Assembly (NCBI RefSeq): GCF_036227205.1
Contig: NZ_CP109442.1
Span: forward strand, 3,844,001 to 3,908,000
Direction: 5' to 3'
DNA length: 64,000 nt
From: Amycolatopsis sp. NBC_01480
GTDB taxonomy: Bacteria; Actinomycetota; Actinomycetes; Mycobacteriales; Pseudonocardiaceae
Below, one piece after another: positions 1 through 64,000 of this stretch (its first letter is position 1; each line of letters starts with the position of its first letter). The notes below the pieces were generated by a model. The model had not been told where the DNA came from. It saw nothing but the letters and a program-made list of their open reading frames with translations, and ran no database searches. The position numbers and the translations under genes were made by a program.

Positions 1-137
1 CCTTGAGATGACATGTGGTGTCCGATCTGCCGACGGCGCGGCGCCCGGCCCGGCGCATTCGGAGTGTTCGGACACCGTTGGCTCATGTGTCACGCGGGAT
101 TGGCCCGGCCCGCGCGCTCCGGTGCGACAGTGGCCGG

Positions 138-1256
138 GTGCGAGTCGCCATAGTCACCGAAAGTTTCCTGCCCCAGGTGAACGGCGTAACGAACTCCGTG
201 CTGCGGGTCGTCGAGCACCTGGCCGACCGCGCCCACGACGTGCTCGTGGTGGCGCCCGGTCCGGGCCCGGAGTCCTACCGCGGCGCCCCCGTCGTCCGCA
301 TTCCCGCCTTCGACGTGCCCGGGGTGCACTCACTGCCGATCGGCCTGCCGACGCGGACGGTGCTCACCGCGCTGGCCGGTTTCGCGCCGGACGTGGTGCA
401 CCTGGCGTCGCCGTTCGTGGTCGGCGCGCGCGGGCTGGCCGCGGCCAGACGGCTGCGCGTGCCCACGGTCGCCGTCTACCAGACCGACATCGCCGGGTTC
501 GCCGCCGCGTACGGCTTCGGCATCGGTGCCCGCGCGGCCTGGCGCTGGGTCCGGCGCGTGCACTCGCGGGCAGACCGGACGCTCGCGCCGTCGTCCGACG
601 CGGTGGAACAGCTGGAGCTGCACGGCGTGCCGCGGGTGCACCGCTGGGCCCGCGGCGTGGACATCGACCGGTTCTCGCCGTCGCACGCCGACCCCGCGCT
701 GCGCGCCGAGCTGGCCCCGAACGGCGAGTTGCTGGTCGGTTTCGTCGGCCGGCTCGCGCCGGAGAAGGAGGTCGACCGGCTGATCGCGCTGGGCGACCTG
801 CCGGGCGTGCGGCTGGTCGTGGTCGGCGACGGCCCGGAGCTGCCCGCGCTGCGCGAGCGCCTGCCGCGCGCGGCCTTCCTCGGCGCGAAGTACGGCGACG
901 ACCTCTCGGCCGCGTACGCCAGCCTGGACGTGTTCGTCCACACCGGACCGCACGAGACGTTCTGCCAGGCGGTGCAGGAGGCCATGGCGTCCGGCCTGCC
1001 GGTGCTCGCGCCCGCCGCGGGCGGCCCGAAGGACCTGGTGCTGCCCGGCCGCACGGGGTACCTGCTGCCGGCCGACCGCGCCGGCTTCGGTCCCGCGCTG
1101 ATCGAAAAGGTGGACGCCCTGCGCGACCCGGCGCTGCGGGCGCGGCTGGGGGAGAAGGCCCGGAAAGTGGTGCTGGGCCGCACCTGGCCCGCGGTCTGCC
1201 ACGAGCTCGTCGGGCACTACGAACAGGTGCGGGGCCAAGTCGCCCGTGCGGCCTGA
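138..1256 (+). CDS. mgtA: GT4 glycosyltransferase, probable GDP-mannose-dependent alpha-mannosyltransferase (MgtA-like)
   Basis: A 372-residue GT-B retaining glycosyltransferase. The N-terminal half begins VRVAIVTESFLPQVNGV, the usual opening of MgtA/PimB-type mannosyltransferases. The C-terminal nucleotide-binding half has the E-x7-E motif in GPHETFCQAVQEAMASG. The frame is open further upstream, but GTG at 138 places the first beta strand at the N-terminus as in homologues, so I chose it. In mycobacteria mgtA lies next to menG and menJ, and the same neighbours occur here. The known role of that family is mannosylation of a glycolipid acceptor at the inner face of the membrane. The stop is 3 bases before the next glycosyltransferase, so the two are co-transcribed. 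Family certain; acceptor inferred from synteny. Confidence 0.8.
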   Translation: MRVAIVTESFLPQVNGVTNSVLRVVEHLADRAHDVLVVAPGPGPESYRGAPVVRIPAFDVPGVHSLPIGLPTRTVLTALAGFAPDVVHLASPFVVGARGLAAARRLRVPTVAVYQTDIAGFAAAYGFGIGARAAWRWVRRVHSRADRTLAPSSDAVEQLELHGVPRVHRWARGVDIDRFSPSHADPALRAELAPNGELLVGFVGRLAPEKEVDRLIALGDLPGVRLVVVGDGPELPALRERLPRAAFLGAKYGDDLSAAYASLDVFVHTGPHETFCQAVQEAMASGLPVLAPAAGGPKDLVLPGRTGYLLPADRAGFGPALIEKVDALRDPALRARLGEKARKVVLGRTWPAVCHELVGHYEQVRGQVARAA

Positions 1257-1259
1257 GCC

Positions 1260-2363
1260 GTGCACATCGTCCAGCTGGCCAACTTCTACGGACCGCGCTC
1301 CGGCGGGCTGCGCACGGCGCTGCACCACCTCGGCGCGGGGTACGTCGCCAGCGGGCACCGGGTCACGCTGGTCGTGCCGGGCACGCGCTACTCCGTCGAG
1401 AGCCTGCCCACGGGGGTGTGCCGGTATTCGCTGCCCGCGCCGCGCATCCCCGGCACCGGCGGCTACCGGGCGGTCGACCCGCACCGGGTCCGGGCCGAGC
1501 TGCGCCGGCTGGAGCCGGACCGGCTGGAGGTCTCGGACCGGCTGACGCTGCGCGGGATGGGCACCTGGGCGCGCCGCCACGGCGTGCCCAGCACGGTCAT
1601 CTCGCACGAGCGGCTCGACCGGCTGCTGGAGCAGTTCCTGCTGCCGGAATCGATGGCGCGCGCGGTCGCGGACGCCGCCAACCGCCGGATGGCGGCCAGC
1701 TACGACACGGTCGTCTGCACCACCGCGTTCGCCCGCGCGGAGTTCGACCGGATCGCCGTGCCGAACGTCCGGCGGGTGCCGCTGGGCGTCGACCTGGCCA
1801 CCTTCGCGCCGTCCATGCGGGACGACGGCTGGCGGCACACCCTGACCGGCGCGGCCGACGCGTTGCTGGTCCACTGTGGACGGCTGTCGCCGGAGAAACA
1901 CGTGGAGCGCAGCGTCGACACCGTCGCGGAGCTGACCGAATCGGGCTTCCGGGTCCGGCTGGTGATCGCCGGCGACGGCCCGCGGCGGCGCGCGCTGGAA
2001 CGCCGGGCGCGCGGGCTGCCCGTGACGTTCCTGGGTTTCCTGTCCGGCCGCGCGGAGGTTGCGCGGCTGCTGGCCAGCGCGGACGTTTCGCTGGCGCCGG
2101 GGCCGCACGAGACGTTCGGGCTGGCCGCGCTGGAGGCACTGGCGTCGGGGACGCCCGTGGTGGTCTCGGCGTCTTCGGCGCTGCGCGAGATCGTCGGCCC
2201 GGGCTGCGGCGCCGCGGTCGACGACTTCGCGCCTGCTTTCGCTACGGCGGTGACTGGGCTGCTGGACAGTCCGGAGGATCAACGGCGGGCGGCGGCCCGG
2301 GCTCGGGCGGAGGAGTTCGCGTGGCCGGAGTCGGTGCGGGGGATGTTGGCGGCCCACGGTTAA
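1260..2363 (+). CDS. GT4 family glycosyltransferase
   Basis: A 367-residue GT-B glycosyltransferase starting with GTG (VHIVQLANFYGPRSGGLRT), 3 bases after the preceding gene. It has the glycine-rich N-terminal donor loop and the C-terminal motif GPHETFGLAALEALASG with both glutamates of E-x7-E, as in retaining mannosyl/glucosyltransferases. It probably acts with the upstream MgtA-like enzyme on a lipid-linked glycan or glycolipid; the mycobacterial synteny has one enzyme at this place, so this is an extra gene. The stop lies 2 bases before a 46-bp palindromic repeat that separates it from the convergent marR gene. Acceptor and sugar are unknown. Confidence 0.78.
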   Translation: MHIVQLANFYGPRSGGLRTALHHLGAGYVASGHRVTLVVPGTRYSVESLPTGVCRYSLPAPRIPGTGGYRAVDPHRVRAELRRLEPDRLEVSDRLTLRGMGTWARRHGVPSTVISHERLDRLLEQFLLPESMARAVADAANRRMAASYDTVVCTTAFARAEFDRIAVPNVRRVPLGVDLATFAPSMRDDGWRHTLTGAADALLVHCGRLSPEKHVERSVDTVAELTESGFRVRLVIAGDGPRRRALERRARGLPVTFLGFLSGRAEVARLLASADVSLAPGPHETFGLAALEALASGTPVVVSASSALREIVGPGCGAAVDDFAPAFATAVTGLLDSPEDQRRAAARARAEEFAWPESVRGMLAAHG

Positions 2364-2365
2364 GG

Positions 2366-2411
2366 CTCGTGAGTGCCTATGCCGGTTCTAACCGTCATGA
2401 ACACTCACGAG
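2366..2411. repeat. 46-bp palindromic repeat, copy 1
   Basis: Near-perfect inverted repeat whose arms start CTCGTGAGTG and end in CACTCACGAG, with centre GGTTCTAACC. It lies between two convergent genes and includes the TGA stop (complement 2405-2407) of the marR gene. Other copies: 22029-22074, 30822-30867, 39828-39873. This copy differs from the perfect ones at two positions of the left arm (CCTATGCC for TTTATGAC) and one of the right (CATGAAC for CATAAAC). It could form a long hairpin on either strand and act as a bidirectional terminator. Confidence 0.9.
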
Positions 2412-2878
2412 TCGCGGTAGCCGGGATGGACTCCCGGCGCCAGGCCCTGCTTCTCGGCGACCCGGCTGAGCAGGTCGAACAGCGTCGCGCGCTCCTCGGC
2501 GGACAGGGCTGACGTGAGGTCGTCCTCGTGCGCCATCCCCACCTCGGCCAGCGAGCGCATCGCCTTTTTCCCGGCGTCACTGAGGAAAACCGCGTAGAGG
2601 CGCCGGTCCTGCGGGTTGCGGCGGCGCTCGATCAGGCCGCGTTGCTCGAGCCCGTCGACCAGCGCGACCAGCCGGGTCGGCGGCGTGCCCAGCTCGGCGG
2701 CCAGCGTCTGCTGGCTCTCGCCGGGCCGCCGCGCGATGACCCGGAGCAGTCCGGTCTGCGGCGGCGTCAGGTCCAGCTCCGCGATGCGCTCGGTGAACCG
2801 CCGGGCGGCGTGCGCGCCGAGCTGGGCCAGCAGGAACGCGCTGCCGGTGCGAGGAGTCCCTTCCATGGCCGAAACCAT
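2405..2878 (-). CDS. MarR family transcriptional regulator
   Basis: About 157 residues with the MarR winged helix: LDLTPPQTGLLRVIARRP, a recognition-helix region LAAELGTPPTRLVALVDGLE, and the wing RRNPQDRRLYAVFLSDAG. Start candidates are TTG 2890, ATG 2878 (MVSAMEG) and ATG 2866; I use 2878 because a short purine run precedes it. It is divergent from the membrane-protein gene at 2947. The spacer holds a perfect 20-bp palindrome that is a likely operator for this regulator, so autoregulation and repression of the neighbour are probable. The last two codons (Ser, stop) lie inside the palindromic repeat at 2366-2411. Ligand unknown. Confidence 0.88.
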   Translation of the reverse strand: MVSAMEGTPRTGSAFLLAQLGAHAARRFTERIAELDLTPPQTGLLRVIARRPGESQQTLAAELGTPPTRLVALVDGLEQRGLIERRRNPQDRRLYAVFLSDAGKKAMRSLAEVGMAHEDDLTSALSAEERATLFDLLSRVAEKQGLAPGVHPGYRDS

Positions 2879-2891
2879 ATCTCTTGACAAT

Positions 2892-2911
2892 CGATTACAC
2901 CAGTGTAATCG
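2892..2911. promoter_or_regulatory. Probable MarR operator in divergent promoter
   Basis: Perfect inverted repeat CGATTACAC-CA-GTGTAATCG between marR and the membrane-protein gene. It overlaps a plausible forward promoter: TTGACA at 2884-2889 with a TAATCG-like -10 at 2907-2912, spacing 17. The position suits repression by the divergent MarR protein. The match to a MarR-type palindrome is seen; binding is inferred. Confidence 0.72.
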
Positions 2912-2946
2912 TTCTAGTAGTGAAACTAATTGACCAGGAGGTTCTC

Positions 2947-3612
2947 ATGACAACCACCACGCAGACCCGACAGCAGGGCGGACCGCCGCTGCTCGTTCCC
3001 GCGCTGGCGTTCGGGGTGCTGACCATCGCGTCGGGCGCCCTCGGCGCGGCCGGGACCCGGCCGGACTCCAGCCCGGCCGACGTGGTCGCGTACGACCTCG
3101 GGCACCAGGGCCTGCTGAACCTCCTGGCGCTCGTGGTGTTCGGCGCGTCGATCCCGCTGGCCATCTGGTCCGCGACGGTCTACCGGCGGCTGCGCAGGCT
3201 CGGCGTCACCGCGCCGGGAGCGGTGATCGGGCTGACCGGGGGCGTGCTGGCGTCGGCCTCGCTCGCGCTCAGCGGGCTCGTCACGTGGACGGCGGCGCAG
3301 ACGGCGGACCCGGCGGTGCCCGCCCTGTCCCGCGCGCTGACCAGCCTCGCGTTCGCCACCGGCGCTGCCGGTTTTGTCGTCCCGCTCGCGCTGCTGATCG
3401 CCGGGATCGCCGTGCCCGCCCTGTTCCTCGGCCTGCTGCCACGCTGGGTGTCGATCGCGGGGCTGGTCATTGCGGCCGCCGCGGTGCTGGCGACCTTCAC
3501 GCTGCTGACCCCGGCGCTGAACCCGCTGATCCCGGTCGGCCGGTTCGGCGGCCTGATCTGGCTGGTGCTGGTCAGCGTCCTGCTTCCGCAGAACCGGCAC
3601 CAGGTCCGCTGA
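2947..3612 (+). CDS. Predicted multi-pass membrane protein of unknown function
   Basis: 221 residues, ATG start at 2947 with a strong AGGAGG ribosome site 5 bases upstream; upstream in-frame starts are rejected because they fall in the promoter/operator. About six hydrophobic segments are visible (for example LLVPALAFGVLTIASGALG, LLNLLALVVFGASIPLAIW, and a final LIWLVLVSVLLP). It resembles small DUF4386-like membrane proteins, but I do not recognise it with certainty. Divergent from marR and probably its regulated target; such pairs often concern efflux or stress from small lipophilic compounds, which is only a suggestion. It ends 24 bases before menG. Confidence 0.75.
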   Translation: MTTTTQTRQQGGPPLLVPALAFGVLTIASGALGAAGTRPDSSPADVVAYDLGHQGLLNLLALVVFGASIPLAIWSATVYRRLRRLGVTAPGAVIGLTGGVLASASLALSGLVTWTAAQTADPAVPALSRALTSLAFATGAAGFVVPLALLIAGIAVPALFLGLLPRWVSIAGLVIAAAAVLATFTLLTPALNPLIPVGRFGGLIWLVLVSVLLPQNRHQVR

Positions 3613-3636
3613 ACGACGGTGTCTAGAGTTCAGGAC

Positions 3637-4341
3637 ATGCCACGCGCCAGCTTGGACAAGGATCCGCACGAGGTCGCCGCGATGTTCGACGGCGTCGCGT
3701 CCGGCTACGACCGGGCCAACTCGTTCATGACGTTCGGCTTCGACCGGCGCTGGCGCACCACCACCGCGCGGGTGCTGGACGCCAAGCACGGGGAGAAGGT
3801 GCTCGACCTCGCCGCCGGCACCGGCGTCTCCACCGTGGAGTACGCCCGCGGCGGCGCCTGGTGCCTGGCCGCGGACTTCTCCGTCGGCATGCTGCGGGCG
3901 GGCCTGCACCGCAAGGTCCCGATGGTCGCGGCCGACGCGCTGCACCTGCCGTTCGCCGACGATTCCTTCGACGCGGTCACGATTTCGCTGGCGCTGCGCA
4001 ACTTCGTGGACACCAAGGCGGCGCTGGTCGAGATCGCCCGCGTGGTCAAGCCGGGCGGGCGGCTGGTGATCTGCGAGGTGTCGACGCCCACATTCGCGCC
4101 GATCCGGTTCTTCTACCGCCGGTTCGTGCTCAAGCTGCTCACCTGGGTCGGCAGCCGGTCCTCGACGAACCCCGAGGCCTACTCCTACCTGGCCGAATCC
4201 ATGCTGGCCTGGCCGGACCAGCGGGCGCTGGGGGAGATCATCGCGAGCGCCGGCTGGACCGAGGTGGAGTGGCTGAACCTCACGTTCGGCGTCGTCGCCA
4301 TTCATCGGGCGAAGAAGCCTTCTCTAAACTCGGCGGTATGA
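3637..4341 (+). CDS. menG: Demethylmenaquinone methyltransferase
   Basis: 234-residue class I SAM-dependent methyltransferase of the UbiE/MenG family, which converts demethylmenaquinone to menaquinone. The protein opens [20 protein letters not shown], like mycobacterial MenG, supporting ATG 3637 over GTG 3619. The SAM-binding motif [16 protein letters not shown] is at residues 55-70; later come [20 protein letters not shown] and [14 protein letters not shown], both typical of the family. The stop overlaps the start of menJ by 4 bases (ATGA), so the two steps of quinone finishing are translationally coupled. Cytoplasmic, membrane-associated substrate. Confidence 0.93.
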
Positions 4342-5627
4342 GCCCTCGTCGTAACCCGGACCACGATGCCGAAGTGATCGTGGTCGGCGCCGGACCGGCC
4401 GGATCCACCGCGGCCACCTACCTCGCGCGCGCGGGCGTCGACGTGCTGCTGCTGGAGAAGACCGAGTTCCCGCGGGAGAAGGTCTGCGGCGACGGGCTGA
4501 CCCCGCGCGGGGTCAAGCAGCTGATCGACTTGGGCATCGACACCAGCGAGGACGCGGGCTGGGTGCACAGCCGCGGCCTGCGCATCCTCACCGGCGACCT
4601 GACGCTGGAACTCGACTGGCCGGACCTCACCAGCTACCCGCCGTACGGCGTCGCCCGCACCCGCCAGGACTTCGACGACCTGCTCGCGAAGACCGCGGTG
4701 AAGGCCGGCGCGCGACTGTACGAGCGCACCAGCGTCACCGGCGCGATCACCAACTCCTCCGGGCGCGTTGTGGGCGTCGAGGCGAAGGTGGGCCCCGAGA
4801 AGACGCCGGTCAGCTACCGGGCGCCGCTGGTGCTGGCCTGCGACGGCGTCTCCGCGCGGCTCGCGCTGAGCGTCGGCATCGACAAGAACGAGAAGCGCCC
4901 GATGGGCGTCGCCGTGCGCCGGTACTACAAGAGCCCGCGCCACGACGACCCGTTCATCGAGGGCCACCTCGAGCTGTGGGACCGCTCGGACCCGCGCGAC
5001 CCGAAGCTGCTGCCCGGTTACGGCTGGGCGTTCCCGCTCGGCGACGGCACGGTCAACGTCGGGCTCGGCATGCTGTCGACGTCCGCCTCGTTCCGCAACA
5101 CCGACTACCGCGCGCTGCTGCGGCAGTGGCTCGACGGCACGCCCGAGGAATGGGGCTACCGCGAGGAGAACGCGATCGGCAAGGTCGGCGGCGCCGGGCT
5201 GCCGATGGGCTTCAACCGCACCCCGCACTACCGCGACGGCCTGCTGCTGCTCGGCGACGCCGGCGGCATGGTGAGCCCGTTCAACGGCGAGGGCATCTCC
5301 GCGGCGATGGAATCGGCGCAGCTCGCTTCGGAGTTCGTGGTGCAGGCGCTGGCCCGCGCCGAAGGGCCTTCGCGCGAGCGCGCGTTGGAGGGCTACCCGC
5401 GCGCTGTCGGCGAGCTGATGGGCGGCTACTACCGGCTCGGCAACGTGTTCGCGAAGCTGATCGGCAAGCCCAAGATCATGCACGCCGCGACCAAGTACGG
5501 CCTGCGGATCAACAAGATCCTTCCGTTGGTGTACAAGGGACTTTCCGGCTGCTATGACGCCAAGGGCGGCGACGGCGTCGACCGTCTGATCGCCGCTCTC
5601 GCGCGCGCCACGCCCAGTCCCCGCTGA
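4338..5627 (+). CDS. menJ: Menaquinone reductase (geranylgeranyl reductase family)
   Basis: 429-residue FAD-dependent oxidoreductase. The dinucleotide motif [20 protein letters not shown] starts at about residue 13, followed by the family signature [16 protein letters not shown], and a C-terminal FAD motif [20 protein letters not shown]. The mycobacterial orthologue MenJ saturates one isoprene unit of the menaquinone side chain, giving dihydromenaquinone. Adjacency to menG (4-base overlap) and to the complex I operon supports this over archaeal-type lipid geranylgeranyl reduction. Frames that open upstream of 4338 belong to menG. Confidence 0.9.
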
Positions 5628-5641
5628 CCCGCCGTCTGAAG

Positions 5642-5777
5642 CGCCCCAATGTGGCGTTCGGTGCGTTGAGCGCACCGAACGCCACATTGGGTGCGTGGAA
5701 TCGGGGCTGGGCGCGGAGCGCCTCCGTTGAGGGTGGTGGTGGGGCAGGGCTGGAGCAACCAACGCCACATTGGGGCG
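5642..5777. repeat. Nested palindrome cluster upstream of nuo operon
   Basis: An inner perfect hairpin has 20-bp arms 5646-5665 and 5671-5690 with a 5-base loop (TTGAG). A third partial copy at 5761-5777 (AACGCCACATTGGGGCG) is the exact reverse complement of 5642-5658, so two alternative long hairpins are possible. It begins 14 bases after the menJ stop. It may terminate menJ transcription; the three-part arrangement looks like an iterated dispersed repeat rather than a simple terminator. Confidence 0.85.
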
Positions 5778-5962
5778 GAGTGACCCGGCCGGAGCAGTGG
5801 TTGCCCGGCCGGTCAGGTGGGATACGTCACAAGATCAGGTCCGGTAAGCACCATATGCGAGTGCTCGCGAGGCCTCTTCCCGCTGGTCCCGAGAGTGCGC
5901 CCGGGCGAGTCCCGGATTGGCCGCCTGGTCAAGTTAGGTAAGCCTTATACCACGGCCCCTAG

Positions 5963-5991
5963 GGACAACCGTGTGAGTCGCGTCCTACACT
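5963..5991 (+). promoter_or_regulatory. Possible nuo operon promoter
   Basis: GGACAA at 5963-5968 and TACACT at 5986-5991, spacing 17, placing a start of transcription near 5998, just before the first Rex box. Weak -35; support is mainly the position relative to the Rex operators. The stretch 5778-5962 between the palindromes and this promoter holds no gene I can support. Confidence 0.4.
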
Positions 5992-6002
5992 CCCCCCATG
6001 CT

Positions 6003-6018
6003 TGTGAACCGCTTCACA
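6003..6018. promoter_or_regulatory. Rex operator 1
   Basis: TGTGAAC-CGC-TTCACA, a full match to the Streptomyces Rex consensus TGTGAACNNNTTCACA. Rex is an NADH/NAD+-sensing repressor known to control nuo and other respiratory genes. It sits just downstream of the inferred transcription start of nuo. Confidence 0.88.
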
Positions 6019-6034
6019 TCCACGACGAGTGGCT

Positions 6035-6050
6035 TGTGAACTATTTCACA
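6035..6050. promoter_or_regulatory. Rex operator 2
   Basis: TGTGAAC-TAT-TTCACA, extended to a perfect 20-bp palindrome (6033-6052). Its centre is 32 bp from that of operator 1, about three helical turns, so two Rex dimers would lie on the same face of the DNA. Confidence 0.9.
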
Positions 6051-6052
6051 AG

Positions 6053-6193
6053 CAGCCCCCGGTCCGGCCACGGGCCGTAAGGGTGCCCTGACCCTCGGCG
6101 GTGTGACCCAGCTCCCTTAGGGTGCCGTCGAGGAAGCGGACCACCACCCGTAGAAGAACCCCGCAGCGGCGCGGAAAGGATGGCGAAAACCCC
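6053..6193 (+). other. Long untranslated leader of nuoA
   Basis: About 140 bases between the second Rex box and the chosen nuoA start, in a likely leader of almost 200 nt. It has two similar segments, TAAGGGTGCC near 6077 and TTAGGGTGCC near 6116, and a purine-rich ribosome site GAAAGGA at 6174-6180. I see no small reading frame or known riboswitch in it. Confidence 0.4.
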
Positions 6194-6619
6194 GTGCTGA
6201 TGTTGCCCGTGCTGGCGCAGGCGGAAACCGCAGGAGCGGCTGCGGCCGCGCCTGGCCTGAAGGTGTACCTGCCGCTCGTCCTGTTGTTCGTTCTCGCGGC
6301 GGCGTTCGCGCTGCTGTCCGTGCTGCTGGGCCCGATGGTCGGCCCGAGCCGGTACAACAAGGCCAAGACCTCGGCCTACGAGTGCGGGATCGAGCCCTCG
6401 CCCCAGCCGGTCGTCGGCGGCGGGCGGATGCCGGTGGCGTACTACATCACGGCGATGCTCTTCATCCTGTTCGACATCGAGATGGTGTTCCTCTACCCGT
6501 TCGCGGTGAACGCGAACGCGCTCGGTGTGTTCGGCCTGGTGGAGATCGTGCTGTTCATCGTTACGGTCGGGTTCGCGTACGCCTACGTGTGGCGGCGCGG
6601 CGGCCTGGATTGGAACTGA
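6194..6619 (+). CDS. nuoA: NADH-quinone oxidoreductase subunit A
   Basis: 141-residue membrane subunit of complex I with three hydrophobic segments (near [38 protein letters not shown] and [19 protein letters not shown]) and the family signature [11 protein letters not shown] with its conserved cysteine. I chose GTG 6194, 13 bases after GAAAGGA; ATG 6200 is the alternative, and the frame is open upstream to 6122 without matching homologues. First gene of the 14-gene operon; expression is expected to rise when NADH is high and Rex leaves its operators. Confidence 0.92.
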
Positions 6620-6623
6620 AGCC

Positions 6624-7172
6624 ATGGGCCTCGAAGAGAAACTCCCCAACGGCATCCTGCTGGCCAGCCTCGAGGGCCTGGTCAACTGGGCGCGCAAGAA
6701 CTCGCTCTGGCCCGCCACGTTCGGCCTCGCCTGCTGCGCGATCGAGATGATGACGGTCGGCGGCTCCCGCTACGACATCGCCCGGTTCGGCATGGAGCGG
6801 TTCAGCGCCACCCCGCGCCAGGCCGACCTGATGATCGTCGCCGGCCGGGTGACCCAGAAGATGGCCCCGGTGCTGCGCCAGATCTACGACCAGATGGCCG
6901 AGCCGCGCTGGGTGCTCGCGATGGGCGTCTGCGCCTCCTCGGGCGGCATGTTCAACAACTACGCGGTGGTGCAGGGTGTCGACCACGTCGTGCCGGTCGA
7001 CATGTACCTGCCCGGCTGCCCGCCCCGGCCCGAGATGCTGCTCGACGCGATCCTCAAGCTGCACGCCAAGATCCAGGACGAGCCGCTGAACGCCCGCCGC
7101 GCCGCGATCCGCGCCGCCAGCGGGGCGCGCACCGAGCTGATCCCGTCGTCGATCAAGTACGCGAAGAAGTGA
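6624..7172 (+). CDS. nuoB: NADH-quinone oxidoreductase subunit B
   Basis: 182 residues; peripheral-arm subunit carrying cluster N2, the last iron-sulfur cluster before quinone. The four ligands are visible: tandem Cys37-Cys38 in [11 protein letters not shown], Cys103 in [10 protein letters not shown] and Cys132 in [14 protein letters not shown] start 4 bases after nuoA stop. The stop overlaps the GTG of nuoC (GTGA). Confidence 0.97.
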
Positions 7173-7948
7173 GCGACGTGCCCGAAACCCCAGAGACCGG
7201 ACCGGAAACCGGCGGCGAGCAGTCCAGCGCCGAGCGCCCGGAAGGCGGCCTCGAGCCCCAGGGCGCCAACCCGGCCGCCCCCGCCGAGCCCGTCGTCTCC
7301 GGCCGCGCCCGCCAGGGCATGTTCGGCGTCACCGGCAGTGGTGACACCTCCGGCTACGGCGGCGTGCGCCTGCCCGCGTACAGCCCGGCCCCGGCCGAGC
7401 GCCCGTACGGCGGCTGGTTCGACGAGTTCGCCGACGAGTTCCTCGCCGCGCTGGCGGACAACAACGTTCCGGCGAGCGCGATCCTGCAGACCACGGTGCA
7501 CCGCGACGAGATCACCTTCTACGTCGAGCGCGAGCACCTGGTGGCCATCGCCCGCACCCTGCGCGACGATCCGGGCCTGCGCTTCGAGCTGCTCAGCTCG
7601 GTGTCCGGAGTGGACTACGGCGTGGACGTGCCGCAGCGGCTGCACTCGGTCTACCACTTCACCTCGATGACCTACCGGCGCCGGATCCGGCTCGAGGTCA
7701 CCCTCGACGTCGAGGACGCGCACGTGCCGTCGCTGGTCGGGCTGTACCCGACGGCGGACTGGCAGGAGCGCGAGACCTGGGACATGTTCGGCATCGTCTA
7801 CGACGGCCACCCGGCGCTGACCCGGATCCTCATGCCGGACGACTGGGACGGCCACCCCCAGCGCAAGGACTACCCGCTCGGCGGGATCCCGGTCGAATAC
7901 AAGGGCGCGGAGATTCCGCCGCCGGACCAGCGGAGGTCGTACTCGTGA
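7169..7948 (+). CDS. nuoC: NADH-quinone oxidoreductase subunit C
   Basis: 259 residues, the 30-kDa subunit of the complex I peripheral arm. A poorly conserved N-terminal tail of about 75 residues precedes the domain; the signature segment is [20 protein letters not shown], followed by [19 protein letters not shown] start overlapping the nuoB stop by 4 bases. NuoC is separate from NuoD here, not fused as in E. coli. It helps hold NuoD and the quinone-site region. Confidence 0.96.
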
Positions 7949-9285
7949 GCATCGAAGACACCACCGAGACCGACGCCGCGGTCCCCGAGGCGGACAGCCG
8001 CGACACCACCGAAGGTCGCGTCTACACCGTTTCCGGCGGTGACTGGGACGACGTCGTCGCCGACGCGCAGCACGACGAGCGCATGGTCATCAACATGGGC
8101 CCGCAGCACCCGTCGACGCACGGCGTGCTCCGGCTCGTGCTGGAGATGGAGGGCGAGACCGTCACGCAGCTGCGTTCGGTGATCGGCTACCTGCACACCG
8201 GCATCGAGAAGAACTGCGAATACCGGACCTGGACCCAGGGCGTCACGTTCGTCACGCGGATGGACTACCTGGCGCCGCTGTCCACGGAGATGGCGTACTG
8301 CCTCGGCGTGGAGAAGCTGCTGGGCATCAAGGCCCCGCCGCGCGCGGAGCTGCTTCGCGTGATGCTGCTGGAGATCAACCGGATCGGCTCGCACCTGGTC
8401 TACATCGCGACCGGCGGCATGGAGCTCGGCGCCACCACCGCGATGACGCTCGGCTTCCGCGAGCGCGAAGAGGTGCTGCACCTGCTGGAGCACCTGACCG
8501 GCCTGCGGATGAACCACGCGTTCATCCGCCCGGGCGGGCTCGCGCAGGACATGCCGGCGGACTTCGAGGAGAAGGTCACCGAGTTCTGCAAGGTGATGGA
8601 CAAGCGCCTTCCCTTGTACGACAAGCTGTTCACCGGTCAGCCGATCTGGCGCAACCGGCTCAAGGGCGTGGGCTACCTGCCGGTCGACGCGTGCCTCGCG
8701 CTCGGCGTCACCGGCCCGATCCTGCGCTCGGCCGGGCTGCCGTGGGACCTGCGCAAGACCGAGCCGTACTCGCGCTACGACGAGTTCGACTTCGACATCC
8801 CGACGTCCAACGACGCGGACTGCTGGGCCCGGTACCTGATCCGGGTCGAGGAGATGCACCAGAGCCTGCGGATCATCAAGCAGGTGCTCAAGAAGCTCGA
8901 GCCGGGCCCGGTCATGGTCGAGGACAAGAAGGTCGCGTGGCCGGCGCAGCTGTCGATCGGCAGCGACGGCATGGGCAACTCGCTCGAGCACGTCAAGAAG
9001 ATCATGGGCCAGTCGATGGAATCGCTGATCCACCACTTCAAGCTCGTCACCGAGGGCTTCCACGTGCCGGCCGGCCAGGTCTACTCGCCGGTGGAGTCGC
9101 CGCGCGGGGAACTGGCCGCGCACCTGGTGTCCGACGGGGGCACCCGGCCGCTGCGCGTGCACGTGCGGGAGCCGAGTTTCGTGAACCTGCAGTCGATGCC
9201 CGCGATGGCCGAGGGCGGGCTGGTGGCCGACGTGATCGCCGCGGTCGCGTCGATCGACCCGGTGATGGGGGGAGTGGACCGATGA
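7945..9285 (+). CDS. nuoD: NADH-quinone oxidoreductase subunit D
   Basis: 446 residues, 49-kDa subunit that with NuoB forms the quinone-binding cavity. Signatures include [36 protein letters not shown] and the C-terminal [16 protein letters not shown]. Starts with GTG overlapping nuoC by 4 bases; ends overlapping nuoE by 4 bases. Expected substrate in this organism is a partially saturated menaquinone made by the upstream menG-menJ products. Confidence 0.97.
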
Positions 9286-10160
9286 CGAGTTCGACTGCGA
9301 TGCCCGAGCCGGGGCCGCACGACGCGAAGGCGACGTACGCCGCCTCGGGCGGCGACACCGACGTGGTCGCGATCGCGCCGGATCCCGCTGTGGCCGAAGG
9401 CATCCTGGCGGATCACCCGGCCGAGGACATCTTCGGCGAGGACGTGCACGCCAAGGCGAAGGACCTGATCGCCCGCTACCCGATGTCGCGCTCGGCGCTG
9501 CTGCCGCTGCTGCACCTGGTGCAGTCCGTGCAGGGGTACGTCAGCCAAGAGGGCATCGCCTTCTGCGCCGCGCAGCTGGACCTGTCCGACGCCGAGGTCA
9601 GCGCGGTCGCGACGTTCTACACCATGTACAAGCGCCGCCCGTGCGGCGAGCACCTGGTGAGCGTCTGCACCAATACGCTGTGCGCGGCGATGGGCGGCGA
9701 GGCGATCTACAAGAAGCTCCAGACGCACCTCGGTTCCGAGGACGCGCCGCTGGGCCAGGAGGAGACGGCGGGCACGCCGGGCGAGCCGGGCTCGATCACG
9801 CTGGAGCACGCCGAGTGCCTCGCGGCCTGCGACCTGGCCCCGGTGCTGCAGGTCAACTACGAGTACTTCGACAACCAGACGCCGGAAAAGGCCGTCGCGC
9901 TGGTGGATGCGTTGCAGGCAGGCAAGAAGCCGGCCCCGACGCGCGGCGCCCCGCTCACGGACTTCAAGGGCGCGGAGCTCCAGCTCGCCGGGTTCTTCCC
10001 GGAGGACGAGGCCATCTACCGCGGTGACGTCGACGGGCCTTCGCAGGCCGTGGAAACGCTGCGCGGCGCGCAGATCGCGAACGAGCGCGGCTGGACCGCG
10101 CCGGCCACCCAGGACGTCCCGCTGCCGGTTCTGCCCGCCAAGGAAGGGGAGAAGAAGTAA
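9282..10160 (+). CDS. nuoE: NADH-quinone oxidoreductase subunit E
   Basis: 292 residues; 24-kDa thioredoxin-fold subunit with a 2Fe-2S cluster. Ligands are the two cysteines of CTNTLC and the two of ECLAAC. Longer than typical because of a roughly 50-residue N-terminal tail and an 80-residue C-terminal extension rich in Pro, Ala and Glu, as often seen in actinobacteria. The ATG overlaps the nuoD stop by 4 bases; the TAA shares one base with the ATG of nuoF (TAATG). Confidence 0.96.
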
Positions 10161-11449
10161 TGCCTGATCCCATTACTCCGGTCCTCACGAAGCGCTGGCT
10201 GTCGCCGAACTCCTGGCGCCTGGAGACCTACGAACGGCTCGAGGGCTACACCGCGGCGCGCAAGGCGCTGGCCGGCACACCCGAGCAGCTCGTCCAGGTG
10301 GTCAAGGACTCCGGCCTGCGCGGCCGCGGCGGCGCGGGCTTCCCGGCCGGCGTCAAGTGGTCGTTCATGCCGCCGAACTTCGACAAGCCGCACTACCTGG
10401 TGATCAACGCCGACGAGGGCGAGCCGGGCACCTGCAAGGACATCCCGCTGATGATGGCGGACCCGCACTCGCTGATCGAGGGCTGCATCATCGCCTCGTA
10501 CGCGATGCGCTCGAACCACTGCTTCATCTACGTCCGCGGCGAGGCGCTGCACTGCATCCGCCGGCTCAACGCGGCGGCGCGCGAGGCGTACCAGGCCGGG
10601 TACCTGGGTAAGGACATCTTCGGCACCGGCTACGACCTCGAGCTGACCGTGCACGCCGGTGCCGGCGCGTACATCTGCGGCGAGGAAACCGCGCTGCTCG
10701 ACTCGCTCGAAGGCCGTCGCGGCCAGCCCCGGCTCAAGCCGCCGTTCCCGGCCGCCGCGGGCCTGTACGCCGCGCCGACCACGGTGAACAACGTCGAGAC
10801 GATCGCCTCCGCGCCGTTCATCGTGAACGCCGGCTCGGCCTGGTTCCGCGAGATGGGCCGCGAGAAGTCACCCGGCCCGAAGATCTACTCGATCTCCGGC
10901 CACGTCGAGAAGCCCGGCCAGTACGAGTGCCCGCTCGGCACCACGCTGCGCGAGCTGCTGGAGCTGGCGGGCGGCATGAAGGACGGCATCCCGCTCAAGT
11001 TCTGGACCCCGGGCGGCTCGTCCACGCCGATGTTCACCGCCGAGCACCTCGACACTCCGCTCGACTTCGAGGGCGCGGCCGAGGCCGGCTCGATGCTCGG
11101 CACCACCGCGGTGCAGGTCTTCAACGAGACCGTTTCCGTGCCGTGGGCCGTGATGAAGTGGACCCAGTTCTACGAGCACGAGTCCTGCGGCAAGTGCACG
11201 CCGTGCCGCGAGGGCACGTACTGGCTCGCGCAGATCCTGGAGCGCATGGTGGAGGGCCACGGCACCGCCGAGGACATCGACACCCTGCTGGACGTCTGCG
11301 ACAACATCCTCGGCCGTTCGTTCTGCGCGCTGGGCGACGGCGCGGTGTCGCCGATCCAGAGCGGGATCAAGTACTTCCGCGAGGAGTTCCTCGCGCTGTG
11401 CGAGAAGAACAAGGCCGCCCAGCCCGAATTGGTGGGAGCACAGGCATGA
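10160..11449 (+). CDS. nuoF: NADH-quinone oxidoreductase subunit F
   Basis: 429 residues; 51-kDa subunit that binds NADH, FMN and cluster N3. FMN/NADH motif [15 protein letters not shown] is near residue 55; the 4Fe-4S ligands are the cysteines of [13 protein letters not shown] and the later Cys in [10 protein letters not shown]. Site where NADH electrons enter. Overlaps the start of nuoG by 4 bases (ATGA). Confidence 0.97.
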
Positions 11450-13920
11450 CGATCGCCCCCGACAAGCCGGCGACCCAGGAGACCCCGGTCCCCGAAGGTC
11501 ACGTGAAGCTGATCATCGACGGTGAAGAGGTCATCGCGCCCAAGGGCGAGCTGCTGATCCGCACCGCCGAGCGGCTCGGCACGGTCATCCCGCGGTTCTG
11601 CGACCACCCGCTGCTCGACCCGGCCGGCGCCTGCCGCCAGTGCCTGGTCGAGGTGGAGATGGGCGGCCGGCCGATGCCGAAGCCGCAGGCCTCCTGCACC
11701 ATGACGGTCGCCGACGGCATGGTGGTCAAGACCCAGCTGACCTCGGCCGTCGCGGACAAGGCCCAGCACGGCGTGATGGAGCTGCTGCTCATCAACCACC
11801 CGCTGGACTGCCCGATCTGCGACAAGGGCGGCGAGTGCCCGCTGCAGAACCAGGCTCTGGCCCACGGCCGCACGGAATCGCGGTTCGTCGACACCAAGCG
11901 CACGTTCCCGAAGCCGCTGCCGATCTCCTCGCAGGTGCTGCTGGACCGGGAGCGCTGCGTGCTCTGCCAGCGCTGCACGCGGTTCTCCGCGCAGATCGCC
12001 GGCGACCCGTTCATCGAGCTGCTCGAACGCGGCGCGCACCAGCAGATCGGCACCGCCGAGACCGCGGACGTGCTGGACCTGGCCTCGCGCACCACTTCGG
12101 GCCAGCCGTTCCAGAGTTACTTCTCCGGCAACGTCATCCAGATCTGCCCGGTGGGCGCGCTGACCAGCGCGGCGTACCGGTTCCGGTCGCGGCCGTTCGA
12201 CCTGGTGTCGGCGCCGGGGGTGTGCGAGCACTGCTCGTCCGGCTGTGCCGAGCGCACCGACTTCCGCCGCGGCAAGGTGCAGCGCAAGCTGGCCGGCGAC
12301 GACCCGGAGGTGAACGAGGAGTGGCTGTGCGACAAGGGCCGCTTCGGCTTCCGCTACGTGCAGGCCGGTGACCGCATCCGCCGCCCGCTGGTCCGCAACG
12401 CGGCCGGCGAGCTGGAAGAGGCCTCCTGGACCGACGCGCTGCGCACCGCCGCCGAGGGCCTCGCGAAGGCCCGTGACGGCAAGGGCGCCGGCGTGCTCAC
12501 CGGCGGCCGGCTGACCACCGAGGACGCGTACGCGTACGCCAAGTTCGCGCGGATCGCGTTGCGCACCAACGACATCGACTTCCGCGCCCGCGCGCACTCG
12601 GCCGAGGAGCTGGCGTTCCTCACCTCGAACGTGCTGGGCACCACGCCGGAGAACGGCGTCACCTTCGGCGAGATCGAAACGGCCCGCACGGTCCTGTGCG
12701 TGGCCTTCGAGCCGGAGGACGAGGCGCCGATCGTGTTCCTGCGGCTGCGCAAGGCGGCCCGCAAGAACCGCACCCGGGTGCTCCACTTAGGACAGTGGAC
12801 GACCTCCTCGGTCCGCAAGACCTTCGGTGAGCTGCTGGCCTGCGTGCCGGGTGGCGAGGCCGCAGCGGTCGACGGCATCGCGCAGCACGCGGCCGACGTC
12901 GATGCCGCGCTCAGCGCCGAGGGCGCGGTGATCCTGGTCGGCGAGCGCGCCGCCGAGGTCCCGGGTCTGTTCTCCGCACTGCGCCGGCTCACCGAGCGCA
13001 CGGGCGCGCGGCTCGCGTGGATCCCGCGCCGGGCCGGCGAACGCGGCGCGCTGGAGGCCGGCTGCGCGCCGACGCTCCTGCCGGGCGGCCGTTCCGCCGA
13101 AGATGCCGACGCCCGCGCCGAGGTCGAAAAGCTTTGGGGCGTCACGCTTCCCGCCCAGGCGGGCCGCGACACCACGGGCATCCTCGAGGCCGCGTCCGGG
13201 CAGCAGCTCGACGCGCTGCTGGTCGGCGGCGTCGACCCGAACGACCTGCCCGACCCGGACCTGGCCCGGCGCGCGCTGGACAACGCCGGCTTCGTGGTCA
13301 GCCTGGAGCTGCGGGCGGGCGAGGTGACCGAGCGGGCCGACGTGGTCCTGCCGATCGCGCCGACGGTGGAGAAGGCGGGCAGCTTCCTCAACTGGGAGGG
13401 CCGCCACCGCCCGTTCGACATCACGCTCGAAGGCACCGGCGCACTGGCCGACAGCCGGGTGCTCGACACCCTCGCGGTCGAGATGGACGCGGACCTGTTC
13501 ACGCAGACCCCGGCCGCCGCGGCGGCCGACTTCGCCAAGCTGGGAGAGTCCCTGAAGGCCACCTTCAGGGACCCAGATGCCCTCAAGGTGGCCTTCAGGG
13601 CGAGCGAGCCGGGGGCGGGCCAGGCGTTGCTGTCCACCTGGCGGCAGCTGATCGACAACGGCTCGCTGCAGGACGACGAGCCGCACCTCAAGGGCACGCA
13701 GCGCGAGCCCGTCGCCCGCCTCTCGGCGAAGACGGCCGAGGGCCTCGGCGGCACCGTCCGCGTGTCGACCGAGCGCGGCGCGATCACGCTGCCGGTCGAG
13801 GTCGCCGACCTGCCCGACGGAGTCGTCTGGCTCCCGGGCAACTCCGACGGCTCCGCCGTCCGCGCCGCTCTCGGCGCGGGCCACGGCGCGCTGGTGCAGA
13901 TCTCCGGAGGTGAACAGTGA
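11446..13920 (+). CDS. nuoG: NADH-quinone oxidoreductase subunit G (with in-frame palindromic insert)
   Basis: 824 residues; 75-kDa subunit. N-terminal 2Fe-2S ligands lie in [15 protein letters not shown] and ASCTMTV, the His/Cys 4Fe-4S site in [17 protein letters not shown], cluster N4/N5 ligands in [12 protein letters not shown], and the extra N7-type site in CEHCSSGC plus WLCDKG. A molybdopterin-oxidoreductase-like C-terminal half follows. Residues 702-718 are encoded by a 51-bp palindromic element also found in the oxidoreductase gene at 41822. Codon 448 is TTA, rare at this GC content. Upstream open frame before 11446 is a nuoF shadow. Confidence 0.96.
13550..13600. repeat. 51-bp palindromic element inside nuoG
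   Basis: Two 21-base arms (13550-13570 and 13580-13600) with a 9-base spacer ACCCAGATG; the arms are reverse complements with one mismatch. Each arm is itself a near-palindrome of the CCCTGAAGG...CCTTCAGGG type. Length is 17 codons; read in frame with the flanking TCC it adds peptide [19 protein letters not shown] second copy lies at 42972-43022. Confidence 0.9.
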
Positions 13921-15260
13921 GCCCTCAGCTCACGCCGTTCCTGGACCAGATGCCGGACGCCGCCGAGCGGGCTCGCCTGCTCGCCGACGACCCGTGGTGG
14001 CTGATCCTGATCAAGGCCGTGGTCATCCTGCTGATCGGGCCGATCCTGACGATCTTCCTGATCGTCTGGGAGCGCAAGGCGGTCGGCCGGATGCAGAACC
14101 GGCCCGGCCCCAACCGGGTCGGCCCCGGCGGGTACCTGCAGTCGCTGGCCGACGCGATCAAGCTCCCGTTCAAGGAGCAGATCATCCCGGACACCGCCGA
14201 CCGCAAGGTGTACTTCCTCGCCCCGGTGCTCGCCGCCGTGCCCGCGCTGATCGCGCTGTCCGCGATCCCGTTCGGGCCGGTGGTCTCGATCTTCGGCCAG
14301 CAGACCACGCTGCAGCTGGTCGACCTGCCGGTGGGCGTGCTGGTGATCCTGGCCTGCTCGTCCATCGGCGTGTACGGCATCGTGCTGGCCGGCTGGGCCT
14401 CGGGCTCGCCGTACCCGCTGCTGGGCGCGCTGCGCTCGACCGCCCAGGTGATCTCCTACGAGATCGCGATGGGCCTGTCGATCGTCGCGGTGATCCTCTA
14501 CTCGGGCACGCTGTCCACCTCCGGGATCGTCGACGCGCAGGCCCACGGCTGGTACTTCTACATGCTCATCCCGAGCTTCGTGATCTACCTGATCTCGATG
14601 GTCGGCGAGACCAACCGCGCGCCGTTCGACCTCGCCGAGGCCGAGTCGGAGCTGGTCGGCGGCTTCCACACCGAGTACAGCTCGATGAAGTTCGCGATGT
14701 TCTTCCTCGCCGAGTACGTCAACATGGTGATCGTCTCGGCCTTCTGCACCACGCTGTTCCTCGGCGGCTGGCGCTTCCCGTTCGTCGGTGAAGACTCGGC
14801 GCTGAACCAGAACTGGTGGCCGATGCTCTGGTTCTTCGCGAAGACCTTCGTCCTCCTGTTCTGCTTCATCTGGCTGCGCGGCACGCTGCCGCGCATGCGC
14901 TACGACCAGTTCATGCGCCTGGGCTGGAAGGTGCTGGTGCCGGTCAACCTGGTCTGGATCGTCGTGGTGGTCGCCATCAAGACCGTCCAGTGGAGCTGGC
15001 CGCAGATCCTGGTCGGGGTCGGCATCGTCCTGGTCGTGCTGGTGCTGCTGAGCCTGGCGCTGCCGGAGAAGAAGGTGCCGAACGACGACTACGTGCCGAT
15101 CACCGGCGGCGGGCACCCGCTGCCGCCGCTGGACCTGAAGGTCCCCGAGAGCACCCCGCGCCGCAAGGCGCTGGCCAAGGCGGAGGCGAGGGCCGCCCGG
15201 CGGGCCCCGGCCGCCGTCGGCACCGCGGCAAAGGAAGGGGCGGAAGATGGCCAAGACTGA
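13917..15260 (+). CDS. nuoH: NADH-quinone oxidoreductase subunit H
   Basis: 447 residues; membrane subunit joining the peripheral arm to the proton pump modules and lining the quinone tunnel. About eight or nine hydrophobic segments; signatures [20 protein letters not shown] and [22 protein letters not shown]-terminal hydrophilic tail of about 60 residues is actinobacterial in type. GTG start overlapping nuoG stop by 4 bases; overlaps nuoI by 14 bases. Confidence 0.97.
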
Positions 15261-15783
15261 CTTCCTCAATCCCATCAAGGGTTTCGGCGTCACCTTCGCG
15301 ATGATGTTCAAGAAGGTCGCCACCGAGGAGTACCCGGAGGCCGGTGCCCCGGCCGCGCCGCGGTACCACGGGCGCCACCAGCTCAACCGGCACCCGGACG
15401 GGCTGGAGAAGTGCGTCGGCTGCGAGCTGTGCGCCTGGGCGTGCCCGGCCGACGCGATCTTCGTCGAGGGCGGCGACAACACCGAGGAGGCGCGGTTCTC
15501 CCCGGGTGAGCGCTACGGCGCGGACTACCAGATCAACTACCTGCGCTGCATCGGCTGCGGGTTGTGCATCGAGGCCTGCCCGACCCGGTCCCTGACGATG
15601 ATCAACTTCTACGAGATGGCGGACGACGACCGCCAGCGGCTGATCTACACCAAGGAAGACCTGCTCGCCCCGCTGCTGCCCGGCATGGAGCAGCCGCCGC
15701 ACCCGATGCGCCTGGGCGAGAACGAGCAGGACTACTACGTGAACGGCCCTGAGCTGGCGAAGCAGCAGGAGGGCAAGCAATGA
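15247..15783 (+). CDS. nuoI: NADH-quinone oxidoreductase subunit I
   Basis: 178 residues; ferredoxin-like subunit with two 4Fe-4S clusters (N6a, N6b), ligands [12 protein letters not shown] and [12 protein letters not shown]. Carries electrons from NuoG to NuoB. ATG start inside the end of nuoH, preceded by a purine-rich GGAAGGGGCGGAAG stretch; ends overlapping nuoJ by 4 bases. Confidence 0.97.
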
Positions 15784-16652
15784 TCACGGCTCTCCTCGCG
15801 CAGGCGCCCGCCGCCGCGGACGGTTCGGTCTCGGTCGGCGAGGCCATCGCGTTCTGGATCCTCGGCCCGCTCTGCCTGCTCGGCGCGCTGGGCATGATCT
15901 TCTCCCGCAACGCCGTGCACTCGGCGCTGTGGCTGGTGCTCACGATGCTGAGCCTGGGCGCGCTCTACATGACGCAGTCCGCGCCGTTCCTCGGGTTCAC
16001 GCAGATCATCGTCTACACCGGCGCGATCATGATGCTGTTCCTGTTCGTGCTGATGCTGGTCGGGCGGGAGAGCTCCGACTCGGTGGTCGAGGTCCTGCGC
16101 GGGCAGCGGATGGCGGCCACCCTGCTCGGCATCGGGCTCGCCGCGCTGATCGCGGCCGGCCTGTTCCGCTCGCTGGTGAACGTGACCCCGGCCGCGCCAC
16201 TCGACCCGTACACCCCGGCCGGCGGCGCCGCGGGCGGGCTGGGCCGGCTCATCTTCACCCAGTACCTGTTCCCGTTCGAGCTGACCTCGGCGCTGCTGAT
16301 CACCGCCGCGCTCGGCGCGATGGTGCTCGCCTTCACCGACCGGCATGCCAAGGGCGGCAAGCTCTCCCAGCGCGAGCTGGTGGTCATGCGCTTCCGCGGC
16401 GAGCACGACCGCCCGTCGCCGCTGCCCGGCCCGGGCGTGTTCGCCACGGCCAACTCCGTGGCCACCCCGGCCCTGCTGCCGGACGGCACGATCGCCCCCG
16501 AGTCGCTCTCGGCGATCATCGAGTCCACCTCGGCCGTGCAGCTCCTGCGCGACCGCAAGCTCGTCGCCGACGAGGGCCCGAAGCCGGACGCGCACGCGCT
16601 GGTCGGCGCCGAGTCCGAAGCCGGCGCGGAAGAGGAAGGGGAAGGCAAGTGA
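15780..16652 (+). CDS. nuoJ: NADH-quinone oxidoreductase subunit J
   Basis: 290 residues. Five hydrophobic segments in the first 190 residues (for example [20 protein letters not shown] and [20 protein letters not shown]), then a roughly 100-residue hydrophilic tail longer than in E. coli NuoJ but usual in actinobacteria. Proton-channel subunit of the membrane arm. Ends with GTGA overlap to nuoK. Confidence 0.95.
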
Positions 16653-16948
16653 CCCCGACCTACTACCTGCTGCTGTCGGCGTTGCTGTTCGCCATCGGCG
16701 CCGTGGGCGTCCTGGTCCGCCGGAACGCGATCGTGGTGTTCATGTGCATCGAGCTGATGCTGAACTCGGTGAACCTCACCCTGGTCACGTTCGCCCGGAT
16801 CAACGGCGGGCTCGACGGCCAGGTGATGGCGTTCTTCGTGATGGTCGTGGCCGCCGCCGAAGTCGTGGTGGGCCTGGCGATCATCATGTCGATCTTCCGC
16901 ACCCGGCGCTCGGCCTCGGTCGACGACACCAACCTGCTGAAGTACTGA
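16649..16948 (+). CDS. nuoK: NADH-quinone oxidoreductase subunit K
   Basis: 99 residues, three membrane segments; the family signature [16 protein letters not shown] contains the conserved glutamate needed for proton transfer. GTG start overlapping nuoJ by 4 bases. Confidence 0.97.
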
Positions 16949-16958
16949 GAGGGCGAGT

Positions 16959-18866
16959 GTGACCGCATCATCGTGGCTGCTGGTGGCCCTGCCGGCCCTC
17001 GGCGCCCTGATCCTGCTGCTGGCCGGGAAGCGTTCGAAGGCGTGGGGGCACCTGCTCGGCACCGCCACCGTCGTCGCCGCCTTCGTCTACGGCCTGATCC
17101 TGTTCTTCGGCTTCGACGGCAAATCCACTGTGGACACCAAGCTGTTCTCGTGGATCCCGGTCGGGCAGCTCCAGGTGGACTTCGGGCTGCGCATCGACGC
17201 GCTGTCGCTGACGTTCGTGCTGCTGATCACCGGCGTCGGCATGCTGATCCACTTCTACTCGATCGGCTACATGGCCGACGACGAGGGCAGGCACCGCTTC
17301 TTCGCGTACCTGAACCTCTTCGTCGCCTCGATGCTGATCCTGGTGCTGGGCAACAGCTTCGTGACGCTGTACCTCGGCTGGGAGGGGGTGGGCCTCGCGT
17401 CCTACCTGCTCATCGGCTGGTACCAGGACCGCCCGTCCGCGGCCACCGCGGCGAAGAAGGCGTTCCTGATGAACCGCGTCGGCGACGTCGGGCTGGCGCT
17501 GGCGATCTTCCTGATGTTCAAGTACGTCGGGTCCACCGGCTACGCGCAGGTCTTCGACGGCGTCGCGAGCGGCAAGATCCCGTCAGGCGCGATCACCGCG
17601 ATCGCGATCCTGCTGCTGCTGGGCGCCTGCGGTAAGTCGGGCCAGTTCCCGCTCCAGGCCTGGCTGCCGGACGCGATGGAGGGCCCGACCCCGGTCTCGG
17701 CCCTGATCCACGCGGCGACGATGGTCACCGCCGGGGTCTACCTGGTCGCCCGCTCCAACGTCATCTTCAGCCAGACGCCGGACGGCCGCCTGGTCGTGAC
17801 GCTGGTCGGGGCGGTGACCCTGCTGCTCGGGTCCATCGTCGGCTGCGCCTACGACGACATCAAGAAAGTGCTCGCCTACTCCACGGTCAGCCAGATCGGC
17901 TACATGATGCTGGCCGTGGGCCTCGGCCCGGGCATCTACGCGCTGGGCATCATGCACCTGGTCGCGCACGGCTTCTTCAAGGCCGGGCTCTTCCTCGGGG
18001 CCGGCTCGGTCATGCACGGCATGAACGACGAGGTCGACATGCGCAAGTTCGGCGGCCTGGCCAAGAAGATGCCGATCACCTTCGTCACCTTCGGCCTCGG
18101 CTACCTCGCGCTGATCGGCTTCCCGTTCCTCTCGGGCTACTACACGAAGGACGCGATCATCGAGGCCGCGTTCGGCCAGGAGGCCTGGCGCGGCTGGGTG
18201 TTCGGGCTGGCCACGGTCATCGGCGCCGGGCTCACCGCGTTCTACATGACCCGCCTGATGATGATGACGTTCTTCGGCAAGTCGCGCTGGAAGACGATCA
18301 AGAGCACCGACGGGCGCGAGTTCCACCCGCACGAGTCCAAGCCGGTGATGTGGATCCCGATGGTGATCCTGGCGGCCGGCTCGGTCGGCGCGGGCGCGTT
18401 CTTCGCCATCGGCAACCGGTTCGTGGACTGGCTCGCCCCGACCGTCGGCCAGTTCCACGAGGCCGAGCACACGCCGATCTCGGCGTCGCTGGTCCCGTGG
18501 CTGACCCTCGCGCTGGCCCTGATCGGCGCCGTGATCGCGGTCCTGGTCTTCCGGCCCAGCGCCGACATCCCGGTCGAACGCCCCGAGCGCGTCTCGTGGC
18601 CGATCCGGGCGGCGCGCAAGGACCTGTACGGCAACGCCATCAACGAGACGCTGGTCGCCCGCCCGGGCACCTGGCTCGCGCGGGCGCTGGTGTACGTCGA
18701 CAACCGGGGGGTGGACGGGGCGGTCAACGGCCTCGCCGCGGCCCTCGGCGGCGGGTCCGGCCGGTTGCGGCGCCTGCAGACCGGGTTCGTCCGGTCGTAC
18801 GCGCTGTCCATGCTCGGCGGCACGTTCCTGCTTCTCGCGGCCCTTCTGCTGGTGAGGTTCTCCTGA
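16959..18866 (+). CDS. nuoL: NADH-quinone oxidoreductase subunit L
   Basis: 635 residues; distal antiporter-like proton pump subunit with the long lateral helix. Signatures include [37 protein letters not shown] and a lysine-containing helix [23 protein letters not shown] start 10 bases after nuoK, with GAGAGGGCGAG upstream. One base separates it from nuoM. Confidence 0.97.
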
Positions 18867-18867
18867 C

Positions 18868-20448
18868 ATGACTTGGCTTCTGGCGCTCATCCTGCTGCCG
18901 CTGGCCGGCTCGCTGGTGCTGGCGTTCCTGAAGGGGAACGACCGCGCCGCGATGGCCACCGCGCTGGTCGTGTCCATTGTGGAGTTCTTGCTGATCATCC
19001 CGTTCTGGGCGAGCTACTCGCCCTCGGGGGACCGGATCCAGCAGGCGACCACGATGGACTGGATCCCCAGCTTCGGCATCCACATCTCGTTCGGCACCGA
19101 CGGCATCTCGCTGATCATGATCGCGGTGATCGCCCTGCTGGTGCCGATCGTGGTCGGCGGCCTCGGCCTCACCGACAAGCTCCCGGCCGGCCGCAGCGCC
19201 GGCGGGTTCCTGTCGCTGATCCTGCTGCAGGAGGCCATCACCATCGGCGTCTTCGCGGCGACCGACGTGTTCCTGTTCTACGTGCTGTTCGAGATCATGC
19301 TGATCCCGATGTACTTCCTGATCGGCGGCTACGGCGGCGCGAACCGGCAGTACGCGGCGGTGAAGTTCTTCCTGTACTCCTTCCTCGGCGGCCTGATCAT
19401 GCTGGCCTCGGCGATCGGCGCGTACTCGCTGGCGTCGGACAAGCTGGGCAAGGGCACGTTCGACTGGGCCACCCTGGTCACCGTGGTGCGGGACGCGCCG
19501 ACCGGCACGCAGATCTGGCTGTTCTTCGGCTTCTTCCTGGCCTTCGCGATCAAGGCACCGCTAGTGCCGTTCCACACCTGGCTGCCGGACGCGGCGGGGC
19601 AGGCGCCGATCGGCGTCGCCGTGCTGCTGGTCGGCGTGCTGGACAAGGTCGGCACGTTCGGCTTCCTGCGCTACCTGCTGCCGATGTTCCCCGCGGCGAG
19701 CAAGACGCTGGCGCCGCTGGTGCTGGTCCTGTCGGTGATCGGCGTGGTCTACGGCTCGATCCTGGCCGCCGGGCAGTCGGACATGAAGCGGTTCCTCGCC
19801 TACGTCTCGATCGCCCACTTCGGCTTCATCGCGCTGGGCATCTTCACCTTCAACGAGCAGGCGATGGTCGGCTCGGTGTCGTACATGCTCAACCACAGCC
19901 TCTCCACCGGCATGCTGATCGTGGTGGTCGGCCTGATCATCCGGCGCGGCGGCTCCACCCGGATCTCGGACTACGGCGGGATGGCCAAGCTGACCCCGCT
20001 GCTCGGCGGGATGCTGCTGATCGCCGGCCTGTCCGCGCTGTCGCTGCCGGGCACCAACTCGTTCGTGAGCGAGTTCCTGGTGCTGCTGGGGTCCTTTGTG
20101 GACCACCCGGTGTACACGATCATCGCGACGGTCGGCATGGTGCTGGCCGCGGCCTACGTGCTCTGGCTCTACCAGCGGATCATGCAGGGCCCGGTGCGCG
20201 GTGACGCGCTGCTCTCGCCAGCCTCGTCCACTCCGGGCGGCGTGGAGTCGGGCGGCTCGGTCGCCACCGCGGTCGCGCAGGAGACCGGCGTGAAGAAGGC
20301 CGTCAAGGACCTCGGGGCACGGGAGATCGCGATCCTCGCCCCGCTGGTCATCCTGATCATCGGGCTGGGCTTCTACCCCAAGCCGGTGCTCGACACGATC
20401 ACCCCGTCGGTGCAGGCGACCCTGTCTGCCGTGCAGGGAGGCAAGTAA
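18868..20448 (+). CDS. nuoM: NADH-quinone oxidoreductase subunit M
   Basis: 526 residues; antiporter-like proton pump subunit. Signatures: the glutamate of FYVLFEIMLIPMYFLIGGYG, the lysine of AFAIKAPLVPFHTWLPDA, and QSDMKRFLAYVSIAHFGF. About 14 hydrophobic segments. ATG start directly after the nuoL stop. Confidence 0.97.
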   Translation: MTWLLALILLPLAGSLVLAFLKGNDRAAMATALVVSIVEFLLIIPFWASYSPSGDRIQQATTMDWIPSFGIHISFGTDGISLIMIAVIALLVPIVVGGLGLTDKLPAGRSAGGFLSLILLQEAITIGVFAATDVFLFYVLFEIMLIPMYFLIGGYGGANRQYAAVKFFLYSFLGGLIMLASAIGAYSLASDKLGKGTFDWATLVTVVRDAPTGTQIWLFFGFFLAFAIKAPLVPFHTWLPDAAGQAPIGVAVLLVGVLDKVGTFGFLRYLLPMFPAASKTLAPLVLVLSVIGVVYGSILAAGQSDMKRFLAYVSIAHFGFIALGIFTFNEQAMVGSVSYMLNHSLSTGMLIVVVGLIIRRGGSTRISDYGGMAKLTPLLGGMLLIAGLSALSLPGTNSFVSEFLVLLGSFVDHPVYTIIATVGMVLAAAYVLWLYQRIMQGPVRGDALLSPASSTPGGVESGGSVATAVAQETGVKKAVKDLGAREIAILAPLVILIIGLGFYPKPVLDTITPSVQATLSAVQGGK

Positions 20449-20451
20449 ACC

Positions 20452-22026
20452 GTGCTCGACATGTTCCTGGCGCAAGCGCCACAGCCGTTGCCGACGCCTT
20501 CGATCGACTACGCGGCCGTGCTGCCGATGCTGATCGTCCTCGGCATGGCCTGTGTGGGCGTGCTGGTGGAGGCGTTCGCGCCGAAGGCGGTCCGGTGGGG
20601 GATCCAGGTGACGATCTCCGTCATCGCGATCCTCGCGGCCGGGGTCTCGCTGATCCTGTACGCCACCGGCAGCTCGCCGAAGGCCGGGCTGACCACGTTC
20701 GCCGGCGCCATCTCGGTGGACCGGCCCTCGCTGTTCCTCTGGGGCACGCTGCTGCTGCTCTCGCTCGGCGCGGTGTTCCTGATCGCGGAGCGGAAGGTGG
20801 AGCCGGGCGGCGCGTTCGTCGCGCAGGCGGCGATCAGCCCCGGCACCGTGCAGGACCGCGCGCAGGCCGGCCCGACCACGGCGTCGCAGACCGAGGTGTT
20901 CCCGCTGACGCTGTTCGCCCTCGGCGGCATGATGGCGTTCTGCGCGGCCAACGACCTGCTGACCATGTTCATCGCCCTCGAGGTGCTGAGCCTGCCGCTG
21001 TACCTGATGTGCGGCCTGGCCCGGCGGCGCCGGCTGATCTCACAGGAGTCGGCGGTCAAGTACTTCCTGCTCGGCGCGTTCTCCTCGGCGTTTTTCCTCT
21101 ACGGCCTCGCACTGCTGTACGGCTACGCGAACTCCGTGAAGCTCGCCGACATCGCCAACGCCGCGGCCGGCTCGGACCGCTCGGACACGCTGCTGTTCGC
21201 CGGCCTCGGCCTGCTGGTGGTGGGCCTGCTGTTCAAGGGCTCGGTCGGCCCGTTCCACACCTGGACGCCGGACGTCTACCAGGGCGCCCCGACTCCGGTC
21301 ACCGCGTTCATGGCGGCCTGCACGAAGGTGGCCGCGTTCGGCGGGATCCTGCGCGTGCTGTCGGTCGCGTTCTCCTCGACCAGCTGGGAATGGCGCGGCG
21401 TGCTGTGGGCCGTGGCGATCATCTCGATGCTGATCGGCGCGGTGCTGGGCCTGACCCAGACCGACGTGAAGCGCATGATCGCGTACTCCTCGATCGCGCA
21501 CGCGGGCTTCCTGCTCGTCGGCGCCATCGCGATGACCGAGAACGGCCTGTCCAGCACCCTGTTCTACCTGCTGGCGTACGGCTTCACGACGCTCGCGGCG
21601 TTCGGCGTGATCAGCCTGGTCCGCGACGGCAGCGGGGAGGCCACGCACCTGTCCGCCTGGGCGGGCCTCGCCAAACGCTCGCCGGTGCTGGCCGGGGTGT
21701 TCACGTTCTTGTTGCTGGCGCTGGCCGGCATACCGTTGACCAGCGGGTTCGTCGGCAAGTTCGTGGTCTTCTCGGCCGCGCTGTCCGACGGCATGGCCCC
21801 GCTGGTGGTGGTGGCGCTGGTGTTCAGCGCGGTGGCCGCGTTCTTCTACTTGCGCGTGATCGTGCTGATGTACTTCTCCGAGCCGGCCGCGGACGGGCCC
21901 ACGGTCACGGTGCCCGGCGGGTTCACCACGGCGGCCATCACGCTCGGCGTGGTGGTGACGTTGGTGCTCGGCGTGGTTCCGGCGTTCGCGCTGAACTGGG
22001 CCTCTTCGGGCGGGTTCGCCTCGTAG
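20452..22026 (+). CDS. nuoN: NADH-quinone oxidoreductase subunit N
   Basis: 524 residues; third antiporter-like subunit and last gene of the operon. Signatures: FIALEVLSLPLYLMCGLARR, GLLFKGSVGPFHTWTPDVYQ, QTDVKRMIAYSSIAHAGF. GTG 20452 chosen (3 bases after nuoM stop); ATG 20461 is possible. Two bases after the stop a perfect 46-bp palindrome begins, likely the operon's terminator. Confidence 0.97.
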   Translation: MLDMFLAQAPQPLPTPSIDYAAVLPMLIVLGMACVGVLVEAFAPKAVRWGIQVTISVIAILAAGVSLILYATGSSPKAGLTTFAGAISVDRPSLFLWGTLLLLSLGAVFLIAERKVEPGGAFVAQAAISPGTVQDRAQAGPTTASQTEVFPLTLFALGGMMAFCAANDLLTMFIALEVLSLPLYLMCGLARRRRLISQESAVKYFLLGAFSSAFFLYGLALLYGYANSVKLADIANAAAGSDRSDTLLFAGLGLLVVGLLFKGSVGPFHTWTPDVYQGAPTPVTAFMAACTKVAAFGGILRVLSVAFSSTSWEWRGVLWAVAIISMLIGAVLGLTQTDVKRMIAYSSIAHAGFLLVGAIAMTENGLSSTLFYLLAYGFTTLAAFGVISLVRDGSGEATHLSAWAGLAKRSPVLAGVFTFLLLALAGIPLTSGFVGKFVVFSAALSDGMAPLVVVALVFSAVAAFFYLRVIVLMYFSEPAADGPTVTVPGGFTTAAITLGVVVTLVLGVVPAFALNWASSGGFAS

Positions 22027-22028
22027 GA

Positions 22029-22074
22029 CTCGTGAGTGTTTATGACGGTTCTAACCGTCATAAACACTCACGAG
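22029..22074. repeat. 46-bp palindromic repeat, copy 2 (perfect)
   Basis: Perfect inverted repeat: 22-bp arms beginning CTCGTGAGTGTTTATGACGG around a two-base centre. It lies between the convergent nuoN stop (22026) and the stop of the reverse-strand gene at 22084, filling almost the whole gap. Identical to copy 4 at 39828-39873. Confidence 0.95.
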
Positions 22075-22083
22075 TACTTGGGC

Positions 22084-22809
22084 TTACGGCGTGGGTGAGC
22101 AGGCGGTGCGCCCGACGGTCACCGAGCCCGTGATGCCGGACGCCGGCAGGAAGTCGAACCGCAGCATGGTGAGGCTGATGCTGCCGTCGCCGGGCAGGGT
22201 CTGGGCGTTGAAGACCGCGTTGGCGAGCACGGTGCCGTTCGTCTTGGTCAGCGGCTTGGTGTAGTTCGCCGGCATCGGCGAGGGCAGGCCGCTGATGCCG
22301 CCGAGCCCGCTGAACGTCCAGTTCGCGTTGGTCTGGGTTTGCGTCGCGGTGCAGGTGACGGTGTACGAGGACAGCCGCACGCGCGGCCCGCCCGCGCTGA
22401 CGAGCGCGGAGAGCTCGAAGTTCTTCCCGTTGGCCGTCGACGTGGTGGTGGTGAGGTCGTTGCCCGGGTCGGTCACCGTGGTGTCACAGGTGGTCGAGCC
22501 GCCGCCGAAGGTCAGCCCGGTCTTGGTGACCGGTGAGGCCGTCGCGCTGGTCGGTCCTTCGACCGCGCAGGGAGCGAGGGTCGGGACGGTGACTGTGGTG
22601 GAGCCCTTGGTGAATCCGGCTTCGCCGAGATCGGCCGTGCCGGCCGCGGTGGCTGGTGCCTTTGCTGTGGCTTGTGTTGACGATGTTGCTGCGCTGGCTG
22701 CTGCGCCCGTCGGCGTGCCCGCCTGGGCCGTCCCCACGCCGGCGAAAACCCCACCGGCCACCAGCACCGCACCGACGAGCCCGGCCCGCCTGACGATGGT
22801 GTTACGCAT
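22084..22809 (-). CDS. Secreted protein of unknown function
   Basis: 241 residues with a classical signal peptide: basic N-terminus MRNTIVRRAG, hydrophobic stretch LVGAVLVAGGVFAGVG, and likely cleavage after TAQA. The mature part begins with a low-complexity Ala/Thr/Ser-rich linker and then a Thr-rich domain with four cysteines (in APCAVEG, TTCDTT, TVTCTAT and RTACSPT), consistent with two disulfides and a beta-rich exported fold. No catalytic motif seen. Convergent with nuoN, with no functional link evident. A ribosome site GGAGGA lies before the ATG. Confidence 0.75.
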   Translation of the reverse strand: MRNTIVRRAGLVGAVLVAGGVFAGVGTAQAGTPTGAAASAATSSTQATAKAPATAAGTADLGEAGFTKGSTTVTVPTLAPCAVEGPTSATASPVTKTGLTFGGGSTTCDTTVTDPGNDLTTTTSTANGKNFELSALVSAGGPRVRLSSYTVTCTATQTQTNANWTFSGLGGISGLPSPMPANYTKPLTKTNGTVLANAVFNAQTLPGDGSISLTMLRFDFLPASGITGSVTVGRTACSPTP

Positions 22810-22990
22810 GCGCTGTCCTCCTTACAACCCCGGGAGACCTGTCGGGACCGGCAGCTCTTCCACTGACTGAATATCCGCGCGCCCGATTCGCCCGTTGCGC
22901 CACGCCGCGGTGATCACTCGTCTGCGCGCGGTGATCAACCCGTTCGTGGCTCCGGTGCCCGTCCGGCAGGCTCGTGTGCCGGGAGGAATC

Positions 22991-23839
22991 ATGAAGACAG
23001 TCCAAGGGTTCTTTCGGTCGGCTCCGCTGTGGCGTCTCTGCGTGGCTTGGTCGCGGTGGAACCACAGGTTTCTGACCAGCCCTCGGCCGTGGAAGCAGAT
23101 GGTCCGCTCTGGCCTCACCGCCGACGAGGCCAGAGCGGGGTGGGACACAGCGGCCACCTCATTGGTGCCGATGCTGCACGGCTGGCTCTTCACCATGGCG
23201 TTCATCGTCGGCTGGGACCTCGCGTTCGAAGCCGTTTGGACGCTCTGGCGCAACCGCTGGGTTTTCTATCTGAACGCCGTCCCGATCGCGCTCGCCATCC
23301 CTGTGCTGGTGATCGTCTTGTGCCGCGTGGCCGGACGTCGAACGGCGCCGGAACGGCTGCTCGGCCGGGTGCAGGCGGCAGTTTCGGCACTGCGGCCCCC
23401 GATCATCCCACGACGTCGGAGGCGCCCTGGACAGCCTGGCCGCTGGTTCGCGCTGAGTCGCCTGCGGGCGCGGCAGCGGCGCAGGCTGAAGACGCTCGCG
23501 TGGCAGATAGACGGCGATCTTGCCCTGCTGGCGGGCTACCCCCGCAGGCATCGGGATCCTGGTCGCAGCCTCGGCAAGGTGCTTGTGTGGGCCGCGGATG
23601 GTCTCGACCAGGCCGACCGGACGGAGCTGGCTATCCGCTTGTGCAATGACGTGGTGCGCCACGTCGTATCCGGACAGCCCTGGCCAGTTCCGATCGATGG
23701 TTGGGACCCTGCGGGGCAACCACCGGTCAAGTGGAGGTTCGTCGATTTCATGACCGGCCTCAGGCGGTTGGTACCGGCGATCGCTCTCCCGGTGGTTACG
23801 GCGGTACTGGTCACTCTGGCCACGGGGGTACTGAAATAG
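22991..23839 (+). CDS. Unrecognised membrane protein between nuo and polyprenyl synthase
   Basis: 282 residues. ATG 22991 follows GGGAGGAATC, a good ribosome site; the frame is open from 22895 but without one. Two adjacent hydrophobic segments near residues 60-110 (including FYLNAVPIALAIPVLVIVL), a central very basic stretch (RRRRRPGQ, RARQRRRLK) and a C-terminal membrane segment (LVPAIALPVVTAVLVTLATG) are visible. Lower GC and more mixed codon use than neighbours suggest later acquisition. I do not recognise the family; it could be a membrane scaffold or a remnant of a mobile region. Confidence 0.6.
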   Translation: MKTVQGFFRSAPLWRLCVAWSRWNHRFLTSPRPWKQMVRSGLTADEARAGWDTAATSLVPMLHGWLFTMAFIVGWDLAFEAVWTLWRNRWVFYLNAVPIALAIPVLVIVLCRVAGRRTAPERLLGRVQAAVSALRPPIIPRRRRRPGQPGRWFALSRLRARQRRRLKTLAWQIDGDLALLAGYPRRHRDPGRSLGKVLVWAADGLDQADRTELAIRLCNDVVRHVVSGQPWPVPIDGWDPAGQPPVKWRFVDFMTGLRRLVPAIALPVVTAVLVTLATGVLK

Positions 23840-23954
23840 GACCGATGTCATGTTCGTCACCGTTTCCCCTGGACAGCGGGTAAACCGGGTACCTGGGGTA
23901 ACCACTACCCTGAAAGCAGAAAACCCGACCGGCGCATGAGAGAGCGGAGCCGAC

Positions 23955-25013
23955 GTGTCTGTGTCTTCACCACCCCCGGGGGCGGGACCCGCCGCTGCTC
24001 GGGATGGCGCTGTCGAGGACCTGCGCGCGACCGTCGGGCTGCAGATCGAGGACGAGCAGCTGCTCAGGGCCATCGCGGGCGGGCTCGCGGAGGTGGAGAC
24101 GATGCTGCGCGACGTCGTCAAGAGCGACGTGCAGGCGGTCCACGACGCGGCGTTGCACCTGGTCGAGGCGGGGGGCAAACGTTTTCGTCCCCTGTTCACG
24201 CTGCTGTCCTCGCAGTTCGGGCCCAAGCAGGGTGGGGAGCAGGTGCTCATCGCCGCCGCCGCGGTGGAGCTGGTGCACCTCGCGACGCTGTACCACGACG
24301 ACGTGATGGACGAGGCGACCATGCGGCGGGGCGCGGAGAGCGTCAACGCCCGCTGGGACAACACCGTCGCCATCCTGACCGGCGACTTCCTGTTCGCGCA
24401 CGCCTCGCGGCTGGTCGCGGACCTGGGCACCGACGCGGCGCGGATCATCGCCGAGACGTTCGGCGAGCTGGTCACCGGGCAGATGCGCGAGACGGTCGGG
24501 CCTGGGCCCGGCGACGACCCGGTCGAGCACTACCTCACCGTGATCGCGCAGAAGACCGGTTCGCTGATCGCGACGTCCGGCCGGTTCGGCGGGATGATGT
24601 CCGGCGCCGAGGAGGACCACGTCCAGGCGCTGCGCCGGTTCGGCGACATCGTGGGCACCGCGTTCCAGATCTCCGACGACATCATCGACATCGCTTCGCC
24701 GTCGGACGAGCTGGGCAAGGCCCAGGGCACGGACCTGCGTGAAGGCGTCCGCACCCTGCCCATGCTGTACGCGCTGGCCGACCCGGACACCGACCCGCGC
24801 CTGATCGAGCTGCTGGCCGGCCCCATCACCGAGGACGAGCTGGTCGAGGAGGCCTTGGAGCTGCTGCGCCGTTCCAGTGGCCTCGAACGCGCGCGCGTCA
24901 CCCTTTCCGACTACGCTTCGCGGGCACGTTCCGAGCTCGCAGCGCTGCCCGCTTCCCCCGCGCGGAATGCCTGCGAGTCGGTCGCCGACTACATGGTCGC
25001 GCGCACGCACTAA
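23955..25013 (+). CDS. Polyprenyl diphosphate synthase (trans-isoprenyl, probable menaquinone side chain)
   Basis: 352 residues with both aspartate-rich motifs of trans-prenyltransferases: first DDVMD at about residues 115-119 within LYHDDVMDEATMRRG, second DDIID at 241-245 within QISDDIIDIASPSDELGKAQG, plus the GGKRFRP motif. Equivalent in position to mycobacterial grcC1 next to menJ. The residues before the first DDxxD are small/aliphatic (ATL), consistent with a long-chain product. Likely makes the menaquinone side chain that MenJ later reduces. GTG start. Confidence 0.9.
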   Translation: MSVSSPPPGAGPAAARDGAVEDLRATVGLQIEDEQLLRAIAGGLAEVETMLRDVVKSDVQAVHDAALHLVEAGGKRFRPLFTLLSSQFGPKQGGEQVLIAAAAVELVHLATLYHDDVMDEATMRRGAESVNARWDNTVAILTGDFLFAHASRLVADLGTDAARIIAETFGELVTGQMRETVGPGPGDDPVEHYLTVIAQKTGSLIATSGRFGGMMSGAEEDHVQALRRFGDIVGTAFQISDDIIDIASPSDELGKAQGTDLREGVRTLPMLYALADPDTDPRLIELLAGPITEDELVEEALELLRRSSGLERARVTLSDYASRARSELAALPASPARNACESVADYMVARTH

Positions 25014-25026
25014 AGGGGCAGGGAAG

Positions 25027-26700
25027 ATGTCCATTTTCGGACAGGTTTGGCTGTGGAGCCTGTTGGCGTTTTTCGTCGGGGTGCTCCTCACGTGGCTGGT
25101 GCTGGTATTGCCCGCCCGCAAGCGCACCCGCGAGCTGGAGGCCGCGCTGACCGCGGCCCACGCCGAGTCGGCCCGGACCCCGGCCAACGCCGGGGCGCTG
25201 GCGGGCGGCACCGCACTGCTTTCGCCGGTGGACGAGGAAGACGACTTCTCCCCGGCCGAGCCGGCCGCGGCGCCCTCGTGGGCCCGTGAGCAGTCGCCCA
25301 CCGAGCTGATCCACCGGGCCGAGCCGGAGCCCGAGCCCGCCGCCGTCGAAAGCCGGCTCGGCGGGTTCGAGCCGGAGGCCGAATACGAGGCGGAGTACCG
25401 CACCGCGGCCGAGCCGGCCGTCAGTCAGACCACTGTGGACGAAGAGCGGACGCCGGAACGGCCCCACGAAAGGGAATCCGAACCGGCCACGCGGCAGATC
25501 GACGGGTCCGTCTACCGCGCCGCCGCCACCGAGTACCTCAGCCCGGTCTCCCACAGCCTGGAGCCGGACTACGCCGAATCGGCCAGTGGCTACGAAGCCG
25601 ACCGCCTCGACGAGTTCGCCGACACCGGCCGCGGCAGCTTCCAGGAGGTCGGGCAGCGCGCCGGCCACCGCGAGGAGGAAGACGCTTTCGCGGGTTCCGC
25701 CGGCCGTCACCTGGAAGCCGAGGGCGGCCACCACGCCGCCGAGACGACGTCCATGTTCACGCGGCCCGAGCCCGAAGCCGAGGAGTCCTTCTCGAATCGG
25801 CTGGAGCCGGCGGGCGACGCCGAGGCCGGATCGTCGTTCGGACAGCTGGGAACCCACGACGCCGAGGCGGGTTCGTCGTTCGGCAGCCTGGAGCCGGAAG
25901 CCGAGGCCGGGTCGTCGTTCGGGCAGCTGGAACCGCAGGCCGAAGTGGACTTCGGCCACCTGCCGGAGGCCGAGCCCGCCCGCCCGCAGGAGTCCGAATC
26001 GGACTTCGGCCGGGCGCCGGAATCCGAGGACGAGCAGGTTTCGCTGTTCCAGCCCGCGAAGGCCACCGACCCGAAGCCCGAGCCGGCCTGGTTCGAGCAC
26101 GGGGACGACGTGACGCCGGACCGCTCGCCGTTCGAAGAGCCGGCCGGCGGGGACTTCCTCGACGAGCAGTCGTCCACCGAGCACCTGATCCCCTCGGCCG
26201 AACGCGCCGCGGAGCCTTCCGAGCACAGGGGCGGTGACCTCGTGGCCGGGGACGAGCCGATCGACTCCACTCAGGTCCTGCCCAAGCGCCAGCCGCGGGA
26301 GGCGCCGCGGGGCGGGTTCGAGCCGCCGCGGCCGATCCAGCCGTCGATGCGGCCGGTCGAGCGCCGGGAGCCGGAGCTGGCGGGCACGCAGAGCGGTTCG
26401 CTGTTCGAGCCCTCGGTGCAGCCGAACCAGCAGGGCGGCGCCGCGCCGTTGAACGCGCCCGAGCCGCCGCCCGCGCGGCAGGTCACCGAGGACGCCGTGC
26501 CGCCCGGCCCGTTCGGCCCCGGCTCGGCCATGCCCCGTCCAGGTGGCGGAAGGCCGTCGGACGGCTTCGCGGTGAAGGCGAGCGTCACGGCGCTGCGGTA
26601 CTGCACCGAGGAGTCCCCGCAGTTCCCGCGCATGGTCGCCGAGGTCTGGTTCCGCACCTCGGCCGACGCAGAGCGGGTCGGGTTCCGGCCGCTCTCCTGA
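25027..26700 (+). CDS. Membrane-anchored acidic repeat protein with small conserved C-terminal domain
   Basis: 557 residues. One N-terminal membrane segment (VWLWSLLAFFVGVLLTWLVL) followed by ARKRTRELE, so the bulk is probably cytoplasmic. Then about 440 residues rich in Glu, Pro and Ser, including three tandem EAGSSFG units. The last 45 residues are ordered: FAVKASVTALRYCTEESP, then AEVWFRT and AERVGFRPL, resembling a small domain found at the C-terminus of several actinobacterial membrane proteins (an x-AEVWF-x-AGF pattern). ATG chosen with GGGAAG upstream; longer open frames belong to the synthase. Thirteen bases after the synthase, same operon. Function unknown; possibly a scaffold. Confidence 0.72.
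   Translation: MSIFGQVWLWSLLAFFVGVLLTWLVLVLPARKRTRELEAALTAAHAESARTPANAGALAGGTALLSPVDEEDDFSPAEPAAAPSWAREQSPTELIHRAEPEPEPAAVESRLGGFEPEAEYEAEYRTAAEPAVSQTTVDEERTPERPHERESEPATRQIDGSVYRAAATEYLSPVSHSLEPDYAESASGYEADRLDEFADTGRGSFQEVGQRAGHREEEDAFAGSAGRHLEAEGGHHAAETTSMFTRPEPEAEESFSNRLEPAGDAEAGSSFGQLGTHDAEAGSSFGSLEPEAEAGSSFGQLEPQAEVDFGHLPEAEPARPQESESDFGRAPESEDEQVSLFQPAKATDPKPEPAWFEHGDDVTPDRSPFEEPAGGDFLDEQSSTEHLIPSAERAAEPSEHRGGDLVAGDEPIDSTQVLPKRQPREAPRGGFEPPRPIQPSMRPVERREPELAGTQSGSLFEPSVQPNQQGGAAPLNAPEPPPARQVTEDAVPPGPFGPGSAMPRPGGGRPSDGFAVKASVTALRYCTEESPQFPRMVAEVWFRTSADAERVGFRPLS
25822..25941 (+). repeat. In-gene tandem repeat encoding EAGSSFG units
   Basis: Three consecutive units of 42, 39 and 39 bases (25822-25863, 25864-25902, 25903-25941), encoding EAGSSFGQLGTHDA, EAGSSFGSLEPEA and EAGSSFGQLEPQA. 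A decayed fourth unit follows (EVDFGHLPEA). Codon usage differs between units, so expansion is not recent. Confidence 0.85.
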
Positions 26701-26732
26701 CCGAATGACAAAAGTCCACATCGGACCCAAGA

Positions 26733-26769
26733 AAAGGGCCACCGCCCGGAAACCGAGCGGTGGCCCTTT
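26733..26769. terminator. Bidirectional intrinsic terminator
   Basis: Hairpin with perfect 13-bp arms AAAGGGCCACCGC (26733-26745) and GCGGTGGCCCTTT (26757-26769), loop of 11, with A-rich and T-rich ends. Lies between the convergent genes ending at 26700 and 26785. Confidence 0.9.
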
Positions 26770-26784
26770 CTCTGTCCATTCAGG

Positions 26785-27849
26785 TCAGACGACGGTCCAC
26801 GTGTCCTTGCCGCGCAACAGACCCTGCAGGTCCGGCTTGCGGGCCGCGCGGGCCTGCTCGACCTGGGCGCGGGCGCCGTCGTCGTAGGTGGGCCGCTCGA
26901 CCTGGCGCAGGATGCCGATCGGGGTGTGCGTCAGGTTCTGGTCGCCCAGGCGCGAGAGCGCGAACGAGTAGGTGGTGTCCGCGATCGACGGGTCGTGGAC
27001 CACGAGGTTGTCCTCGCCGATGTCGCTGACCTTGCCGATGTCCAGACCACCCCAGTCGCCGCGGCGGACGCCGAACTCGCCCTCGGGGCCGAACCGGATC
27101 GGCTCGCCGGCCTTCAGCGGGATCAGCCGCTGGGCCGCCTCGTCCTTGTCCTTCAGCACGTCGAAGGCGCCGTCGTTGAAGATCGGGCAGTTCTGGTAGA
27201 TCTCGACCAGCGCCGAACCACGGTGCTCGGCCGCGGCCTGCAGCACCTCGGTGAGGCCCTTGCGGTCGGAGTCCAGCGCGCGCCCGACGAACGAGGCCTC
27301 GGCACCGATCGCGAGCGAAAGCGGGTTGAACGGCGAGTCCAGCGAGCCCATCGGGGTCGACTTGGTGACCATGCCCTGCCCGGAGGTGGGCGAGTACTGG
27401 CCCTTGGTCAGCCCGTAGATCCGGTTGTTGAACAGCAGGATCTTGATGTTCACGTTGCGGCGCAGCGCGTGGATCAGGTGGTTGCCGCCGATGGACAGCG
27501 CGTCGCCGTCACCGGTGACGACCCACACCGACAGGTCCGGGCGGGTGGTGGCCAGCCCGGTCGCGATCGACGGCGCGCGGCCGTGGATCGAGTGCATGCC
27601 GTAGGTGTTGAGGTAGTACGGGAACCGCGACGAGCAGCCGATGCCGGAGACGAACACGATGTTCTCGCGCTTGAGCCCCAGGGTCGGCAGGAACGACTGC
27701 ACGGCATTGAGCACGACGTAGTCGCCGCAGCCGGGGCACCAGCGGACTTCCTGGTCGGACTTGTAGTCCTTGGCCTTCTGCGGCTCTTCGGTGGTCGGCA
27801 CCAGGTCCAGGCCGCCCAATTGGGGCAGCCCGAGGTCGATGGCAGTCAC
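26785..27849 (-). CDS. korB: 2-oxoglutarate:ferredoxin oxidoreductase, beta subunit
   Basis: 354 residues. Thiamine diphosphate site GDGDALSIGGNHLIHA with the later asparagine pair LLFNNRIYG; 4Fe-4S ligands are likely the cysteines of WCPGCGDY, GIGCSSRF and QNCPIFNDG. With KorA it oxidises a 2-oxoacid, probably 2-oxoglutarate, to the acyl-CoA and reduces ferredoxin; the mycobacterial KorAB does this in an alternative TCA route. GTG start overlaps the korA stop by 4 bases. Long open frame upstream of 27849 is a shadow over korA. Confidence 0.93.
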   Translation of the reverse strand: MTAIDLGLPQLGGLDLVPTTEEPQKAKDYKSDQEVRWCPGCGDYVVLNAVQSFLPTLGLKRENIVFVSGIGCSSRFPYYLNTYGMHSIHGRAPSIATGLATTRPDLSVWVVTGDGDALSIGGNHLIHALRRNVNIKILLFNNRIYGLTKGQYSPTSGQGMVTKSTPMGSLDSPFNPLSLAIGAEASFVGRALDSDRKGLTEVLQAAAEHRGSALVEIYQNCPIFNDGAFDVLKDKDEAAQRLIPLKAGEPIRFGPEGEFGVRRGDWGGLDIGKVSDIGEDNLVVHDPSIADTTYSFALSRLGDQNLTHTPIGILRQVERPTYDDGARAQVEQARAARKPDLQGLLRGKDTWTVV

Positions 27850-29777
27850 TTGACGCCCTCCGGGGTAACGCTCGTGATGATCTCGCGGAACAGGTCCTGC
27901 AGCTCCTCGGCCTTGAACGGCAGGCCGGCGACCTTGGTGTGCGAGTGGACGTCCACCAGGTACTTGGCTCGCAGCAGCAGGGCGAGCTGGCCGAGGTTCA
28001 TCTCCGGCACCACGACCTTGTCGTAGGAGCGGAGGATGTCGCCGAGGTTGCCGGGCAACGGGTTGAGGTGCCGTAGGTGCGCCTGCGCGACCGGCATGCC
28101 CAGCTTCCGCACCCGCCGGCAGGCGGCGCCGATGGGACCGTAGGACGAGCCCCAGCCGAGCGCGAGCACCCGCGCCTTGCCGCCGGACGGGTCGTCGACC
28201 ACAACGTCGGGCACGTCGATGCCGTCGATCTTCGCCTGGCGCAGCCGGACCATCTTGTCGTGGTTGTCGGGGTCGTAGGAGATGTGCCCGGTGCGGTCGG
28301 CCTTCTCCAGCCCGCCGATGCGGTGCTGCAGGCCGGGCGTGCCCGGCACGGCCCACGCGCGGGCCAGCGTCTCGGGATCGCGCACGTACGGCCAGAACTC
28401 GCCGGAGCCGTCGTCCGCGTTGGGCTCGGTGGCGAACTCGACGCGCAGGTCCGGCAGGTCCTCGACGTTCGGCACCAGCCACGGCTCGGAGCCGTTCGCG
28501 ATCGCGCCGTCGGACAGCAGCAGCACCGGGGTCCGGTACTTCAGTGCGATCCGGGTCGCCTCCATCGCCGCGTCGAAGCAGTCCGCGGGCGAGAGCGGCG
28601 CCACGATCGGCACCGGGGACTCGCCGTTGCGGCCGAACATCGCCTGCAGCAGGTCGGCCTGCTCGGTCTTGGTCGGCAGCCCGGTGGACGGTCCGCCGCG
28701 CTGCACGTCGATGACCACCAGCGGCAGTTCGGTCATCACGCCGAGGCCGACGGCTTCGGACTTCAGCGCGACGCCCGGCCCGGAGGTCGAGGTGACGCCC
28801 AGCGCGCCGCCGTAGGAGGCGCCCAGAGCCGCGCCGATGCCGGCGATCTCGTCCTCGGCCTGGAAGGTGATGATGCCGTAGTTCTTGTGCTTGGACAGCT
28901 CGTGCAGGATGTCCGAGGCCGGCGTGATCGGGTACGTGCCGAGCAGGATCTGCAGCCCGGACTGCTGACCGGCGGCGATCAGCCCGTACGCCAGCGCGGT
29001 GTTCCCGGTGATCTGCCGATAGGTGCCCTGGTTCAGCTTCGCGGGCGCGACCTCGAACGTGGTCGCGAACGACTCGGTGGTCTCCCCGTAGTTCCAGCCC
29101 GCGCGGAAGGCCAGGATGTTCGCCTCGGCGATGTCCGGCTTCTTGGCGAACTTCTCCTTGAGGAACCGCTCCGTGCCCTCGGTCGGCCGGTGGTACATCC
29201 ACGACAGCAGCCCGAGCGCGAACATGTTCTTGCACCGCTCGGCGTCCTTCTTGCCGAGCCCGGTCTCGGCCAGCGCGCCCTGGGTCAGGGTCGACATGGC
29301 GACGCGGTGCACCTGGAAGGACGAGAGCGAGTCGTCGTCCAGCGGGTCGTTCTCGTAGCCGACCTTCACCAGGTTGCGCTTGGTGAACTCGTCGGTGTTC
29401 AGGATGATCGTGCCGCCCTTGGGCACGTCGCGCTGGTTCGCCTTCAGCGCCGCCGGGTTCATCGCCACCAGCACGTCCGGCCGGTCGCCGGGGGTGAGGA
29501 TGTCGTAGTCGGCGAAGTGCACCTGGAACGAGGAGACACCGGGGATGGTGCCCTGCGGGGCGCGGATCTCGGCCGGGAAGTTCGGCATCGTCGACAGGTC
29601 GTTGCCGAACGCCGCCGCTTCGGAGGTGAAGCGGTCGCCGGTCAGCTGCATACCGTCGCCGGAGTCGCCCGCGAACCGGATGACCACCCGGTCCAGCTTG
29701 CTGACTTCGGTGGACCTGGTTGCGGTCAGGGAGCTGGGGCCGTCACCGGTCCCGCTGCCGTTCGCACTCGTGCTCAT
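27846..29777 (-). CDS. korA: 2-oxoglutarate:ferredoxin oxidoreductase, alpha subunit (gamma-alpha fusion)
   Basis: 643 residues. The N-terminal 190 residues form the gamma domain (VVIRFAGDSGDGMQLTGDRF near residue 30), followed by the pyrimidine-binding alpha domain with GTYPITPASDILHELS and FQAEDEIAGIGAALGASYGG, and a C-terminal domain with LGWGSSYGPI. Fused gamma-alpha architecture is that of actinobacterial KorA. Partner of korB downstream. The 259 bases upstream hold no gene; they must carry its promoter, though I cannot assign a clear -10/-35. Confidence 0.93.
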   Translation of the reverse strand: MSTSANGSGTGDGPSSLTATRSTEVSKLDRVVIRFAGDSGDGMQLTGDRFTSEAAAFGNDLSTMPNFPAEIRAPQGTIPGVSSFQVHFADYDILTPGDRPDVLVAMNPAALKANQRDVPKGGTIILNTDEFTKRNLVKVGYENDPLDDDSLSSFQVHRVAMSTLTQGALAETGLGKKDAERCKNMFALGLLSWMYHRPTEGTERFLKEKFAKKPDIAEANILAFRAGWNYGETTESFATTFEVAPAKLNQGTYRQITGNTALAYGLIAAGQQSGLQILLGTYPITPASDILHELSKHKNYGIITFQAEDEIAGIGAALGASYGGALGVTSTSGPGVALKSEAVGLGVMTELPLVVIDVQRGGPSTGLPTKTEQADLLQAMFGRNGESPVPIVAPLSPADCFDAAMEATRIALKYRTPVLLLSDGAIANGSEPWLVPNVEDLPDLRVEFATEPNADDGSGEFWPYVRDPETLARAWAVPGTPGLQHRIGGLEKADRTGHISYDPDNHDKMVRLRQAKIDGIDVPDVVVDDPSGGKARVLALGWGSSYGPIGAACRRVRKLGMPVAQAHLRHLNPLPGNLGDILRSYDKVVVPEMNLGQLALLLRAKYLVDVHSHTKVAGLPFKAEELQDLFREIITSVTPEGVK

Positions 29778-30036
29778 AGGTCAGGGAATCCCTCTCTCCC
29801 GACGTACTGCGGCCCCGGGTCGGCCCCGGGATGAACGCCCGCCCGGCGATGTCGGCTGGATCACCAGGCCTACCCCGAGGCTACTCGTCGGGGACTCGGG
29901 TATTCCCGAAGTGTGGGGTACCCGGACCGGAAGGATTCCGGGCCCGGCCGCGGTGGCGGACACAATTCAGCTCTGCTCGACCGATGGTAAAGGGATGACC
30001 GGGCCGAACGCAGTGACGCGCGTCTCCTGCCGGCCC

Positions 30037-30798
30037 CTACCGCCCGCTGATCCGGGCCTTCATCGCCGCCAGCCGCTCGGCGAACGCGGGCGCGGCCAGC
30101 GATTCCAGCTGCGGCCCGATCTCGGCGTCGACCGCGGCCGCGTGCTGGGTCAGGCCGCCGGTGTGGCGCAGCGTCCGCTTGGTGGACAAGACCACTTCGC
30201 GGGGCGAGGCCACGGCCGGCGCGGCGAGGTCGCGGGCGGCCTGGACCAATTCGTCGTGGCCGCCTTCGACCAGCCGGAGGGCCAGGCCGGCGCGCACCGC
30301 AGCCTCGGCGTCGAGCGCCTCGCCGAACAGCGTCATCGCGGCGGCCTGCTGCGGGCCGACGGCGCGCTGCGACATCCAGGTCATCCCGCCGCCAGGGTGC
30401 AGGCCCAGCTCGAGGAACCGCGGGATGAACTTCGCGCGCGGGCCGGCCAGCCGGACGTCCGCGGCGAGCGCGAGGTTCAGCCCGGCGCCGACGGCCGCGC
30501 CCCCGACCGCGGCGATCGTCGGCAGGGCGCAGCGCGCGACGGCGAGGAATCCCTCGTACACCGCGCGGAGGCCTTGTTCCCCCGCGGCGCCGAGCGCGGT
30601 CAGGTCCGCGCCCGCGCAGAAGGCGGGCGGCGCGCCGGTGACCACCACGGCGTGCACGGACTCGTCGGCCTCGGCCCGCGCGACGGCCGCGGCGAGTTCG
30701 GCGGACAGGTCGAGGGTCAGCGCGTTGCGGCTCTTCGGCGCGTCGACGGTGAGGAGCGCGACGCCCTGGTCGTGCTCGCTGTGGATGCGGTCGGTCAT
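30037..30798 (-). CDS. Crotonase (enoyl-CoA hydratase/isomerase) superfamily protein with altered active site
   Basis: 253 residues. Fold markers: SRNALT, the oxyanion-hole loop [14 protein letters not shown] and [20 protein letters not shown]. By eye alignment with rat crotonase, the positions of the two catalytic glutamates (144 and 164) are Asn (in GAGLN) and Phe (in FIPRF), so simple hydration is doubtful; it may be an isomerase, a thioesterase-like relative or another branch. ATG 30798 chosen because GGAAGG lies 8 bases upstream; GTG 30807 is possible. It lies downstream of the Lrp gene on the same strand but is separated from it by a palindromic repeat. Confidence 0.82.
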
Positions 30799-30821
30799 GG
30801 GGCTCACCTTCCCAGGAAGGA

Positions 30822-30867
30822 CTCGTGAGTATTTATGACGGTTCTAACCGGCATGAACACTCACGAG
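30822..30867. repeat. 46-bp palindromic repeat, copy 3
   Basis: Same family as 2366-2411, between two reverse-strand genes. It contains the TGA stop and the TCG of the last serine codon of the lrp gene (complement 30861-30866). Three arm positions differ from the perfect copies (ATTTATGAC; GGCATGAAC). Confidence 0.9.
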
Positions 30868-31310
30868 CTTTTGGGGTTCGGTGGCCGTTCCAACAGCCGG
30901 GACAGCACGACCGTGGACACGGTGCGGTCGATGATCTCCAAGCCGCGCAACCGTTCCAGCGCCGTCTCGAGGTGGTGGATGTCGCCCGCGCGCAGGTGGA
31001 CGATGGCGTCCGCGGCGCCGGACACGGTGTACGCGGCGACGACCTCCGGCAGCGGTTCGAGCCGGGCGCGGATGCGGGCGGGCGTGACGTTGCCCTGGCA
31101 GTGGACCTCGACGAAGGCCTCCGTCCCCCAGCCGAGCGCCTCCGGGTCGACCACCGCGGTGAAGCCGCGCAGGACCCCGGTTTCGAGGAGCCGGTCCACG
31201 CGCCGCTTCACCGCGGGCGCGGACAGACCGACGACCTTGCCGATCTCCGCGTAGCTGGAACGCGCGTTGGCCACCAGGCAGGAAACGATTCGCTGGTCGA
31301 TGCTGTTCAC
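30861..31310 (-). CDS. Lrp/AsnC family transcriptional regulator
   Basis: About 149 residues: an N-terminal helix-turn-helix (IDQRIVSCLVANARSSYAEIGKVV, then LSAPAVKRRVDRLLETGVL) and a C-terminal RAM ligand-sensing domain (EAFVEVHCQG to IDRTVSTVVLSRLL). GTG 31310 (VNSIDQRI) gives the usual start; TTG 31316 is the alternative. No ribosome site is visible, so translation may be leaderless. Divergent from the dimethylargininase gene at 31385, as in mycobacteria where an AsnC-type gene pairs with a DdaH-like gene; it likely controls arginine/ornithine catabolism. Its stop codon lies in the palindromic repeat. Confidence 0.88.
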   Translation of the reverse strand: MNSIDQRIVSCLVANARSSYAEIGKVVGLSAPAVKRRVDRLLETGVLRGFTAVVDPEALGWGTEAFVEVHCQGNVTPARIRARLEPLPEVVAAYTVSGAADAIVHLRAGDIHHLETALERLRGLEIIDRTVSTVVLSRLLERPPNPKSS

Positions 31311-31349
31311 ACGCAATGTTTAGCAGGTATACGCGCAGCAAACAGCGAT

Positions 31350-31384
31350 TGATTGTGATATTAGGTCAACCTTAGTCTTCAGGT
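31350..31384. promoter_or_regulatory. Divergent lrp-ddaH control region
   Basis: AT-richer spacer with ATTAGGTCAACCTTAGTC just before the ddaH start; AGGT-CA-ACCT (31364-31373) is a short inverted repeat that could be an Lrp-type site. No clear Shine-Dalgarno for ddaH. Inference only. Confidence 0.35.
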
Positions 31385-32227
31385 ATGCCGGGAACAGCTG
31401 AGCAGCGAGTGCCGACCACCCGCCGTTACCTCATGTGCGCGCCGCGGTTCTTCGCGGTCGACTACGTGATCAACCCCTGGATGGACCCCACCAAGCCGGT
31501 CAGCGCGGACGTCGCCGTCGCGCAGTGGACCGAGCTGCGCGACACCTACCGCCGCCTCGGCCACACCGTCGAGGAGATCGACCCGCAGCCCGGGCTGCCG
31601 GACATGGTCTTCGCCGCGAACTCCGGCACCGTCGTGGACGGGCGCGTGCTCGGCTCGCGGTTCCGGGCGCCGCAGCGCACCGCCGAGGCCGAGCACTTCC
31701 GCCGCTGGTTCGTCGAGCACGGCTACCGCGACATCACCATGCCGGAGAAGGTCAACGAGGCCGAGGGCGACTTCGCCTGGACCGGGCGGCTGCTGCTGGC
31801 CGGCACCGGCTTCCGCACCGACCCGGCCGCGCACGCGGAGGCACAGGAGGCGCTGGGCGTCCCGGTCGTCTCGCTGAGCCTGGTCGACCCGCGCTACTAC
31901 CACCTGGACACGGCGCTGTTCGTGCTCACCGAGGCCACGGACGCCGGCCCCGCGCAGATCGCGTACTACCCGGAGGCCTTCTCGCCCGGCTCCCGGCGGG
32001 TGCTGGCGCGGCTCTTCCCGGACGCGGTGATCGCGACGGCGGCCGACGCGGAGTGCTTCGGGCTCAACGGCGTCTCCGACGGGCGCAACGTCGTCCTGCC
32101 GCTGGAGGCGACCGAGCTGGCGGCCCGGCTGGCGGCCCGCGGGTACGACCCAGTGCACGTCGACATCTCCGAGTTGCGCAAGGCCGGCGGCGGTCCGAAG
32201 TGCTGCACTTTGGAGATTCGCAAATAA
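31385..32227 (+). CDS. ddaH: Dimethylargininase / arginine-modifying hydrolase
   Basis: 280 residues of the amidinotransferase superfamily. N-terminal LMCAPRFFAVDYVINPWM, substrate loop DMVFAANSGTVVDG, catalytic His in DPRYYHLDTALFVL and nucleophilic Cys near the C-terminus in GGGPKCCTLEIRK. Enzymes of this type hydrolyse methylated arginine to citrulline, or act on arginine/ornithine-route substrates; length matches the family. ATG 31385 begins MPGTAEQRV. Regulated probably by the divergent Lrp/AsnC gene. Confidence 0.88.
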   Translation: MPGTAEQRVPTTRRYLMCAPRFFAVDYVINPWMDPTKPVSADVAVAQWTELRDTYRRLGHTVEEIDPQPGLPDMVFAANSGTVVDGRVLGSRFRAPQRTAEAEHFRRWFVEHGYRDITMPEKVNEAEGDFAWTGRLLLAGTGFRTDPAAHAEAQEALGVPVVSLSLVDPRYYHLDTALFVLTEATDAGPAQIAYYPEAFSPGSRRVLARLFPDAVIATAADAECFGLNGVSDGRNVVLPLEATELAARLAARGYDPVHVDISELRKAGGGPKCCTLEIRK

Positions 32228-32311
32228 CTTTGTGTCAACAGTGTAACTACTCCATTTGCCAATCCGATTAATCGTGAAACGGGGGTACGCACGGTCTCGG
32301 AGGGGAGCGCG

Positions 32312-32950
32312 ATGGTCAACTTCGCGGTACACGGAGTAGGACGTCCGGAGCGCCCGCTCGATCCAGGGGAGGACGAGCGCTGGATCACGGTCGAGCAGTT
32401 CGACCGGCTGCTCGAAGCCGTCGCCGAGCAGGAAGACGCCCATCTGACCTTCGACGACGGCAACGCCTCCGACGTGGAGGTCGCGCTGCCGCGGCTCGTC
32501 TCGCGCGGGCTGCGGGCGGAGTTCTTCCCGCTGGCCGGCCGCGTCGGCGAGCGGGGCTACGTCGATCCGGACGGGCTGCGGCAGCTGGTCGACGCGGGCA
32601 TGCACGTCGGCTCCCACGGCTGGGAGCGCCGGGACTGGCGACGGCTGGACGACCGGCAGGCGCGCCGTGAGCTGGAGGCGGCGCCGCAGCTGCTGACCGA
32701 GCTGAGCGGACGGGCGGTCTGCCGGTACTCGCTGCCTTCGGGACGGCTGGACCGGCGGGTGCTCGGGCGGCTGCGGGCCGCGGGGGCCACGCGGGTCTAT
32801 TCGAGTTCGCGGTCGCTGGGGACCGGGCCCGGGGGATGGCTTCAGCCGCGGGTCCAGGTGCATCGGGAGATGGACTCGGGGTGGGTGAAGGCGGCGCTCG
32901 GCACCGGCGGGGGACTGCGGCGGGGGCTGGGCGGACGGTGGTGGGGCTGA
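32312..32950 (+). CDS. NodB-like polysaccharide deacetylase family protein, altered metal site
   Basis: 212 residues with good GGAGGGGAG ribosome site. The first NodB motif is present (HLTFDDGNASD). The second motif, normally H-x-x-x-H, reads SHGWERRDW: the first His is present but the second metal-ligand position is Arg. A later PSGRLDRRVLGRLRAAG matches the family's third motif region. No signal peptide, so cytoplasmic. It may act on a nucleotide or lipid sugar, or have lost activity. The Gly/Arg-rich C-terminus (GTGGGLRRGLGGRWWG) looks like read-through of non-coding sequence. Confidence 0.72.
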   Translation: MVNFAVHGVGRPERPLDPGEDERWITVEQFDRLLEAVAEQEDAHLTFDDGNASDVEVALPRLVSRGLRAEFFPLAGRVGERGYVDPDGLRQLVDAGMHVGSHGWERRDWRRLDDRQARRELEAAPQLLTELSGRAVCRYSLPSGRLDRRVLGRLRAAGATRVYSSSRSLGTGPGGWLQPRVQVHREMDSGWVKAALGTGGGLRRGLGGRWWG

Positions 32951-33001
32951 CGTTCGGGCGGGTGGCCGGGCTTTGGCGATACCTGCTCCGCTGGGGTCGG
33001 A

Positions 33002-33026
33002 CGCCGGTAAGGACTCCTTACCGGCG
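33002..33026. repeat. Short palindrome CGCCGGTAAGGA-C-TCCTTACCGGCG
   Basis: Perfect 12-bp arms about one base. Followed by a related imperfect segment (GCGGTTAAGGGGGCCTTGGC, 33033-33052) and, at about 33098-33132, two imperfect direct repeats CGGTGATGGGGAA and CGGTGGTGGGGAA. The 283-base gap 32951-33233 therefore holds several repeat relics plus the chitosanase promoter; no gene seen. Confidence 0.75.
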
Positions 33027-33200
33027 TTGGACGCGGTTAAGGGGGCCTTGGCGGCAGGCCGGGCCGGGCCTGGGTATTCGGTGACGGGGGCGGGGCGTCT
33101 CGGTGATGGGGAAAGTGTTCCGGTGGTGGGGAAGTACGCCTCGCCCAAGTTGAAAGGTGTAACGCGCAGGGGCATTCTGTTGGCACGCCGCGAATCTGTA

Positions 33201-33213
33201 AGGAAAGTTTCCT
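33201..33213. promoter_or_regulatory. Chitosanase-type operator (CsnR-box-like)
   Basis: AGGAAA-G-TTTCCT palindrome, flanked by TA and AAC, 20 bases upstream of the GH75 start. Similar palindromes upstream of Streptomyces chitosanase genes bind the ROK repressor CsnR. Sequence seen; regulator inferred. Confidence 0.7.
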
Positions 33214-33233
33214 AACCAGAGGGAGTGCGACAG

Positions 33234-33932
33234 ATGATGAGGAAGCTGATCCTGTTCGCGACGGTGGTGCTCGCTGCCACTGTGATGCCGTCGGCTGTCG
33301 CTTCGGCTTCGGTGCCCGCGGGGCACGGCCAGGCCGCGCCGGCCGCGGCGCCCACTGCCGCCGAGCTGCTCGCGAAGACCACGGGCTGCCAGCAGGTGTC
33401 CAACGGGAAGTACAAGACCGACGAGGACGCTTCGTCGGACACGGTCGCCGTTTGCGACGCCAACGGCGCCGTGTTCTGGAAAGCCGACATGGACATCGAC
33501 TGCGACGGGCAGCGGACCACGCAGTGCAACGAGAACACCGACTGCTGCTTCCAGCCCGACACGGCGTTCCACCAGTCCGACGACCAGCCTCTCGACGCCG
33601 CGAAGCTGCCGTACATCGTCGTGCCCAGTGCCTCGAGCAAGTGGAACTACGAGTCCTCGCAGCTCAAGGGCGGCGGGTCGTGCGCGGTGATCTACAACAA
33701 CAAGGTCGAGTACGCGGTGATCGGCGACACCGGGCCGACCGGGATCATCGGCGAGGCCTCCTACGCGACGGCCAACGACCTCGGCATCAACCCCGACCCG
33801 TCCAACGGCGGCACCGACTCCGGCGTCACCTACATCTGCTTCAAGAACTCCGAGGTCTCGCCCATCGAGGACCACGGCAGCGCCACGAGCACGGGGCAGG
33901 GTCTCGCCACCACCTTCGTGAACAGCAACTGA
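33234..33932 (+). CDS. Secreted chitosanase, glycoside hydrolase family 75
   Basis: 232 residues with a signal peptide (MMRKLILFATVVLAATVMPS, cleavage likely after ASA). The mature domain shows GH75 features: VAVCDANGAVFWKADMDIDC with the following cysteine-rich segment, and the active-site region AVIGDTGPTGIIGEASYATA containing the conserved Asp and Glu. It hydrolyses chitosan outside the cell. ATG 33234 chosen with GGGAG 8 bases upstream; ATG 33237 also possible. Upstream operator and downstream terminator make it a single-gene unit. Confidence 0.9.
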   Translation: MMRKLILFATVVLAATVMPSAVASASVPAGHGQAAPAAAPTAAELLAKTTGCQQVSNGKYKTDEDASSDTVAVCDANGAVFWKADMDIDCDGQRTTQCNENTDCCFQPDTAFHQSDDQPLDAAKLPYIVVPSASSKWNYESSQLKGGGSCAVIYNNKVEYAVIGDTGPTGIIGEASYATANDLGINPDPSNGGTDSGVTYICFKNSEVSPIEDHGSATSTGQGLATTFVNSN

Positions 33933-33944
33933 CCGGCCCACGCG

Positions 33945-33979
33945 GCGCCGGGGGAAGCTTTCGCGGCTTCCCCCGGCGC
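33945..33979 (+). terminator. Intrinsic terminator-like hairpin after chitosanase
   Basis: Perfect 14-bp arms GCGCCGGGGGAAGC (33945-33958) and GCTTCCCCCGGCGC (33966-33979), loop of 7, 12 bases after the stop. No long T run, as usual in actinomycetes. The rest of the gap to 34152 is AT-richer and has two GGTAACGA motifs (near 34066 and 34094) but no gene. Confidence 0.85.
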
Positions 33980-34152
33980 TTCGTCGCTTCTTGGCCGGAA
34001 ATGGCCCAACGGCAATGAAAACCGCCGCACGCGAGGCAAAAAAAGCGAAATCGATACCGGGATTCGGTAACGATTCCCCCGGTGGCCGAAAGTGGTAACG
34101 AACGGCCCCCGCCTGCCGACCAACCCGTCAGCTAACGGGCGGAGGTTCGGGC

Positions 34153-35469
34153 GTGAAGATCAGTGTCTTCGGGCTGGGTTACGTGGGGTGTGTGTCCGCG
34201 GCCTGCCTGGCGGGGCGTGGGCACGAGGTCGTCGGTGTCGACGTGAATCCGGTGAAAGTCGATTTGGTGACGCAAGGCCACGCGCCGGTGGTCGAAGAGC
34301 GGATCGGGGAGCTGACGGCGGAAGTCGTGGCGTCCGGGGCGCTGCGGGCGACCACCGATGTGGCGCTGGCCGTCGCGACGAGCGACGTGTCGCTGGTGTG
34401 CGTGGGCACGCCGTCGGCGGCCAACGGCAGCCTGTCCACCGAGTACCTGGAACGGGTCGCCGACCAGATCGGCGAAGCGTTGGCACGCAAAGGAACGCGG
34501 CATACGGTCGTATTCCGCAGCACCATGCTGCCAGGCACCTGCCTGGACCTGCTCGTGCCGATCCTGGAGAAGTCCAGTGGCGGCACGGCGGGCGTCGACT
34601 TCGGGGTCGCGGTGAACCCCGAGTTCCTGCGCGAGGGCAGCAGCGTCCGCGACTTCTTCGACCCGCCCAAGACCGTGATCGGCGAGATCGACCCGGCCAG
34701 CGGCGACGTGGTGGCCGAGCTCTACGAGGGCCTGCCCGGCGACGTCTTCCGCGTGCCGATCCCGGTCGCGGAAATGACCAAGTACGCCGACAACGCCTTC
34801 CACGGCCTCAAGATCGGCTTCGCCAACGAGCTCGGCTCGGTCTGCCGGGCGCTGGGCCTCGACTCGCACAAGGTGATGGACGTCTTCCTCGCCGACCGCA
34901 AGCTCAACGTGAGCCCCGCGTACCTGCGGCCCGGCTTCGCGTTCGGCGGCTCGTGCCTGCCGAAGGACCTGCGCGGGCTGGTTTACGCGGCGCACCGCGC
35001 GGACGTCTCGGTGCCGATCCTCGCGCATGTGCTGCCCTCCAACGAAGATCACCTGCAGCGCGCGTTCGACCTGGTCGCGCGCACCGGCAAGCGCAAGGTC
35101 GGGCTGTTCGGGCTGTCGTTCAAGCCCGGCACCGACGACCTGCGCGAGAGCCCGCTGGTCGAGCTGGCCGAGCGGCTGCTGGGCAAGGGCTACGACCTCA
35201 AGATCTACGACGCGAACGTCAGCCTTTCCCGGCTGATGGGCGCGAACCGCGAGTACATCGAAGGCCGGCTGCCGCACCTCGGGCAGCTGCTCGCCGGGTC
35301 CGTCGAAGAGGTGCTGGCGCACGCCGAGGTCTGCCTGATCGGCACGGCCGACCCCGCGGTGCTGGCCGCGCTCCCGCACGGCGGCGGGCAGACGCTCGTC
35401 GACCTGGTCCGCATCCCCGACGCCGAGGCGCGCCGGGCCGAAGAGGGATACGTCGGTCTTGCCTGGTGA
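34153..35469 (+). CDS. Nucleotide-sugar dehydrogenase, GDP-mannose 6-dehydrogenase (AlgD-like)
   Basis: 438 residues of the UDP-glucose/GDP-mannose dehydrogenase family. NAD site MKISVFGLGYVGCVSAACLA; catalytic Cys in RPGFAFGGSCLPKDLR. It shares segments with alginate-pathway AlgD rather than UDP-glucose dehydrogenases: GVDFGVAVNPEFLREG, KLNVSPAYLRPGFAFGG, LSFKPGTDDLRESPLVELAE and ANREYIEGRLPHL. The likely product is GDP-mannuronate, the uronic acid donor for the downstream polysaccharide. GTG start after GGCGGAGG. It overlaps the next gene by 11 bases. Substrate choice rests on motif recall, not on a computed tree. Confidence 0.82.
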   Translation: MKISVFGLGYVGCVSAACLAGRGHEVVGVDVNPVKVDLVTQGHAPVVEERIGELTAEVVASGALRATTDVALAVATSDVSLVCVGTPSAANGSLSTEYLERVADQIGEALARKGTRHTVVFRSTMLPGTCLDLLVPILEKSSGGTAGVDFGVAVNPEFLREGSSVRDFFDPPKTVIGEIDPASGDVVAELYEGLPGDVFRVPIPVAEMTKYADNAFHGLKIGFANELGSVCRALGLDSHKVMDVFLADRKLNVSPAYLRPGFAFGGSCLPKDLRGLVYAAHRADVSVPILAHVLPSNEDHLQRAFDLVARTGKRKVGLFGLSFKPGTDDLRESPLVELAERLLGKGYDLKIYDANVSLSRLMGANREYIEGRLPHLGQLLAGSVEEVLAHAEVCLIGTADPAVLAALPHGGGQTLVDLVRIPDAEARRAEEGYVGLAW

Positions 35470-36649
35470 CAAGAGAAGAGCGCTGATCCTGGTCGAGAAC
35501 CTCTCGGTCCCCTTCGACCGCCGCGTGTGGCAGGAGTGCACCACGCTGCGCGACGTCGGCTGGGAGGTGCACGTGATCTGCCCGCAGGGCACCAAACGTG
35601 ACACCGAGACCGAGGCCGTGATCGACCAGGTCCACATCCACCGTTACCCGCTCACGGCGGCCACCGGCGGCCCGGCCGGGTATTTGCAGGAGTACGGCAC
35701 CGCGCTGTGGCACACGTTCCGGCTCGCGCGCCGGATCGGCCCGGTCGACGTCGTGCACGCCTGCAACCCGCCGGACCTGCTGTTCCTGGTCGCCCGGATG
35801 CTCAAGCGCCAGGGCGCGAAGTTCGTCTTCGACCAGCACGACCTCGTGCCGGAGCTGTACCTCTCGCGGTTCGACCGCGGGCAGGACGTGCTCTACCGTG
35901 GCGTCTGCGCGCTGGAGCGGTCCACCTACCGGGCGGCCGACGTCGTCATCGCCACCAACGAGAGCTACCGCCAGGTGGCGCTGATCCGCGGCGGCAAGCG
36001 GCCCGAGGACGTGTTCGTGGTCCGCAGCGCGCCCGTGGTCGAGCGGTTCCACGAGGTGCCGGTCGAGCCGGAACTCAAGCGGGGCAAGCCACATCTGCTC
36101 TGCTACCTCGGCGTGATGGGCCCGCAGGACGGCGTCGACTACGCGTTGCGCGCGCTGGCTTCGCTGCGCGACGAGGTGGGCCGCGACGACTGGCAGGCCG
36201 TGTTCGTCGGCGCCGGCGACACCTTCGACGAGATGGTGGCGCTGTCGAAACAGCTGGGCCTGGACAACCAGGTCGAGTTCACCGGCCGCGTCTCGGACGC
36301 CGACCTGCTGCGTTACCTGTCCGCGGCCGACGTGTGCCTTTCGCCGGACCCGCTCAATCCGCTCAACGACGTGTCGACCATGAACAAGATCATGGAGTAC
36401 ATGGCGATGAGCAAGCCGATCGTCTCGTTCGAGCTGCGGGAGGCCCGGGTTTCCGCCGGCGAGGCCGCGCGCTACGCCCCACCCAACGACGTCGCCGAGT
36501 TCGCCCGGCTGGTCGGGGAGCTGCTCGACGCCCCGGAGGAGCGCGCCCGGATGGGCAAGCTCGGCCAGGAGCGGGTCAGCGGGCCGTTGGCTTGGGGGAA
36601 TTCGCAGCAGGCGCTGCTGGCCGCGTATGAGCGGGCTGTCCGGTCTTGA
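35459..36649 (+). CDS. GT4 glycosyltransferase (WbuB-like)
   Basis: 396 residues. Opens LPGDKRRALILVENLSVPFD, and has VIATNESYRQVAL and the C-terminal DPLNPLNDVSTMNKIMEYMA motif typical of WbuB-type transferases that extend lipid-linked repeat units. The start is TTG at 35459, inside the end of the dehydrogenase gene, with AGAGGGA 10 bases before; no ATG or GTG fits. Cytoplasmic face of the membrane. Sugar unknown; GDP-uronate from the upstream enzyme is a candidate donor. Confidence 0.85.
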   Translation: MPGDKRRALILVENLSVPFDRRVWQECTTLRDVGWEVHVICPQGTKRDTETEAVIDQVHIHRYPLTAATGGPAGYLQEYGTALWHTFRLARRIGPVDVVHACNPPDLLFLVARMLKRQGAKFVFDQHDLVPELYLSRFDRGQDVLYRGVCALERSTYRAADVVIATNESYRQVALIRGGKRPEDVFVVRSAPVVERFHEVPVEPELKRGKPHLLCYLGVMGPQDGVDYALRALASLRDEVGRDDWQAVFVGAGDTFDEMVALSKQLGLDNQVEFTGRVSDADLLRYLSAADVCLSPDPLNPLNDVSTMNKIMEYMAMSKPIVSFELREARVSAGEAARYAPPNDVAEFARLVGELLDAPEERARMGKLGQERVSGPLAWGNSQQALLAAYERAVRS

Positions 36650-36762
36650 TCGCGGTTTGAACAAGCATCGAGGGTATTTGTAACCAACACCCGCGGGCTG
36701 ACGACGGGGTCTATGACTCCGCACGCCACCAGTGAAGTGCAAATGTGGGAAGGGACCCCGCT

Positions 36763-38127
36763 TTGAGCGACGACACGGTTCGGCTTTCCACAGTGGGAGT
36801 GCTCCTCCGGCGGCGGTGGCGGGCGTTGCTGCTGCTGACGGTGATCGGCGCGGGAGTCGGCGCCGGCGCTTCGCTGGTTTTCTCGCCGGGGTACGAGACC
36901 TCGGCGAGCGTGCTGCTTCAGGGCCCGCGCCAGGCCGACGAACTGCTCACCCAAGCGCAGGTCGCCACCAGTTCCGTGGTGCTGGACCGCGCGTCGGCCA
37001 CGCTCGGCCTGCGGGTCAGCGGCACGGACCTGCAGAAGTCGGTGACCGCTTCGGTGGCGCAGGGCAACGTCGTGACGATCACGGCCAGCGGGGACAGCCC
37101 GGTGTCGGCGCAGCAGCTGGCGGACGAGGTGGCGAAGGAGTTCGTCAAGTACTCCACCCAGCTGCTCAGCAATTCGGCGAACAGCGCGGCCCAGCTCGCG
37201 CAGCAGCAGCGCGAATCACTGCGGCAGCAGGTGACCCAGACCAATCAGCGGATCCTCGACCTGTCCCGCTCGGTGCAGGACGGCCAGACCGTCGAGGCCG
37301 TGCAGGTGCGGACCGAGCTGCAGGGCCTGCGCACCTCGCTGGAACAGGCGATGAACAACCTCAACGCGGCCGACGCCGCCACCGGCTCGGGCAACATGGT
37401 CGTGATGGGCCCGGCCGAACGGCCGACGTCCGCGGCTGTGCCCACCCAGCCGCAGCTGATCGCCGGCGGCGCGGTCCTTTTCTTCCTGATCGGCCTGCTC
37501 AGCTATCTCTTCGGCGCGCGCACCGATCGACGGTTGCGCGGCGAGGAGGAGATCGGCTCGGCCCTCGGCGCGCCCGTGCTGGCCGCCGTCGACGTGCCCG
37601 AGCCTGCCGAACGCGCGAAGCCCGTCGGCTTCCGGGCGCGGCTGCGCCGGTTCACCGGCAGCGACCGGCCGTGGCACCTGCCCCAGATGCCGGCTTCGGC
37701 CGACCGGGCCAGCCGCGACCGGCGGTACCACCGGGTGCTCGCCCGGCTGACGGCCGAAAAAGGGGTCCGGCGGCTGCTCGTGCTGGTCGCCGAGGGCGAC
37801 ACCGTGGCGAAGCAGGCCGTCGCCCAGTTCACGAACCTGGCGGACGCCGCCCGGCCCCGCGTCGAGCTGACCATCGCCGAAGTGACGGTGGCGCAACCGG
37901 TTGTGCCGGACGGCAGCACCGGCGTGCTCGTGGTGCTCTCCCTCGGCTCGCGCAACGCGTGGGAACTGGTCGCCATCGCGGAGGCCTGCGCCGACGCCGG
38001 GCACGAGGTGCTGGGCGCCGTGCTCACCCGCGCTGTCCGCGTGAAGGGCAAGACGCGTGACCAACCCGCCGACGCGGGTCCACCCGAGGTCCAGGCGGAC
38101 CGTGACGTGATGGTTGGTTCGGCGTGA
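36763..38127 (+). CDS. Wzz-like polysaccharide copolymerase with degenerate kinase domain (1)
   Basis: 454 residues. TTG 36763 is preceded by AAGGGA at ideal spacing (7), preferable to the GTG at 36745. First membrane segment about residues 20-40, then an extracytoplasmic Gln-rich coiled-coil region (AAQLAQQQRESLRQQVTQTN), second membrane segment about 230-250. The cytoplasmic C-terminus has the outline of a bacterial tyrosine kinase domain (LLVLVAEGDTVAKQAV; VLVVLSLGSRNAWELVAI) but no Walker A lysine motif. Sets chain length of the exopolysaccharide by analogy with Wzz/CapA. Overlaps the next, related gene by 4 bases. Confidence 0.8.
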   Translation: MSDDTVRLSTVGVLLRRRWRALLLLTVIGAGVGAGASLVFSPGYETSASVLLQGPRQADELLTQAQVATSSVVLDRASATLGLRVSGTDLQKSVTASVAQGNVVTITASGDSPVSAQQLADEVAKEFVKYSTQLLSNSANSAAQLAQQQRESLRQQVTQTNQRILDLSRSVQDGQTVEAVQVRTELQGLRTSLEQAMNNLNAADAATGSGNMVVMGPAERPTSAAVPTQPQLIAGGAVLFFLIGLLSYLFGARTDRRLRGEEEIGSALGAPVLAAVDVPEPAERAKPVGFRARLRRFTGSDRPWHLPQMPASADRASRDRRYHRVLARLTAEKGVRRLLVLVAEGDTVAKQAVAQFTNLADAARPRVELTIAEVTVAQPVVPDGSTGVLVVLSLGSRNAWELVAIAEACADAGHEVLGAVLTRAVRVKGKTRDQPADAGPPEVQADRDVMVGSA

Positions 38128-39827
38128 CGAGTCCGCAGAGTTCCTCCCCGCCGCTGGTCGACCTGCACCGCCTGGGCGTGGCCCTGCGCCGCCGTCGCCG
38201 GCTGTGGCTCGGCTTCGCGCTGGCCGGGCTGGTGATCGGCGGGACTTCGGCGGTCGTGCTGCCCGCGGCGCCGACCGCCGTCACCAAGGTCCTCGTGGTG
38301 CACCCGGACGACTCGCCCACCGACAGCGGCACGCTGATGCGCACCGACGTCGCGGTGCTGCAGACCGGGAAGATCGCCTCCGCGGCGTTGAAGAAGCTCG
38401 GCAGCACGGAAGCGCCGGCGGACTTCCTCAAGGAGTACACCGGCCTCGGCATGACCAACAACATCATGCAGGTTTCGGTCAAGGCCAAGACAAACGCCGA
38501 CGCCGTCGCCAAGGCACAGGCGCTCGCCGACGTGTTCATCGCCGACCACGTGCAGCGCAACCAGGCCGCCGCGACCGCGCAGGCCAAGGCGCTGCTGGAC
38601 CAGCGCGCGCAGGCCCAGCAGCAGCTGGCGGACGTCGACGCGCAGGTCGCGGCCGAGACCGACAAGGGCAGCAAGGCGAACGCGGGCACGCTCGAGCAGC
38701 TCTACACGCAGCGGGCCGACCTGGTGTCGAAGGTCGCGGACCTGCAGAACCAGGCGCAGCAGGCGGGCATCGGCACGCCGCAGGTCGCCGCGGGCACCCA
38801 GATCGTGGACGCGCCGGTCGTGCTGCCGGCGTCACTGCTGAAGACCGGTGCCACGGACGGCGCCATCGGCCTCGCGCTGGGACTGGCGCTGGGCCTCGGA
38901 TTCGCCGCGGTGACGGCGTTGGTGCGCGACCGGCCGGTACTGCGCCGGGAGATCGCCGAGCACCTCGGCGCCTCGGTGATCGCCCAGCTGCGCTCGAAAC
39001 TGCCCGGCCCGTCGCGGCTCTGGTCCCGCGGCTCGGCGGTGGTGGAGCGCAAGCGCGTGGCGGTCACGCTGGCCCGCGCCATCCGCTCGGAGCGGGGGCC
39101 GCTTGCGGTGCTGGAGCTGGGCGCGCCCGGCGTCGCCGCGGAGCTGGCGCTGAACCTGGCGAAGGAGCTGGCCGAGGACGGCCCGGTGGTAGTCGTCGAC
39201 GACCTGCCGCACCGCGACGTCGGCAAGCTGCCGGTCGAGGGCGACGTGCGGGTGGCCGGCGCGGGTGACGCGGCGATCGACGCGGCGTCCCGGCGCATCG
39301 GCGTCGGCACGGTCACGCCGGGCACCGCGTGGACGGACCTGGAATACCTGGGCACGGAGGCGGTGCTCGTCGTCCGCGCCGGGCACGCGAACACGCTGTG
39401 GCTGCACACGGTCGCGCGCCAGCTCGCCGACTGCCGGATCCCGATCGCCGGCGTGGTGCTGGTCGACCCGGACCCGAAGGACCACACCGACGGCACACTC
39501 TGGGACGGCCTGCACACGGCGTTGCGGGGCCGGGCCTCGGCCGTCGCCGCCAAGCAGGTCGAGGGCGAGCCGGCCGTGCACGCCACGGCCGAACGGGTCC
39601 CGGTCAAGCACATCCCGGCCGAGGCCGGGCCGCGCAAGTTCGTCGAGCAGGAGCCGGAGCGGCCGATCGACTGGCCGGTGGAGCTGCCGGACGAGCAGAC
39701 CGTGGTGGCCCCGCCCGTCGTGGTCCCGCGCGGGACCGACTCGTTCGACGCGCCGACCCGCCGGTTCCACCCGATCGTCCCGCCCTCGGGCACCACCGTC
39801 GGCAATGGCCACGGCCACCAGACCTGA
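38124..39827 (+). CDS. Wzz-like polysaccharide copolymerase with degenerate kinase domain (2)
   Basis: 567 residues, GTG start. Membrane segments near residues 27-48 and 241-262, with a coiled-coil between (QAKALLDQRAQAQQQLADVD). The C-terminal domain (residues about 320-480) matches a BY-kinase fold: a position-equivalent to Walker A reads LELGAPGVAAELALNLA, lacking GK-T/S, while VVVVDDLP resembles Walker B. A Pro/Glu-rich tail ends at the stop that abuts the palindromic repeat. Likely partner of the preceding gene in controlling polymerisation or export. Confidence 0.8.
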   Translation: MTSPQSSSPPLVDLHRLGVALRRRRRLWLGFALAGLVIGGTSAVVLPAAPTAVTKVLVVHPDDSPTDSGTLMRTDVAVLQTGKIASAALKKLGSTEAPADFLKEYTGLGMTNNIMQVSVKAKTNADAVAKAQALADVFIADHVQRNQAAATAQAKALLDQRAQAQQQLADVDAQVAAETDKGSKANAGTLEQLYTQRADLVSKVADLQNQAQQAGIGTPQVAAGTQIVDAPVVLPASLLKTGATDGAIGLALGLALGLGFAAVTALVRDRPVLRREIAEHLGASVIAQLRSKLPGPSRLWSRGSAVVERKRVAVTLARAIRSERGPLAVLELGAPGVAAELALNLAKELAEDGPVVVVDDLPHRDVGKLPVEGDVRVAGAGDAAIDAASRRIGVGTVTPGTAWTDLEYLGTEAVLVVRAGHANTLWLHTVARQLADCRIPIAGVVLVDPDPKDHTDGTLWDGLHTALRGRASAVAAKQVEGEPAVHATAERVPVKHIPAEAGPRKFVEQEPERPIDWPVELPDEQTVVAPPVVVPRGTDSFDAPTRRFHPIVPPSGTTVGNGHGHQT

Positions 39828-39873
39828 CTCGTGAGTGTTTATGACGGTTCTAACCGTCATAAACACTCACGAG
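39828..39873. repeat. 46-bp palindromic repeat, copy 4 (perfect)
   Basis: Begins on the base after the TGA stop of the second Wzz-like gene; identical to copy 2. Lies between two genes of the same strand in what otherwise looks like one operon, so it may cause partial termination or mRNA processing before asnB. Confidence 0.95.
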
Positions 39874-39900
39874 TCCTGACCTGCAGAGAGGCGAACGCCG

Positions 39901-41814
39901 ATGTGCGGCATCGCAGGTGCTTACCACTGGCCGGACGGCGGCCCGCTGACCGACCGGCTCACCAAGTGCCTCACGCACCGCGGGCCGGACGGCTCGGGCC
40001 GCTACGACCACCGTTCCGGCCCCGGTGAGGTCCACTTAGGACACCGCAGGCTGTCGATCATCGACCTGTCCGAGACGGGCGCGCAGCCGATGGTGGCCGA
40101 GGGCCTGGCCCTGACCTACAACGGCGAGCTGTACAACGCGCCCGAGCTGCGGGTCGAGCTGGAAGCGAAGGGCGTGAAGTTCCGCGGCACGTCCGACACC
40201 GAGGTGCTGTTGCGCGCCTGGCGCGAGTGGGGCACGGACTGCCTGCCGCGGCTGCGCGGCATGTTCGCGTTCGGCGTCTTCGACGAGCGCACCGGTGAGC
40301 TGGTGCTGGTGCGCGACCAGCTGGGCATCAAGCCGCTGTTCTTCGTCCGGCGCGGCGGTGGTGTCGTTTTCTCCTCGGAGCTGAAGGCGCTGGCCGGCGA
40401 GCTGGGCGGCACGCTCCGGATGGACGAGGCCGCGCTCATCGCGTCACTGCTCTACTACTGGGTGCCGGACAGCCGGTGCGCCTACCGCGAAGCCGAGAAG
40501 CTGCAACCCGGCACGTGGGCGCGGTTCCGGCCGGACGGCACCAGCGAGCGCGGCACGTACTGGTCGCTGCGCCAGGTGGCAGAGGAAGGCGCCGCGTACA
40601 CCGGAGACGTCGACCTGCACGCCGTGATCGCGGACTCCACCAGCAAGCACCTGCTTTCCGACGTGCCGGTGGCCACCTTCCTCTCCGGCGGCCTCGACTC
40701 CAGCTACCTGACCGCGCTCGCCGCCCGGCAGACACCCGGGATTTCCGCTTACACCATCGGTTTCCGCGCCGAGGACGCCAAGTTCGAGGCGATGCCGGAC
40801 GACCTGAAGTACGCGCGGATCGTCGCGAAGCAGTTCGGCGTCGACCTGCACGAGATCGAGATCGCGCCGCAGGTGCTCGACCTGCTGCCGCGGATGACCT
40901 ACCACCTCGACGAGCCGATCGGCGATCCCGCGGCGATCAACTCGTTCCTGATCTGCTCGGCCGCGCGCGAGGCCGGGGTCAAGGTGCTCCTCTCGGGCAT
41001 GGGCGCGGACGAGCTGTTCGCCGGGTACCGCAAGCACTTCGCGAACCAGCTGGCCCTGCGCTACCAGCGGGTGCCGGGCCCGGTGCGCCGGCCGATCGGC
41101 GCCGTGGTGGACCGGCTGCCGGTCGCGTCCGCCAGCCGCGGCTACCGGACGGTGCGGTTCGCCAAGCGGTTCCTGTCGTTCGCGGAACTGCCGGAAGAGA
41201 CGGCGTTCCGGCGCAGCTACACCATGTACGACCGCGGCGAGCTGCTCGACCTGGTGAACCCGGACCTGGCCGCCGAGGTGGACGACGTGCTCACCGAGCA
41301 CACGGACACGTACAACGACAACTCGCTGACCGACTACGTCAACCGCATGTGCCTCGCCGATTCCCGGATGTTCCTGCCCGGCCTGAACCTGGCCTACACC
41401 GACCGCTCGACGATGGCCGCGTCCACCGAGGTGCGCACGCCGTTTGTCGACGTCGAGGTGGTCAAGGCCGCGTTCCGGGTGCCAGGCAACAAGAAGATCG
41501 TCGGACGCCAGGGCAAGGCGGCGCTCAAGGAGGCCGCCCTGGCGATCCTGCCGAAGGAGATCGTCTACCGGCCGAAGGGCCTGTTCAGCGCCCCGCTGCG
41601 GGCCTGGATGAGCCGGGACCTCGCGCCGCTGGTGCGGGAGGTCGTGAACGAGGGCGTGCTCGTCGAATCCGGGTTCCTGCGGCGCGACGCGTTGCAGAAG
41701 CTCGTGGCCGAGGACGCCGCCGGGCAGCAGGACCGGGCCAAGCACCTCTGGCACATCTTGACCCTCGAGTACTGGTACCGCGGCGCCCAGGCCGCCGCGG
41801 CGTCGAGCAGCTAG
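39901..41814 (+). CDS. asnB: AsnB-type glutamine-hydrolysing amidotransferase
   Basis: 637 residues. N-terminal Ntn glutaminase with catalytic Cys2 (MCGIAGAYHW), RGPDGSG and the LTYNGELYN loop; C-terminal synthase domain with PP-loop SGGLDSS at about residues 262-268. Inside polysaccharide clusters such proteins (as WbpS/WbpG types) may amidate uronic acids or supply ammonia, instead of making free asparagine. Residue 46 uses a rare TTA codon. AGAGAGG ribosome site. Followed 7 bases later by the two-domain oxidoreductase. Confidence 0.85.
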   Translation: MCGIAGAYHWPDGGPLTDRLTKCLTHRGPDGSGRYDHRSGPGEVHLGHRRLSIIDLSETGAQPMVAEGLALTYNGELYNAPELRVELEAKGVKFRGTSDTEVLLRAWREWGTDCLPRLRGMFAFGVFDERTGELVLVRDQLGIKPLFFVRRGGGVVFSSELKALAGELGGTLRMDEAALIASLLYYWVPDSRCAYREAEKLQPGTWARFRPDGTSERGTYWSLRQVAEEGAAYTGDVDLHAVIADSTSKHLLSDVPVATFLSGGLDSSYLTALAARQTPGISAYTIGFRAEDAKFEAMPDDLKYARIVAKQFGVDLHEIEIAPQVLDLLPRMTYHLDEPIGDPAAINSFLICSAAREAGVKVLLSGMGADELFAGYRKHFANQLALRYQRVPGPVRRPIGAVVDRLPVASASRGYRTVRFAKRFLSFAELPEETAFRRSYTMYDRGELLDLVNPDLAAEVDDVLTEHTDTYNDNSLTDYVNRMCLADSRMFLPGLNLAYTDRSTMAASTEVRTPFVDVEVVKAAFRVPGNKKIVGRQGKAALKEAALAILPKEIVYRPKGLFSAPLRAWMSRDLAPLVREVVNEGVLVESGFLRRDALQKLVAEDAAGQQDRAKHLWHILTLEYWYRGAQAAAASSS

Positions 41815-41821
41815 GAGCGTT

Positions 41822-44023
41822 GTGAAGCAGGTAGTGCAGAACTACAAGAGCGGGGAGCTGGCACTCCTCGACGTCCCGGTGCCCGCGTGCAAGCCGGGCG
41901 GCGTGCTCGTGCGCACCACGTACTCGCTGATCTCCACCGGCACCGAGATGATGAAGGTGTCCGAGGCGAGCATGTCCATGCTGGGCAAGGCGCGCTCGCG
42001 GCCGGACCAGGTGGCGAAGGTGATGCAGAGCGTCGCGACCAACGGCCTGCCCGCGACCTATCGCAAGGTGACCAACAAGCTCGACTCGTACACCCCGCTC
42101 GGCTACTCGCTTTGCGGCGTGGTCGAAGAGGTCGGCGCGGGGATCGACGACGTCTCCGTCGGCGACCTCGTCGCGTGCGCCGGCAACGAGCACGCGCTGC
42201 ACGCGGAGCTGAACTGGGTGCCGAAGAACCTGTACGCGAAGGTGCCTGCCGGGCTTTCCGCGCGGCACGCGGCGTTCGGCACCGTGGGCTCGATCGCGAT
42301 GCAGGGCGTCCGCCGCGGGGAGCCGCAGCTCGGAGACCTCGCGCTGGTGATCGGGCTGGGCCTGATCGGGCAGCTCGTGGTCCAGCTGCTGGTGGCCTCG
42401 GGCGCACGGGTGGTCGGCGTCGACCCGGACCCGTCCCGCTGCGAGCTGGCCCAGGGGCTCGGCGCGCTGGCCTGCGGTCACCCGGGTTCCGGGCTGATCG
42501 CCAACGCGGTGGCCGAGCTGTCCGGCGGCCACGGCGCCGACCAGGTCTACCTCGCCGCGGGCGGTAGCACGAACGACCCGGTGGAGCTGGCCGCGAAGCT
42601 CGCGCGCGACCGCGGGCGCGTGGTCGACATCGGCAAGATCTCGCTGAACCTGCCGTGGAACGCGTACTACGAGAAGGAGCTGGACGTCCGGTTCTCCCGC
42701 TCGTACGGGCCCGGGCGCTACGACCCGTCGTACGAGCTGGAGGGCCGCGATTACCCGATCGGCTACGTGCGCTGGACCGAGCGGCGCAACATCGAGTGCT
42801 TCCTCGACCTGGCGGCGCGCGACAAGCTGGACGTCGAGCCGCTGATCACGCACGTGGCGGACTTCTCTTCCGCCGTGGAGACCTACAAATCGCTCAACGA
42901 CGGGGAGTTGAAGGCCGTCGCGGTGCTGTTCCGCTACCCGGACGCGCCGCTCACCTCCTCCCCGCCGCAGTCCCTGAAGGCCACCATGAGGGACCCAGAT
43001 GCCCTCAAGGTGGCCTTCAGAGCACGTCCGGAACCGCGGAGCGGCGGGCTGAGGGTCGGGTTTGTGGGGGCCGGCAACTACGCGTCGTCGATGCTGCTGC
43101 CGCACCTGGTCGAGCAGGACCGCGTCAGCCTGGCCGAGGTGGTCACCACTTCGGCGCTGTCCGGCGCGAACGCCAAGCGCAAGTTCGGCTTCGCCCGCGC
43201 GAGCACCGACCTCGACCAGCTGCTCGCGAACGAAGCAGTCGACACGCTGTTCATCGTGACCCGGCACAGCTCGCACGCCGAGCTGACCCGGCGCGCGCTG
43301 CTCGCGGGCAAGGCCGTGTTCGTGGAGAAGCCGCTGGCACTGTCCGAAAAGGAGCTTCGCGGGATCGTCGAGGCGATCGCGGAGTCGGGCAACAACCGGC
43401 TCCAGGTCGGCTTCAACCGCCGGTTCGCGCCGCTGCTGAACGAGGCGCGGCTCCAGTTCGGCCCGCGCGTCGGCCCGGCTTCGGTGCGCTACCTGGTGAA
43501 CGCGGGCCGGCTCGACTCCGGCAGCTGGTACAACCAGGCCGGCGCCGAGGGCACCCGGTTCGCCGGCGAGGGCGGGCACTTCATCGACACCGTCAGCTGG
43601 TTCCTGGGCAGCGACCCGGTTTCGGTCTACGCCACCGCCGCCCCGGGCAACAACGACCTGCAGGTGCTCCTGCGCTACGCCGACGGCTCGACCGCCGCGA
43701 TCAGCTACGTCACCAGCGGATCCACCGCGTTCCCGAAGGAGACGCTGGACGTGCTGGCCGACGGCCGGGTGCTGAAGTTCGACGACTTCACCAGGGCGTC
43801 CGTCTACAGCAAGAAACGCTGGTCCAGCTCGCGCATCCCGAAGGGCCGCGACAAGGGCCAGCGTGCCGAGATCGAGGCCTTCGTGACGGCGCTGACCACC
43901 GGCGTCGCGATGCCGATCAGCGTCGGCTCCCTGGTGGCGACCACGCTGGCGACGCTCGCGGTGAACCGCAGCCTCGAAACCGGCGCGCCGGTGCGGCTGG
44001 AGCCTTCGGCGGTGCTCGGGTGA
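41822..44023 (+). CDS. Two-domain oxidoreductase: zinc-type dehydrogenase fused to Gfo/Idh/MocA
   Basis: 733 residues. N-terminal medium-chain dehydrogenase (residues 1-375) with NAD motif VIGLGLIGQLVVQLLVASGA; C-terminal Gfo/Idh/MocA domain from about residue 410 with VGFVGAGNYASSMLLPHL and the family EKP motif in AVFVEKPLALS. This 'bi-domain oxidoreductase' occurs next to heparinase-like and AsnB-like genes in many exopolysaccharide loci; reaction unknown, presumably on a nucleotide or lipid-linked sugar. The linker between domains is encoded by the 51-bp palindromic element. GTG start; TGATG overlap with the next gene. Confidence 0.85.
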   Translation: MKQVVQNYKSGELALLDVPVPACKPGGVLVRTTYSLISTGTEMMKVSEASMSMLGKARSRPDQVAKVMQSVATNGLPATYRKVTNKLDSYTPLGYSLCGVVEEVGAGIDDVSVGDLVACAGNEHALHAELNWVPKNLYAKVPAGLSARHAAFGTVGSIAMQGVRRGEPQLGDLALVIGLGLIGQLVVQLLVASGARVVGVDPDPSRCELAQGLGALACGHPGSGLIANAVAELSGGHGADQVYLAAGGSTNDPVELAAKLARDRGRVVDIGKISLNLPWNAYYEKELDVRFSRSYGPGRYDPSYELEGRDYPIGYVRWTERRNIECFLDLAARDKLDVEPLITHVADFSSAVETYKSLNDGELKAVAVLFRYPDAPLTSSPPQSLKATMRDPDALKVAFRARPEPRSGGLRVGFVGAGNYASSMLLPHLVEQDRVSLAEVVTTSALSGANAKRKFGFARASTDLDQLLANEAVDTLFIVTRHSSHAELTRRALLAGKAVFVEKPLALSEKELRGIVEAIAESGNNRLQVGFNRRFAPLLNEARLQFGPRVGPASVRYLVNAGRLDSGSWYNQAGAEGTRFAGEGGHFIDTVSWFLGSDPVSVYATAAPGNNDLQVLLRYADGSTAAISYVTSGSTAFPKETLDVLADGRVLKFDDFTRASVYSKKRWSSSRIPKGRDKGQRAEIEAFVTALTTGVAMPISVGSLVATTLATLAVNRSLETGAPVRLEPSAVLG
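42972..43022. repeat. 51-bp palindromic element inside the two-domain oxidoreductase gene
   Basis: 21-base arms 42972-42992 and 43002-43022, spacer ACCCAGATG identical to the nuoG copy. Two arm mismatches. Encodes [18 protein letters not shown] in the same phase as in nuoG. It falls at the junction of the two enzyme domains. Confidence 0.92.
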
Positions 44024-45930
44024 TGGATCCCGCCTGGTACCTGCGAAGACTTTCGGCGATGGGGCCGGCCGAGATCGCCGGCCGCGCCACCGAAGCGCTG
44101 CGCAAGCAACAGTGGCGTGGCGTCGCCCGGCAGAAGGCGAGCTGGCTGCCCCATCGCGCGTTCCCGCCGTTCACCCCGGTCACCGGAGTCGCTGGAGTCT
44201 CCGAAGAGGCCCGCCGCGAGCTGCTGGCCACGGCCGAGCGGCTGATGGACGGGCACGCCGAGTACTTCGGCGTCGAGCGCGCTGACCTCGTCGCGCCGGA
44301 CTGGGCCTTCGACCCGAAGACCGGCCGGCGCGCGCCGGGCGAGGCCTACTCGTTCGACATCGCCTACCGCAGCGAGGACACGGTCGGCGACATCAAGCAG
44401 ATCTGGGAGCCCTCGCGGCACCAGCACCTCACCGTGCTGGCCGCGGCGTACGCGCTGACCGGCGACGACCGGTACGCCCACCGCGTGGCCGACCACCTGA
44501 AGTCCTGGTGGGTGGCGAACCCGCCGATGCGCGGCGTGCACTGGCTGAGCGGGATCGAGCTGGGCATCCGGCTGCTGTCCTGGGTGTGGGTGCGGCGGCT
44601 GCTCGACGGCTGGGCCGGCGCGCCCGGCCTGTTCGAGGACAATCCCGAGGCGCTGCACCAGATCTGGCACCACCAGCGCTGGCTGGCCGCGTTTCCGAGC
44701 CGCGGCTCCTCGGCCAACAACCACGTGATCGCCGAGGACGCCGGACAGCTCGCGGCCGCCTGCGCGTTCGACTGGTTCCCGGAATCACCAGCCTGGCGCG
44801 AGGCCGCGATGCGGTCGCTGGACACGCAGCTGCAGGCCAACACGTTCGCCTCCGGGCTCAACCGTGAGCTGGCCACCGAGTACCACGGGCTGGTGCTGGA
44901 GCTGGGACTCGCGGCCGCGCTGGAGGCCGGTGCCGTGGTGCCGGAATCGACTTGGCTGGTGCTGCGCCGGATGTGCGACGCACTGGCGTCCATTGTGGAC
45001 GCCGAACTGCGGCCGCCGCGGCAGGGCGACGCCGACGACGGCTACGGGCTGGTCGTAGACGGCGCCGGCGTGAGCCGCTGGGCCTCGCTGCTCGCGACGG
45101 GTGACGCGCTCTTCGGCCGCTGCGAGTGGTGGCCCGAGGTGGCGGGCGGCGACGTGCGGACCGCGTTGTTCTCCACGCTGGCCAAGGTGCCCGCGCTGGA
45201 AGGCACGCGGCCGCCGCGCCGACCCGACGACCTGTTCGACGCCGGTCTGACGATCCTGCGCACTCCGTCCGGTGAGCCGGGGGAGATCTGGTGCCGCTGC
45301 GACGGCGGGCCGCACGGCTTCCTCGCCATCGCCGCCCACGCGCACGCGGACGCGCTTTCGCTGGAGGTCCGCCACGACGGCGTCGACATCCTCGCCGACC
45401 CCGGCACCTACTGCTACCACGGCGAACCGGAGTGGCGCTCGTACTTCCGCTCCACGCTGGGCCACAACACGCTGGAACTCGGCGGCACGGACCAGTCGGC
45501 GTCCGGCGGGCCGTTCCTCTGGACGCGCCACGCGAACACGCGGACGCTGGCCGTCGGCCCGGTGCGCTGGCGCGCGGAGCACGACGGCTACGCGCCGGCC
45601 GTGCACCGCCGATGCGTCGAACTGGCCGGCCGCACGCTGACCGTGGTCGACGAGGTGGAGTCCGGGACGCCGTTGCCCGCCCGGCTCGTCTTCCACCTCG
45701 GGCCGCTCGTCGAGGTGAGCCTGGACGGCGCCGTCGCGAAGCTGGCCTGGCCGGGCCACACGGCGGCGCTGGAACTGCCCGGCGGGCTCGCCTGGACCGC
45801 GCACCGCGGCGAGACGAACCCGCCGCTCGGCTGGTACTCGGCCGGCTTCGGCCGCCGCGAACCGGCGACCACCTTGGTGGGCCAAGGCTTCATCACCGAA
45901 CCGCTGACCACCGTGCTCCGCTTCACCTGA
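44023..45930 (+). CDS. Heparinase II/III-like protein, no signal peptide
   Basis: 635 residues. Opens MDPAWYLRRLSAMGPAEIAG, an N-terminus common to exopolysaccharide-locus heparinase-like proteins. Alpha/alpha-toroid with SSANNHVIAEDAGQL near residue 229 and the beta-sandwich signature HAHADALSLEV near 440, followed by DPGTYCYHGEPEWRSYFRS and LGHNTLELGG. Family members cleave uronic-acid polysaccharides by beta-elimination. It lacks an export signal, so it may act on lipid-linked precursors or be non-catalytic. The frame is open far upstream, but ATG 44023 overlaps the previous stop. Confidence 0.85.
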   Translation: MDPAWYLRRLSAMGPAEIAGRATEALRKQQWRGVARQKASWLPHRAFPPFTPVTGVAGVSEEARRELLATAERLMDGHAEYFGVERADLVAPDWAFDPKTGRRAPGEAYSFDIAYRSEDTVGDIKQIWEPSRHQHLTVLAAAYALTGDDRYAHRVADHLKSWWVANPPMRGVHWLSGIELGIRLLSWVWVRRLLDGWAGAPGLFEDNPEALHQIWHHQRWLAAFPSRGSSANNHVIAEDAGQLAAACAFDWFPESPAWREAAMRSLDTQLQANTFASGLNRELATEYHGLVLELGLAAALEAGAVVPESTWLVLRRMCDALASIVDAELRPPRQGDADDGYGLVVDGAGVSRWASLLATGDALFGRCEWWPEVAGGDVRTALFSTLAKVPALEGTRPPRRPDDLFDAGLTILRTPSGEPGEIWCRCDGGPHGFLAIAAHAHADALSLEVRHDGVDILADPGTYCYHGEPEWRSYFRSTLGHNTLELGGTDQSASGGPFLWTRHANTRTLAVGPVRWRAEHDGYAPAVHRRCVELAGRTLTVVDEVESGTPLPARLVFHLGPLVEVSLDGAVAKLAWPGHTAALELPGGLAWTAHRGETNPPLGWYSAGFGRREPATTLVGQGFITEPLTTVLRFT

Positions 45931-45953
45931 GGCGTTTCACCGAGAGGATCGAT

Positions 45954-47483
45954 GTGCGACTGACCAGCAGGCTGGCTCTGCTCCTGGGTGCGCTGTGCCC
46001 GCTGGTCCTGGCCGGGTGCTCCAGCGCACCCGACGAAGACCCGGCGGCGAGCCAGGTCGCCGCGACCTCGGCCGCGCCGGCCGGGCCCGTCGCCGCGGTG
46101 TGCGACAAGATGCCGCCCGGCCCCGCCACCGCCCCGGCGGGCGCGGTGACCGTGGACCCGGCGGTGCCCGGCGACCTCGCCACCAAGACCAAGGACTCCC
46201 CGTCCGGCACCACGTTCTGGCTGGGGCCCGGCGCCCACCACCTCGGCGACGACCGGTTCGACCAGGTCCAGCCCAAGGACGGCGACGTCTACGTCGGGGC
46301 GCCCGGCGCGGTCCTCGACGGGCGCCGGATCAACCAGTACGCCTTCACCGGGCACGCGAAGAACGTCAAGATCCAGTCGCTGACCGTGCAGGGCTTCGTG
46401 GCGCCGCGCGACGAGGGCGTGGTCAACCACGACTCCGGCGACGGCTGGCTGATCCAGCACACCACCGTCCAGGACAACGACGGCGCCGGGCTGATGGCCG
46501 GGGCGAAGCAGCAGGTGCTGGACAACTGCCTGCGGCGCAACGGCCAGTACGGCATGAACGCGTTCTCCGGCGACGGCGACATCACCGGGCTGGTGGTGCG
46601 CGGCAACGAGATCACCGGCAACAACACCGGCGACTGGGAGAAGAAGGTCGACGGCTGCGGCTGCACCGGCGGGATCAAGTTCTGGGACGTGAACGGCGCC
46701 GACGTGACCGGCAACTGGGTGCACGACAACCGCGGCACCGGGCTGTGGGCCGACACCAACAACAACGACTTCCTGATCGAGGGCAACCTGATCGAGAACA
46801 ACGACAGCTCCGCGATCACGTACGAGACCAGCTACAACGCCGTGATCCGGAACAACACCCTGCGCCGCAACAACCTGGTCGACGGCCGCTCCTACACCGA
46901 CCGCGGCGACACCTTCCCGCTGGCGACGATCTACGTCTCCGAGTCCGGCGGCGAGCCGCGGGTGAAGGCGCGCACGTCGAAGCTGGAGATCTACGGCAAC
47001 GTGTTCGAGAACAACTGGAACGGCATCACGCTGTGGGAGAACGCGGACCGCTTCTGCAACAGCCCGGCCAACACCTCCAGCGGCGTCTGCACCGAGCTCG
47101 TGCCGGACACGACCAAGTGCGCCGCGCCGGCGATCGCGCAGAAGCCGCTGTACGACGACTGCCGCTGGAAGACCCAGCGCGTGGACGTGCACAACAACCG
47201 CTTCATGCTCGACCCGGCGGCGATCGGCTGCCAGGAGACCTGCGCGCGGATGGGGCTGCTGTCGAACTTCGGCACCTACCCGGACTGGTCCCCGTACAAG
47301 GGCGACGTGGTGCAGACCGCGATCACCCACAACCAGGACAACTCCTGGCACGACAACGCCTACACCGGGCCGTGGACGTTCATCGCCGGCGACCAGAGCC
47401 ACATCCTGGGCATCGGCGAGTGGGAGGGCGCGCCGTACGACCAGGACGCGCGCACCACCTATCAGCGTGGCGGGGGTGGCTGA
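45954..47483 (+). CDS. Right-handed parallel beta-helix lipoprotein
   Basis: 509 residues. Lipoprotein signal: SRLALLLGALCPLVLAGC with lipobox Cys22. The mature part contains repeated beta-helix rungs rich in N and G (VVNHDSGDGWLIQHTTVQ, VLDNCLRRNGQYGMNAFS, LIEGNLIENNDSSAITYE). The fold is that of polysaccharide lyases, pectate-type enzymes and the AlgG-type mannuronan epimerase, so a surface enzyme that modifies the uronate polymer is plausible. GTG start with GAGAGGA upstream. One base from the polymerase gene. Confidence 0.82.
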   Translation: MRLTSRLALLLGALCPLVLAGCSSAPDEDPAASQVAATSAAPAGPVAAVCDKMPPGPATAPAGAVTVDPAVPGDLATKTKDSPSGTTFWLGPGAHHLGDDRFDQVQPKDGDVYVGAPGAVLDGRRINQYAFTGHAKNVKIQSLTVQGFVAPRDEGVVNHDSGDGWLIQHTTVQDNDGAGLMAGAKQQVLDNCLRRNGQYGMNAFSGDGDITGLVVRGNEITGNNTGDWEKKVDGCGCTGGIKFWDVNGADVTGNWVHDNRGTGLWADTNNNDFLIEGNLIENNDSSAITYETSYNAVIRNNTLRRNNLVDGRSYTDRGDTFPLATIYVSESGGEPRVKARTSKLEIYGNVFENNWNGITLWENADRFCNSPANTSSGVCTELVPDTTKCAAPAIAQKPLYDDCRWKTQRVDVHNNRFMLDPAAIGCQETCARMGLLSNFGTYPDWSPYKGDVVQTAITHNQDNSWHDNAYTGPWTFIAGDQSHILGIGEWEGAPYDQDARTTYQRGGGG

Positions 47484-47484
47484 G

Positions 47485-48726
47485 ATGGCTCTGCTGAACA
47501 ACATCCGGCAGCCGACGCCCGTGGAGACGGGTGAGCCGACGCCGAAGCTCGTCGGCGCGTCGTGGGCGCTGCTGATCCTCAACACGCTGGGCTCCACCGG
47601 TGCCCAGACTGTGATCCCGCTGCCGCGCTCGGTGATCCAGATCGTCACCATGGGCGCGCTGATGTCGGCGTTCGCGCTGGCGCTGGTGCTCAACCCGCGG
47701 ATCAAGGTGCGGCCCAGCGCGTACCTGATGCTGCTCAGCCTGCTGCTCGTCTCGAGCATCGTGGCCAGCCTCGACCTGGAAAGCGGGCTCGGGGCGCTGT
47801 TCCGGTGCTTCCGGTTCGCGATCTTCGTGGTGACGCTGTGGCTGCTCACACCGTGGTGGAACGGGTCGTTCACCTTCGTCCGGCACCACATCCGGATGTT
47901 CGGCGCGGTGCTCGTCTCGGTCGTCATCGGGCTGGTCGTCTCGCCGGGCAAAGCGATGCCCGGGACCTACGGCGGGCGGCTCGCGGGTGCGGTGTGGCCG
48001 CTGACCCCACCGCAGGTCGGGCAATACGCAGCCGTGATCGCGGGCCTCGCGGCGCTGCTGTGGCTCGGCAAGCGGATGGAGTACAAGACGGCGCTGGCGG
48101 TGATCGTCCCGTCGCTCGCCCTGCTCCTGCTGACGCACACCCGCACGGCGACGCTCGGGCTGGTCGCCGGTTTGGTCGTCGCGCTGCTCTCGCTGGCGCT
48201 GACCAGCGCCCGCGCGCGCAAGGTGTTCGCCGTGCTTGTCGTGATCAGCGGGTTCTCCGCCGTGGTGCTCGGCGGGCTGCTGCAGGCGTGGTTCCTGCGC
48301 GGGCAGAGCCAGGACAACTTCTCCAGCCTCACCGGCCGCGCGAAGGTGTGGGACGCGCTGCTTTCGGCCCCGCGCACGATCAACGAGTACATCTTCGGCG
48401 TGGGCCTGACCGACAAGTCCTACGGCGGGCTCCCGATCGACAACAGCTGGCTCGCCGTCTACCACGAGCAGGGTTTTGTCGGGATCGCGATCGTCGCGAC
48501 GTTCCTGCTGGTGCTGGTCGCGGTGGCGCTGCTGCGGCCGCCGTCGCTGGCCCGCGCCTGCGCGATCTTCCTGATCACCTACTGCATCTCCGCGTCCTAC
48601 ACCGAAGCCGGACTCGGCGACGCCTCGCCGTACCTGCTGCACCTGGCGCTGGCCGCGACGCTGCTCGCGCAGGGTGGCGGCCGGATGCGCGAGGACGACT
48701 TCATCCCGAAAGGCCGGCCCGAATGA
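47485..48726 (+). CDS. O-antigen polymerase/ligase family protein (Wzy-like)
   Basis: 413 residues, about ten membrane segments. Motifs shared with Wzy/WaaL proteins: LLTHTRTATLGLVAG, FSSLTGRAKVWDALL and the large external loop before YIFGVGLTDKSYGG, then DNSWLAVYHEQGFVG. Polymerises or transfers lipid-linked repeat units outside the membrane. Overlaps the next glycosyltransferase by 4 bases (ATGA). ATG 47485 chosen; upstream GTG 47467 lies within the beta-helix gene. Confidence 0.85.
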   Translation: MALLNNIRQPTPVETGEPTPKLVGASWALLILNTLGSTGAQTVIPLPRSVIQIVTMGALMSAFALALVLNPRIKVRPSAYLMLLSLLLVSSIVASLDLESGLGALFRCFRFAIFVVTLWLLTPWWNGSFTFVRHHIRMFGAVLVSVVIGLVVSPGKAMPGTYGGRLAGAVWPLTPPQVGQYAAVIAGLAALLWLGKRMEYKTALAVIVPSLALLLLTHTRTATLGLVAGLVVALLSLALTSARARKVFAVLVVISGFSAVVLGGLLQAWFLRGQSQDNFSSLTGRAKVWDALLSAPRTINEYIFGVGLTDKSYGGLPIDNSWLAVYHEQGFVGIAIVATFLLVLVAVALLRPPSLARACAIFLITYCISASYTEAGLGDASPYLLHLALAATLLAQGGGRMREDDFIPKGRPE

Positions 48727-49913
48727 GGGTGCTCGTCGTCCACAACCGCTACCGCTCCGAGCAGCCGAGCGGGGAGAACAATGTCGTCGACGCCGAGGTG
48801 AAGCTGCTGCACCACGGCGGGGTGAAGGTCGGCCGGTTCGAGCGGCAGAGCGACGACATAGCGTCGATGTCGTTGCCGCGCAAGGCTTTGGTGCCGTTGC
48901 AGGTGCCGTGGAACCGCTCGGCGCGCGCCGAGCTGGCCACGCGGCTGCGGGTGGAGCGGCCGGACGTGGTGCACGTGCACAACACGTTCCCGCTGCTTTC
49001 GCCCTCGGTGCTGGCGGCGTGCGCGGACGCGCGGGTGCCGGTGGTGGCGACGCTGCACAACTACGGCCTGGTCTGCCCGCCCGGCACGCTGTACCGCGAC
49101 GGCCACGTGTGCACGGACTGCGTCGGCCGCGCGCCGGTGCCCGCGGTGCGGCACGGGTGCTACCGCGGGTCCGCCGTCGCGACGCTGCCGATGGCCGTCA
49201 ACCTCGTCGCGAACCGGCACCGCTGGCGCACGGGGGTCACGCGGTTCTTCTGCATTTCCGGCGCCCAGCGGCGGCTGCTCGTGGACGCGGGCCTGCCCGC
49301 GGACCGGCTGACCGTGAAGCACAACTTCGTCACCGACCCCGGCGTGCGCCGGACCGGCGCCGGTGAGCACGTGCTGTTCCTCGGCCGGCTGACCGAGGAG
49401 AAGGGCGTGTCGCTGCTGATGGCCGCGTGGCACCGGCTGGGTGGTTCGCTCGGGTTGCCGCTGGTGATCGCCGGCACCGGCCCGCTGTCGGACGAGGTGG
49501 CTGCGTGGGCCTCGGGGCGCGACGACGTGTCGTACGTCGGGCTCCAGAGTTCTGCGGAGTGCCGTGACCTGGCCGCTCGGGCGGCGGTGATGGTCGCGCC
49601 GTCGGCCTGGCTGGAGGCGTTCGGGTTGGTGGTGGTGGAGGCGATGGCCGCGGGAGTGCCGACGGTCGCGCCCGCGCACGGCGCGTTCGAGGAGCTGATT
49701 TCCGACGGCGTCACGGGCCTGCTGCACACCCCCGGTTCGGCGCCGTCACTGGCGGACGCGTTGCGGGACGCCGTCAGGGATCCGGAGCGCAACCGCAAGA
49801 TGGGCTCGGCCGCGCGGGAGCGGTACGAACTCGATTTCACCCCGGAAACCGGCCTGCGCCGCCTGATCGAGGGTTACGAGGCGGCGATCACGGCGTACGG
49901 TTCCGCTCGATGA
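48723..49913 (+). CDS. GT4 glycosyltransferase
   Basis: 396 residues, GT-B fold. Opens MRVLVVHNRYRSEQPSGENN; VHVHNTFPLLSPSVL and the cysteine segment DGHVCTDCVGRAPVP are features of a GT4 subgroup found in capsule loci. C-terminal E-x7-E: EAFGLVVVEAMAAG. Part of the repeat-unit assembly line with the earlier GT4. Overlaps both neighbours by 4 bases. Confidence 0.85.
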   Translation: MRVLVVHNRYRSEQPSGENNVVDAEVKLLHHGGVKVGRFERQSDDIASMSLPRKALVPLQVPWNRSARAELATRLRVERPDVVHVHNTFPLLSPSVLAACADARVPVVATLHNYGLVCPPGTLYRDGHVCTDCVGRAPVPAVRHGCYRGSAVATLPMAVNLVANRHRWRTGVTRFFCISGAQRRLLVDAGLPADRLTVKHNFVTDPGVRRTGAGEHVLFLGRLTEEKGVSLLMAAWHRLGGSLGLPLVIAGTGPLSDEVAAWASGRDDVSYVGLQSSAECRDLAARAAVMVAPSAWLEAFGLVVVEAMAAGVPTVAPAHGAFEELISDGVTGLLHTPGSAPSLADALRDAVRDPERNRKMGSAARERYELDFTPETGLRRLIEGYEAAITAYGSAR

Positions 49914-50548
49914 GAACTAGGGTCCGCCCGGCGTTGCCCGCCTCGGTGCGCGCGCCTTCGCTGGTGCTCGCCGGTCTGGGCCTCGTGACGCTGGTAGTGC
50001 TCGGCCTGCTGTTCGCGGGCCGCTCGACCCCGAGCGCGTTCGACGCGGGCCTGCTGCCGGGCCCGGACGGCTTGCTCGACCCGTGGTGGTACTTCGCCAA
50101 CGCCATCGATTTCTGCGGCGAGCCAGTGGGTTCGGCGATCTTGATGGTGCTGTTCGTCGGCGGCGCGCTACTGGCGGGCCGGGTGCGGACGGCCGTGCTG
50201 GCACTCGTCGGCTGCGGGATCACGGTCGCTTTGACGTCAGTGTTGAAGCCGCTGACCGGCCGGACGATCCACGGCAGCTTCCTGTCCTACCCGAGCGGGC
50301 ACACGGCGTTCGCCACGGCGTTGGCTCTCATTGGCGCTTTTGTGCTGGTGGACCGCTTTCGCCTGGGCCGCGCTGGTGGTCTGGCGCTGATGCTGGGACT
50401 TGCCCTGGTGTGCGGTCTCCTGATGGCGTGGGCGGAAGTGGCCCTCGGCGCCCACTACCCGACGGACACCATCGGCGGCTTCGCCACGGCACTGGCGGTG
50501 ATCCCGGCTACGGCTTTCGCGGTCGACCGGGTGTGGGCGCGGCGTTGA
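49910..50548 (+). CDS. PAP2-family phosphatase
   Basis: 212 residues with about six membrane segments and the three PAP2 phosphatase motifs: KPLTGRTIHGSF, YPSGHTAFATA and EVALGAHYPTDTIGG (nucleophile His in the last). Probably recycles undecaprenyl diphosphate released by polymerisation. Last gene of the forward cluster; its 3' end overlaps the convergent hxlR gene by 41 bases. Confidence 0.87.
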   Translation: MRTRVRPALPASVRAPSLVLAGLGLVTLVVLGLLFAGRSTPSAFDAGLLPGPDGLLDPWWYFANAIDFCGEPVGSAILMVLFVGGALLAGRVRTAVLALVGCGITVALTSVLKPLTGRTIHGSFLSYPSGHTAFATALALIGAFVLVDRFRLGRAGGLALMLGLALVCGLLMAWAEVALGAHYPTDTIGGFATALAVIPATAFAVDRVWARR

Positions 50549-50906
50549 CGGCACCGGAGCGGTTGGCGTTGATCTGCTCGTGGTTGGCCATCGCCCATTC
50601 GGCGAGCGCCATCACCAGCGGCACCAGGCTGTGGCCCAGCTCGGTCAGCTCGTACTCGACGCGTGGCGGCACCTCGGCGTAGGCGGTGCGGGTCACCAGG
50701 CCATCCTCGACGAGGTGTTTGAGCGTCAGGGTGAGCATCCGCTGTGAGATGCCGGCAATGCCCTCCTCCAGCGCGCCGAACCGCAGCGGCCCGGCGCGCA
50801 GGGTGCCGACCACCAGCAGGCTCCACTTGTCGCCGATGCGGTCCAGCACTTCGCGGACCGCGCCGCCTTCGCGGATCCGCGCGCCCTTCGGTGTGACCTT
50901 CGCCAT
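50508..50906 (-). CDS. HxlR family transcriptional regulator
   Basis: 132 residues: VREVLDRIGDKWSLLVVGTL, RFGALEEGIAGISQRMLTLTLKHL and the wing PRVEYELTELG are diagnostic. ATG 50906 has AGGAAAGGAG 8 bases upstream; the frame is open upstream without such a site. Divergent from the DoxX-type gene at 51013 and probably regulates it in response to a redox or electrophile signal. Confidence 0.9.
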   Translation of the reverse strand: MAKVTPKGARIREGGAVREVLDRIGDKWSLLVVGTLRAGPLRFGALEEGIAGISQRMLTLTLKHLVEDGLVTRTAYAEVPPRVEYELTELGHSLVPLVMALAEWAMANHEQINANRSGAVNAAPTPGRPRKP

Positions 50907-51012
50907 GCCCGAGGCTCCTTTCCTGGACACATACATCGCTGTGCCTTTTGCCGCCGTCCCCATGCACACAGATCATCAGGCTGCGCACACAAGGTAAGGA
51001 TTGGGGAATACG

Positions 51013-51381
51013 GTGAATATCGCATTGTGGATCGTCCAGGTCTTCCTCGCTGCGGTTTACCTAGCGGCGGGTGGGCTCAAGGTCGTACGGCCGCGCGAAC
51101 GCTTGGTCGCCACGGGAAACTTGGACTGGATGAAGGACTCCTCGGACGCCGGGGTGAAGGCGGTCGGCCTGGTGGAGATCCTGGGCGCGCTCGGCGTGGT
51201 CCTGCCCTGGCTGACCGGAATCGCGCCGATCCTCACCCCGATCGCCGCGGTCGGCCTCGTCGTCGTGCAGATCGGCGCGCTCCGGGTGCACCTGGTCCGC
51301 AACGAACGGCGGCCGTTGCCGGCCAACGTGCTCCTGCTGCTGCTCGCCGCCTTCGTCGCGGCCGGCCGTTTCCTGGGTTAA
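51013..51381 (+). CDS. DoxX-like small membrane protein
   Basis: 122 residues, four membrane segments (NIALWIVQVFLAAVYLAAG; LVEILGALGVVLPWLTG; ILTPIAAVGLVVVQIGALR; LLLLLAAFVAAGRF). GTG 51013 gives the common family start VNIALWIVQ; TTG 51001 is the alternative. Family members belong to a DoxX/DoxD-related group linked to redox or thiol stress. HxlR divergence supports a stress role. Confidence 0.82.
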   Translation: MNIALWIVQVFLAAVYLAAGGLKVVRPRERLVATGNLDWMKDSSDAGVKAVGLVEILGALGVVLPWLTGIAPILTPIAAVGLVVVQIGALRVHLVRNERRPLPANVLLLLLAAFVAAGRFLG

Positions 51382-51411
51382 TTGGCGCGACGCGAGCCGG
51401 GCGGACTTGTC

Positions 51412-52125
51412 ATGCTGCCCCGCGTGATCGACGACTACGCGCTCGCGCGGCGGGCGAACATGCGCTGGAACACCCCGCTCGACGAGCAGCACGCGGAACT
51501 GCTGCTGCGCCGGCTCGACGTCCGCGGGGGGACCGTGGTGGACCTCGGCTGCGGGTGGGGCGAGCTGCTGATCCGCGCGGTCGACGGGACGGCGGCGCGG
51601 GGGATCGGCGTCGACGTCGACGAGGTCGCGCTCGACCGGGGCCGGAAAGCGGTGAGCGAGCGGGGCGCCGCGGTCGAGTTCGTGCACCAGCCCGCGGCGC
51701 AGTGGCGCGGGACGGCCGTGCGGGCCATCTGCATCGGCGCCTCGCACGCGTTCGGCGGGACTAAGCCTGCCCTCGAAGCCCTCGCCGCGACCACCGACCG
51801 GCTGCTCTTCGGCGACGGCTACTGGGCCGCCGAACCCACCGAAGCCGCGCGGGAAATCCTCGGCGACGACATCCTCACGCTGCCCGAACTGCTCGAAGCC
51901 TGCCGCGAAACCGGGTGGCGCGTGCGGCACCTCAGCACGGCCGACCAGCGCGAGTGGGACGACTTCGAGTCGACCTCCTGGTCCGGCCGGCTGGACTGGC
52001 TGCTGAGCCACCCCGACGACCCGCGGGCCGCCGAGACGCGCGAGTGGCTCGACCAGCGCGAGCGGGAGTACGTGTCCGTCTACCGGGGCGTGCTCGGGCT
52101 CGGCTATCTGGTGCTGGTTCGCTGA
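51412..52125 (+). CDS. Class I SAM-dependent methyltransferase
   Basis: 237 residues. SAM motif VVDLGCGWGELLIRAV near residue 33 and acidic GVDVDEVALDRG; later GDGYWAAEPTEAAREILG as in small-molecule methyltransferases. Substrate unknown. ATG 51412 chosen; the frame is open from the doxX stop. No operon partner beyond doxX, 30 bases upstream. Confidence 0.8.
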   Translation: MLPRVIDDYALARRANMRWNTPLDEQHAELLLRRLDVRGGTVVDLGCGWGELLIRAVDGTAARGIGVDVDEVALDRGRKAVSERGAAVEFVHQPAAQWRGTAVRAICIGASHAFGGTKPALEALAATTDRLLFGDGYWAAEPTEAAREILGDDILTLPELLEACRETGWRVRHLSTADQREWDDFESTSWSGRLDWLLSHPDDPRAAETREWLDQREREYVSVYRGVLGLGYLVLVR

Positions 52126-52199
52126 CAGGTTCCACTTGCCGAGATTTGCTCAGGTTCGCCGTAGAAATGAGAGTACCGCCGGAGATTTGCGATCCACGG

Positions 52200-52228
52200 T
52201 GAAACGTCACTGAATACGGCGGTAGGCT
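52200..52228 (+). promoter_or_regulatory. Possible leaderless promoter of antitoxin gene
   Basis: TGAAAC (52200-52205) and TAGGCT (52223-52228), spacing 17, with the GTG start only 8 bases beyond the -10. No ribosome site is seen before that GTG, as expected for a leaderless mRNA. Confidence 0.4.
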
Positions 52229-52235
52229 GGGGCGC

Positions 52236-52556
52236 GTGACGAGCACTGATCCGATGATGGCGCGGGCGGACGTATCCGTCGCCGCCGACGGCCGGGTGAC
52301 GATCCCGGCGCAGCTTCGGCAAGCGGCGGGGATCTCGCCGGGGTCGAACCTGGTCGCCTACGTCGAGCGAGGCAGGGTGATCCTGGAGGACCGCGATCAC
52401 CTGCTGCGGCGAGTGCAGGACGAAGCGATCGCGGCGGCCCGCGCCGCCGGGGTGACCGGGAGCGTGACGGACTCCCTGCTCGCCGACCGGCGAGCAGCGG
52501 CAGCGCAGGAGGGCGCCGGTGGCAACGCGACCGCGGTCGAAGGGGGCCCGGCGTGA
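52236..52556 (+). CDS. AbrB/MazE-type antitoxin (VapB-like)
   Basis: 106 residues: swapped-hairpin DNA-binding domain ADVSVAADGRVTIPAQLRQA then AGISPGSNLVAYVERGRVIL, followed by a helical toxin-neutralising tail (LLRRVQDEAIAAARAAG). Stop overlaps the PIN-domain toxin start by 4 bases, the usual antitoxin-toxin order. Expected to repress its own operon with the toxin. Confidence 0.87.
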   Translation: MTSTDPMMARADVSVAADGRVTIPAQLRQAAGISPGSNLVAYVERGRVILEDRDHLLRRVQDEAIAAARAAGVTGSVTDSLLADRRAAAAQEGAGGNATAVEGGPA

Positions 52557-52939
52557 CGGCGGTGCTGGACGCGAGCGCGATCCTCGCGCTGATCTACCGC
52601 GAGGACGGTCACGACCAGGTGGCCGCGCAGATCCGAGGCGCGGTGATCAGTGCCGTGAACTTCTCCGAGGTCGTGCGGAAGCTCGTCCAGAACGGCCACC
52701 CGGCACCGGCGGAAGCGGCAGGCGTTGTGCTGTCCCTCGGCGCGACCGTGGCCGCGTTCACCGCAGCCGAGGCCGTCGACACCGCGCTGCTGTGGACCAG
52801 CACTCGCAGCGGCGGTCTGTCGCTGGGCGACCGTGCGTGCCTCGCGGTCGCCGGCAGTGTCCCGGAAGGCCGCGCGGTCACCGCGGACCGGGCTTGGGCG
52901 CGGGTCGATGCCGGCGTGCCGGTCGACCTCATCCGCTGA
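52553..52939 (+). CDS. vapC: VapC-type PIN-domain ribonuclease toxin
   Basis: 128 residues. PIN acidic residues visible: VLDASAILAL (Asp), NFSEVVRKL (Glu), LSLGDRACLAVA (Asp) and AVTADRAWARV (Asp). Cleaves RNA when released from its antitoxin. GTG start, coupled to the antitoxin. It sits between the two converging polysaccharide clusters; convergent with the aminotransferase gene 38 bases away, without an obvious terminator. Confidence 0.9.
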   Translation: MTAVLDASAILALIYREDGHDQVAAQIRGAVISAVNFSEVVRKLVQNGHPAPAEAAGVVLSLGATVAAFTAAEAVDTALLWTSTRSGGLSLGDRACLAVAGSVPEGRAVTADRAWARVDAGVPVDLIR

Positions 52940-52977
52940 CCACGCGGTTTCGACCGTCCGCCGTCAGGAAGGCTCGC

Positions 52978-54288
52978 TCAGGCTTTCCGCCGAAACACCG
53001 GTTTCACCGGCCGCCCGCCGAGCCACGGTGACGGGTCGCCGGCATCGAGGGCCTTGCGGTAAACCACACAAGCCGCGGCGACGGCGTCCAAGGTCTGTTG
53101 CAGGTCGGCGTCCGTCAGCGCCGCGCTGACGACAAACGACGGTCCCAGCACACCGCCGGTCACGAGCTGGCGCAGGAACAGTGTCCGGTAGTCCTGTGAG
53201 GGGCGGCCGCTGGCGTCCAGCGTGCCGAAGACCAAATTGCTGTCGCGGCCGCGCACGATGACGTGGTCGGACAGGTCGTGGCTCGCGGCGATTTCGCGGA
53301 CGCCGGTGGCCAGGCGCGCGCCGATGGTGTGCAGCCGGGCGGTGACCGCTTCGGTTTCGTAGACGTCCATCACGGCCATGGCGGCGGCCAGCGCGTGCGT
53401 TTCCGCGCCGTGGGTGGTGGACAGCAGGAACACCCGGTCGCGGCCCGAGCGCAGGCCGCCCAGTTCCATCAGCTCGCGTTTGCCGGCCAGCGCGGAGACC
53501 GCGAAGCCGTTGCCGAGTGCCTTGCCGAACGTCGAAAGATCGGGCGTGACGCCGTACAACCCTTGCGCGCCATGCTCGGAAAACCGGAAGCCGGTGATCA
53601 TCTCGTCGAACACCAGCAGCGCGCCGTGCCGGTGGGCCAGCTCGCGCAGACCCGCCAGGTAGCCCTCGGGCGGGTCGGCCTGGGTCGCGGCTTCCAGGAT
53701 CAGGCAGGCGACCTGACCGTCGTGCTCCTGGAGCATCGCCTCGGTGGCCGCGAGGTCGCCGTACGGGAAGCGCACGGTCAGGTCCGTGATCTCACCGGGG
53801 ACGCCGGCCGCCATCGCCGTGGTGCCGATGAACCAGTCGTCGGTGGAGAAAAACGCGTGGTCGGCGCACAGGGCCACCAGCGGACGGCCGGTGGCGGCGC
53901 GGGCCAGGCGCACCGCGGCGGTGGTCGCGTCCGAGCCGTTTTTGGTGAACTTCACCATGTCCGCGGTCGGCACGGTGGCCAGGAACCGCTCCGCTGCCTC
54001 AGCCTCCACAATGGACGGACGCGAGAAGTTGCTGCCCCGCCCGACCTCCCGCCGCACCGCCTCGGTCACTCGTGGGTGCGCGTGGCCGAGGCTCACCGCC
54101 CGCAGCCCCGAGCCGTACTCGACGTAGGAATTCCCGTCGACGTCCCAGACGCGCGCGCCGAGCCCGTGCGAGATGACCGGCGCCAGGTTCTCCGGGTACT
54201 GGTCCGAGCCCTTGGCGTACGTGTGCGCGCCGCCGGGGATCACCCGGTGCAGCCGCTCGTCAGCCGCGCGGGAGGCGGTTAGTTCCAT
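52978..54288 (-). CDS. Class III aminotransferase, glutamate-1-semialdehyde aminomutase-like
   Basis: 436 residues. PLP-dependent fold with GGAHTYAKGSDQYPENLAP, the phosphate-binding KFTKNGSDATTAAVRLARA, LVFDEMITGFRFSEHG and the PLP lysine in STFGKALGNGFAVSALAG. Though GSA-aminomutase-like, its place as the last gene of a sugar operon implies amino transfer in a sugar or other polymer substituent. ATG 54288 (MELTASRAADERL) is 5 bases after the rmlC-like gene; upstream open frame rejected. Confidence 0.85.
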   Translation of the reverse strand: MELTASRAADERLHRVIPGGAHTYAKGSDQYPENLAPVISHGLGARVWDVDGNSYVEYGSGLRAVSLGHAHPRVTEAVRREVGRGSNFSRPSIVEAEAAERFLATVPTADMVKFTKNGSDATTAAVRLARAATGRPLVALCADHAFFSTDDWFIGTTAMAAGVPGEITDLTVRFPYGDLAATEAMLQEHDGQVACLILEAATQADPPEGYLAGLRELAHRHGALLVFDEMITGFRFSEHGAQGLYGVTPDLSTFGKALGNGFAVSALAGKRELMELGGLRSGRDRVFLLSTTHGAETHALAAAMAVMDVYETEAVTARLHTIGARLATGVREIAASHDLSDHVIVRGRDSNLVFGTLDASGRPSQDYRTLFLRQLVTGGVLGPSFVVSAALTDADLQQTLDAVAAACVVYRKALDAGDPSPWLGGRPVKPVFRRKA

Positions 54289-54293
54289 CGTCT

Positions 54294-54842
54294 TCACCCC
54301 AACGGTTTGAGTGCCTCGGCCAACGAGCCGGCGGCGGAGTCCCGCTCGGAAACCAGCGCGGCCGGCAGCGGCCACGGGATAGCGAGTTCAGGATCATTAT
54401 AGGCGATTGCTACGTCTTCGTCCGGATTGTGCACCCGGTCGATCCGATATGAGACGTCGGCGATATCGGAAAGCGCCTGGAAACCGTGCGCGCAGCCGGC
54501 CGGGATGTACACGCTCTCCTGGGTGTCGCCGGAAAGCCGGAAGAACTCGCGGTTGCGGAACGTCGGCGACTCCGGCCGCAGGTCCACGACCACGTCGAAG
54601 ACCTCGCCGAACGAGCAGCGCACCAGCTTCGCCTCGCCGTCGCCCGAGCGCAGGTGCATTCCGCGCAGCACCCCGCGATAGGAACGGGAAACACTGTCCT
54701 GCACAAACGTTTCCGGTTCGATTCCCACCGACCGGGCCACGTCCGCGTCGAAAGTGCGCGAAAAGAAGCCGCGGTCGTCGCGGTGCGGCGTGGGCTGGAA
54801 CAGGTACGCGCCCGCGATGGACGGCACGGGAATGGCTTTCAT
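54294..54842 (-). CDS. rfbC: dTDP-4-dehydrorhamnose 3,5-epimerase family protein
   Basis: 182 residues, cupin fold of RmlC. Markers: DDRGFFSRTF, the catalytic His in RGVLRGMHLRSGDGEAKLVR, VVVDLRPESPTF, VYIPAGCAHGFQALSD and the C-terminal YNDPELAIPWP. The position after the family histidine is Leu (MHL) rather than the usual Tyr, so the substrate may differ from dTDP-rhamnose intermediates. Overlaps the pyruvyltransferase gene by 4 bases. Confidence 0.87.
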   Translation of the reverse strand: MKAIPVPSIAGAYLFQPTPHRDDRGFFSRTFDADVARSVGIEPETFVQDSVSRSYRGVLRGMHLRSGDGEAKLVRCSFGEVFDVVVDLRPESPTFRNREFFRLSGDTQESVYIPAGCAHGFQALSDIADVSYRIDRVHNPDEDVAIAYNDPELAIPWPLPAALVSERDSAAGSLAEALKPLG

Positions 54843-56023
54843 CGGACCTCCGAAGCAGGGAACAGCGAAGCGGACAGCGCGGCGAACTGGTGCTTGAGCC
54901 GCTGTTCGTTCTCCTCGTTGTGCTCGGCCAGCGTCAGCCGCAGCTCCGGCGCGCGCCGGTCCAGCTCCGCGAACTGCGTGATCAGCCGGTCGACGTCGAC
55001 CGCGCGGGCCTCCTGGCAGAATTCACCGAGGCCCATCTCGGCCATCAGCACGTCGTTTTTCTTCGCATACCCGATCGCCAGCGTCGGCTTCCCGAGCTTC
55101 AGCGCGCACAACACGTTGTGGTACCGCGTCGCGACGACCGTGCCGACGCCGGCCATCGAGCGCATCAGCTCGTCCAGCGTCTCCAACGGAGTGGCCGTGA
55201 CCAGCGGCGACGCCACGGCCGCCTGGATCTCCTCGACCACCGCGGTGTCGATCTGGTCGCCGATGAACAGCCGCACCGGCCGCCCCTGCGCCACCAGATG
55301 CCGCACGAAGCGCGTCATGGCGTCCACATAGGACCGATAGATCCGCTCGTCGTCGGCCCGGTCGTCGTTGCCGCCGTAGTACGCCATCACGCCGACGCCG
55401 ACCGCGCGCGGGTCCTCGGCCACGGTGGGCACCGGCAGCGAGAACGCGAGGTCGGGGTACACCGCGTCGCCGTTCACCGGCACGCCCATCGAGCGCATCG
55501 CCGTCCGGGAAAGCTCGTCGCGGTACGAGCGGTAGGCCGCCAGCCGCGCCGTCTGCCGGACCAGGAACCGGGTGGCCGGCACAGTGATCCGGTCGGCGCC
55601 GACGCTGACCAGCGCCACCTTCGTGCCGAACACCCGCCCGGCCGCGCTCAGCAGGAACAGCGCGTACGGGAAACCCCAGGGCCGCAACGGAAGCGTCGCC
55701 TCGAGCACTCCCATGCCGGGCACGAACACCACGTCCTGGCGCCGCACCCACGCGGCCGTGCGCACGACGTCGACCAGTTTCCCGAACGCCTTCATGGCGA
55801 TGGACCGCAGGCCCGAAGCCGTCTGGTACTCGTCGGCGTACCAGTTCAGTCGCGTCGCCGGGATGCCGTAGCGAGCCGAAACCACCGCCGGCCCACCGCA
55901 GAAGGCGGACACGGTCGCGTCCGGGTGCTCGGCGCGCAAATAGCCGAGCACCGCTTCCAGCGAGCCGTCGTTGCCGAGGTTGCCCGAGCCGAGCAGCCCG
56001 AACAGCCCGACGCGTGCGCTCAC
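54839..56023 (-). CDS. Polysaccharide pyruvyl transferase family protein
   Basis: 394 residues. N-terminal glycine-rich motif LGSGNLGNDGSLEAVL, then VFVPGMGVLEATLPLRPWG and the C-terminal ATRYHNVLCALKLGKPTLAIGY typical of the CsaB/WcaK family, which adds ketal-pyruvate to sugar residues. Would give the polymer a negative charge. GTG start overlapping the GT2 stop by 4 bases. Confidence 0.88.
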   Translation of the reverse strand: MSARVGLFGLLGSGNLGNDGSLEAVLGYLRAEHPDATVSAFCGGPAVVSARYGIPATRLNWYADEYQTASGLRSIAMKAFGKLVDVVRTAAWVRRQDVVFVPGMGVLEATLPLRPWGFPYALFLLSAAGRVFGTKVALVSVGADRITVPATRFLVRQTARLAAYRSYRDELSRTAMRSMGVPVNGDAVYPDLAFSLPVPTVAEDPRAVGVGVMAYYGGNDDRADDERIYRSYVDAMTRFVRHLVAQGRPVRLFIGDQIDTAVVEEIQAAVASPLVTATPLETLDELMRSMAGVGTVVATRYHNVLCALKLGKPTLAIGYAKKNDVLMAEMGLGEFCQEARAVDVDRLITQFAELDRRAPELRLTLAEHNEENEQRLKHQFAALSASLFPASEVR

Positions 56024-56973
56024 GAAACCCGTCCCTCACGGCCGGCCACAACCTGGTCGACGGTCAGGGAAAGCTCGTCCGCGGCCACCGGTGCGCGGTC
56101 CTCCACGCGCTCACCGGCCTCGCCCGGCTTGGCCCGGCTGGCGAACCACTCCGCCAGCGCGAGGTAACAGCGCCGCCGCTCGCGCGAGGACAGCGGGGCG
56201 ACGCGGATGCCGTGCACGTAACCCCAGACGTACTCGGCCAGCAGCCGCGCGGTCGGGTTCGTGAACGGGTTGCCGCGCTTCGGGTCGAGGTTCGCGCACC
56301 GCGCGCGTTTGCTCGGGTTCGCGCGCTCGGCGCGGTCCGGGTGGTCGCGGCGGAAGTACAGCAGCTCCGGGACCTGGTGGAACGGGCCGTGCAGGGCCAG
56401 CTCGGCCACGTACGTGCGGTCGGCGTGGTGGTAGCTGCCCATCGGCGTGACGCGGCGCAGCACGTCGGTGCGCACGACGCCGTAGAAGTCGTCGCCGCCG
56501 GGCTCGAACAGCAGGCTCTTGAACCGGACCGAAGGCCGCGCCGCGTCCGTCTTGTGCACGTAGTCCAGTGGCACGGTGACCGCGCCGCGCTCGTCGATGA
56601 TCGCCTGCCACGAGTGCGCGAGCACGATCTCGGGTCGCTCGTCGAGCGCCTCGACGCAGCGGCGCAGCAGGTCGCGGCCGTACAGGTCGTCGTGCGAGGC
56701 CCACTTGAACAGCTCGCCGCGCGCCATGTCCAGCAGCACGTTGTGGTTCGGCGTCGCGCCGACGTTGCGGGCCTGGCGCCGGTAGCGGATGCGGGTGTCC
56801 TTTTCCGCGTACTGACGGCAGATCTCCTCGGTGCCGTCGGCGGAGGCGTTGTCGGAGATGATCAGCTCGAAGTCCTCGTAGGTCTGCCCGAGCAGCGCGT
56901 CGAGCGCCTCGCCCAGGAACTCCTCGCCGTTGTAGACGGGCAGGCCGATGCTCAGCCGGGGGACGGTCCTCAT
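56020..56973 (-). CDS. GT2 family glycosyltransferase
   Basis: 317 residues, GT-A fold. Opens with RLSIGLPVYNGEEFLGEALD; DFELIISDNASADGTEEI and the metal-binding acidic motif WASHDDLYGRDLL. Soluble, no membrane segment, so a repeat-unit transferase. ATG overlapping the flippase stop (ATGA). Confidence 0.9.
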   Translation of the reverse strand: MRTVPRLSIGLPVYNGEEFLGEALDALLGQTYEDFELIISDNASADGTEEICRQYAEKDTRIRYRRQARNVGATPNHNVLLDMARGELFKWASHDDLYGRDLLRRCVEALDERPEIVLAHSWQAIIDERGAVTVPLDYVHKTDAARPSVRFKSLLFEPGGDDFYGVVRTDVLRRVTPMGSYHHADRTYVAELALHGPFHQVPELLYFRRDHPDRAERANPSKRARCANLDPKRGNPFTNPTARLLAEYVWGYVHGIRVAPLSSRERRRCYLALAEWFASRAKPGEAGERVEDRAPVAADELSLTVDQVVAGREGRVS

Positions 56974-58316
56974 CGCGTTCTCATTTCCTCATGACCGACG
57001 GATGATTCGACGGATGTTTCGACAGCGGCGGCGTCGTCGCGCGGTGTCGAGGTGACTGGTGTCGCGAAGTAGTCGCGCAGGGCGAGGTGCAGCTGTACCC
57101 ACCACACGCCCGAGCCGGCCAGCGTGGCCGCCGCGACGCCCCAAGCGGAGCCGAGCGCGCCGCCCATCGCGGCGCCGGTGAGGCCGAAGGTGACGTACAT
57201 GGCCGAGGCGATCAGCTGCGAGCGAAGGCTCCTTCGCGCGACGCCGAGTGCGCGCAGCCCAGCCGCCGCGCCCGTGGTGAAGCTGGCGCCGACCACGGCG
57301 AGCGTGACCGGCAGGATCAGCTTCGACGAGGTGTCCCACAGCGAGCCGAGCACGAACCGGCCGGCGTTGTCGGGCACGAGCAGCAGCAGGGCGAGGCCCC
57401 AGGTCAGCGCGGCGGCGGCCTGCGCGCCGCCGAGGATCAGGCAGAAGTGCCGAAGCCGGCGCGGCGACCGTTGCAGCACTCGCGCGCCTTCGGCCACGGT
57501 GACCAGCGAAAGCCCCATCAACAGCGCGAGGAACGGCCCGAGCAGCTGTTCCGCGCCGCGCACGGTGCCGACCGCGGCGAGCCCGGCGATCGCGCCCAGC
57601 CCGTACGCGCGCAGCTGCGACGCCCCGCTGTTGCTCACGTTCTCGACCAGGTAGCGCACGCCCAGCTCGCGGTGGTCGCGCACCCAGTGGCGCACCGCGC
57701 CCAGGTTCGGCAGCACGCTCGTCTGCACCCAGCCGTACAGCGCCGCGACGCCCGCGGACGCGCCCCAGGCGAGCAGGAACCCGACCACGGTGCCGTGCCG
57801 CGCGGCCAGCACCATCGCCGGGAACAACGCGACGCCCCAGATCGCGTCGTTGAGGAACGCTTTCTGCCCGGAGCCCGCGGCGAAGAAGCCGAACCGCCAG
57901 GCGTCCTGCAGCAGCAGCGCGGGCATCACCACGCCCAGCGCGACGAACGCCCCGCCGACCGCCCCGCCCACCAAGAGTCCGAAAAGGACACTCAACGCGC
58001 CGGCGAGCAGCCCGACGGTCAGCGCCGTGCCCGCGGCCCGGCCGAGCGCCTCCCGCCACCGTCGCCGGGTCACGCCGGAGAAGCGCACCATCAGCGGGTC
58101 CGTCGCCAGGCCGCGCGAGACGTTCAGGATCACGCCGTAGGTCACCCAGGCGATGCTGAACACGCCGAACGCCGTCGCGCCCAGCGAGCGCGCGACGTAC
58201 AGGCCGACGACGAAGTTCGTCAGGCTGGAGACGGCCTGGTCGCCGAGGCCCCAGCTGAGCCGTCCGGCCATCGCGCGGACGGCGCGCGAGCGCAGGATCG
58301 AGGGCACCGCCCTCAC
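56970..58316 (-). CDS. Oligosaccharide flippase (Wzx-like)
   Basis: 448 residues, about twelve to fourteen membrane segments. N-terminal WGLGDQAVSSLTNFVVGLYV and RSLGATAFGVFSIAW are typical of MATE/Wzx polysaccharide exporters. Moves lipid-linked repeat units across the membrane for the Wzy-like protein; it is the only flippase in the window, so it may serve both polysaccharide clusters. GTG 58316 overlaps the stop of the upstream gene (GTGA). A hydrophilic C-terminal tail of 40 residues follows the last segment. Confidence 0.87.
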   Translation of the reverse strand: MRAVPSILRSRAVRAMAGRLSWGLGDQAVSSLTNFVVGLYVARSLGATAFGVFSIAWVTYGVILNVSRGLATDPLMVRFSGVTRRRWREALGRAAGTALTVGLLAGALSVLFGLLVGGAVGGAFVALGVVMPALLLQDAWRFGFFAAGSGQKAFLNDAIWGVALFPAMVLAARHGTVVGFLLAWGASAGVAALYGWVQTSVLPNLGAVRHWVRDHRELGVRYLVENVSNSGASQLRAYGLGAIAGLAAVGTVRGAEQLLGPFLALLMGLSLVTVAEGARVLQRSPRRLRHFCLILGGAQAAAALTWGLALLLLVPDNAGRFVLGSLWDTSSKLILPVTLAVVGASFTTGAAAGLRALGVARRSLRSQLIASAMYVTFGLTGAAMGGALGSAWGVAAATLAGSGVWWVQLHLALRDYFATPVTSTPRDDAAAVETSVESSVGHEEMRTR

Positions 58317-59578
58317 TCCTTGAGCAGGCCGGCGGCCTGCAGGGCCCGCGCGGCACCGTCGACCGCGTCGAACGGCAGGCCGGCGCGCTCGGCGATGTCG
58401 AGCAGGCTGTTGCCGCCGTCGGAGTAGCTGAGCACCCAGAGCATCGCGAGCTGGGCGTCCTTGGCGTCGCTGCGCCCGCCGAGTGAGTCGTACAGCCCGC
58501 GCTTGCCCAGCTGCGGCTCGCCGTACGGGCTGAGGTTGACGAAGCGGCGGTTGCGGTCGAGCACGGAGAACGCGGTGCGCAGCGTGTCGAGCGTGTCCTC
58601 CATCGACTCCGGCGAGACGAAACCCGGGTTGTCCGCGGAGGTGTGGTACTCCGGGTAGCCCGCGTACGGCGTCCGCGTCAGCGATCCGACGCCGAGGTTG
58701 AAGCCGGGGGAGCAGAACTGCCGCTCGTCGTAGCCGTACGGGGAGAAGTCGCGGATTTCGTGCGGCTTGTCCTTCAGCACGAAGGCCATCACCCGGTCGA
58801 TCTCCGCGTCGCCGCGGCGGCTGCGCTTGTAGGTGAGCGAGCCGCGGTCGCCGGCGCAGGCCAGCACCACGCCGTGCTTCACGCGGTCCACGCGCTCGCC
58901 GTTGCGTGCCAGCCAGGTGATCGCGCCGATCGTGCCCGGCATGAACAGGAACCGGTAGGTGTGGAACGGTTTTTCCGCCGCCAGGGCCTGCGCGAGCGAG
59001 ACGGCCACGGCGATGCCCGCGAGGTTGTCGTTCGCCAGCGAGGGGTGGCAGATATGGCAGGAGACGATGACCTCGTCGCCCACCTGGCCGGGCACCATGT
59101 GCTCGCCGTAGGTCAGCGAGCCGTCGGCCAGCGTCGAGTCGATCTTGACCCGGTAGTCGCCGTCCGGCAGCGCGTCGAGCACGTCCTGGGCCAGGCAGAA
59201 CCCCCAGGCCGGCGAGTAATAACTGGTCCGGTACGGCACCCACGACGGGGTTTCGGGCAGCGTGTGCAGGTGGCCGCGCAGCTCGGCCAGGCTCATCGTC
59301 TCGTCGACCGGCACGCTGTAGCCGACCACGTGCAGGTTCGACTCGCGGAAGTCGATCACCCGGCGCCCGGCCGCGTCCGCCACGTAGGCGTCGCGGATGT
59401 TCCACTCCTGCGGCACGGTCCAGTCCAGCACCGAGGTGCCGGTCGGCACCTCGTGCAGCTCGAGCGGGATGTGCTCGCCGACGACGGCGAGCGTCTCGCG
59501 CACGCCGTCGCCCGTGATGCTCCGGCAGAACGGGTACATCCGCTCCACCAGCGCGTGCATCTGCGCCCCCGTCAGCAT
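58313..59578 (-). CDS. DUF4910 domain protein (M28-like aminopeptidase fold)
   Basis: 421 residues. ATG 59578 (MLTGAQMHALVERMYPFCRS) overlaps the preceding stop; the frame is open further upstream but without homologous sequence. Metal-site candidates as in zinc aminopeptidases: SCHICHPSLANDNLAG, EYHTSADN. A winged C-terminal segment (AMLWVLSYSDGGNSLLDIAE) completes the family. These proteins occur in surface-polysaccharide loci; the substrate may be an amide or acyl group on a sugar, not a peptide. No signal peptide. Confidence 0.83.
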   Translation of the reverse strand: MLTGAQMHALVERMYPFCRSITGDGVRETLAVVGEHIPLELHEVPTGTSVLDWTVPQEWNIRDAYVADAAGRRVIDFRESNLHVVGYSVPVDETMSLAELRGHLHTLPETPSWVPYRTSYYSPAWGFCLAQDVLDALPDGDYRVKIDSTLADGSLTYGEHMVPGQVGDEVIVSCHICHPSLANDNLAGIAVAVSLAQALAAEKPFHTYRFLFMPGTIGAITWLARNGERVDRVKHGVVLACAGDRGSLTYKRSRRGDAEIDRVMAFVLKDKPHEIRDFSPYGYDERQFCSPGFNLGVGSLTRTPYAGYPEYHTSADNPGFVSPESMEDTLDTLRTAFSVLDRNRRFVNLSPYGEPQLGKRGLYDSLGGRSDAKDAQLAMLWVLSYSDGGNSLLDIAERAGLPFDAVDGAARALQAAGLLKE

Positions 59579-60600
59579 CAGGCGTGCCGCAGCGTTTCGT
59601 CGACGGCGCCGGCGCTCTGACGGTCGTTCAGCCAGTTCAGCCGGGTGAACCGGCGCTCGAACTGCGCCTTGGTGAGGCCGTAGTCGCGGTAGGCGTCGAT
59701 CAGCTGGAGTGCGCCGTCCTTGACCGACCACTCGCAGTCGAAGCCCGGGATCGCCTCGCGAAAGCGCGCGAAGTCCACGCGGTACGAGCGCGGGTCCGCG
59801 CCGGCCTCACCGGTGATCCGCAGCTTGGAGCCCGGCACGGCCTCCACGACCTCCTGCGCGATCTCCGCGACCGTCACGTTGTTGCGCTCGGTGCCGATGT
59901 TGAACGCCTGGTTGTGCACGACTTCGCGCGGCGCGGACAGCGCGGCGGTGAAGGCGTGCGCGATGTCCTTCGCGTGCACCAGCGGACGCCACGGCGTGCC
60001 GTCGGAGAGCACCAGCACCTCGCCGGAGAGGAAGGCGTGGGCGGTGAGGTTGTTCAGCACGATGTCCGCGCGCAGCCGCGGCGAGAAGCCGAACGCGGTG
60101 GCGTTGCGCATGTACACCGGCGTGAAGCTGTCGTCGGCGAGCTTCGAGACGTCGGCTTCCACGCGCACCTTCGACTCCGCGTACGGCGTCACCGGGCGAA
60201 GCGGGGCGTCCTCGTCCACGAGGCCACCGCCGCCCGAAGCGCCGTACACCGAGCAGGTGGACGCGTAGAGGTAGCGCCCCACGCCGGCGTCCTTCGCCAG
60301 CTGCGCGAGCCGGACCGACGCGTGGTGGTTGATGTCGTACGTCAGCTGCGGCGCGAGCGAGCCCAGCGGGTCGTTCGACAGCGCCGCCAGGTGGATCACG
60401 GCGTCGAACCCCTCGAGCTGCTCGGGCCGCACGTCGCGCAGGTCGACGGTGATCCCGGCCGGGTCGGCGGGCGCCGGGCCCAGCAGGCAGTCCGCGAACA
60501 GGCCCGAGTCCAGCCCGGTGACCTCGTGCCCGGCCTCGGCCAGCACCGGCGCCATCACCGTGCCCAGGTAACCCGTGTGCCCGGTCAGCAACACCCGCAT
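59578..60600 (-). CDS. NAD-dependent epimerase/dehydratase (extended SDR)
   Basis: 340 residues. Rossmann motif VLLTGHTGYLGTVMAPVL, YASTCSVYG, active-site Tyr/Lys in PYAESKVRVE, and RPLVHAKDIAHAF. Probably epimerises, dehydrates or reduces a nucleotide sugar in the operon. ATG start, 4 bases after the PIG-L stop. Confidence 0.9.
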   Translation of the reverse strand: MRVLLTGHTGYLGTVMAPVLAEAGHEVTGLDSGLFADCLLGPAPADPAGITVDLRDVRPEQLEGFDAVIHLAALSNDPLGSLAPQLTYDINHHASVRLAQLAKDAGVGRYLYASTCSVYGASGGGGLVDEDAPLRPVTPYAESKVRVEADVSKLADDSFTPVYMRNATAFGFSPRLRADIVLNNLTAHAFLSGEVLVLSDGTPWRPLVHAKDIAHAFTAALSAPREVVHNQAFNIGTERNNVTVAEIAQEVVEAVPGSKLRITGEAGADPRSYRVDFARFREAIPGFDCEWSVKDGALQLIDAYRDYGLTKAQFERRFTRLNWLNDRQSAGAVDETLRHA

Positions 60601-60604
60601 GTCT

Positions 60605-61252
60605 TCAGCCCCTCAAGTCGAGAACGAGTTTGTTCAGTTCGAACGCCTCCGCGTAGTGCTCCTGGCACTCGATGCCGCGGATCCGCGCCAGGCCGAGGAA
60701 GGCCTCGCGGTCGTACCAGGGGCGGTGCCGCTGGGAGGCGTAATGCTCTTGCAGCAGCTGGACTTTCTGCTCGGCCAGCTTGGTGGTGAGCGGCACGTAC
60801 GCCGGCAGCCGGCCGAGGTCGCCGTCCCACTTGACGATCTCGTAGCCCAGCGTCAGATACCCGCGCCAGACGGTCGGTACCAGCATGGCGAGGCCGCGGT
60901 GGTCCTGGTGCGCGTCGACGGTCCGGGGCGCCAGGACCACGCCGGGATCGGTGCGCCCGCGCAGCTCTTCGAGCGCGTTCTTGGCCTCGTCCCAGTGCGC
61001 CGGGAGCCGGCCGTCGGGCAGCTTCAGCACGGTGAGCTCGAGGTCGGCGCCCGGGCAGAACGCGGCGAGCGCGGACCGCTCCTCGGCCTCCCGCTCGGTG
61101 CCGCCGCCCGACAGCACCAGCGCGTCGACCCGGATCCCGGGCCGCAGCGCGCAGATCGTCAGCAGGGTCCCGCCGGCGCCGATCGCGATGTCGTCACAGT
61201 GCGCGCCGAGGACGACGATGCTGTCCAGCCGCTCCGCCGCCAGCCGGATCAC
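60605..61252 (-). CDS. PIG-L family deacetylase
   Basis: 215 residues. Zinc motif IVVLGAHCDDIAIGAGGTL (AH-x-DD) and the second His in TVDAHQDHRGL, as in MshB/PIG-L enzymes that remove acetyl groups from N-acetyl sugars. GTG 61252 overlaps the nucleotidyltransferase stop by 4 bases; longer open frame rejected. Likely deacetylates a sugar intermediate before further N-modification. Confidence 0.9.
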   Translation of the reverse strand: MIRLAAERLDSIVVLGAHCDDIAIGAGGTLLTICALRPGIRVDALVLSGGGTEREAEERSALAAFCPGADLELTVLKLPDGRLPAHWDEAKNALEELRGRTDPGVVLAPRTVDAHQDHRGLAMLVPTVWRGYLTLGYEIVKWDGDLGRLPAYVPLTTKLAEQKVQLLQEHYASQRHRPWYDREAFLGLARIRGIECQEHYAEAFELNKLVLDLRG

Positions 61253-62046
61253 GCGTGCACCCGGTCCGGCTGCCCGTGCTCCCAGAGCGCCCACGGCCGG
61301 TCGCCATGGGTGTACGCGTCGTCCAGTGCGAAGCGCTCCTTCACCGTGTCGGTCGGCTTCCAGAACCCGCGGTACGGGTACGCCAGCAGCCGGCCGCGCT
61401 TCGCGAGCTCACCACAGCCGTCGGCGACCAGGTCGCCGTTCTCCGGGATGTGGTCGAAAACCTCCTGCCGCAGCACGAAATAGCCGCCGTTCTCCCACAG
61501 CGGCATGTCGCTGACCGGCGTGATGGCGCCGATCCGGCCGCCCTCGTCCATCTCGACGCAGTGGAACGAGGACTGCGGCGGCACCACCATCATCGAGGCG
61601 CCGGCGTCGCTCTGCTCGAACCGCTCGACGATCTGGTCCAGCGGCGCGTCGGTGAGCACGTCGGCGTAGTTGGCCAGGAACATCTCGTCGCCGTCGAGGT
61701 GCTCGCGCACGCGGCGCAGGCGCTCGCCGATCGGCGACTCGATGCCGGTCTGCACGAACGAGATCGTCCAGTCGGCGATGTCGGTGGACAGCAGCTCGGT
61801 CCGGCCGCCGCGGAGCACGAAGTCGTTGGACGTGGTCTCGCGGTAGTTGAGGAAGAACTCCTTGATGTGGTGCGCGCCGTAGCCGAGGCACAGCACGAAC
61901 TCGGTGTGGCCGAAGTGCGCGTAGTAGCGCATCACGTGCCAGATCAGCGGACGCGGGCCCACCATGGCCATCGGCTTCGGCACGTCGGAGGCGTCTCCGT
62001 TGCGCATCCGCATGCCGTAGCCGCCGCAGAACAGGACTACCTTCAC
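61249..62046 (-). CDS. rfbF: Sugar-1-phosphate nucleotidyltransferase (RfbF-like)
   Basis: 265 residues. Nucleotide-binding motif VVLFCGGYGMRMRNGD, then PKPMAMVGPRPLIWHVMRYY and ENGGYFVLRQEVFDHI; closest by eye to glucose-1-phosphate cytidylyltransferases. Activates a sugar for the operon, though no CDP-glucose 4,6-dehydratase is present in the window. GTG overlaps the methyltransferase stop by 4 bases. Confidence 0.83.
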   Translation of the reverse strand: MKVVLFCGGYGMRMRNGDASDVPKPMAMVGPRPLIWHVMRYYAHFGHTEFVLCLGYGAHHIKEFFLNYRETTSNDFVLRGGRTELLSTDIADWTISFVQTGIESPIGERLRRVREHLDGDEMFLANYADVLTDAPLDQIVERFEQSDAGASMMVVPPQSSFHCVEMDEGGRIGAITPVSDMPLWENGGYFVLRQEVFDHIPENGDLVADGCGELAKRGRLLAYPYRGFWKPTDTVKERFALDDAYTHGDRPWALWEHGQPDRVHA

Positions 62047-63278
62047 TGATTCACCTCGACGATCTCCAGGCGGGGGATCGGGAACACGAGCCGCCCGCCC
62101 CACTCGTCTACATAGGACAATTGCTCGGTGAGCTCGGTCCGCAGGTTCCAGGGCAGGACGAGCACGTAATCGGGCCGGTCGGCGGCGATCCGGTCGGTCT
62201 CCAGCACGGGCACCCGGGTGCCGGGGGTGAACCGGCCGTGTTTGTACGGGTTGCGGTCGACGGTGTAGGCGAGCAGGTCGGGCCGGATGCCGCAGTGGTT
62301 CAGCAGCGTGTTGCCCTTGCCGGGCGCGCCGTAGCCGACCACGGTCCTGCCCTCCTTGGCCGCCTTGACCAGGAACTCCAGCAGGTCGAGGCGCACCCGC
62401 GTGACCCGCTCGGCGAACTCGGTGTAGCCGGACAGCTCGTGCAGCCCGGCCGCCTTCTCGCGGGCCAGCACGTCGACCATCCGCGCGCTCGGCTCGCCGG
62501 CGACCGCGGCGGGCCGGGCCCACAACCGGATCGAGCCGCCGTGCGTCGGCAGCAGTTCGACGTCCACAACGGACAGTCCGCCGACGGCGAGCGCGCGGCG
62601 CGCGGATTCGACCGTGTAGTACTGGAAGTGCTCGTGGTAGATCGTGTCGTACTGGTTGTCCTGGATCAGCGTGAGCAGGTGCTGCACCTCGATGCTGACC
62701 CAGCCGTCGTCGGCCACCAGCGCCCGCAGGCCGTGGGTGAAGCCGACGATGTCCGGGATGTGCGCGTAGACGTTGTTGGCCGCCACCAGGTTCGCGGGGC
62801 CGTGCTCCCCGCGGACGTCACGCGCGGTTTCGGGGGAGAGGAACGCCGTTTTCGTCGGCACGCCCTTTTCTCGTGCCGCTTGCCCGACGTTCACCGAGGG
62901 TTCGATGCCCAGGCACGGGATTCCCTGCGCCACAACGTGTTGCAGCAGGTAACCGTCGTTGCTGGCCACCTCGACCACCAGCGAGTCCGGGCCGAGGCCG
63001 AGGCGTTCGACCGATTCCTCGACGTATTTCCGCGCGTGCTCCACCCAGGAGGTCGAGTACGAGGAGAAGTACGCGTAATCGGTGAACGTGTCCTCGGGTG
63101 TGATCAGCGGCGGGATCTGCGCCAGCCAGCACTCGGTGCAGACTTGCAGGTGCAGCGGGTAGGTCGGCTCCGGCTCGGCCAGCTGCGCCGCGGTCAGGAA
63201 CCGCTCACAGGGCGGCGTGGCCCCGAGGTCGACGACGCTCGCCAGAGCTGTCGATCCGCAGAGTCGGCATGTGGTCAT
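62043..63278 (-). CDS. SAM-dependent C-methyltransferase with zinc N-domain (NDP-hexose C-methyltransferase type)
   Basis: 411 residues. N-terminal zinc site CRLCGSTAL, then CERFL and CTECWLAQ; SAM motif VVEVASNDGYLLQHVVAQG; EHFQYYTVESARRAL; C-terminal GYGAPGKGNTLLNHCG. This three-domain layout is that of TylC3-like enzymes that methylate a keto-sugar carbon, making a branched sugar. ATG 63278 has AAGGAG 7 bases upstream, better than TTG 63281. First gene of the ten-gene reverse operon. Confidence 0.9.
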   Translation of the reverse strand: MTTCRLCGSTALASVVDLGATPPCERFLTAAQLAEPEPTYPLHLQVCTECWLAQIPPLITPEDTFTDYAYFSSYSTSWVEHARKYVEESVERLGLGPDSLVVEVASNDGYLLQHVVAQGIPCLGIEPSVNVGQAAREKGVPTKTAFLSPETARDVRGEHGPANLVAANNVYAHIPDIVGFTHGLRALVADDGWVSIEVQHLLTLIQDNQYDTIYHEHFQYYTVESARRALAVGGLSVVDVELLPTHGGSIRLWARPAAVAGEPSARMVDVLAREKAAGLHELSGYTEFAERVTRVRLDLLEFLVKAAKEGRTVVGYGAPGKGNTLLNHCGIRPDLLAYTVDRNPYKHGRFTPGTRVPVLETDRIAADRPDYVLVLPWNLRTELTEQLSYVDEWGGRLVFPIPRLEIVEVNQ

Positions 63279-63402
63279 CAACGGGCTCCTTGGCTCGCGG
63301 CGTGCGTGCTAAACACGTCGACCACCAGCGGAGGGTCGTTACAAGGAGCTGCCGAGGGCGCGGGCACCGTGTTCTGAATGAGACATGGGAGCGGGGGGCC
63401 GA

Positions 63403-63459
63403 ATGCAGCGGATGACGCTTTCCCCGCGCTGAGCGAGGCGAAAGCGTCATCCGCTGCAT
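63403..63459. repeat. Inverted repeat with 20-bp arms (terminator-like)
   Basis: Perfect arms ATGCAGCGGATGACGCTTTC (63403-63422) and its reverse complement (63440-63459), loop of 17. It lies 12 bases past the stop of the F420-type gene and upstream of the polysaccharide operon, so it may terminate the former. Fourth palindrome family in the window. The rest of 63279-63402 must carry the operon promoter; TGTAACGACC (reverse strand, near 63343) resembles motifs before the other cluster. Confidence 0.85.
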
Positions 63460-63471
63460 CGAGCGAGCCGG

Positions 63472-64000
63472 TCAGAGCTTCGCGGCCGCCGGGATGACGT
63501 CGGTGGCGAACTTCTCCAGGAGCTTCAGACTGGGCACGCCGGGCACCCAGCCCATGGTGGCCTGGATGCCCTGTGCGCTCAATTCGCCCAGCCGGTCAAG
63601 GAGTTCCGTGGTTTTTTCGCCGTTTTCGCCGATATCCAGCCAAAGGGGCACGGTTTTGGTGATGTCGTCGTAATTCCGGCCCACGTCCTCGCAGTGCTGT
63701 CTCAGCACCGCCAGCTTGTGCCCCAGGTCCGGGCCGGGGAACACGTTGCAGGCGTCGGCGTACTTCGCGACGAAGCGGAGCGTCTTCTTCTCGCCGCTGC
63801 CGCCGATCAGGATGGGCGGGTGGGGCGACTGGAGGGGCTGCGGCACGTTCAGCAGCCGTTCACCGGAGACGTGGGTGCCGGTGAACGGGGCATCGCCCTC
63901 GGACCACATCTGGAGGATGTACCGGAGGGCGTCCTCGAGCTGCTCGAAGCGCTCCTTCATGGGCGGGAAGCGGAACCCGAGGCCGCGGGACTCTTCCTCG
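63472..64000 (-). CDS. LLM-class F420-dependent oxidoreductase (5' end outside window)
   Basis: The visible 175 codons are the C-terminal part of a TIM-barrel luciferase-like enzyme: EEESRGLGFRFPPMKERFEQ, ALRYILQMWSEGDAPFTG, PPILIGGSGEKKTLRFVAKYAD and the final GVPSLKLLEKFATDVIPA. The frame runs off the end of the window, so ATG 63960 is internal; family members are about 290-310 residues. Substrate unknown. Confidence 0.85.
   Translation of the reverse strand, partial: EEESRGLGFRFPPMKERFEQLEDALRYILQMWSEGDAPFTGTHVSGERLLNVPQPLQSPHPPILIGGSGEKKTLRFVAKYADACNVFPGPDLGHKLAVLRQHCEDVGRNYDDITKTVPLWLDIGENGEKTTELLDRLGELSAQGIQATMGWVPGVPSLKLLEKFATDVIPAAAKL

Follow-up and report, generated by a model that had tools for sequence, protein, structure and literature searches.

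Two in-frame 51-bp palindromes of an Amycolatopsis genome belong to a dispersed family of REP-like repeats

The window analyzed in this work is a stretch of 64,000 nucleotides from the genome of Amycolatopsis sp. NBC_01480 (10.1 Mb, two contigs), which belongs to an antibiotic-producing genus of soil bacteria. Two genes of the window each contain a 51-bp palindrome composed of two 21-nt arms separated by a 9-nt spacer (21-9-21), and a third palindrome of a different spelling lies between genes:

5643..5693, no strand assigned: intergenic palindrome, CCCAATGTGGC... spelling, 15 bp after the stop of gene 4374-5627
11446..13920, + strand: nuoG, NADH-quinone oxidoreductase subunit G, 824 aa (gene call, Pfam)
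13550..13600, no strand assigned: 51-bp palindrome, 21-9-21, inside nuoG, residues about 702-718 (pattern match)
41822..44023, + strand: two-domain oxidoreductase, ADH-Gfo/Idh fusion, 733 aa (gene call, Pfam)
42972..43022, no strand assigned: second coding 51-bp palindrome, in the fusion oxidoreductase, residues about 384-400 (pattern match)

The two coding palindromes were first pointed out in a first-pass annotation of the window, which described a common 21-9-21 layout, spacer and reading phase; a scan of the window reproduced these details and the coordinates exactly. The arms of the nuoG copy are 95% complementary, and the oxidoreductase copy has the identical layout, with its clean arm scored as 19 nt. 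Both copies contain the spacer ACCCAGATG and are translated in equal phase into 17 residues after (S). When the window was searched with the four arms of these copies (both strands, up to three mismatches), five matches were found against 0.00 expected from 100 shuffles. The copies are indeed stop-free in-frame inserts, as had been proposed, and both host genes align to their orthologues on either side of the insert.

The two inserts occupy similar positions in their proteins. In NuoG, the insert is located between a PF00384 match (residues 310-655) and a PF01568 match (729-800) that falls under the Pfam cut-off. In the oxidoreductase, it lies between the ADH_zinc_N (182-300) and GFO_IDH_MocA (410-531) domains, in agreement with the earlier suggestion that it forms an interdomain linker. 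Among solved structures, the best match to NuoG is 8e9g_G, which aligns on either side of the insert and has a different linker of its own. A structure model of this part of NuoG, of modest quality (mean pLDDT 66.5), gave pLDDT values below 50 for 11 of the 17 insert residues. A simple scan of 11446-14800 revealed no promoter-like or terminator-like sites, no Rfam family reached its cut-off within the window, and the nuoG copy had no matches in plasmid and phage collections at E 1e-5. The nearest named nuoG records belong to Amycolatopsis.

Comparison with orthologues showed that the 17 residues do not form part of an ancient conserved region in either NuoG or the oxidoreductase. Among 30 aligned oxidoreductase loci, drawn from 63 strongly matching genomes, only the one from NBC_01480 contains the insert; it is absent from all 29 relatives. 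The annotation had expected a clean 51-base gap in orthologues lacking the element, and this was not borne out: in close relatives that have no repeat, the nuoG linker is shorter by only about 3-4 residues, and in the oxidoreductase of G047, the closest relative, the corresponding segment is shorter by only 7, so that about ten oxidoreductase residues were replaced. Duplicated target bases, also anticipated, were not found by eye at ten intergenic sites or in the two linkers.

A search of the whole genome for the family pattern (up to three mismatches) revealed 33 matches, and its reversed control none; the additional copies that the annotation had proposed to look for are therefore present. 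All 33 were either retrieved with their surroundings or located in the window. Two longer arrays reduce these 33 dimers to 31 loci, and the counts omit two shorter hairpins with similar ends that were fetched alongside (L036 and L059). The arm CYCTGAAGGCCACCWTSAGRG is near-invariant over the 33 dimers, with two alternative letters at a few positions; the spacer is variable. Other spacers also recur in two or three copies; the spacer common to the two coding copies was therefore dropped as a special feature and marks a sub-lineage at most. The predicted RNA hairpins of the 33 dimers have a mean folding energy of -37.5 kcal/mol (range -49.0 to -12.7). The two arrays, L048 (about 6.486 Mb) and L051 (about 7.258 Mb), contain more than two arms in a 30-bp register, and in L051 the flank past the last arm is the reverse complement of the neighbouring spacer, repeated.

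The distribution of the loci relative to genes, as called by a finder trained on the same genome, is biased. Twenty-nine of the 31 loci are intergenic, and the copies in nuoG and the oxidoreductase gene are the only coding ones. The intergenic loci comprise 14 convergent, 13 tandem and 2 divergent gaps, compared with 13, 49 and 22, respectively, among 84 background gaps, all of 30 bp or more, that the retrieved sequence contains. A stop codon was found within 56 bp of 23 of the 29 intergenic loci; for four of the 27 loci with an adjoining gene 3' end, the nearest such end is 260-1382 bp away. A hairpin just after a stop codon is a typical trait of intrinsic terminators. The other such trait, the U-tract, is missing here: none of the 66 dimer flanks contains five or more T in eight positions.

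To see how the copies compare with related genomes, orthologous gene ends of ten sites were sought in ten relatives, and 60 regions from eight of them were fetched, with incomplete coverage of the sites. G047 is the nearest genome as judged from its nuoG and oxidoreductase genes. Inspection by eye of the sequence after the stop codon in G047 revealed no element at eight of the ten sites, a different palindrome downstream of gltA, and an orthologous copy at L044 with a spacer nearly identical to that in NBC_01480. Genome-wide, the pattern with up to two mismatches occurs 30 times in NBC_01480, twice in G047, once in G060 and not at all in G010 and G056. Because the counts in the relatives are so low (2, 0, 0 and 1 versus 30), gain in NBC_01480 is likelier than loss in the relatives, and sequence comparison thus indicates that the family likely spread recently in this genome.

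The eight G047 sites without the element gave an idea of what may have preceded it. At L047, L049 and L056, a strong ordinary hairpin present in G047 is gone in NBC_01480 (by eye). At L045 and L046, the ordinary hairpin persists next to the element, and the element therefore need not be the terminator there. At L038, L043 and L052, G047 has a weaker structure only, so strong ordinary hairpins are present at five of the eight sites. Three copies (L033, L035 and L052) lie next to the end of an older palindrome, and such a palindrome is still found at gltA in G047; in a count of shared flank words, this end recurred in the three copies and the remaining words were chance-like. Neither a target duplication nor a clean empty site was recognised by eye at the eight G047 sites, where very short ones could escape. 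These observations suggest that older sequence was replaced, not added to.

Repeats of the same geometry are widespread in the genus. With up to two mismatches, the family pattern was found in 46 of 80 Amycolatopsis genomes (1 to 106 forward matches). The CCCAATGTGGC spelling, represented in the window by the palindrome at 5643..5693, is present in 49 of 80 genomes with up to 321 forward matches (102 in NBC_01480), and a repeat of this type occupies the nuoG linker in five other genomes. A further spelling, TTATGAACGG, was detected in only three of 80 genomes, with 141 (in G013), 25 and 2 forward matches. Among the TTATGAACGG matches listed for G013, the first 20 loci comprise 14 convergent, 4 tandem and 1 coding site and 1 that is incomplete at the edge, and both single arms and 30-bp dimers are present. 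L188, a record named Amycolatopsis coloradensis, has the same nuoG linker as G013. A third protein of G013, an ABC transporter as judged by eye, contains an in-frame copy of the TTATGAACGG spelling in a different phase. In-frame insertion into unrelated genes, as the annotation described it for nuoG and the fusion oxidoreductase, thus extends to a third gene and another spelling.

In a scan of the fetched regions for palindromes of 51 or 52 bp with at least 18 of 21 pairs, the loci of NBC_01480 gave 33, of which 27 are family copies, and eight relatives gave 60; none was found in shuffles preserving local composition. Of the 140 arms that other genomes contributed to the 51-bp kind, 100 share the skeleton AA-N7-TT (A6A7 and T15T16); some of the remaining arms resemble ordinary terminators. 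Spelling thus turns over fast between species, while the geometry and some of the sites persist.

Several other palindromes were noticed during this work. Two near-identical 52-bp palindromes (GACTCGTGAGTGTTTATGACGGTTCTAACCGTC...) are located at 22026-22077 and 39825-39876, at the predicted ends of genes 20452-22026 and 38124-39827, and palindromes with GTGAGTG ... CACTCAC and GGTT ... AACC parts resembling them are present in G047 and G043. A 51-bp palindrome of a further spelling (CAGCGGATGACGCTTTCCCC...) lies between predicted genes at 63406-63456. A separate palindrome family around TCGTCCTCT (L319, L323, L327 and L338) recurs in G013, G020 and G043. Finally, L335 of G073 contains an unusual cluster of several CTGTGAAGGGGCCCTTCACGG... 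palindromes within about 10 kb (about 6542-15973).

Some gene ends are occupied in more than one species. At the gltA 3' end, a hairpin-forming palindrome was seen by eye in 11 of 11 genomes; in nine of them it is full size, and about eight spellings are represented, with G009 and G010 sharing one. In a comparison over the fetched regions (at least 16 of 21 pairs, orthologous ends set by position, convergent gaps scored from both sides), a 21-9-21 palindrome with the arm skeleton was present at 22 of 73 orthologous 3' ends versus 17 of 452 other 3' ends, and at 19 of 59 versus 11 of 150 when convergent ends only were considered; this comparison missed the L044 orthologue. Counted per gap, 13 of 48 orthologous gaps were occupied by the scan used, and the sharing of sites is partial because the other 35 were empty.

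The nuoG linker is a recurrent site of a similar kind inside a gene. The nuoG regions of 70 of the 80 genus genomes were compared (the ten weakest matches were left out), giving 69 readable linkers. Sixteen of them contain a period-30 palindromic repeat, in eight spellings according to our own grouping, and 53 do not. From 80 named nuoG records with 73 readable linkers, four Prauserella and three Saccharomonospora sequences add five spellings, which brings the total in this grouping to 13 spellings in three genera. When 80 named nuo loci (most of about 6.6 kb) were scanned at a threshold of at least 18 of 21 pairs, which omits weaker-paired linker repeats such as L172 and L179, ten palindromes were revealed and all ten were in the nuoG linker, beginning at locus positions 3290-3311. 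Linkers with two arms are about 3-6 residues longer than plain linkers of related species, and those with three arms about 13 residues longer.

In a quick tree of 110 nuoG rows built with the linker excluded, the presence or absence of the repeat requires 16 changes, 11 of which are forced by starred branches; these may be gains, losses or exchanges of alleles between species. L066, with the repeat, and L069, without it, share 95-97% identity upstream and 95-99% downstream, and 62% over the first 21 linker bases compared. We read the nuoG linker as a place hit or rewritten many times. By eye, all 13 spellings are translated in the same phase. This phase was considered as a sign of common origin and rejected as such, since four of the 13 spellings have no alternative open phase and the G013 copy uses another one. 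In L089, L123 and L138, the repeat peptide EMKDAFIADFAMKDAFIA is identical while the codons differ, a hint of constraint at the protein level after insertion.

For comparison with known repeat systems we relied on excerpts of two papers (PMC3733652 and PMC10969869). The repeats studied here most resemble REP elements and BIMEs: they are arm-sized palindromes, single or paired, with some in-frame copies, and they occur near gene 3' ends and between convergent genes, which is the habitat described for REPs in the excerpts (PMC3733652). A REP is a palindromic unit of 20-40 bp, present in many copies and mostly extragenic; here, 21-bp arms make up 33 dimers and 29 of 31 loci are intergenic, and single arms occur in the other spelling of G013. 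As with the different REPs reported at about the same recB site in two Xanthomonas species (PMC3733652), differing repeats are found at one site. However, inspection by eye of the arm feet in the 33 dimers revealed neither a constant GTAG nor a constant CGTC tag; the letters there vary (ACGT, CATN, TCGT and others). The 30-bp register, the 51-bp dimers, the variety of spellings that three genera show at a single coding site and the actinomycete host also distinguish the present repeats. A resident RAYT (Y1 transposase), as known for GTAG REPs, was not found: a search for its domain, PF01797, was negative in all 80 genomes and positive in 5 of 14 control genomes, and a RAYT origin therefore finds no support. 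CGTC REPs, too, are reported to lack a dedicated transposase (PMC3733652).

The annotation had likened the inserts to the palindromic elements of Rickettsia. The likeness, palindromic repeats lying in frame inside unrelated genes, holds for the two coding copies. It fails for the family as a whole: the other 29 of the 31 loci lie between genes, mostly near stop codons. The main Rickettsia elements are described as about 150 bp long and mostly inserted in ORFs (PMC10969869; PMC3733652), whereas the present ones are 51 bp and coding at two of 31 loci; the smaller RPE-4 and RPE-6 are reported to be REP-sized (PMC3733652). The Rickettsia comparison can thus be regarded as a fair analogy for two coding copies only. 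The pneumococcal BOX, RUP and SPRITE repeats are short, bunched and even nested in one another, one kind being terminator-like (PMC10969869); older-palindrome ends flanking three of our copies recall this nesting, but here the U-tract is absent and the host and the sequence are different. The repeats are therefore REP-like and are filed in neither the REP nor the Rickettsia family. Literature searches on palindromic, REP or MITE repeats in Amycolatopsis, Pseudonocardiaceae, Streptomyces and Actinobacteria and on nuoG, in which few subscription journals were covered, gave no such description among the matches listed. The terms palindrome, repetitive, inverted repeat and terminator gave no match in a term search of the A. 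orientalis genome paper (PMC4048454).

Taken together, the data are best explained by a dispersed, RAYT-independent REP/BIME-like repeat that copies itself onto gene 3' ends and of which the two inserts represent coding copies; we give this reading a probability of about two in three. The original interpretation is partly supported: its idea of an in-frame palindrome that spreads in a high-GC actinomycete gains support from the other copies, from the location of both inserts between Pfam domains and from the lack of ancient conservation of the 17 residues. The unit would be an arm of about 21-25 bp that is complementary to itself; a pair of such arms in a 30-bp register would form the 51-bp palindrome, and arms could also stand singly or in longer arrays. 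Near-invariant arms are present at 31 places and mostly absent at the tested G047 sites, and would therefore have spread by copying; copying is deduced here from the distribution because neither a mobilising enzyme, as sought through PF01797, nor an intermediate nor a target duplication was found. New copies would settle mainly just 3' of stop codons, sometimes replacing an existing hairpin or landing on an older palindrome. Indeed, the preference for gene ends and the vanished ordinary hairpins point to hairpins as a target or a tolerated place. At gene ends the element would most likely provide a 3' hairpin for the flanking genes, in termination or in protection of the mRNA end. A stand-in terminator role is plausible from the sequence, and the absence of a U-tract after the hairpins leaves it short of proof. 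Within genes, copies would survive where translation can continue in frame across the 51 bp in a flexible linker between domains, probably by tolerance in the protein and not by benefit to it.

More tentatively, the Pseudonocardiaceae might possess a RAYT-independent copying system acting on dyad arms of fixed geometry (AA-N7-TT, 21-bp arms, 30-bp register), which would rewrite the same gene-end hairpins and the nuoG linker with new spellings in each lineage. The confidences given to the different explanations overlap, since the processes that they invoke (copying, a transposase acting in trans, overwriting) may operate side by side.

It is conceivable, if somewhat doubtful, that old palindromes keep their positions and are changed in each genome to its current spelling, for example by gene conversion, the nuoG site being ancestral. 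Such overwriting is compatible with copying and would account for the gltA palindromes (11 of 11 genomes, nine full size, about eight spellings), for the coincidence of occupied 3' ends between species and for the single phase of all 13 nuoG spellings. However, the spellings differ at many positions and would therefore offer weak homology for conversion, presence differs from G047 at eight of ten sites, and stop codons dictate part of the phase agreement, leaving 4 of 13 spellings no other open phase, with the copy in the other protein using another phase.

A conventional MITE moved in trans by a resident non-RAYT transposase and landing at hairpins, an explanation that overlaps with the preferred one, seems unlikely to us. 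A dispersed inverted-repeat element, likely gained recently and patchy across species, fits this description, but no target duplication or clean empty site was recognised at the eight G047 sites, and dimers, single arms and 30-bp-period arrays coexist.

We consider it improbable that the repeats are only strong bidirectional terminators, immobile, under selection and alike because one factor recognises them. Their placement after stop codons and between convergent genes, their strong folding (mean -37.5 kcal/mol) and the strong ordinary hairpins at five of eight empty G047 sites agree with this possibility; selection for a hairpin nevertheless fails to explain the near-invariant arm letters over 33 dimers, a spelling confined to three of 80 genomes, the absence at eight of ten G047 sites or the copies in the middle of nuoG. 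Finally, a functional 17-residue peptide selected in both proteins is very improbable despite the equal phase and spacer and the identical EMKDAFIADFAMKDAFIA encoded by different codons in nuoG of three species, since 53 of 69 genus nuoG linkers have no such repeat, the insert is found in 0 of 29 aligned oxidoreductase relatives and most of its residues have a pLDDT below 50 in a modest model.

The copying of REP-like repeats onto gene ends that we favour suggests that the gene-end hairpins of the Amycolatopsis group are mobile. In these genomes, palindromes of changing spelling can be followed from one lineage to the next at a single gene end, or in a single linker of a respiratory-chain protein; this natural series makes the birth, spread and replacement of REP-like repeats in the absence of a RAYT testable by the comparison of sister strains. 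The same genomes also extend beyond Rickettsia the cases in which palindromic repeats supply enzymes with interdomain linker sequence.
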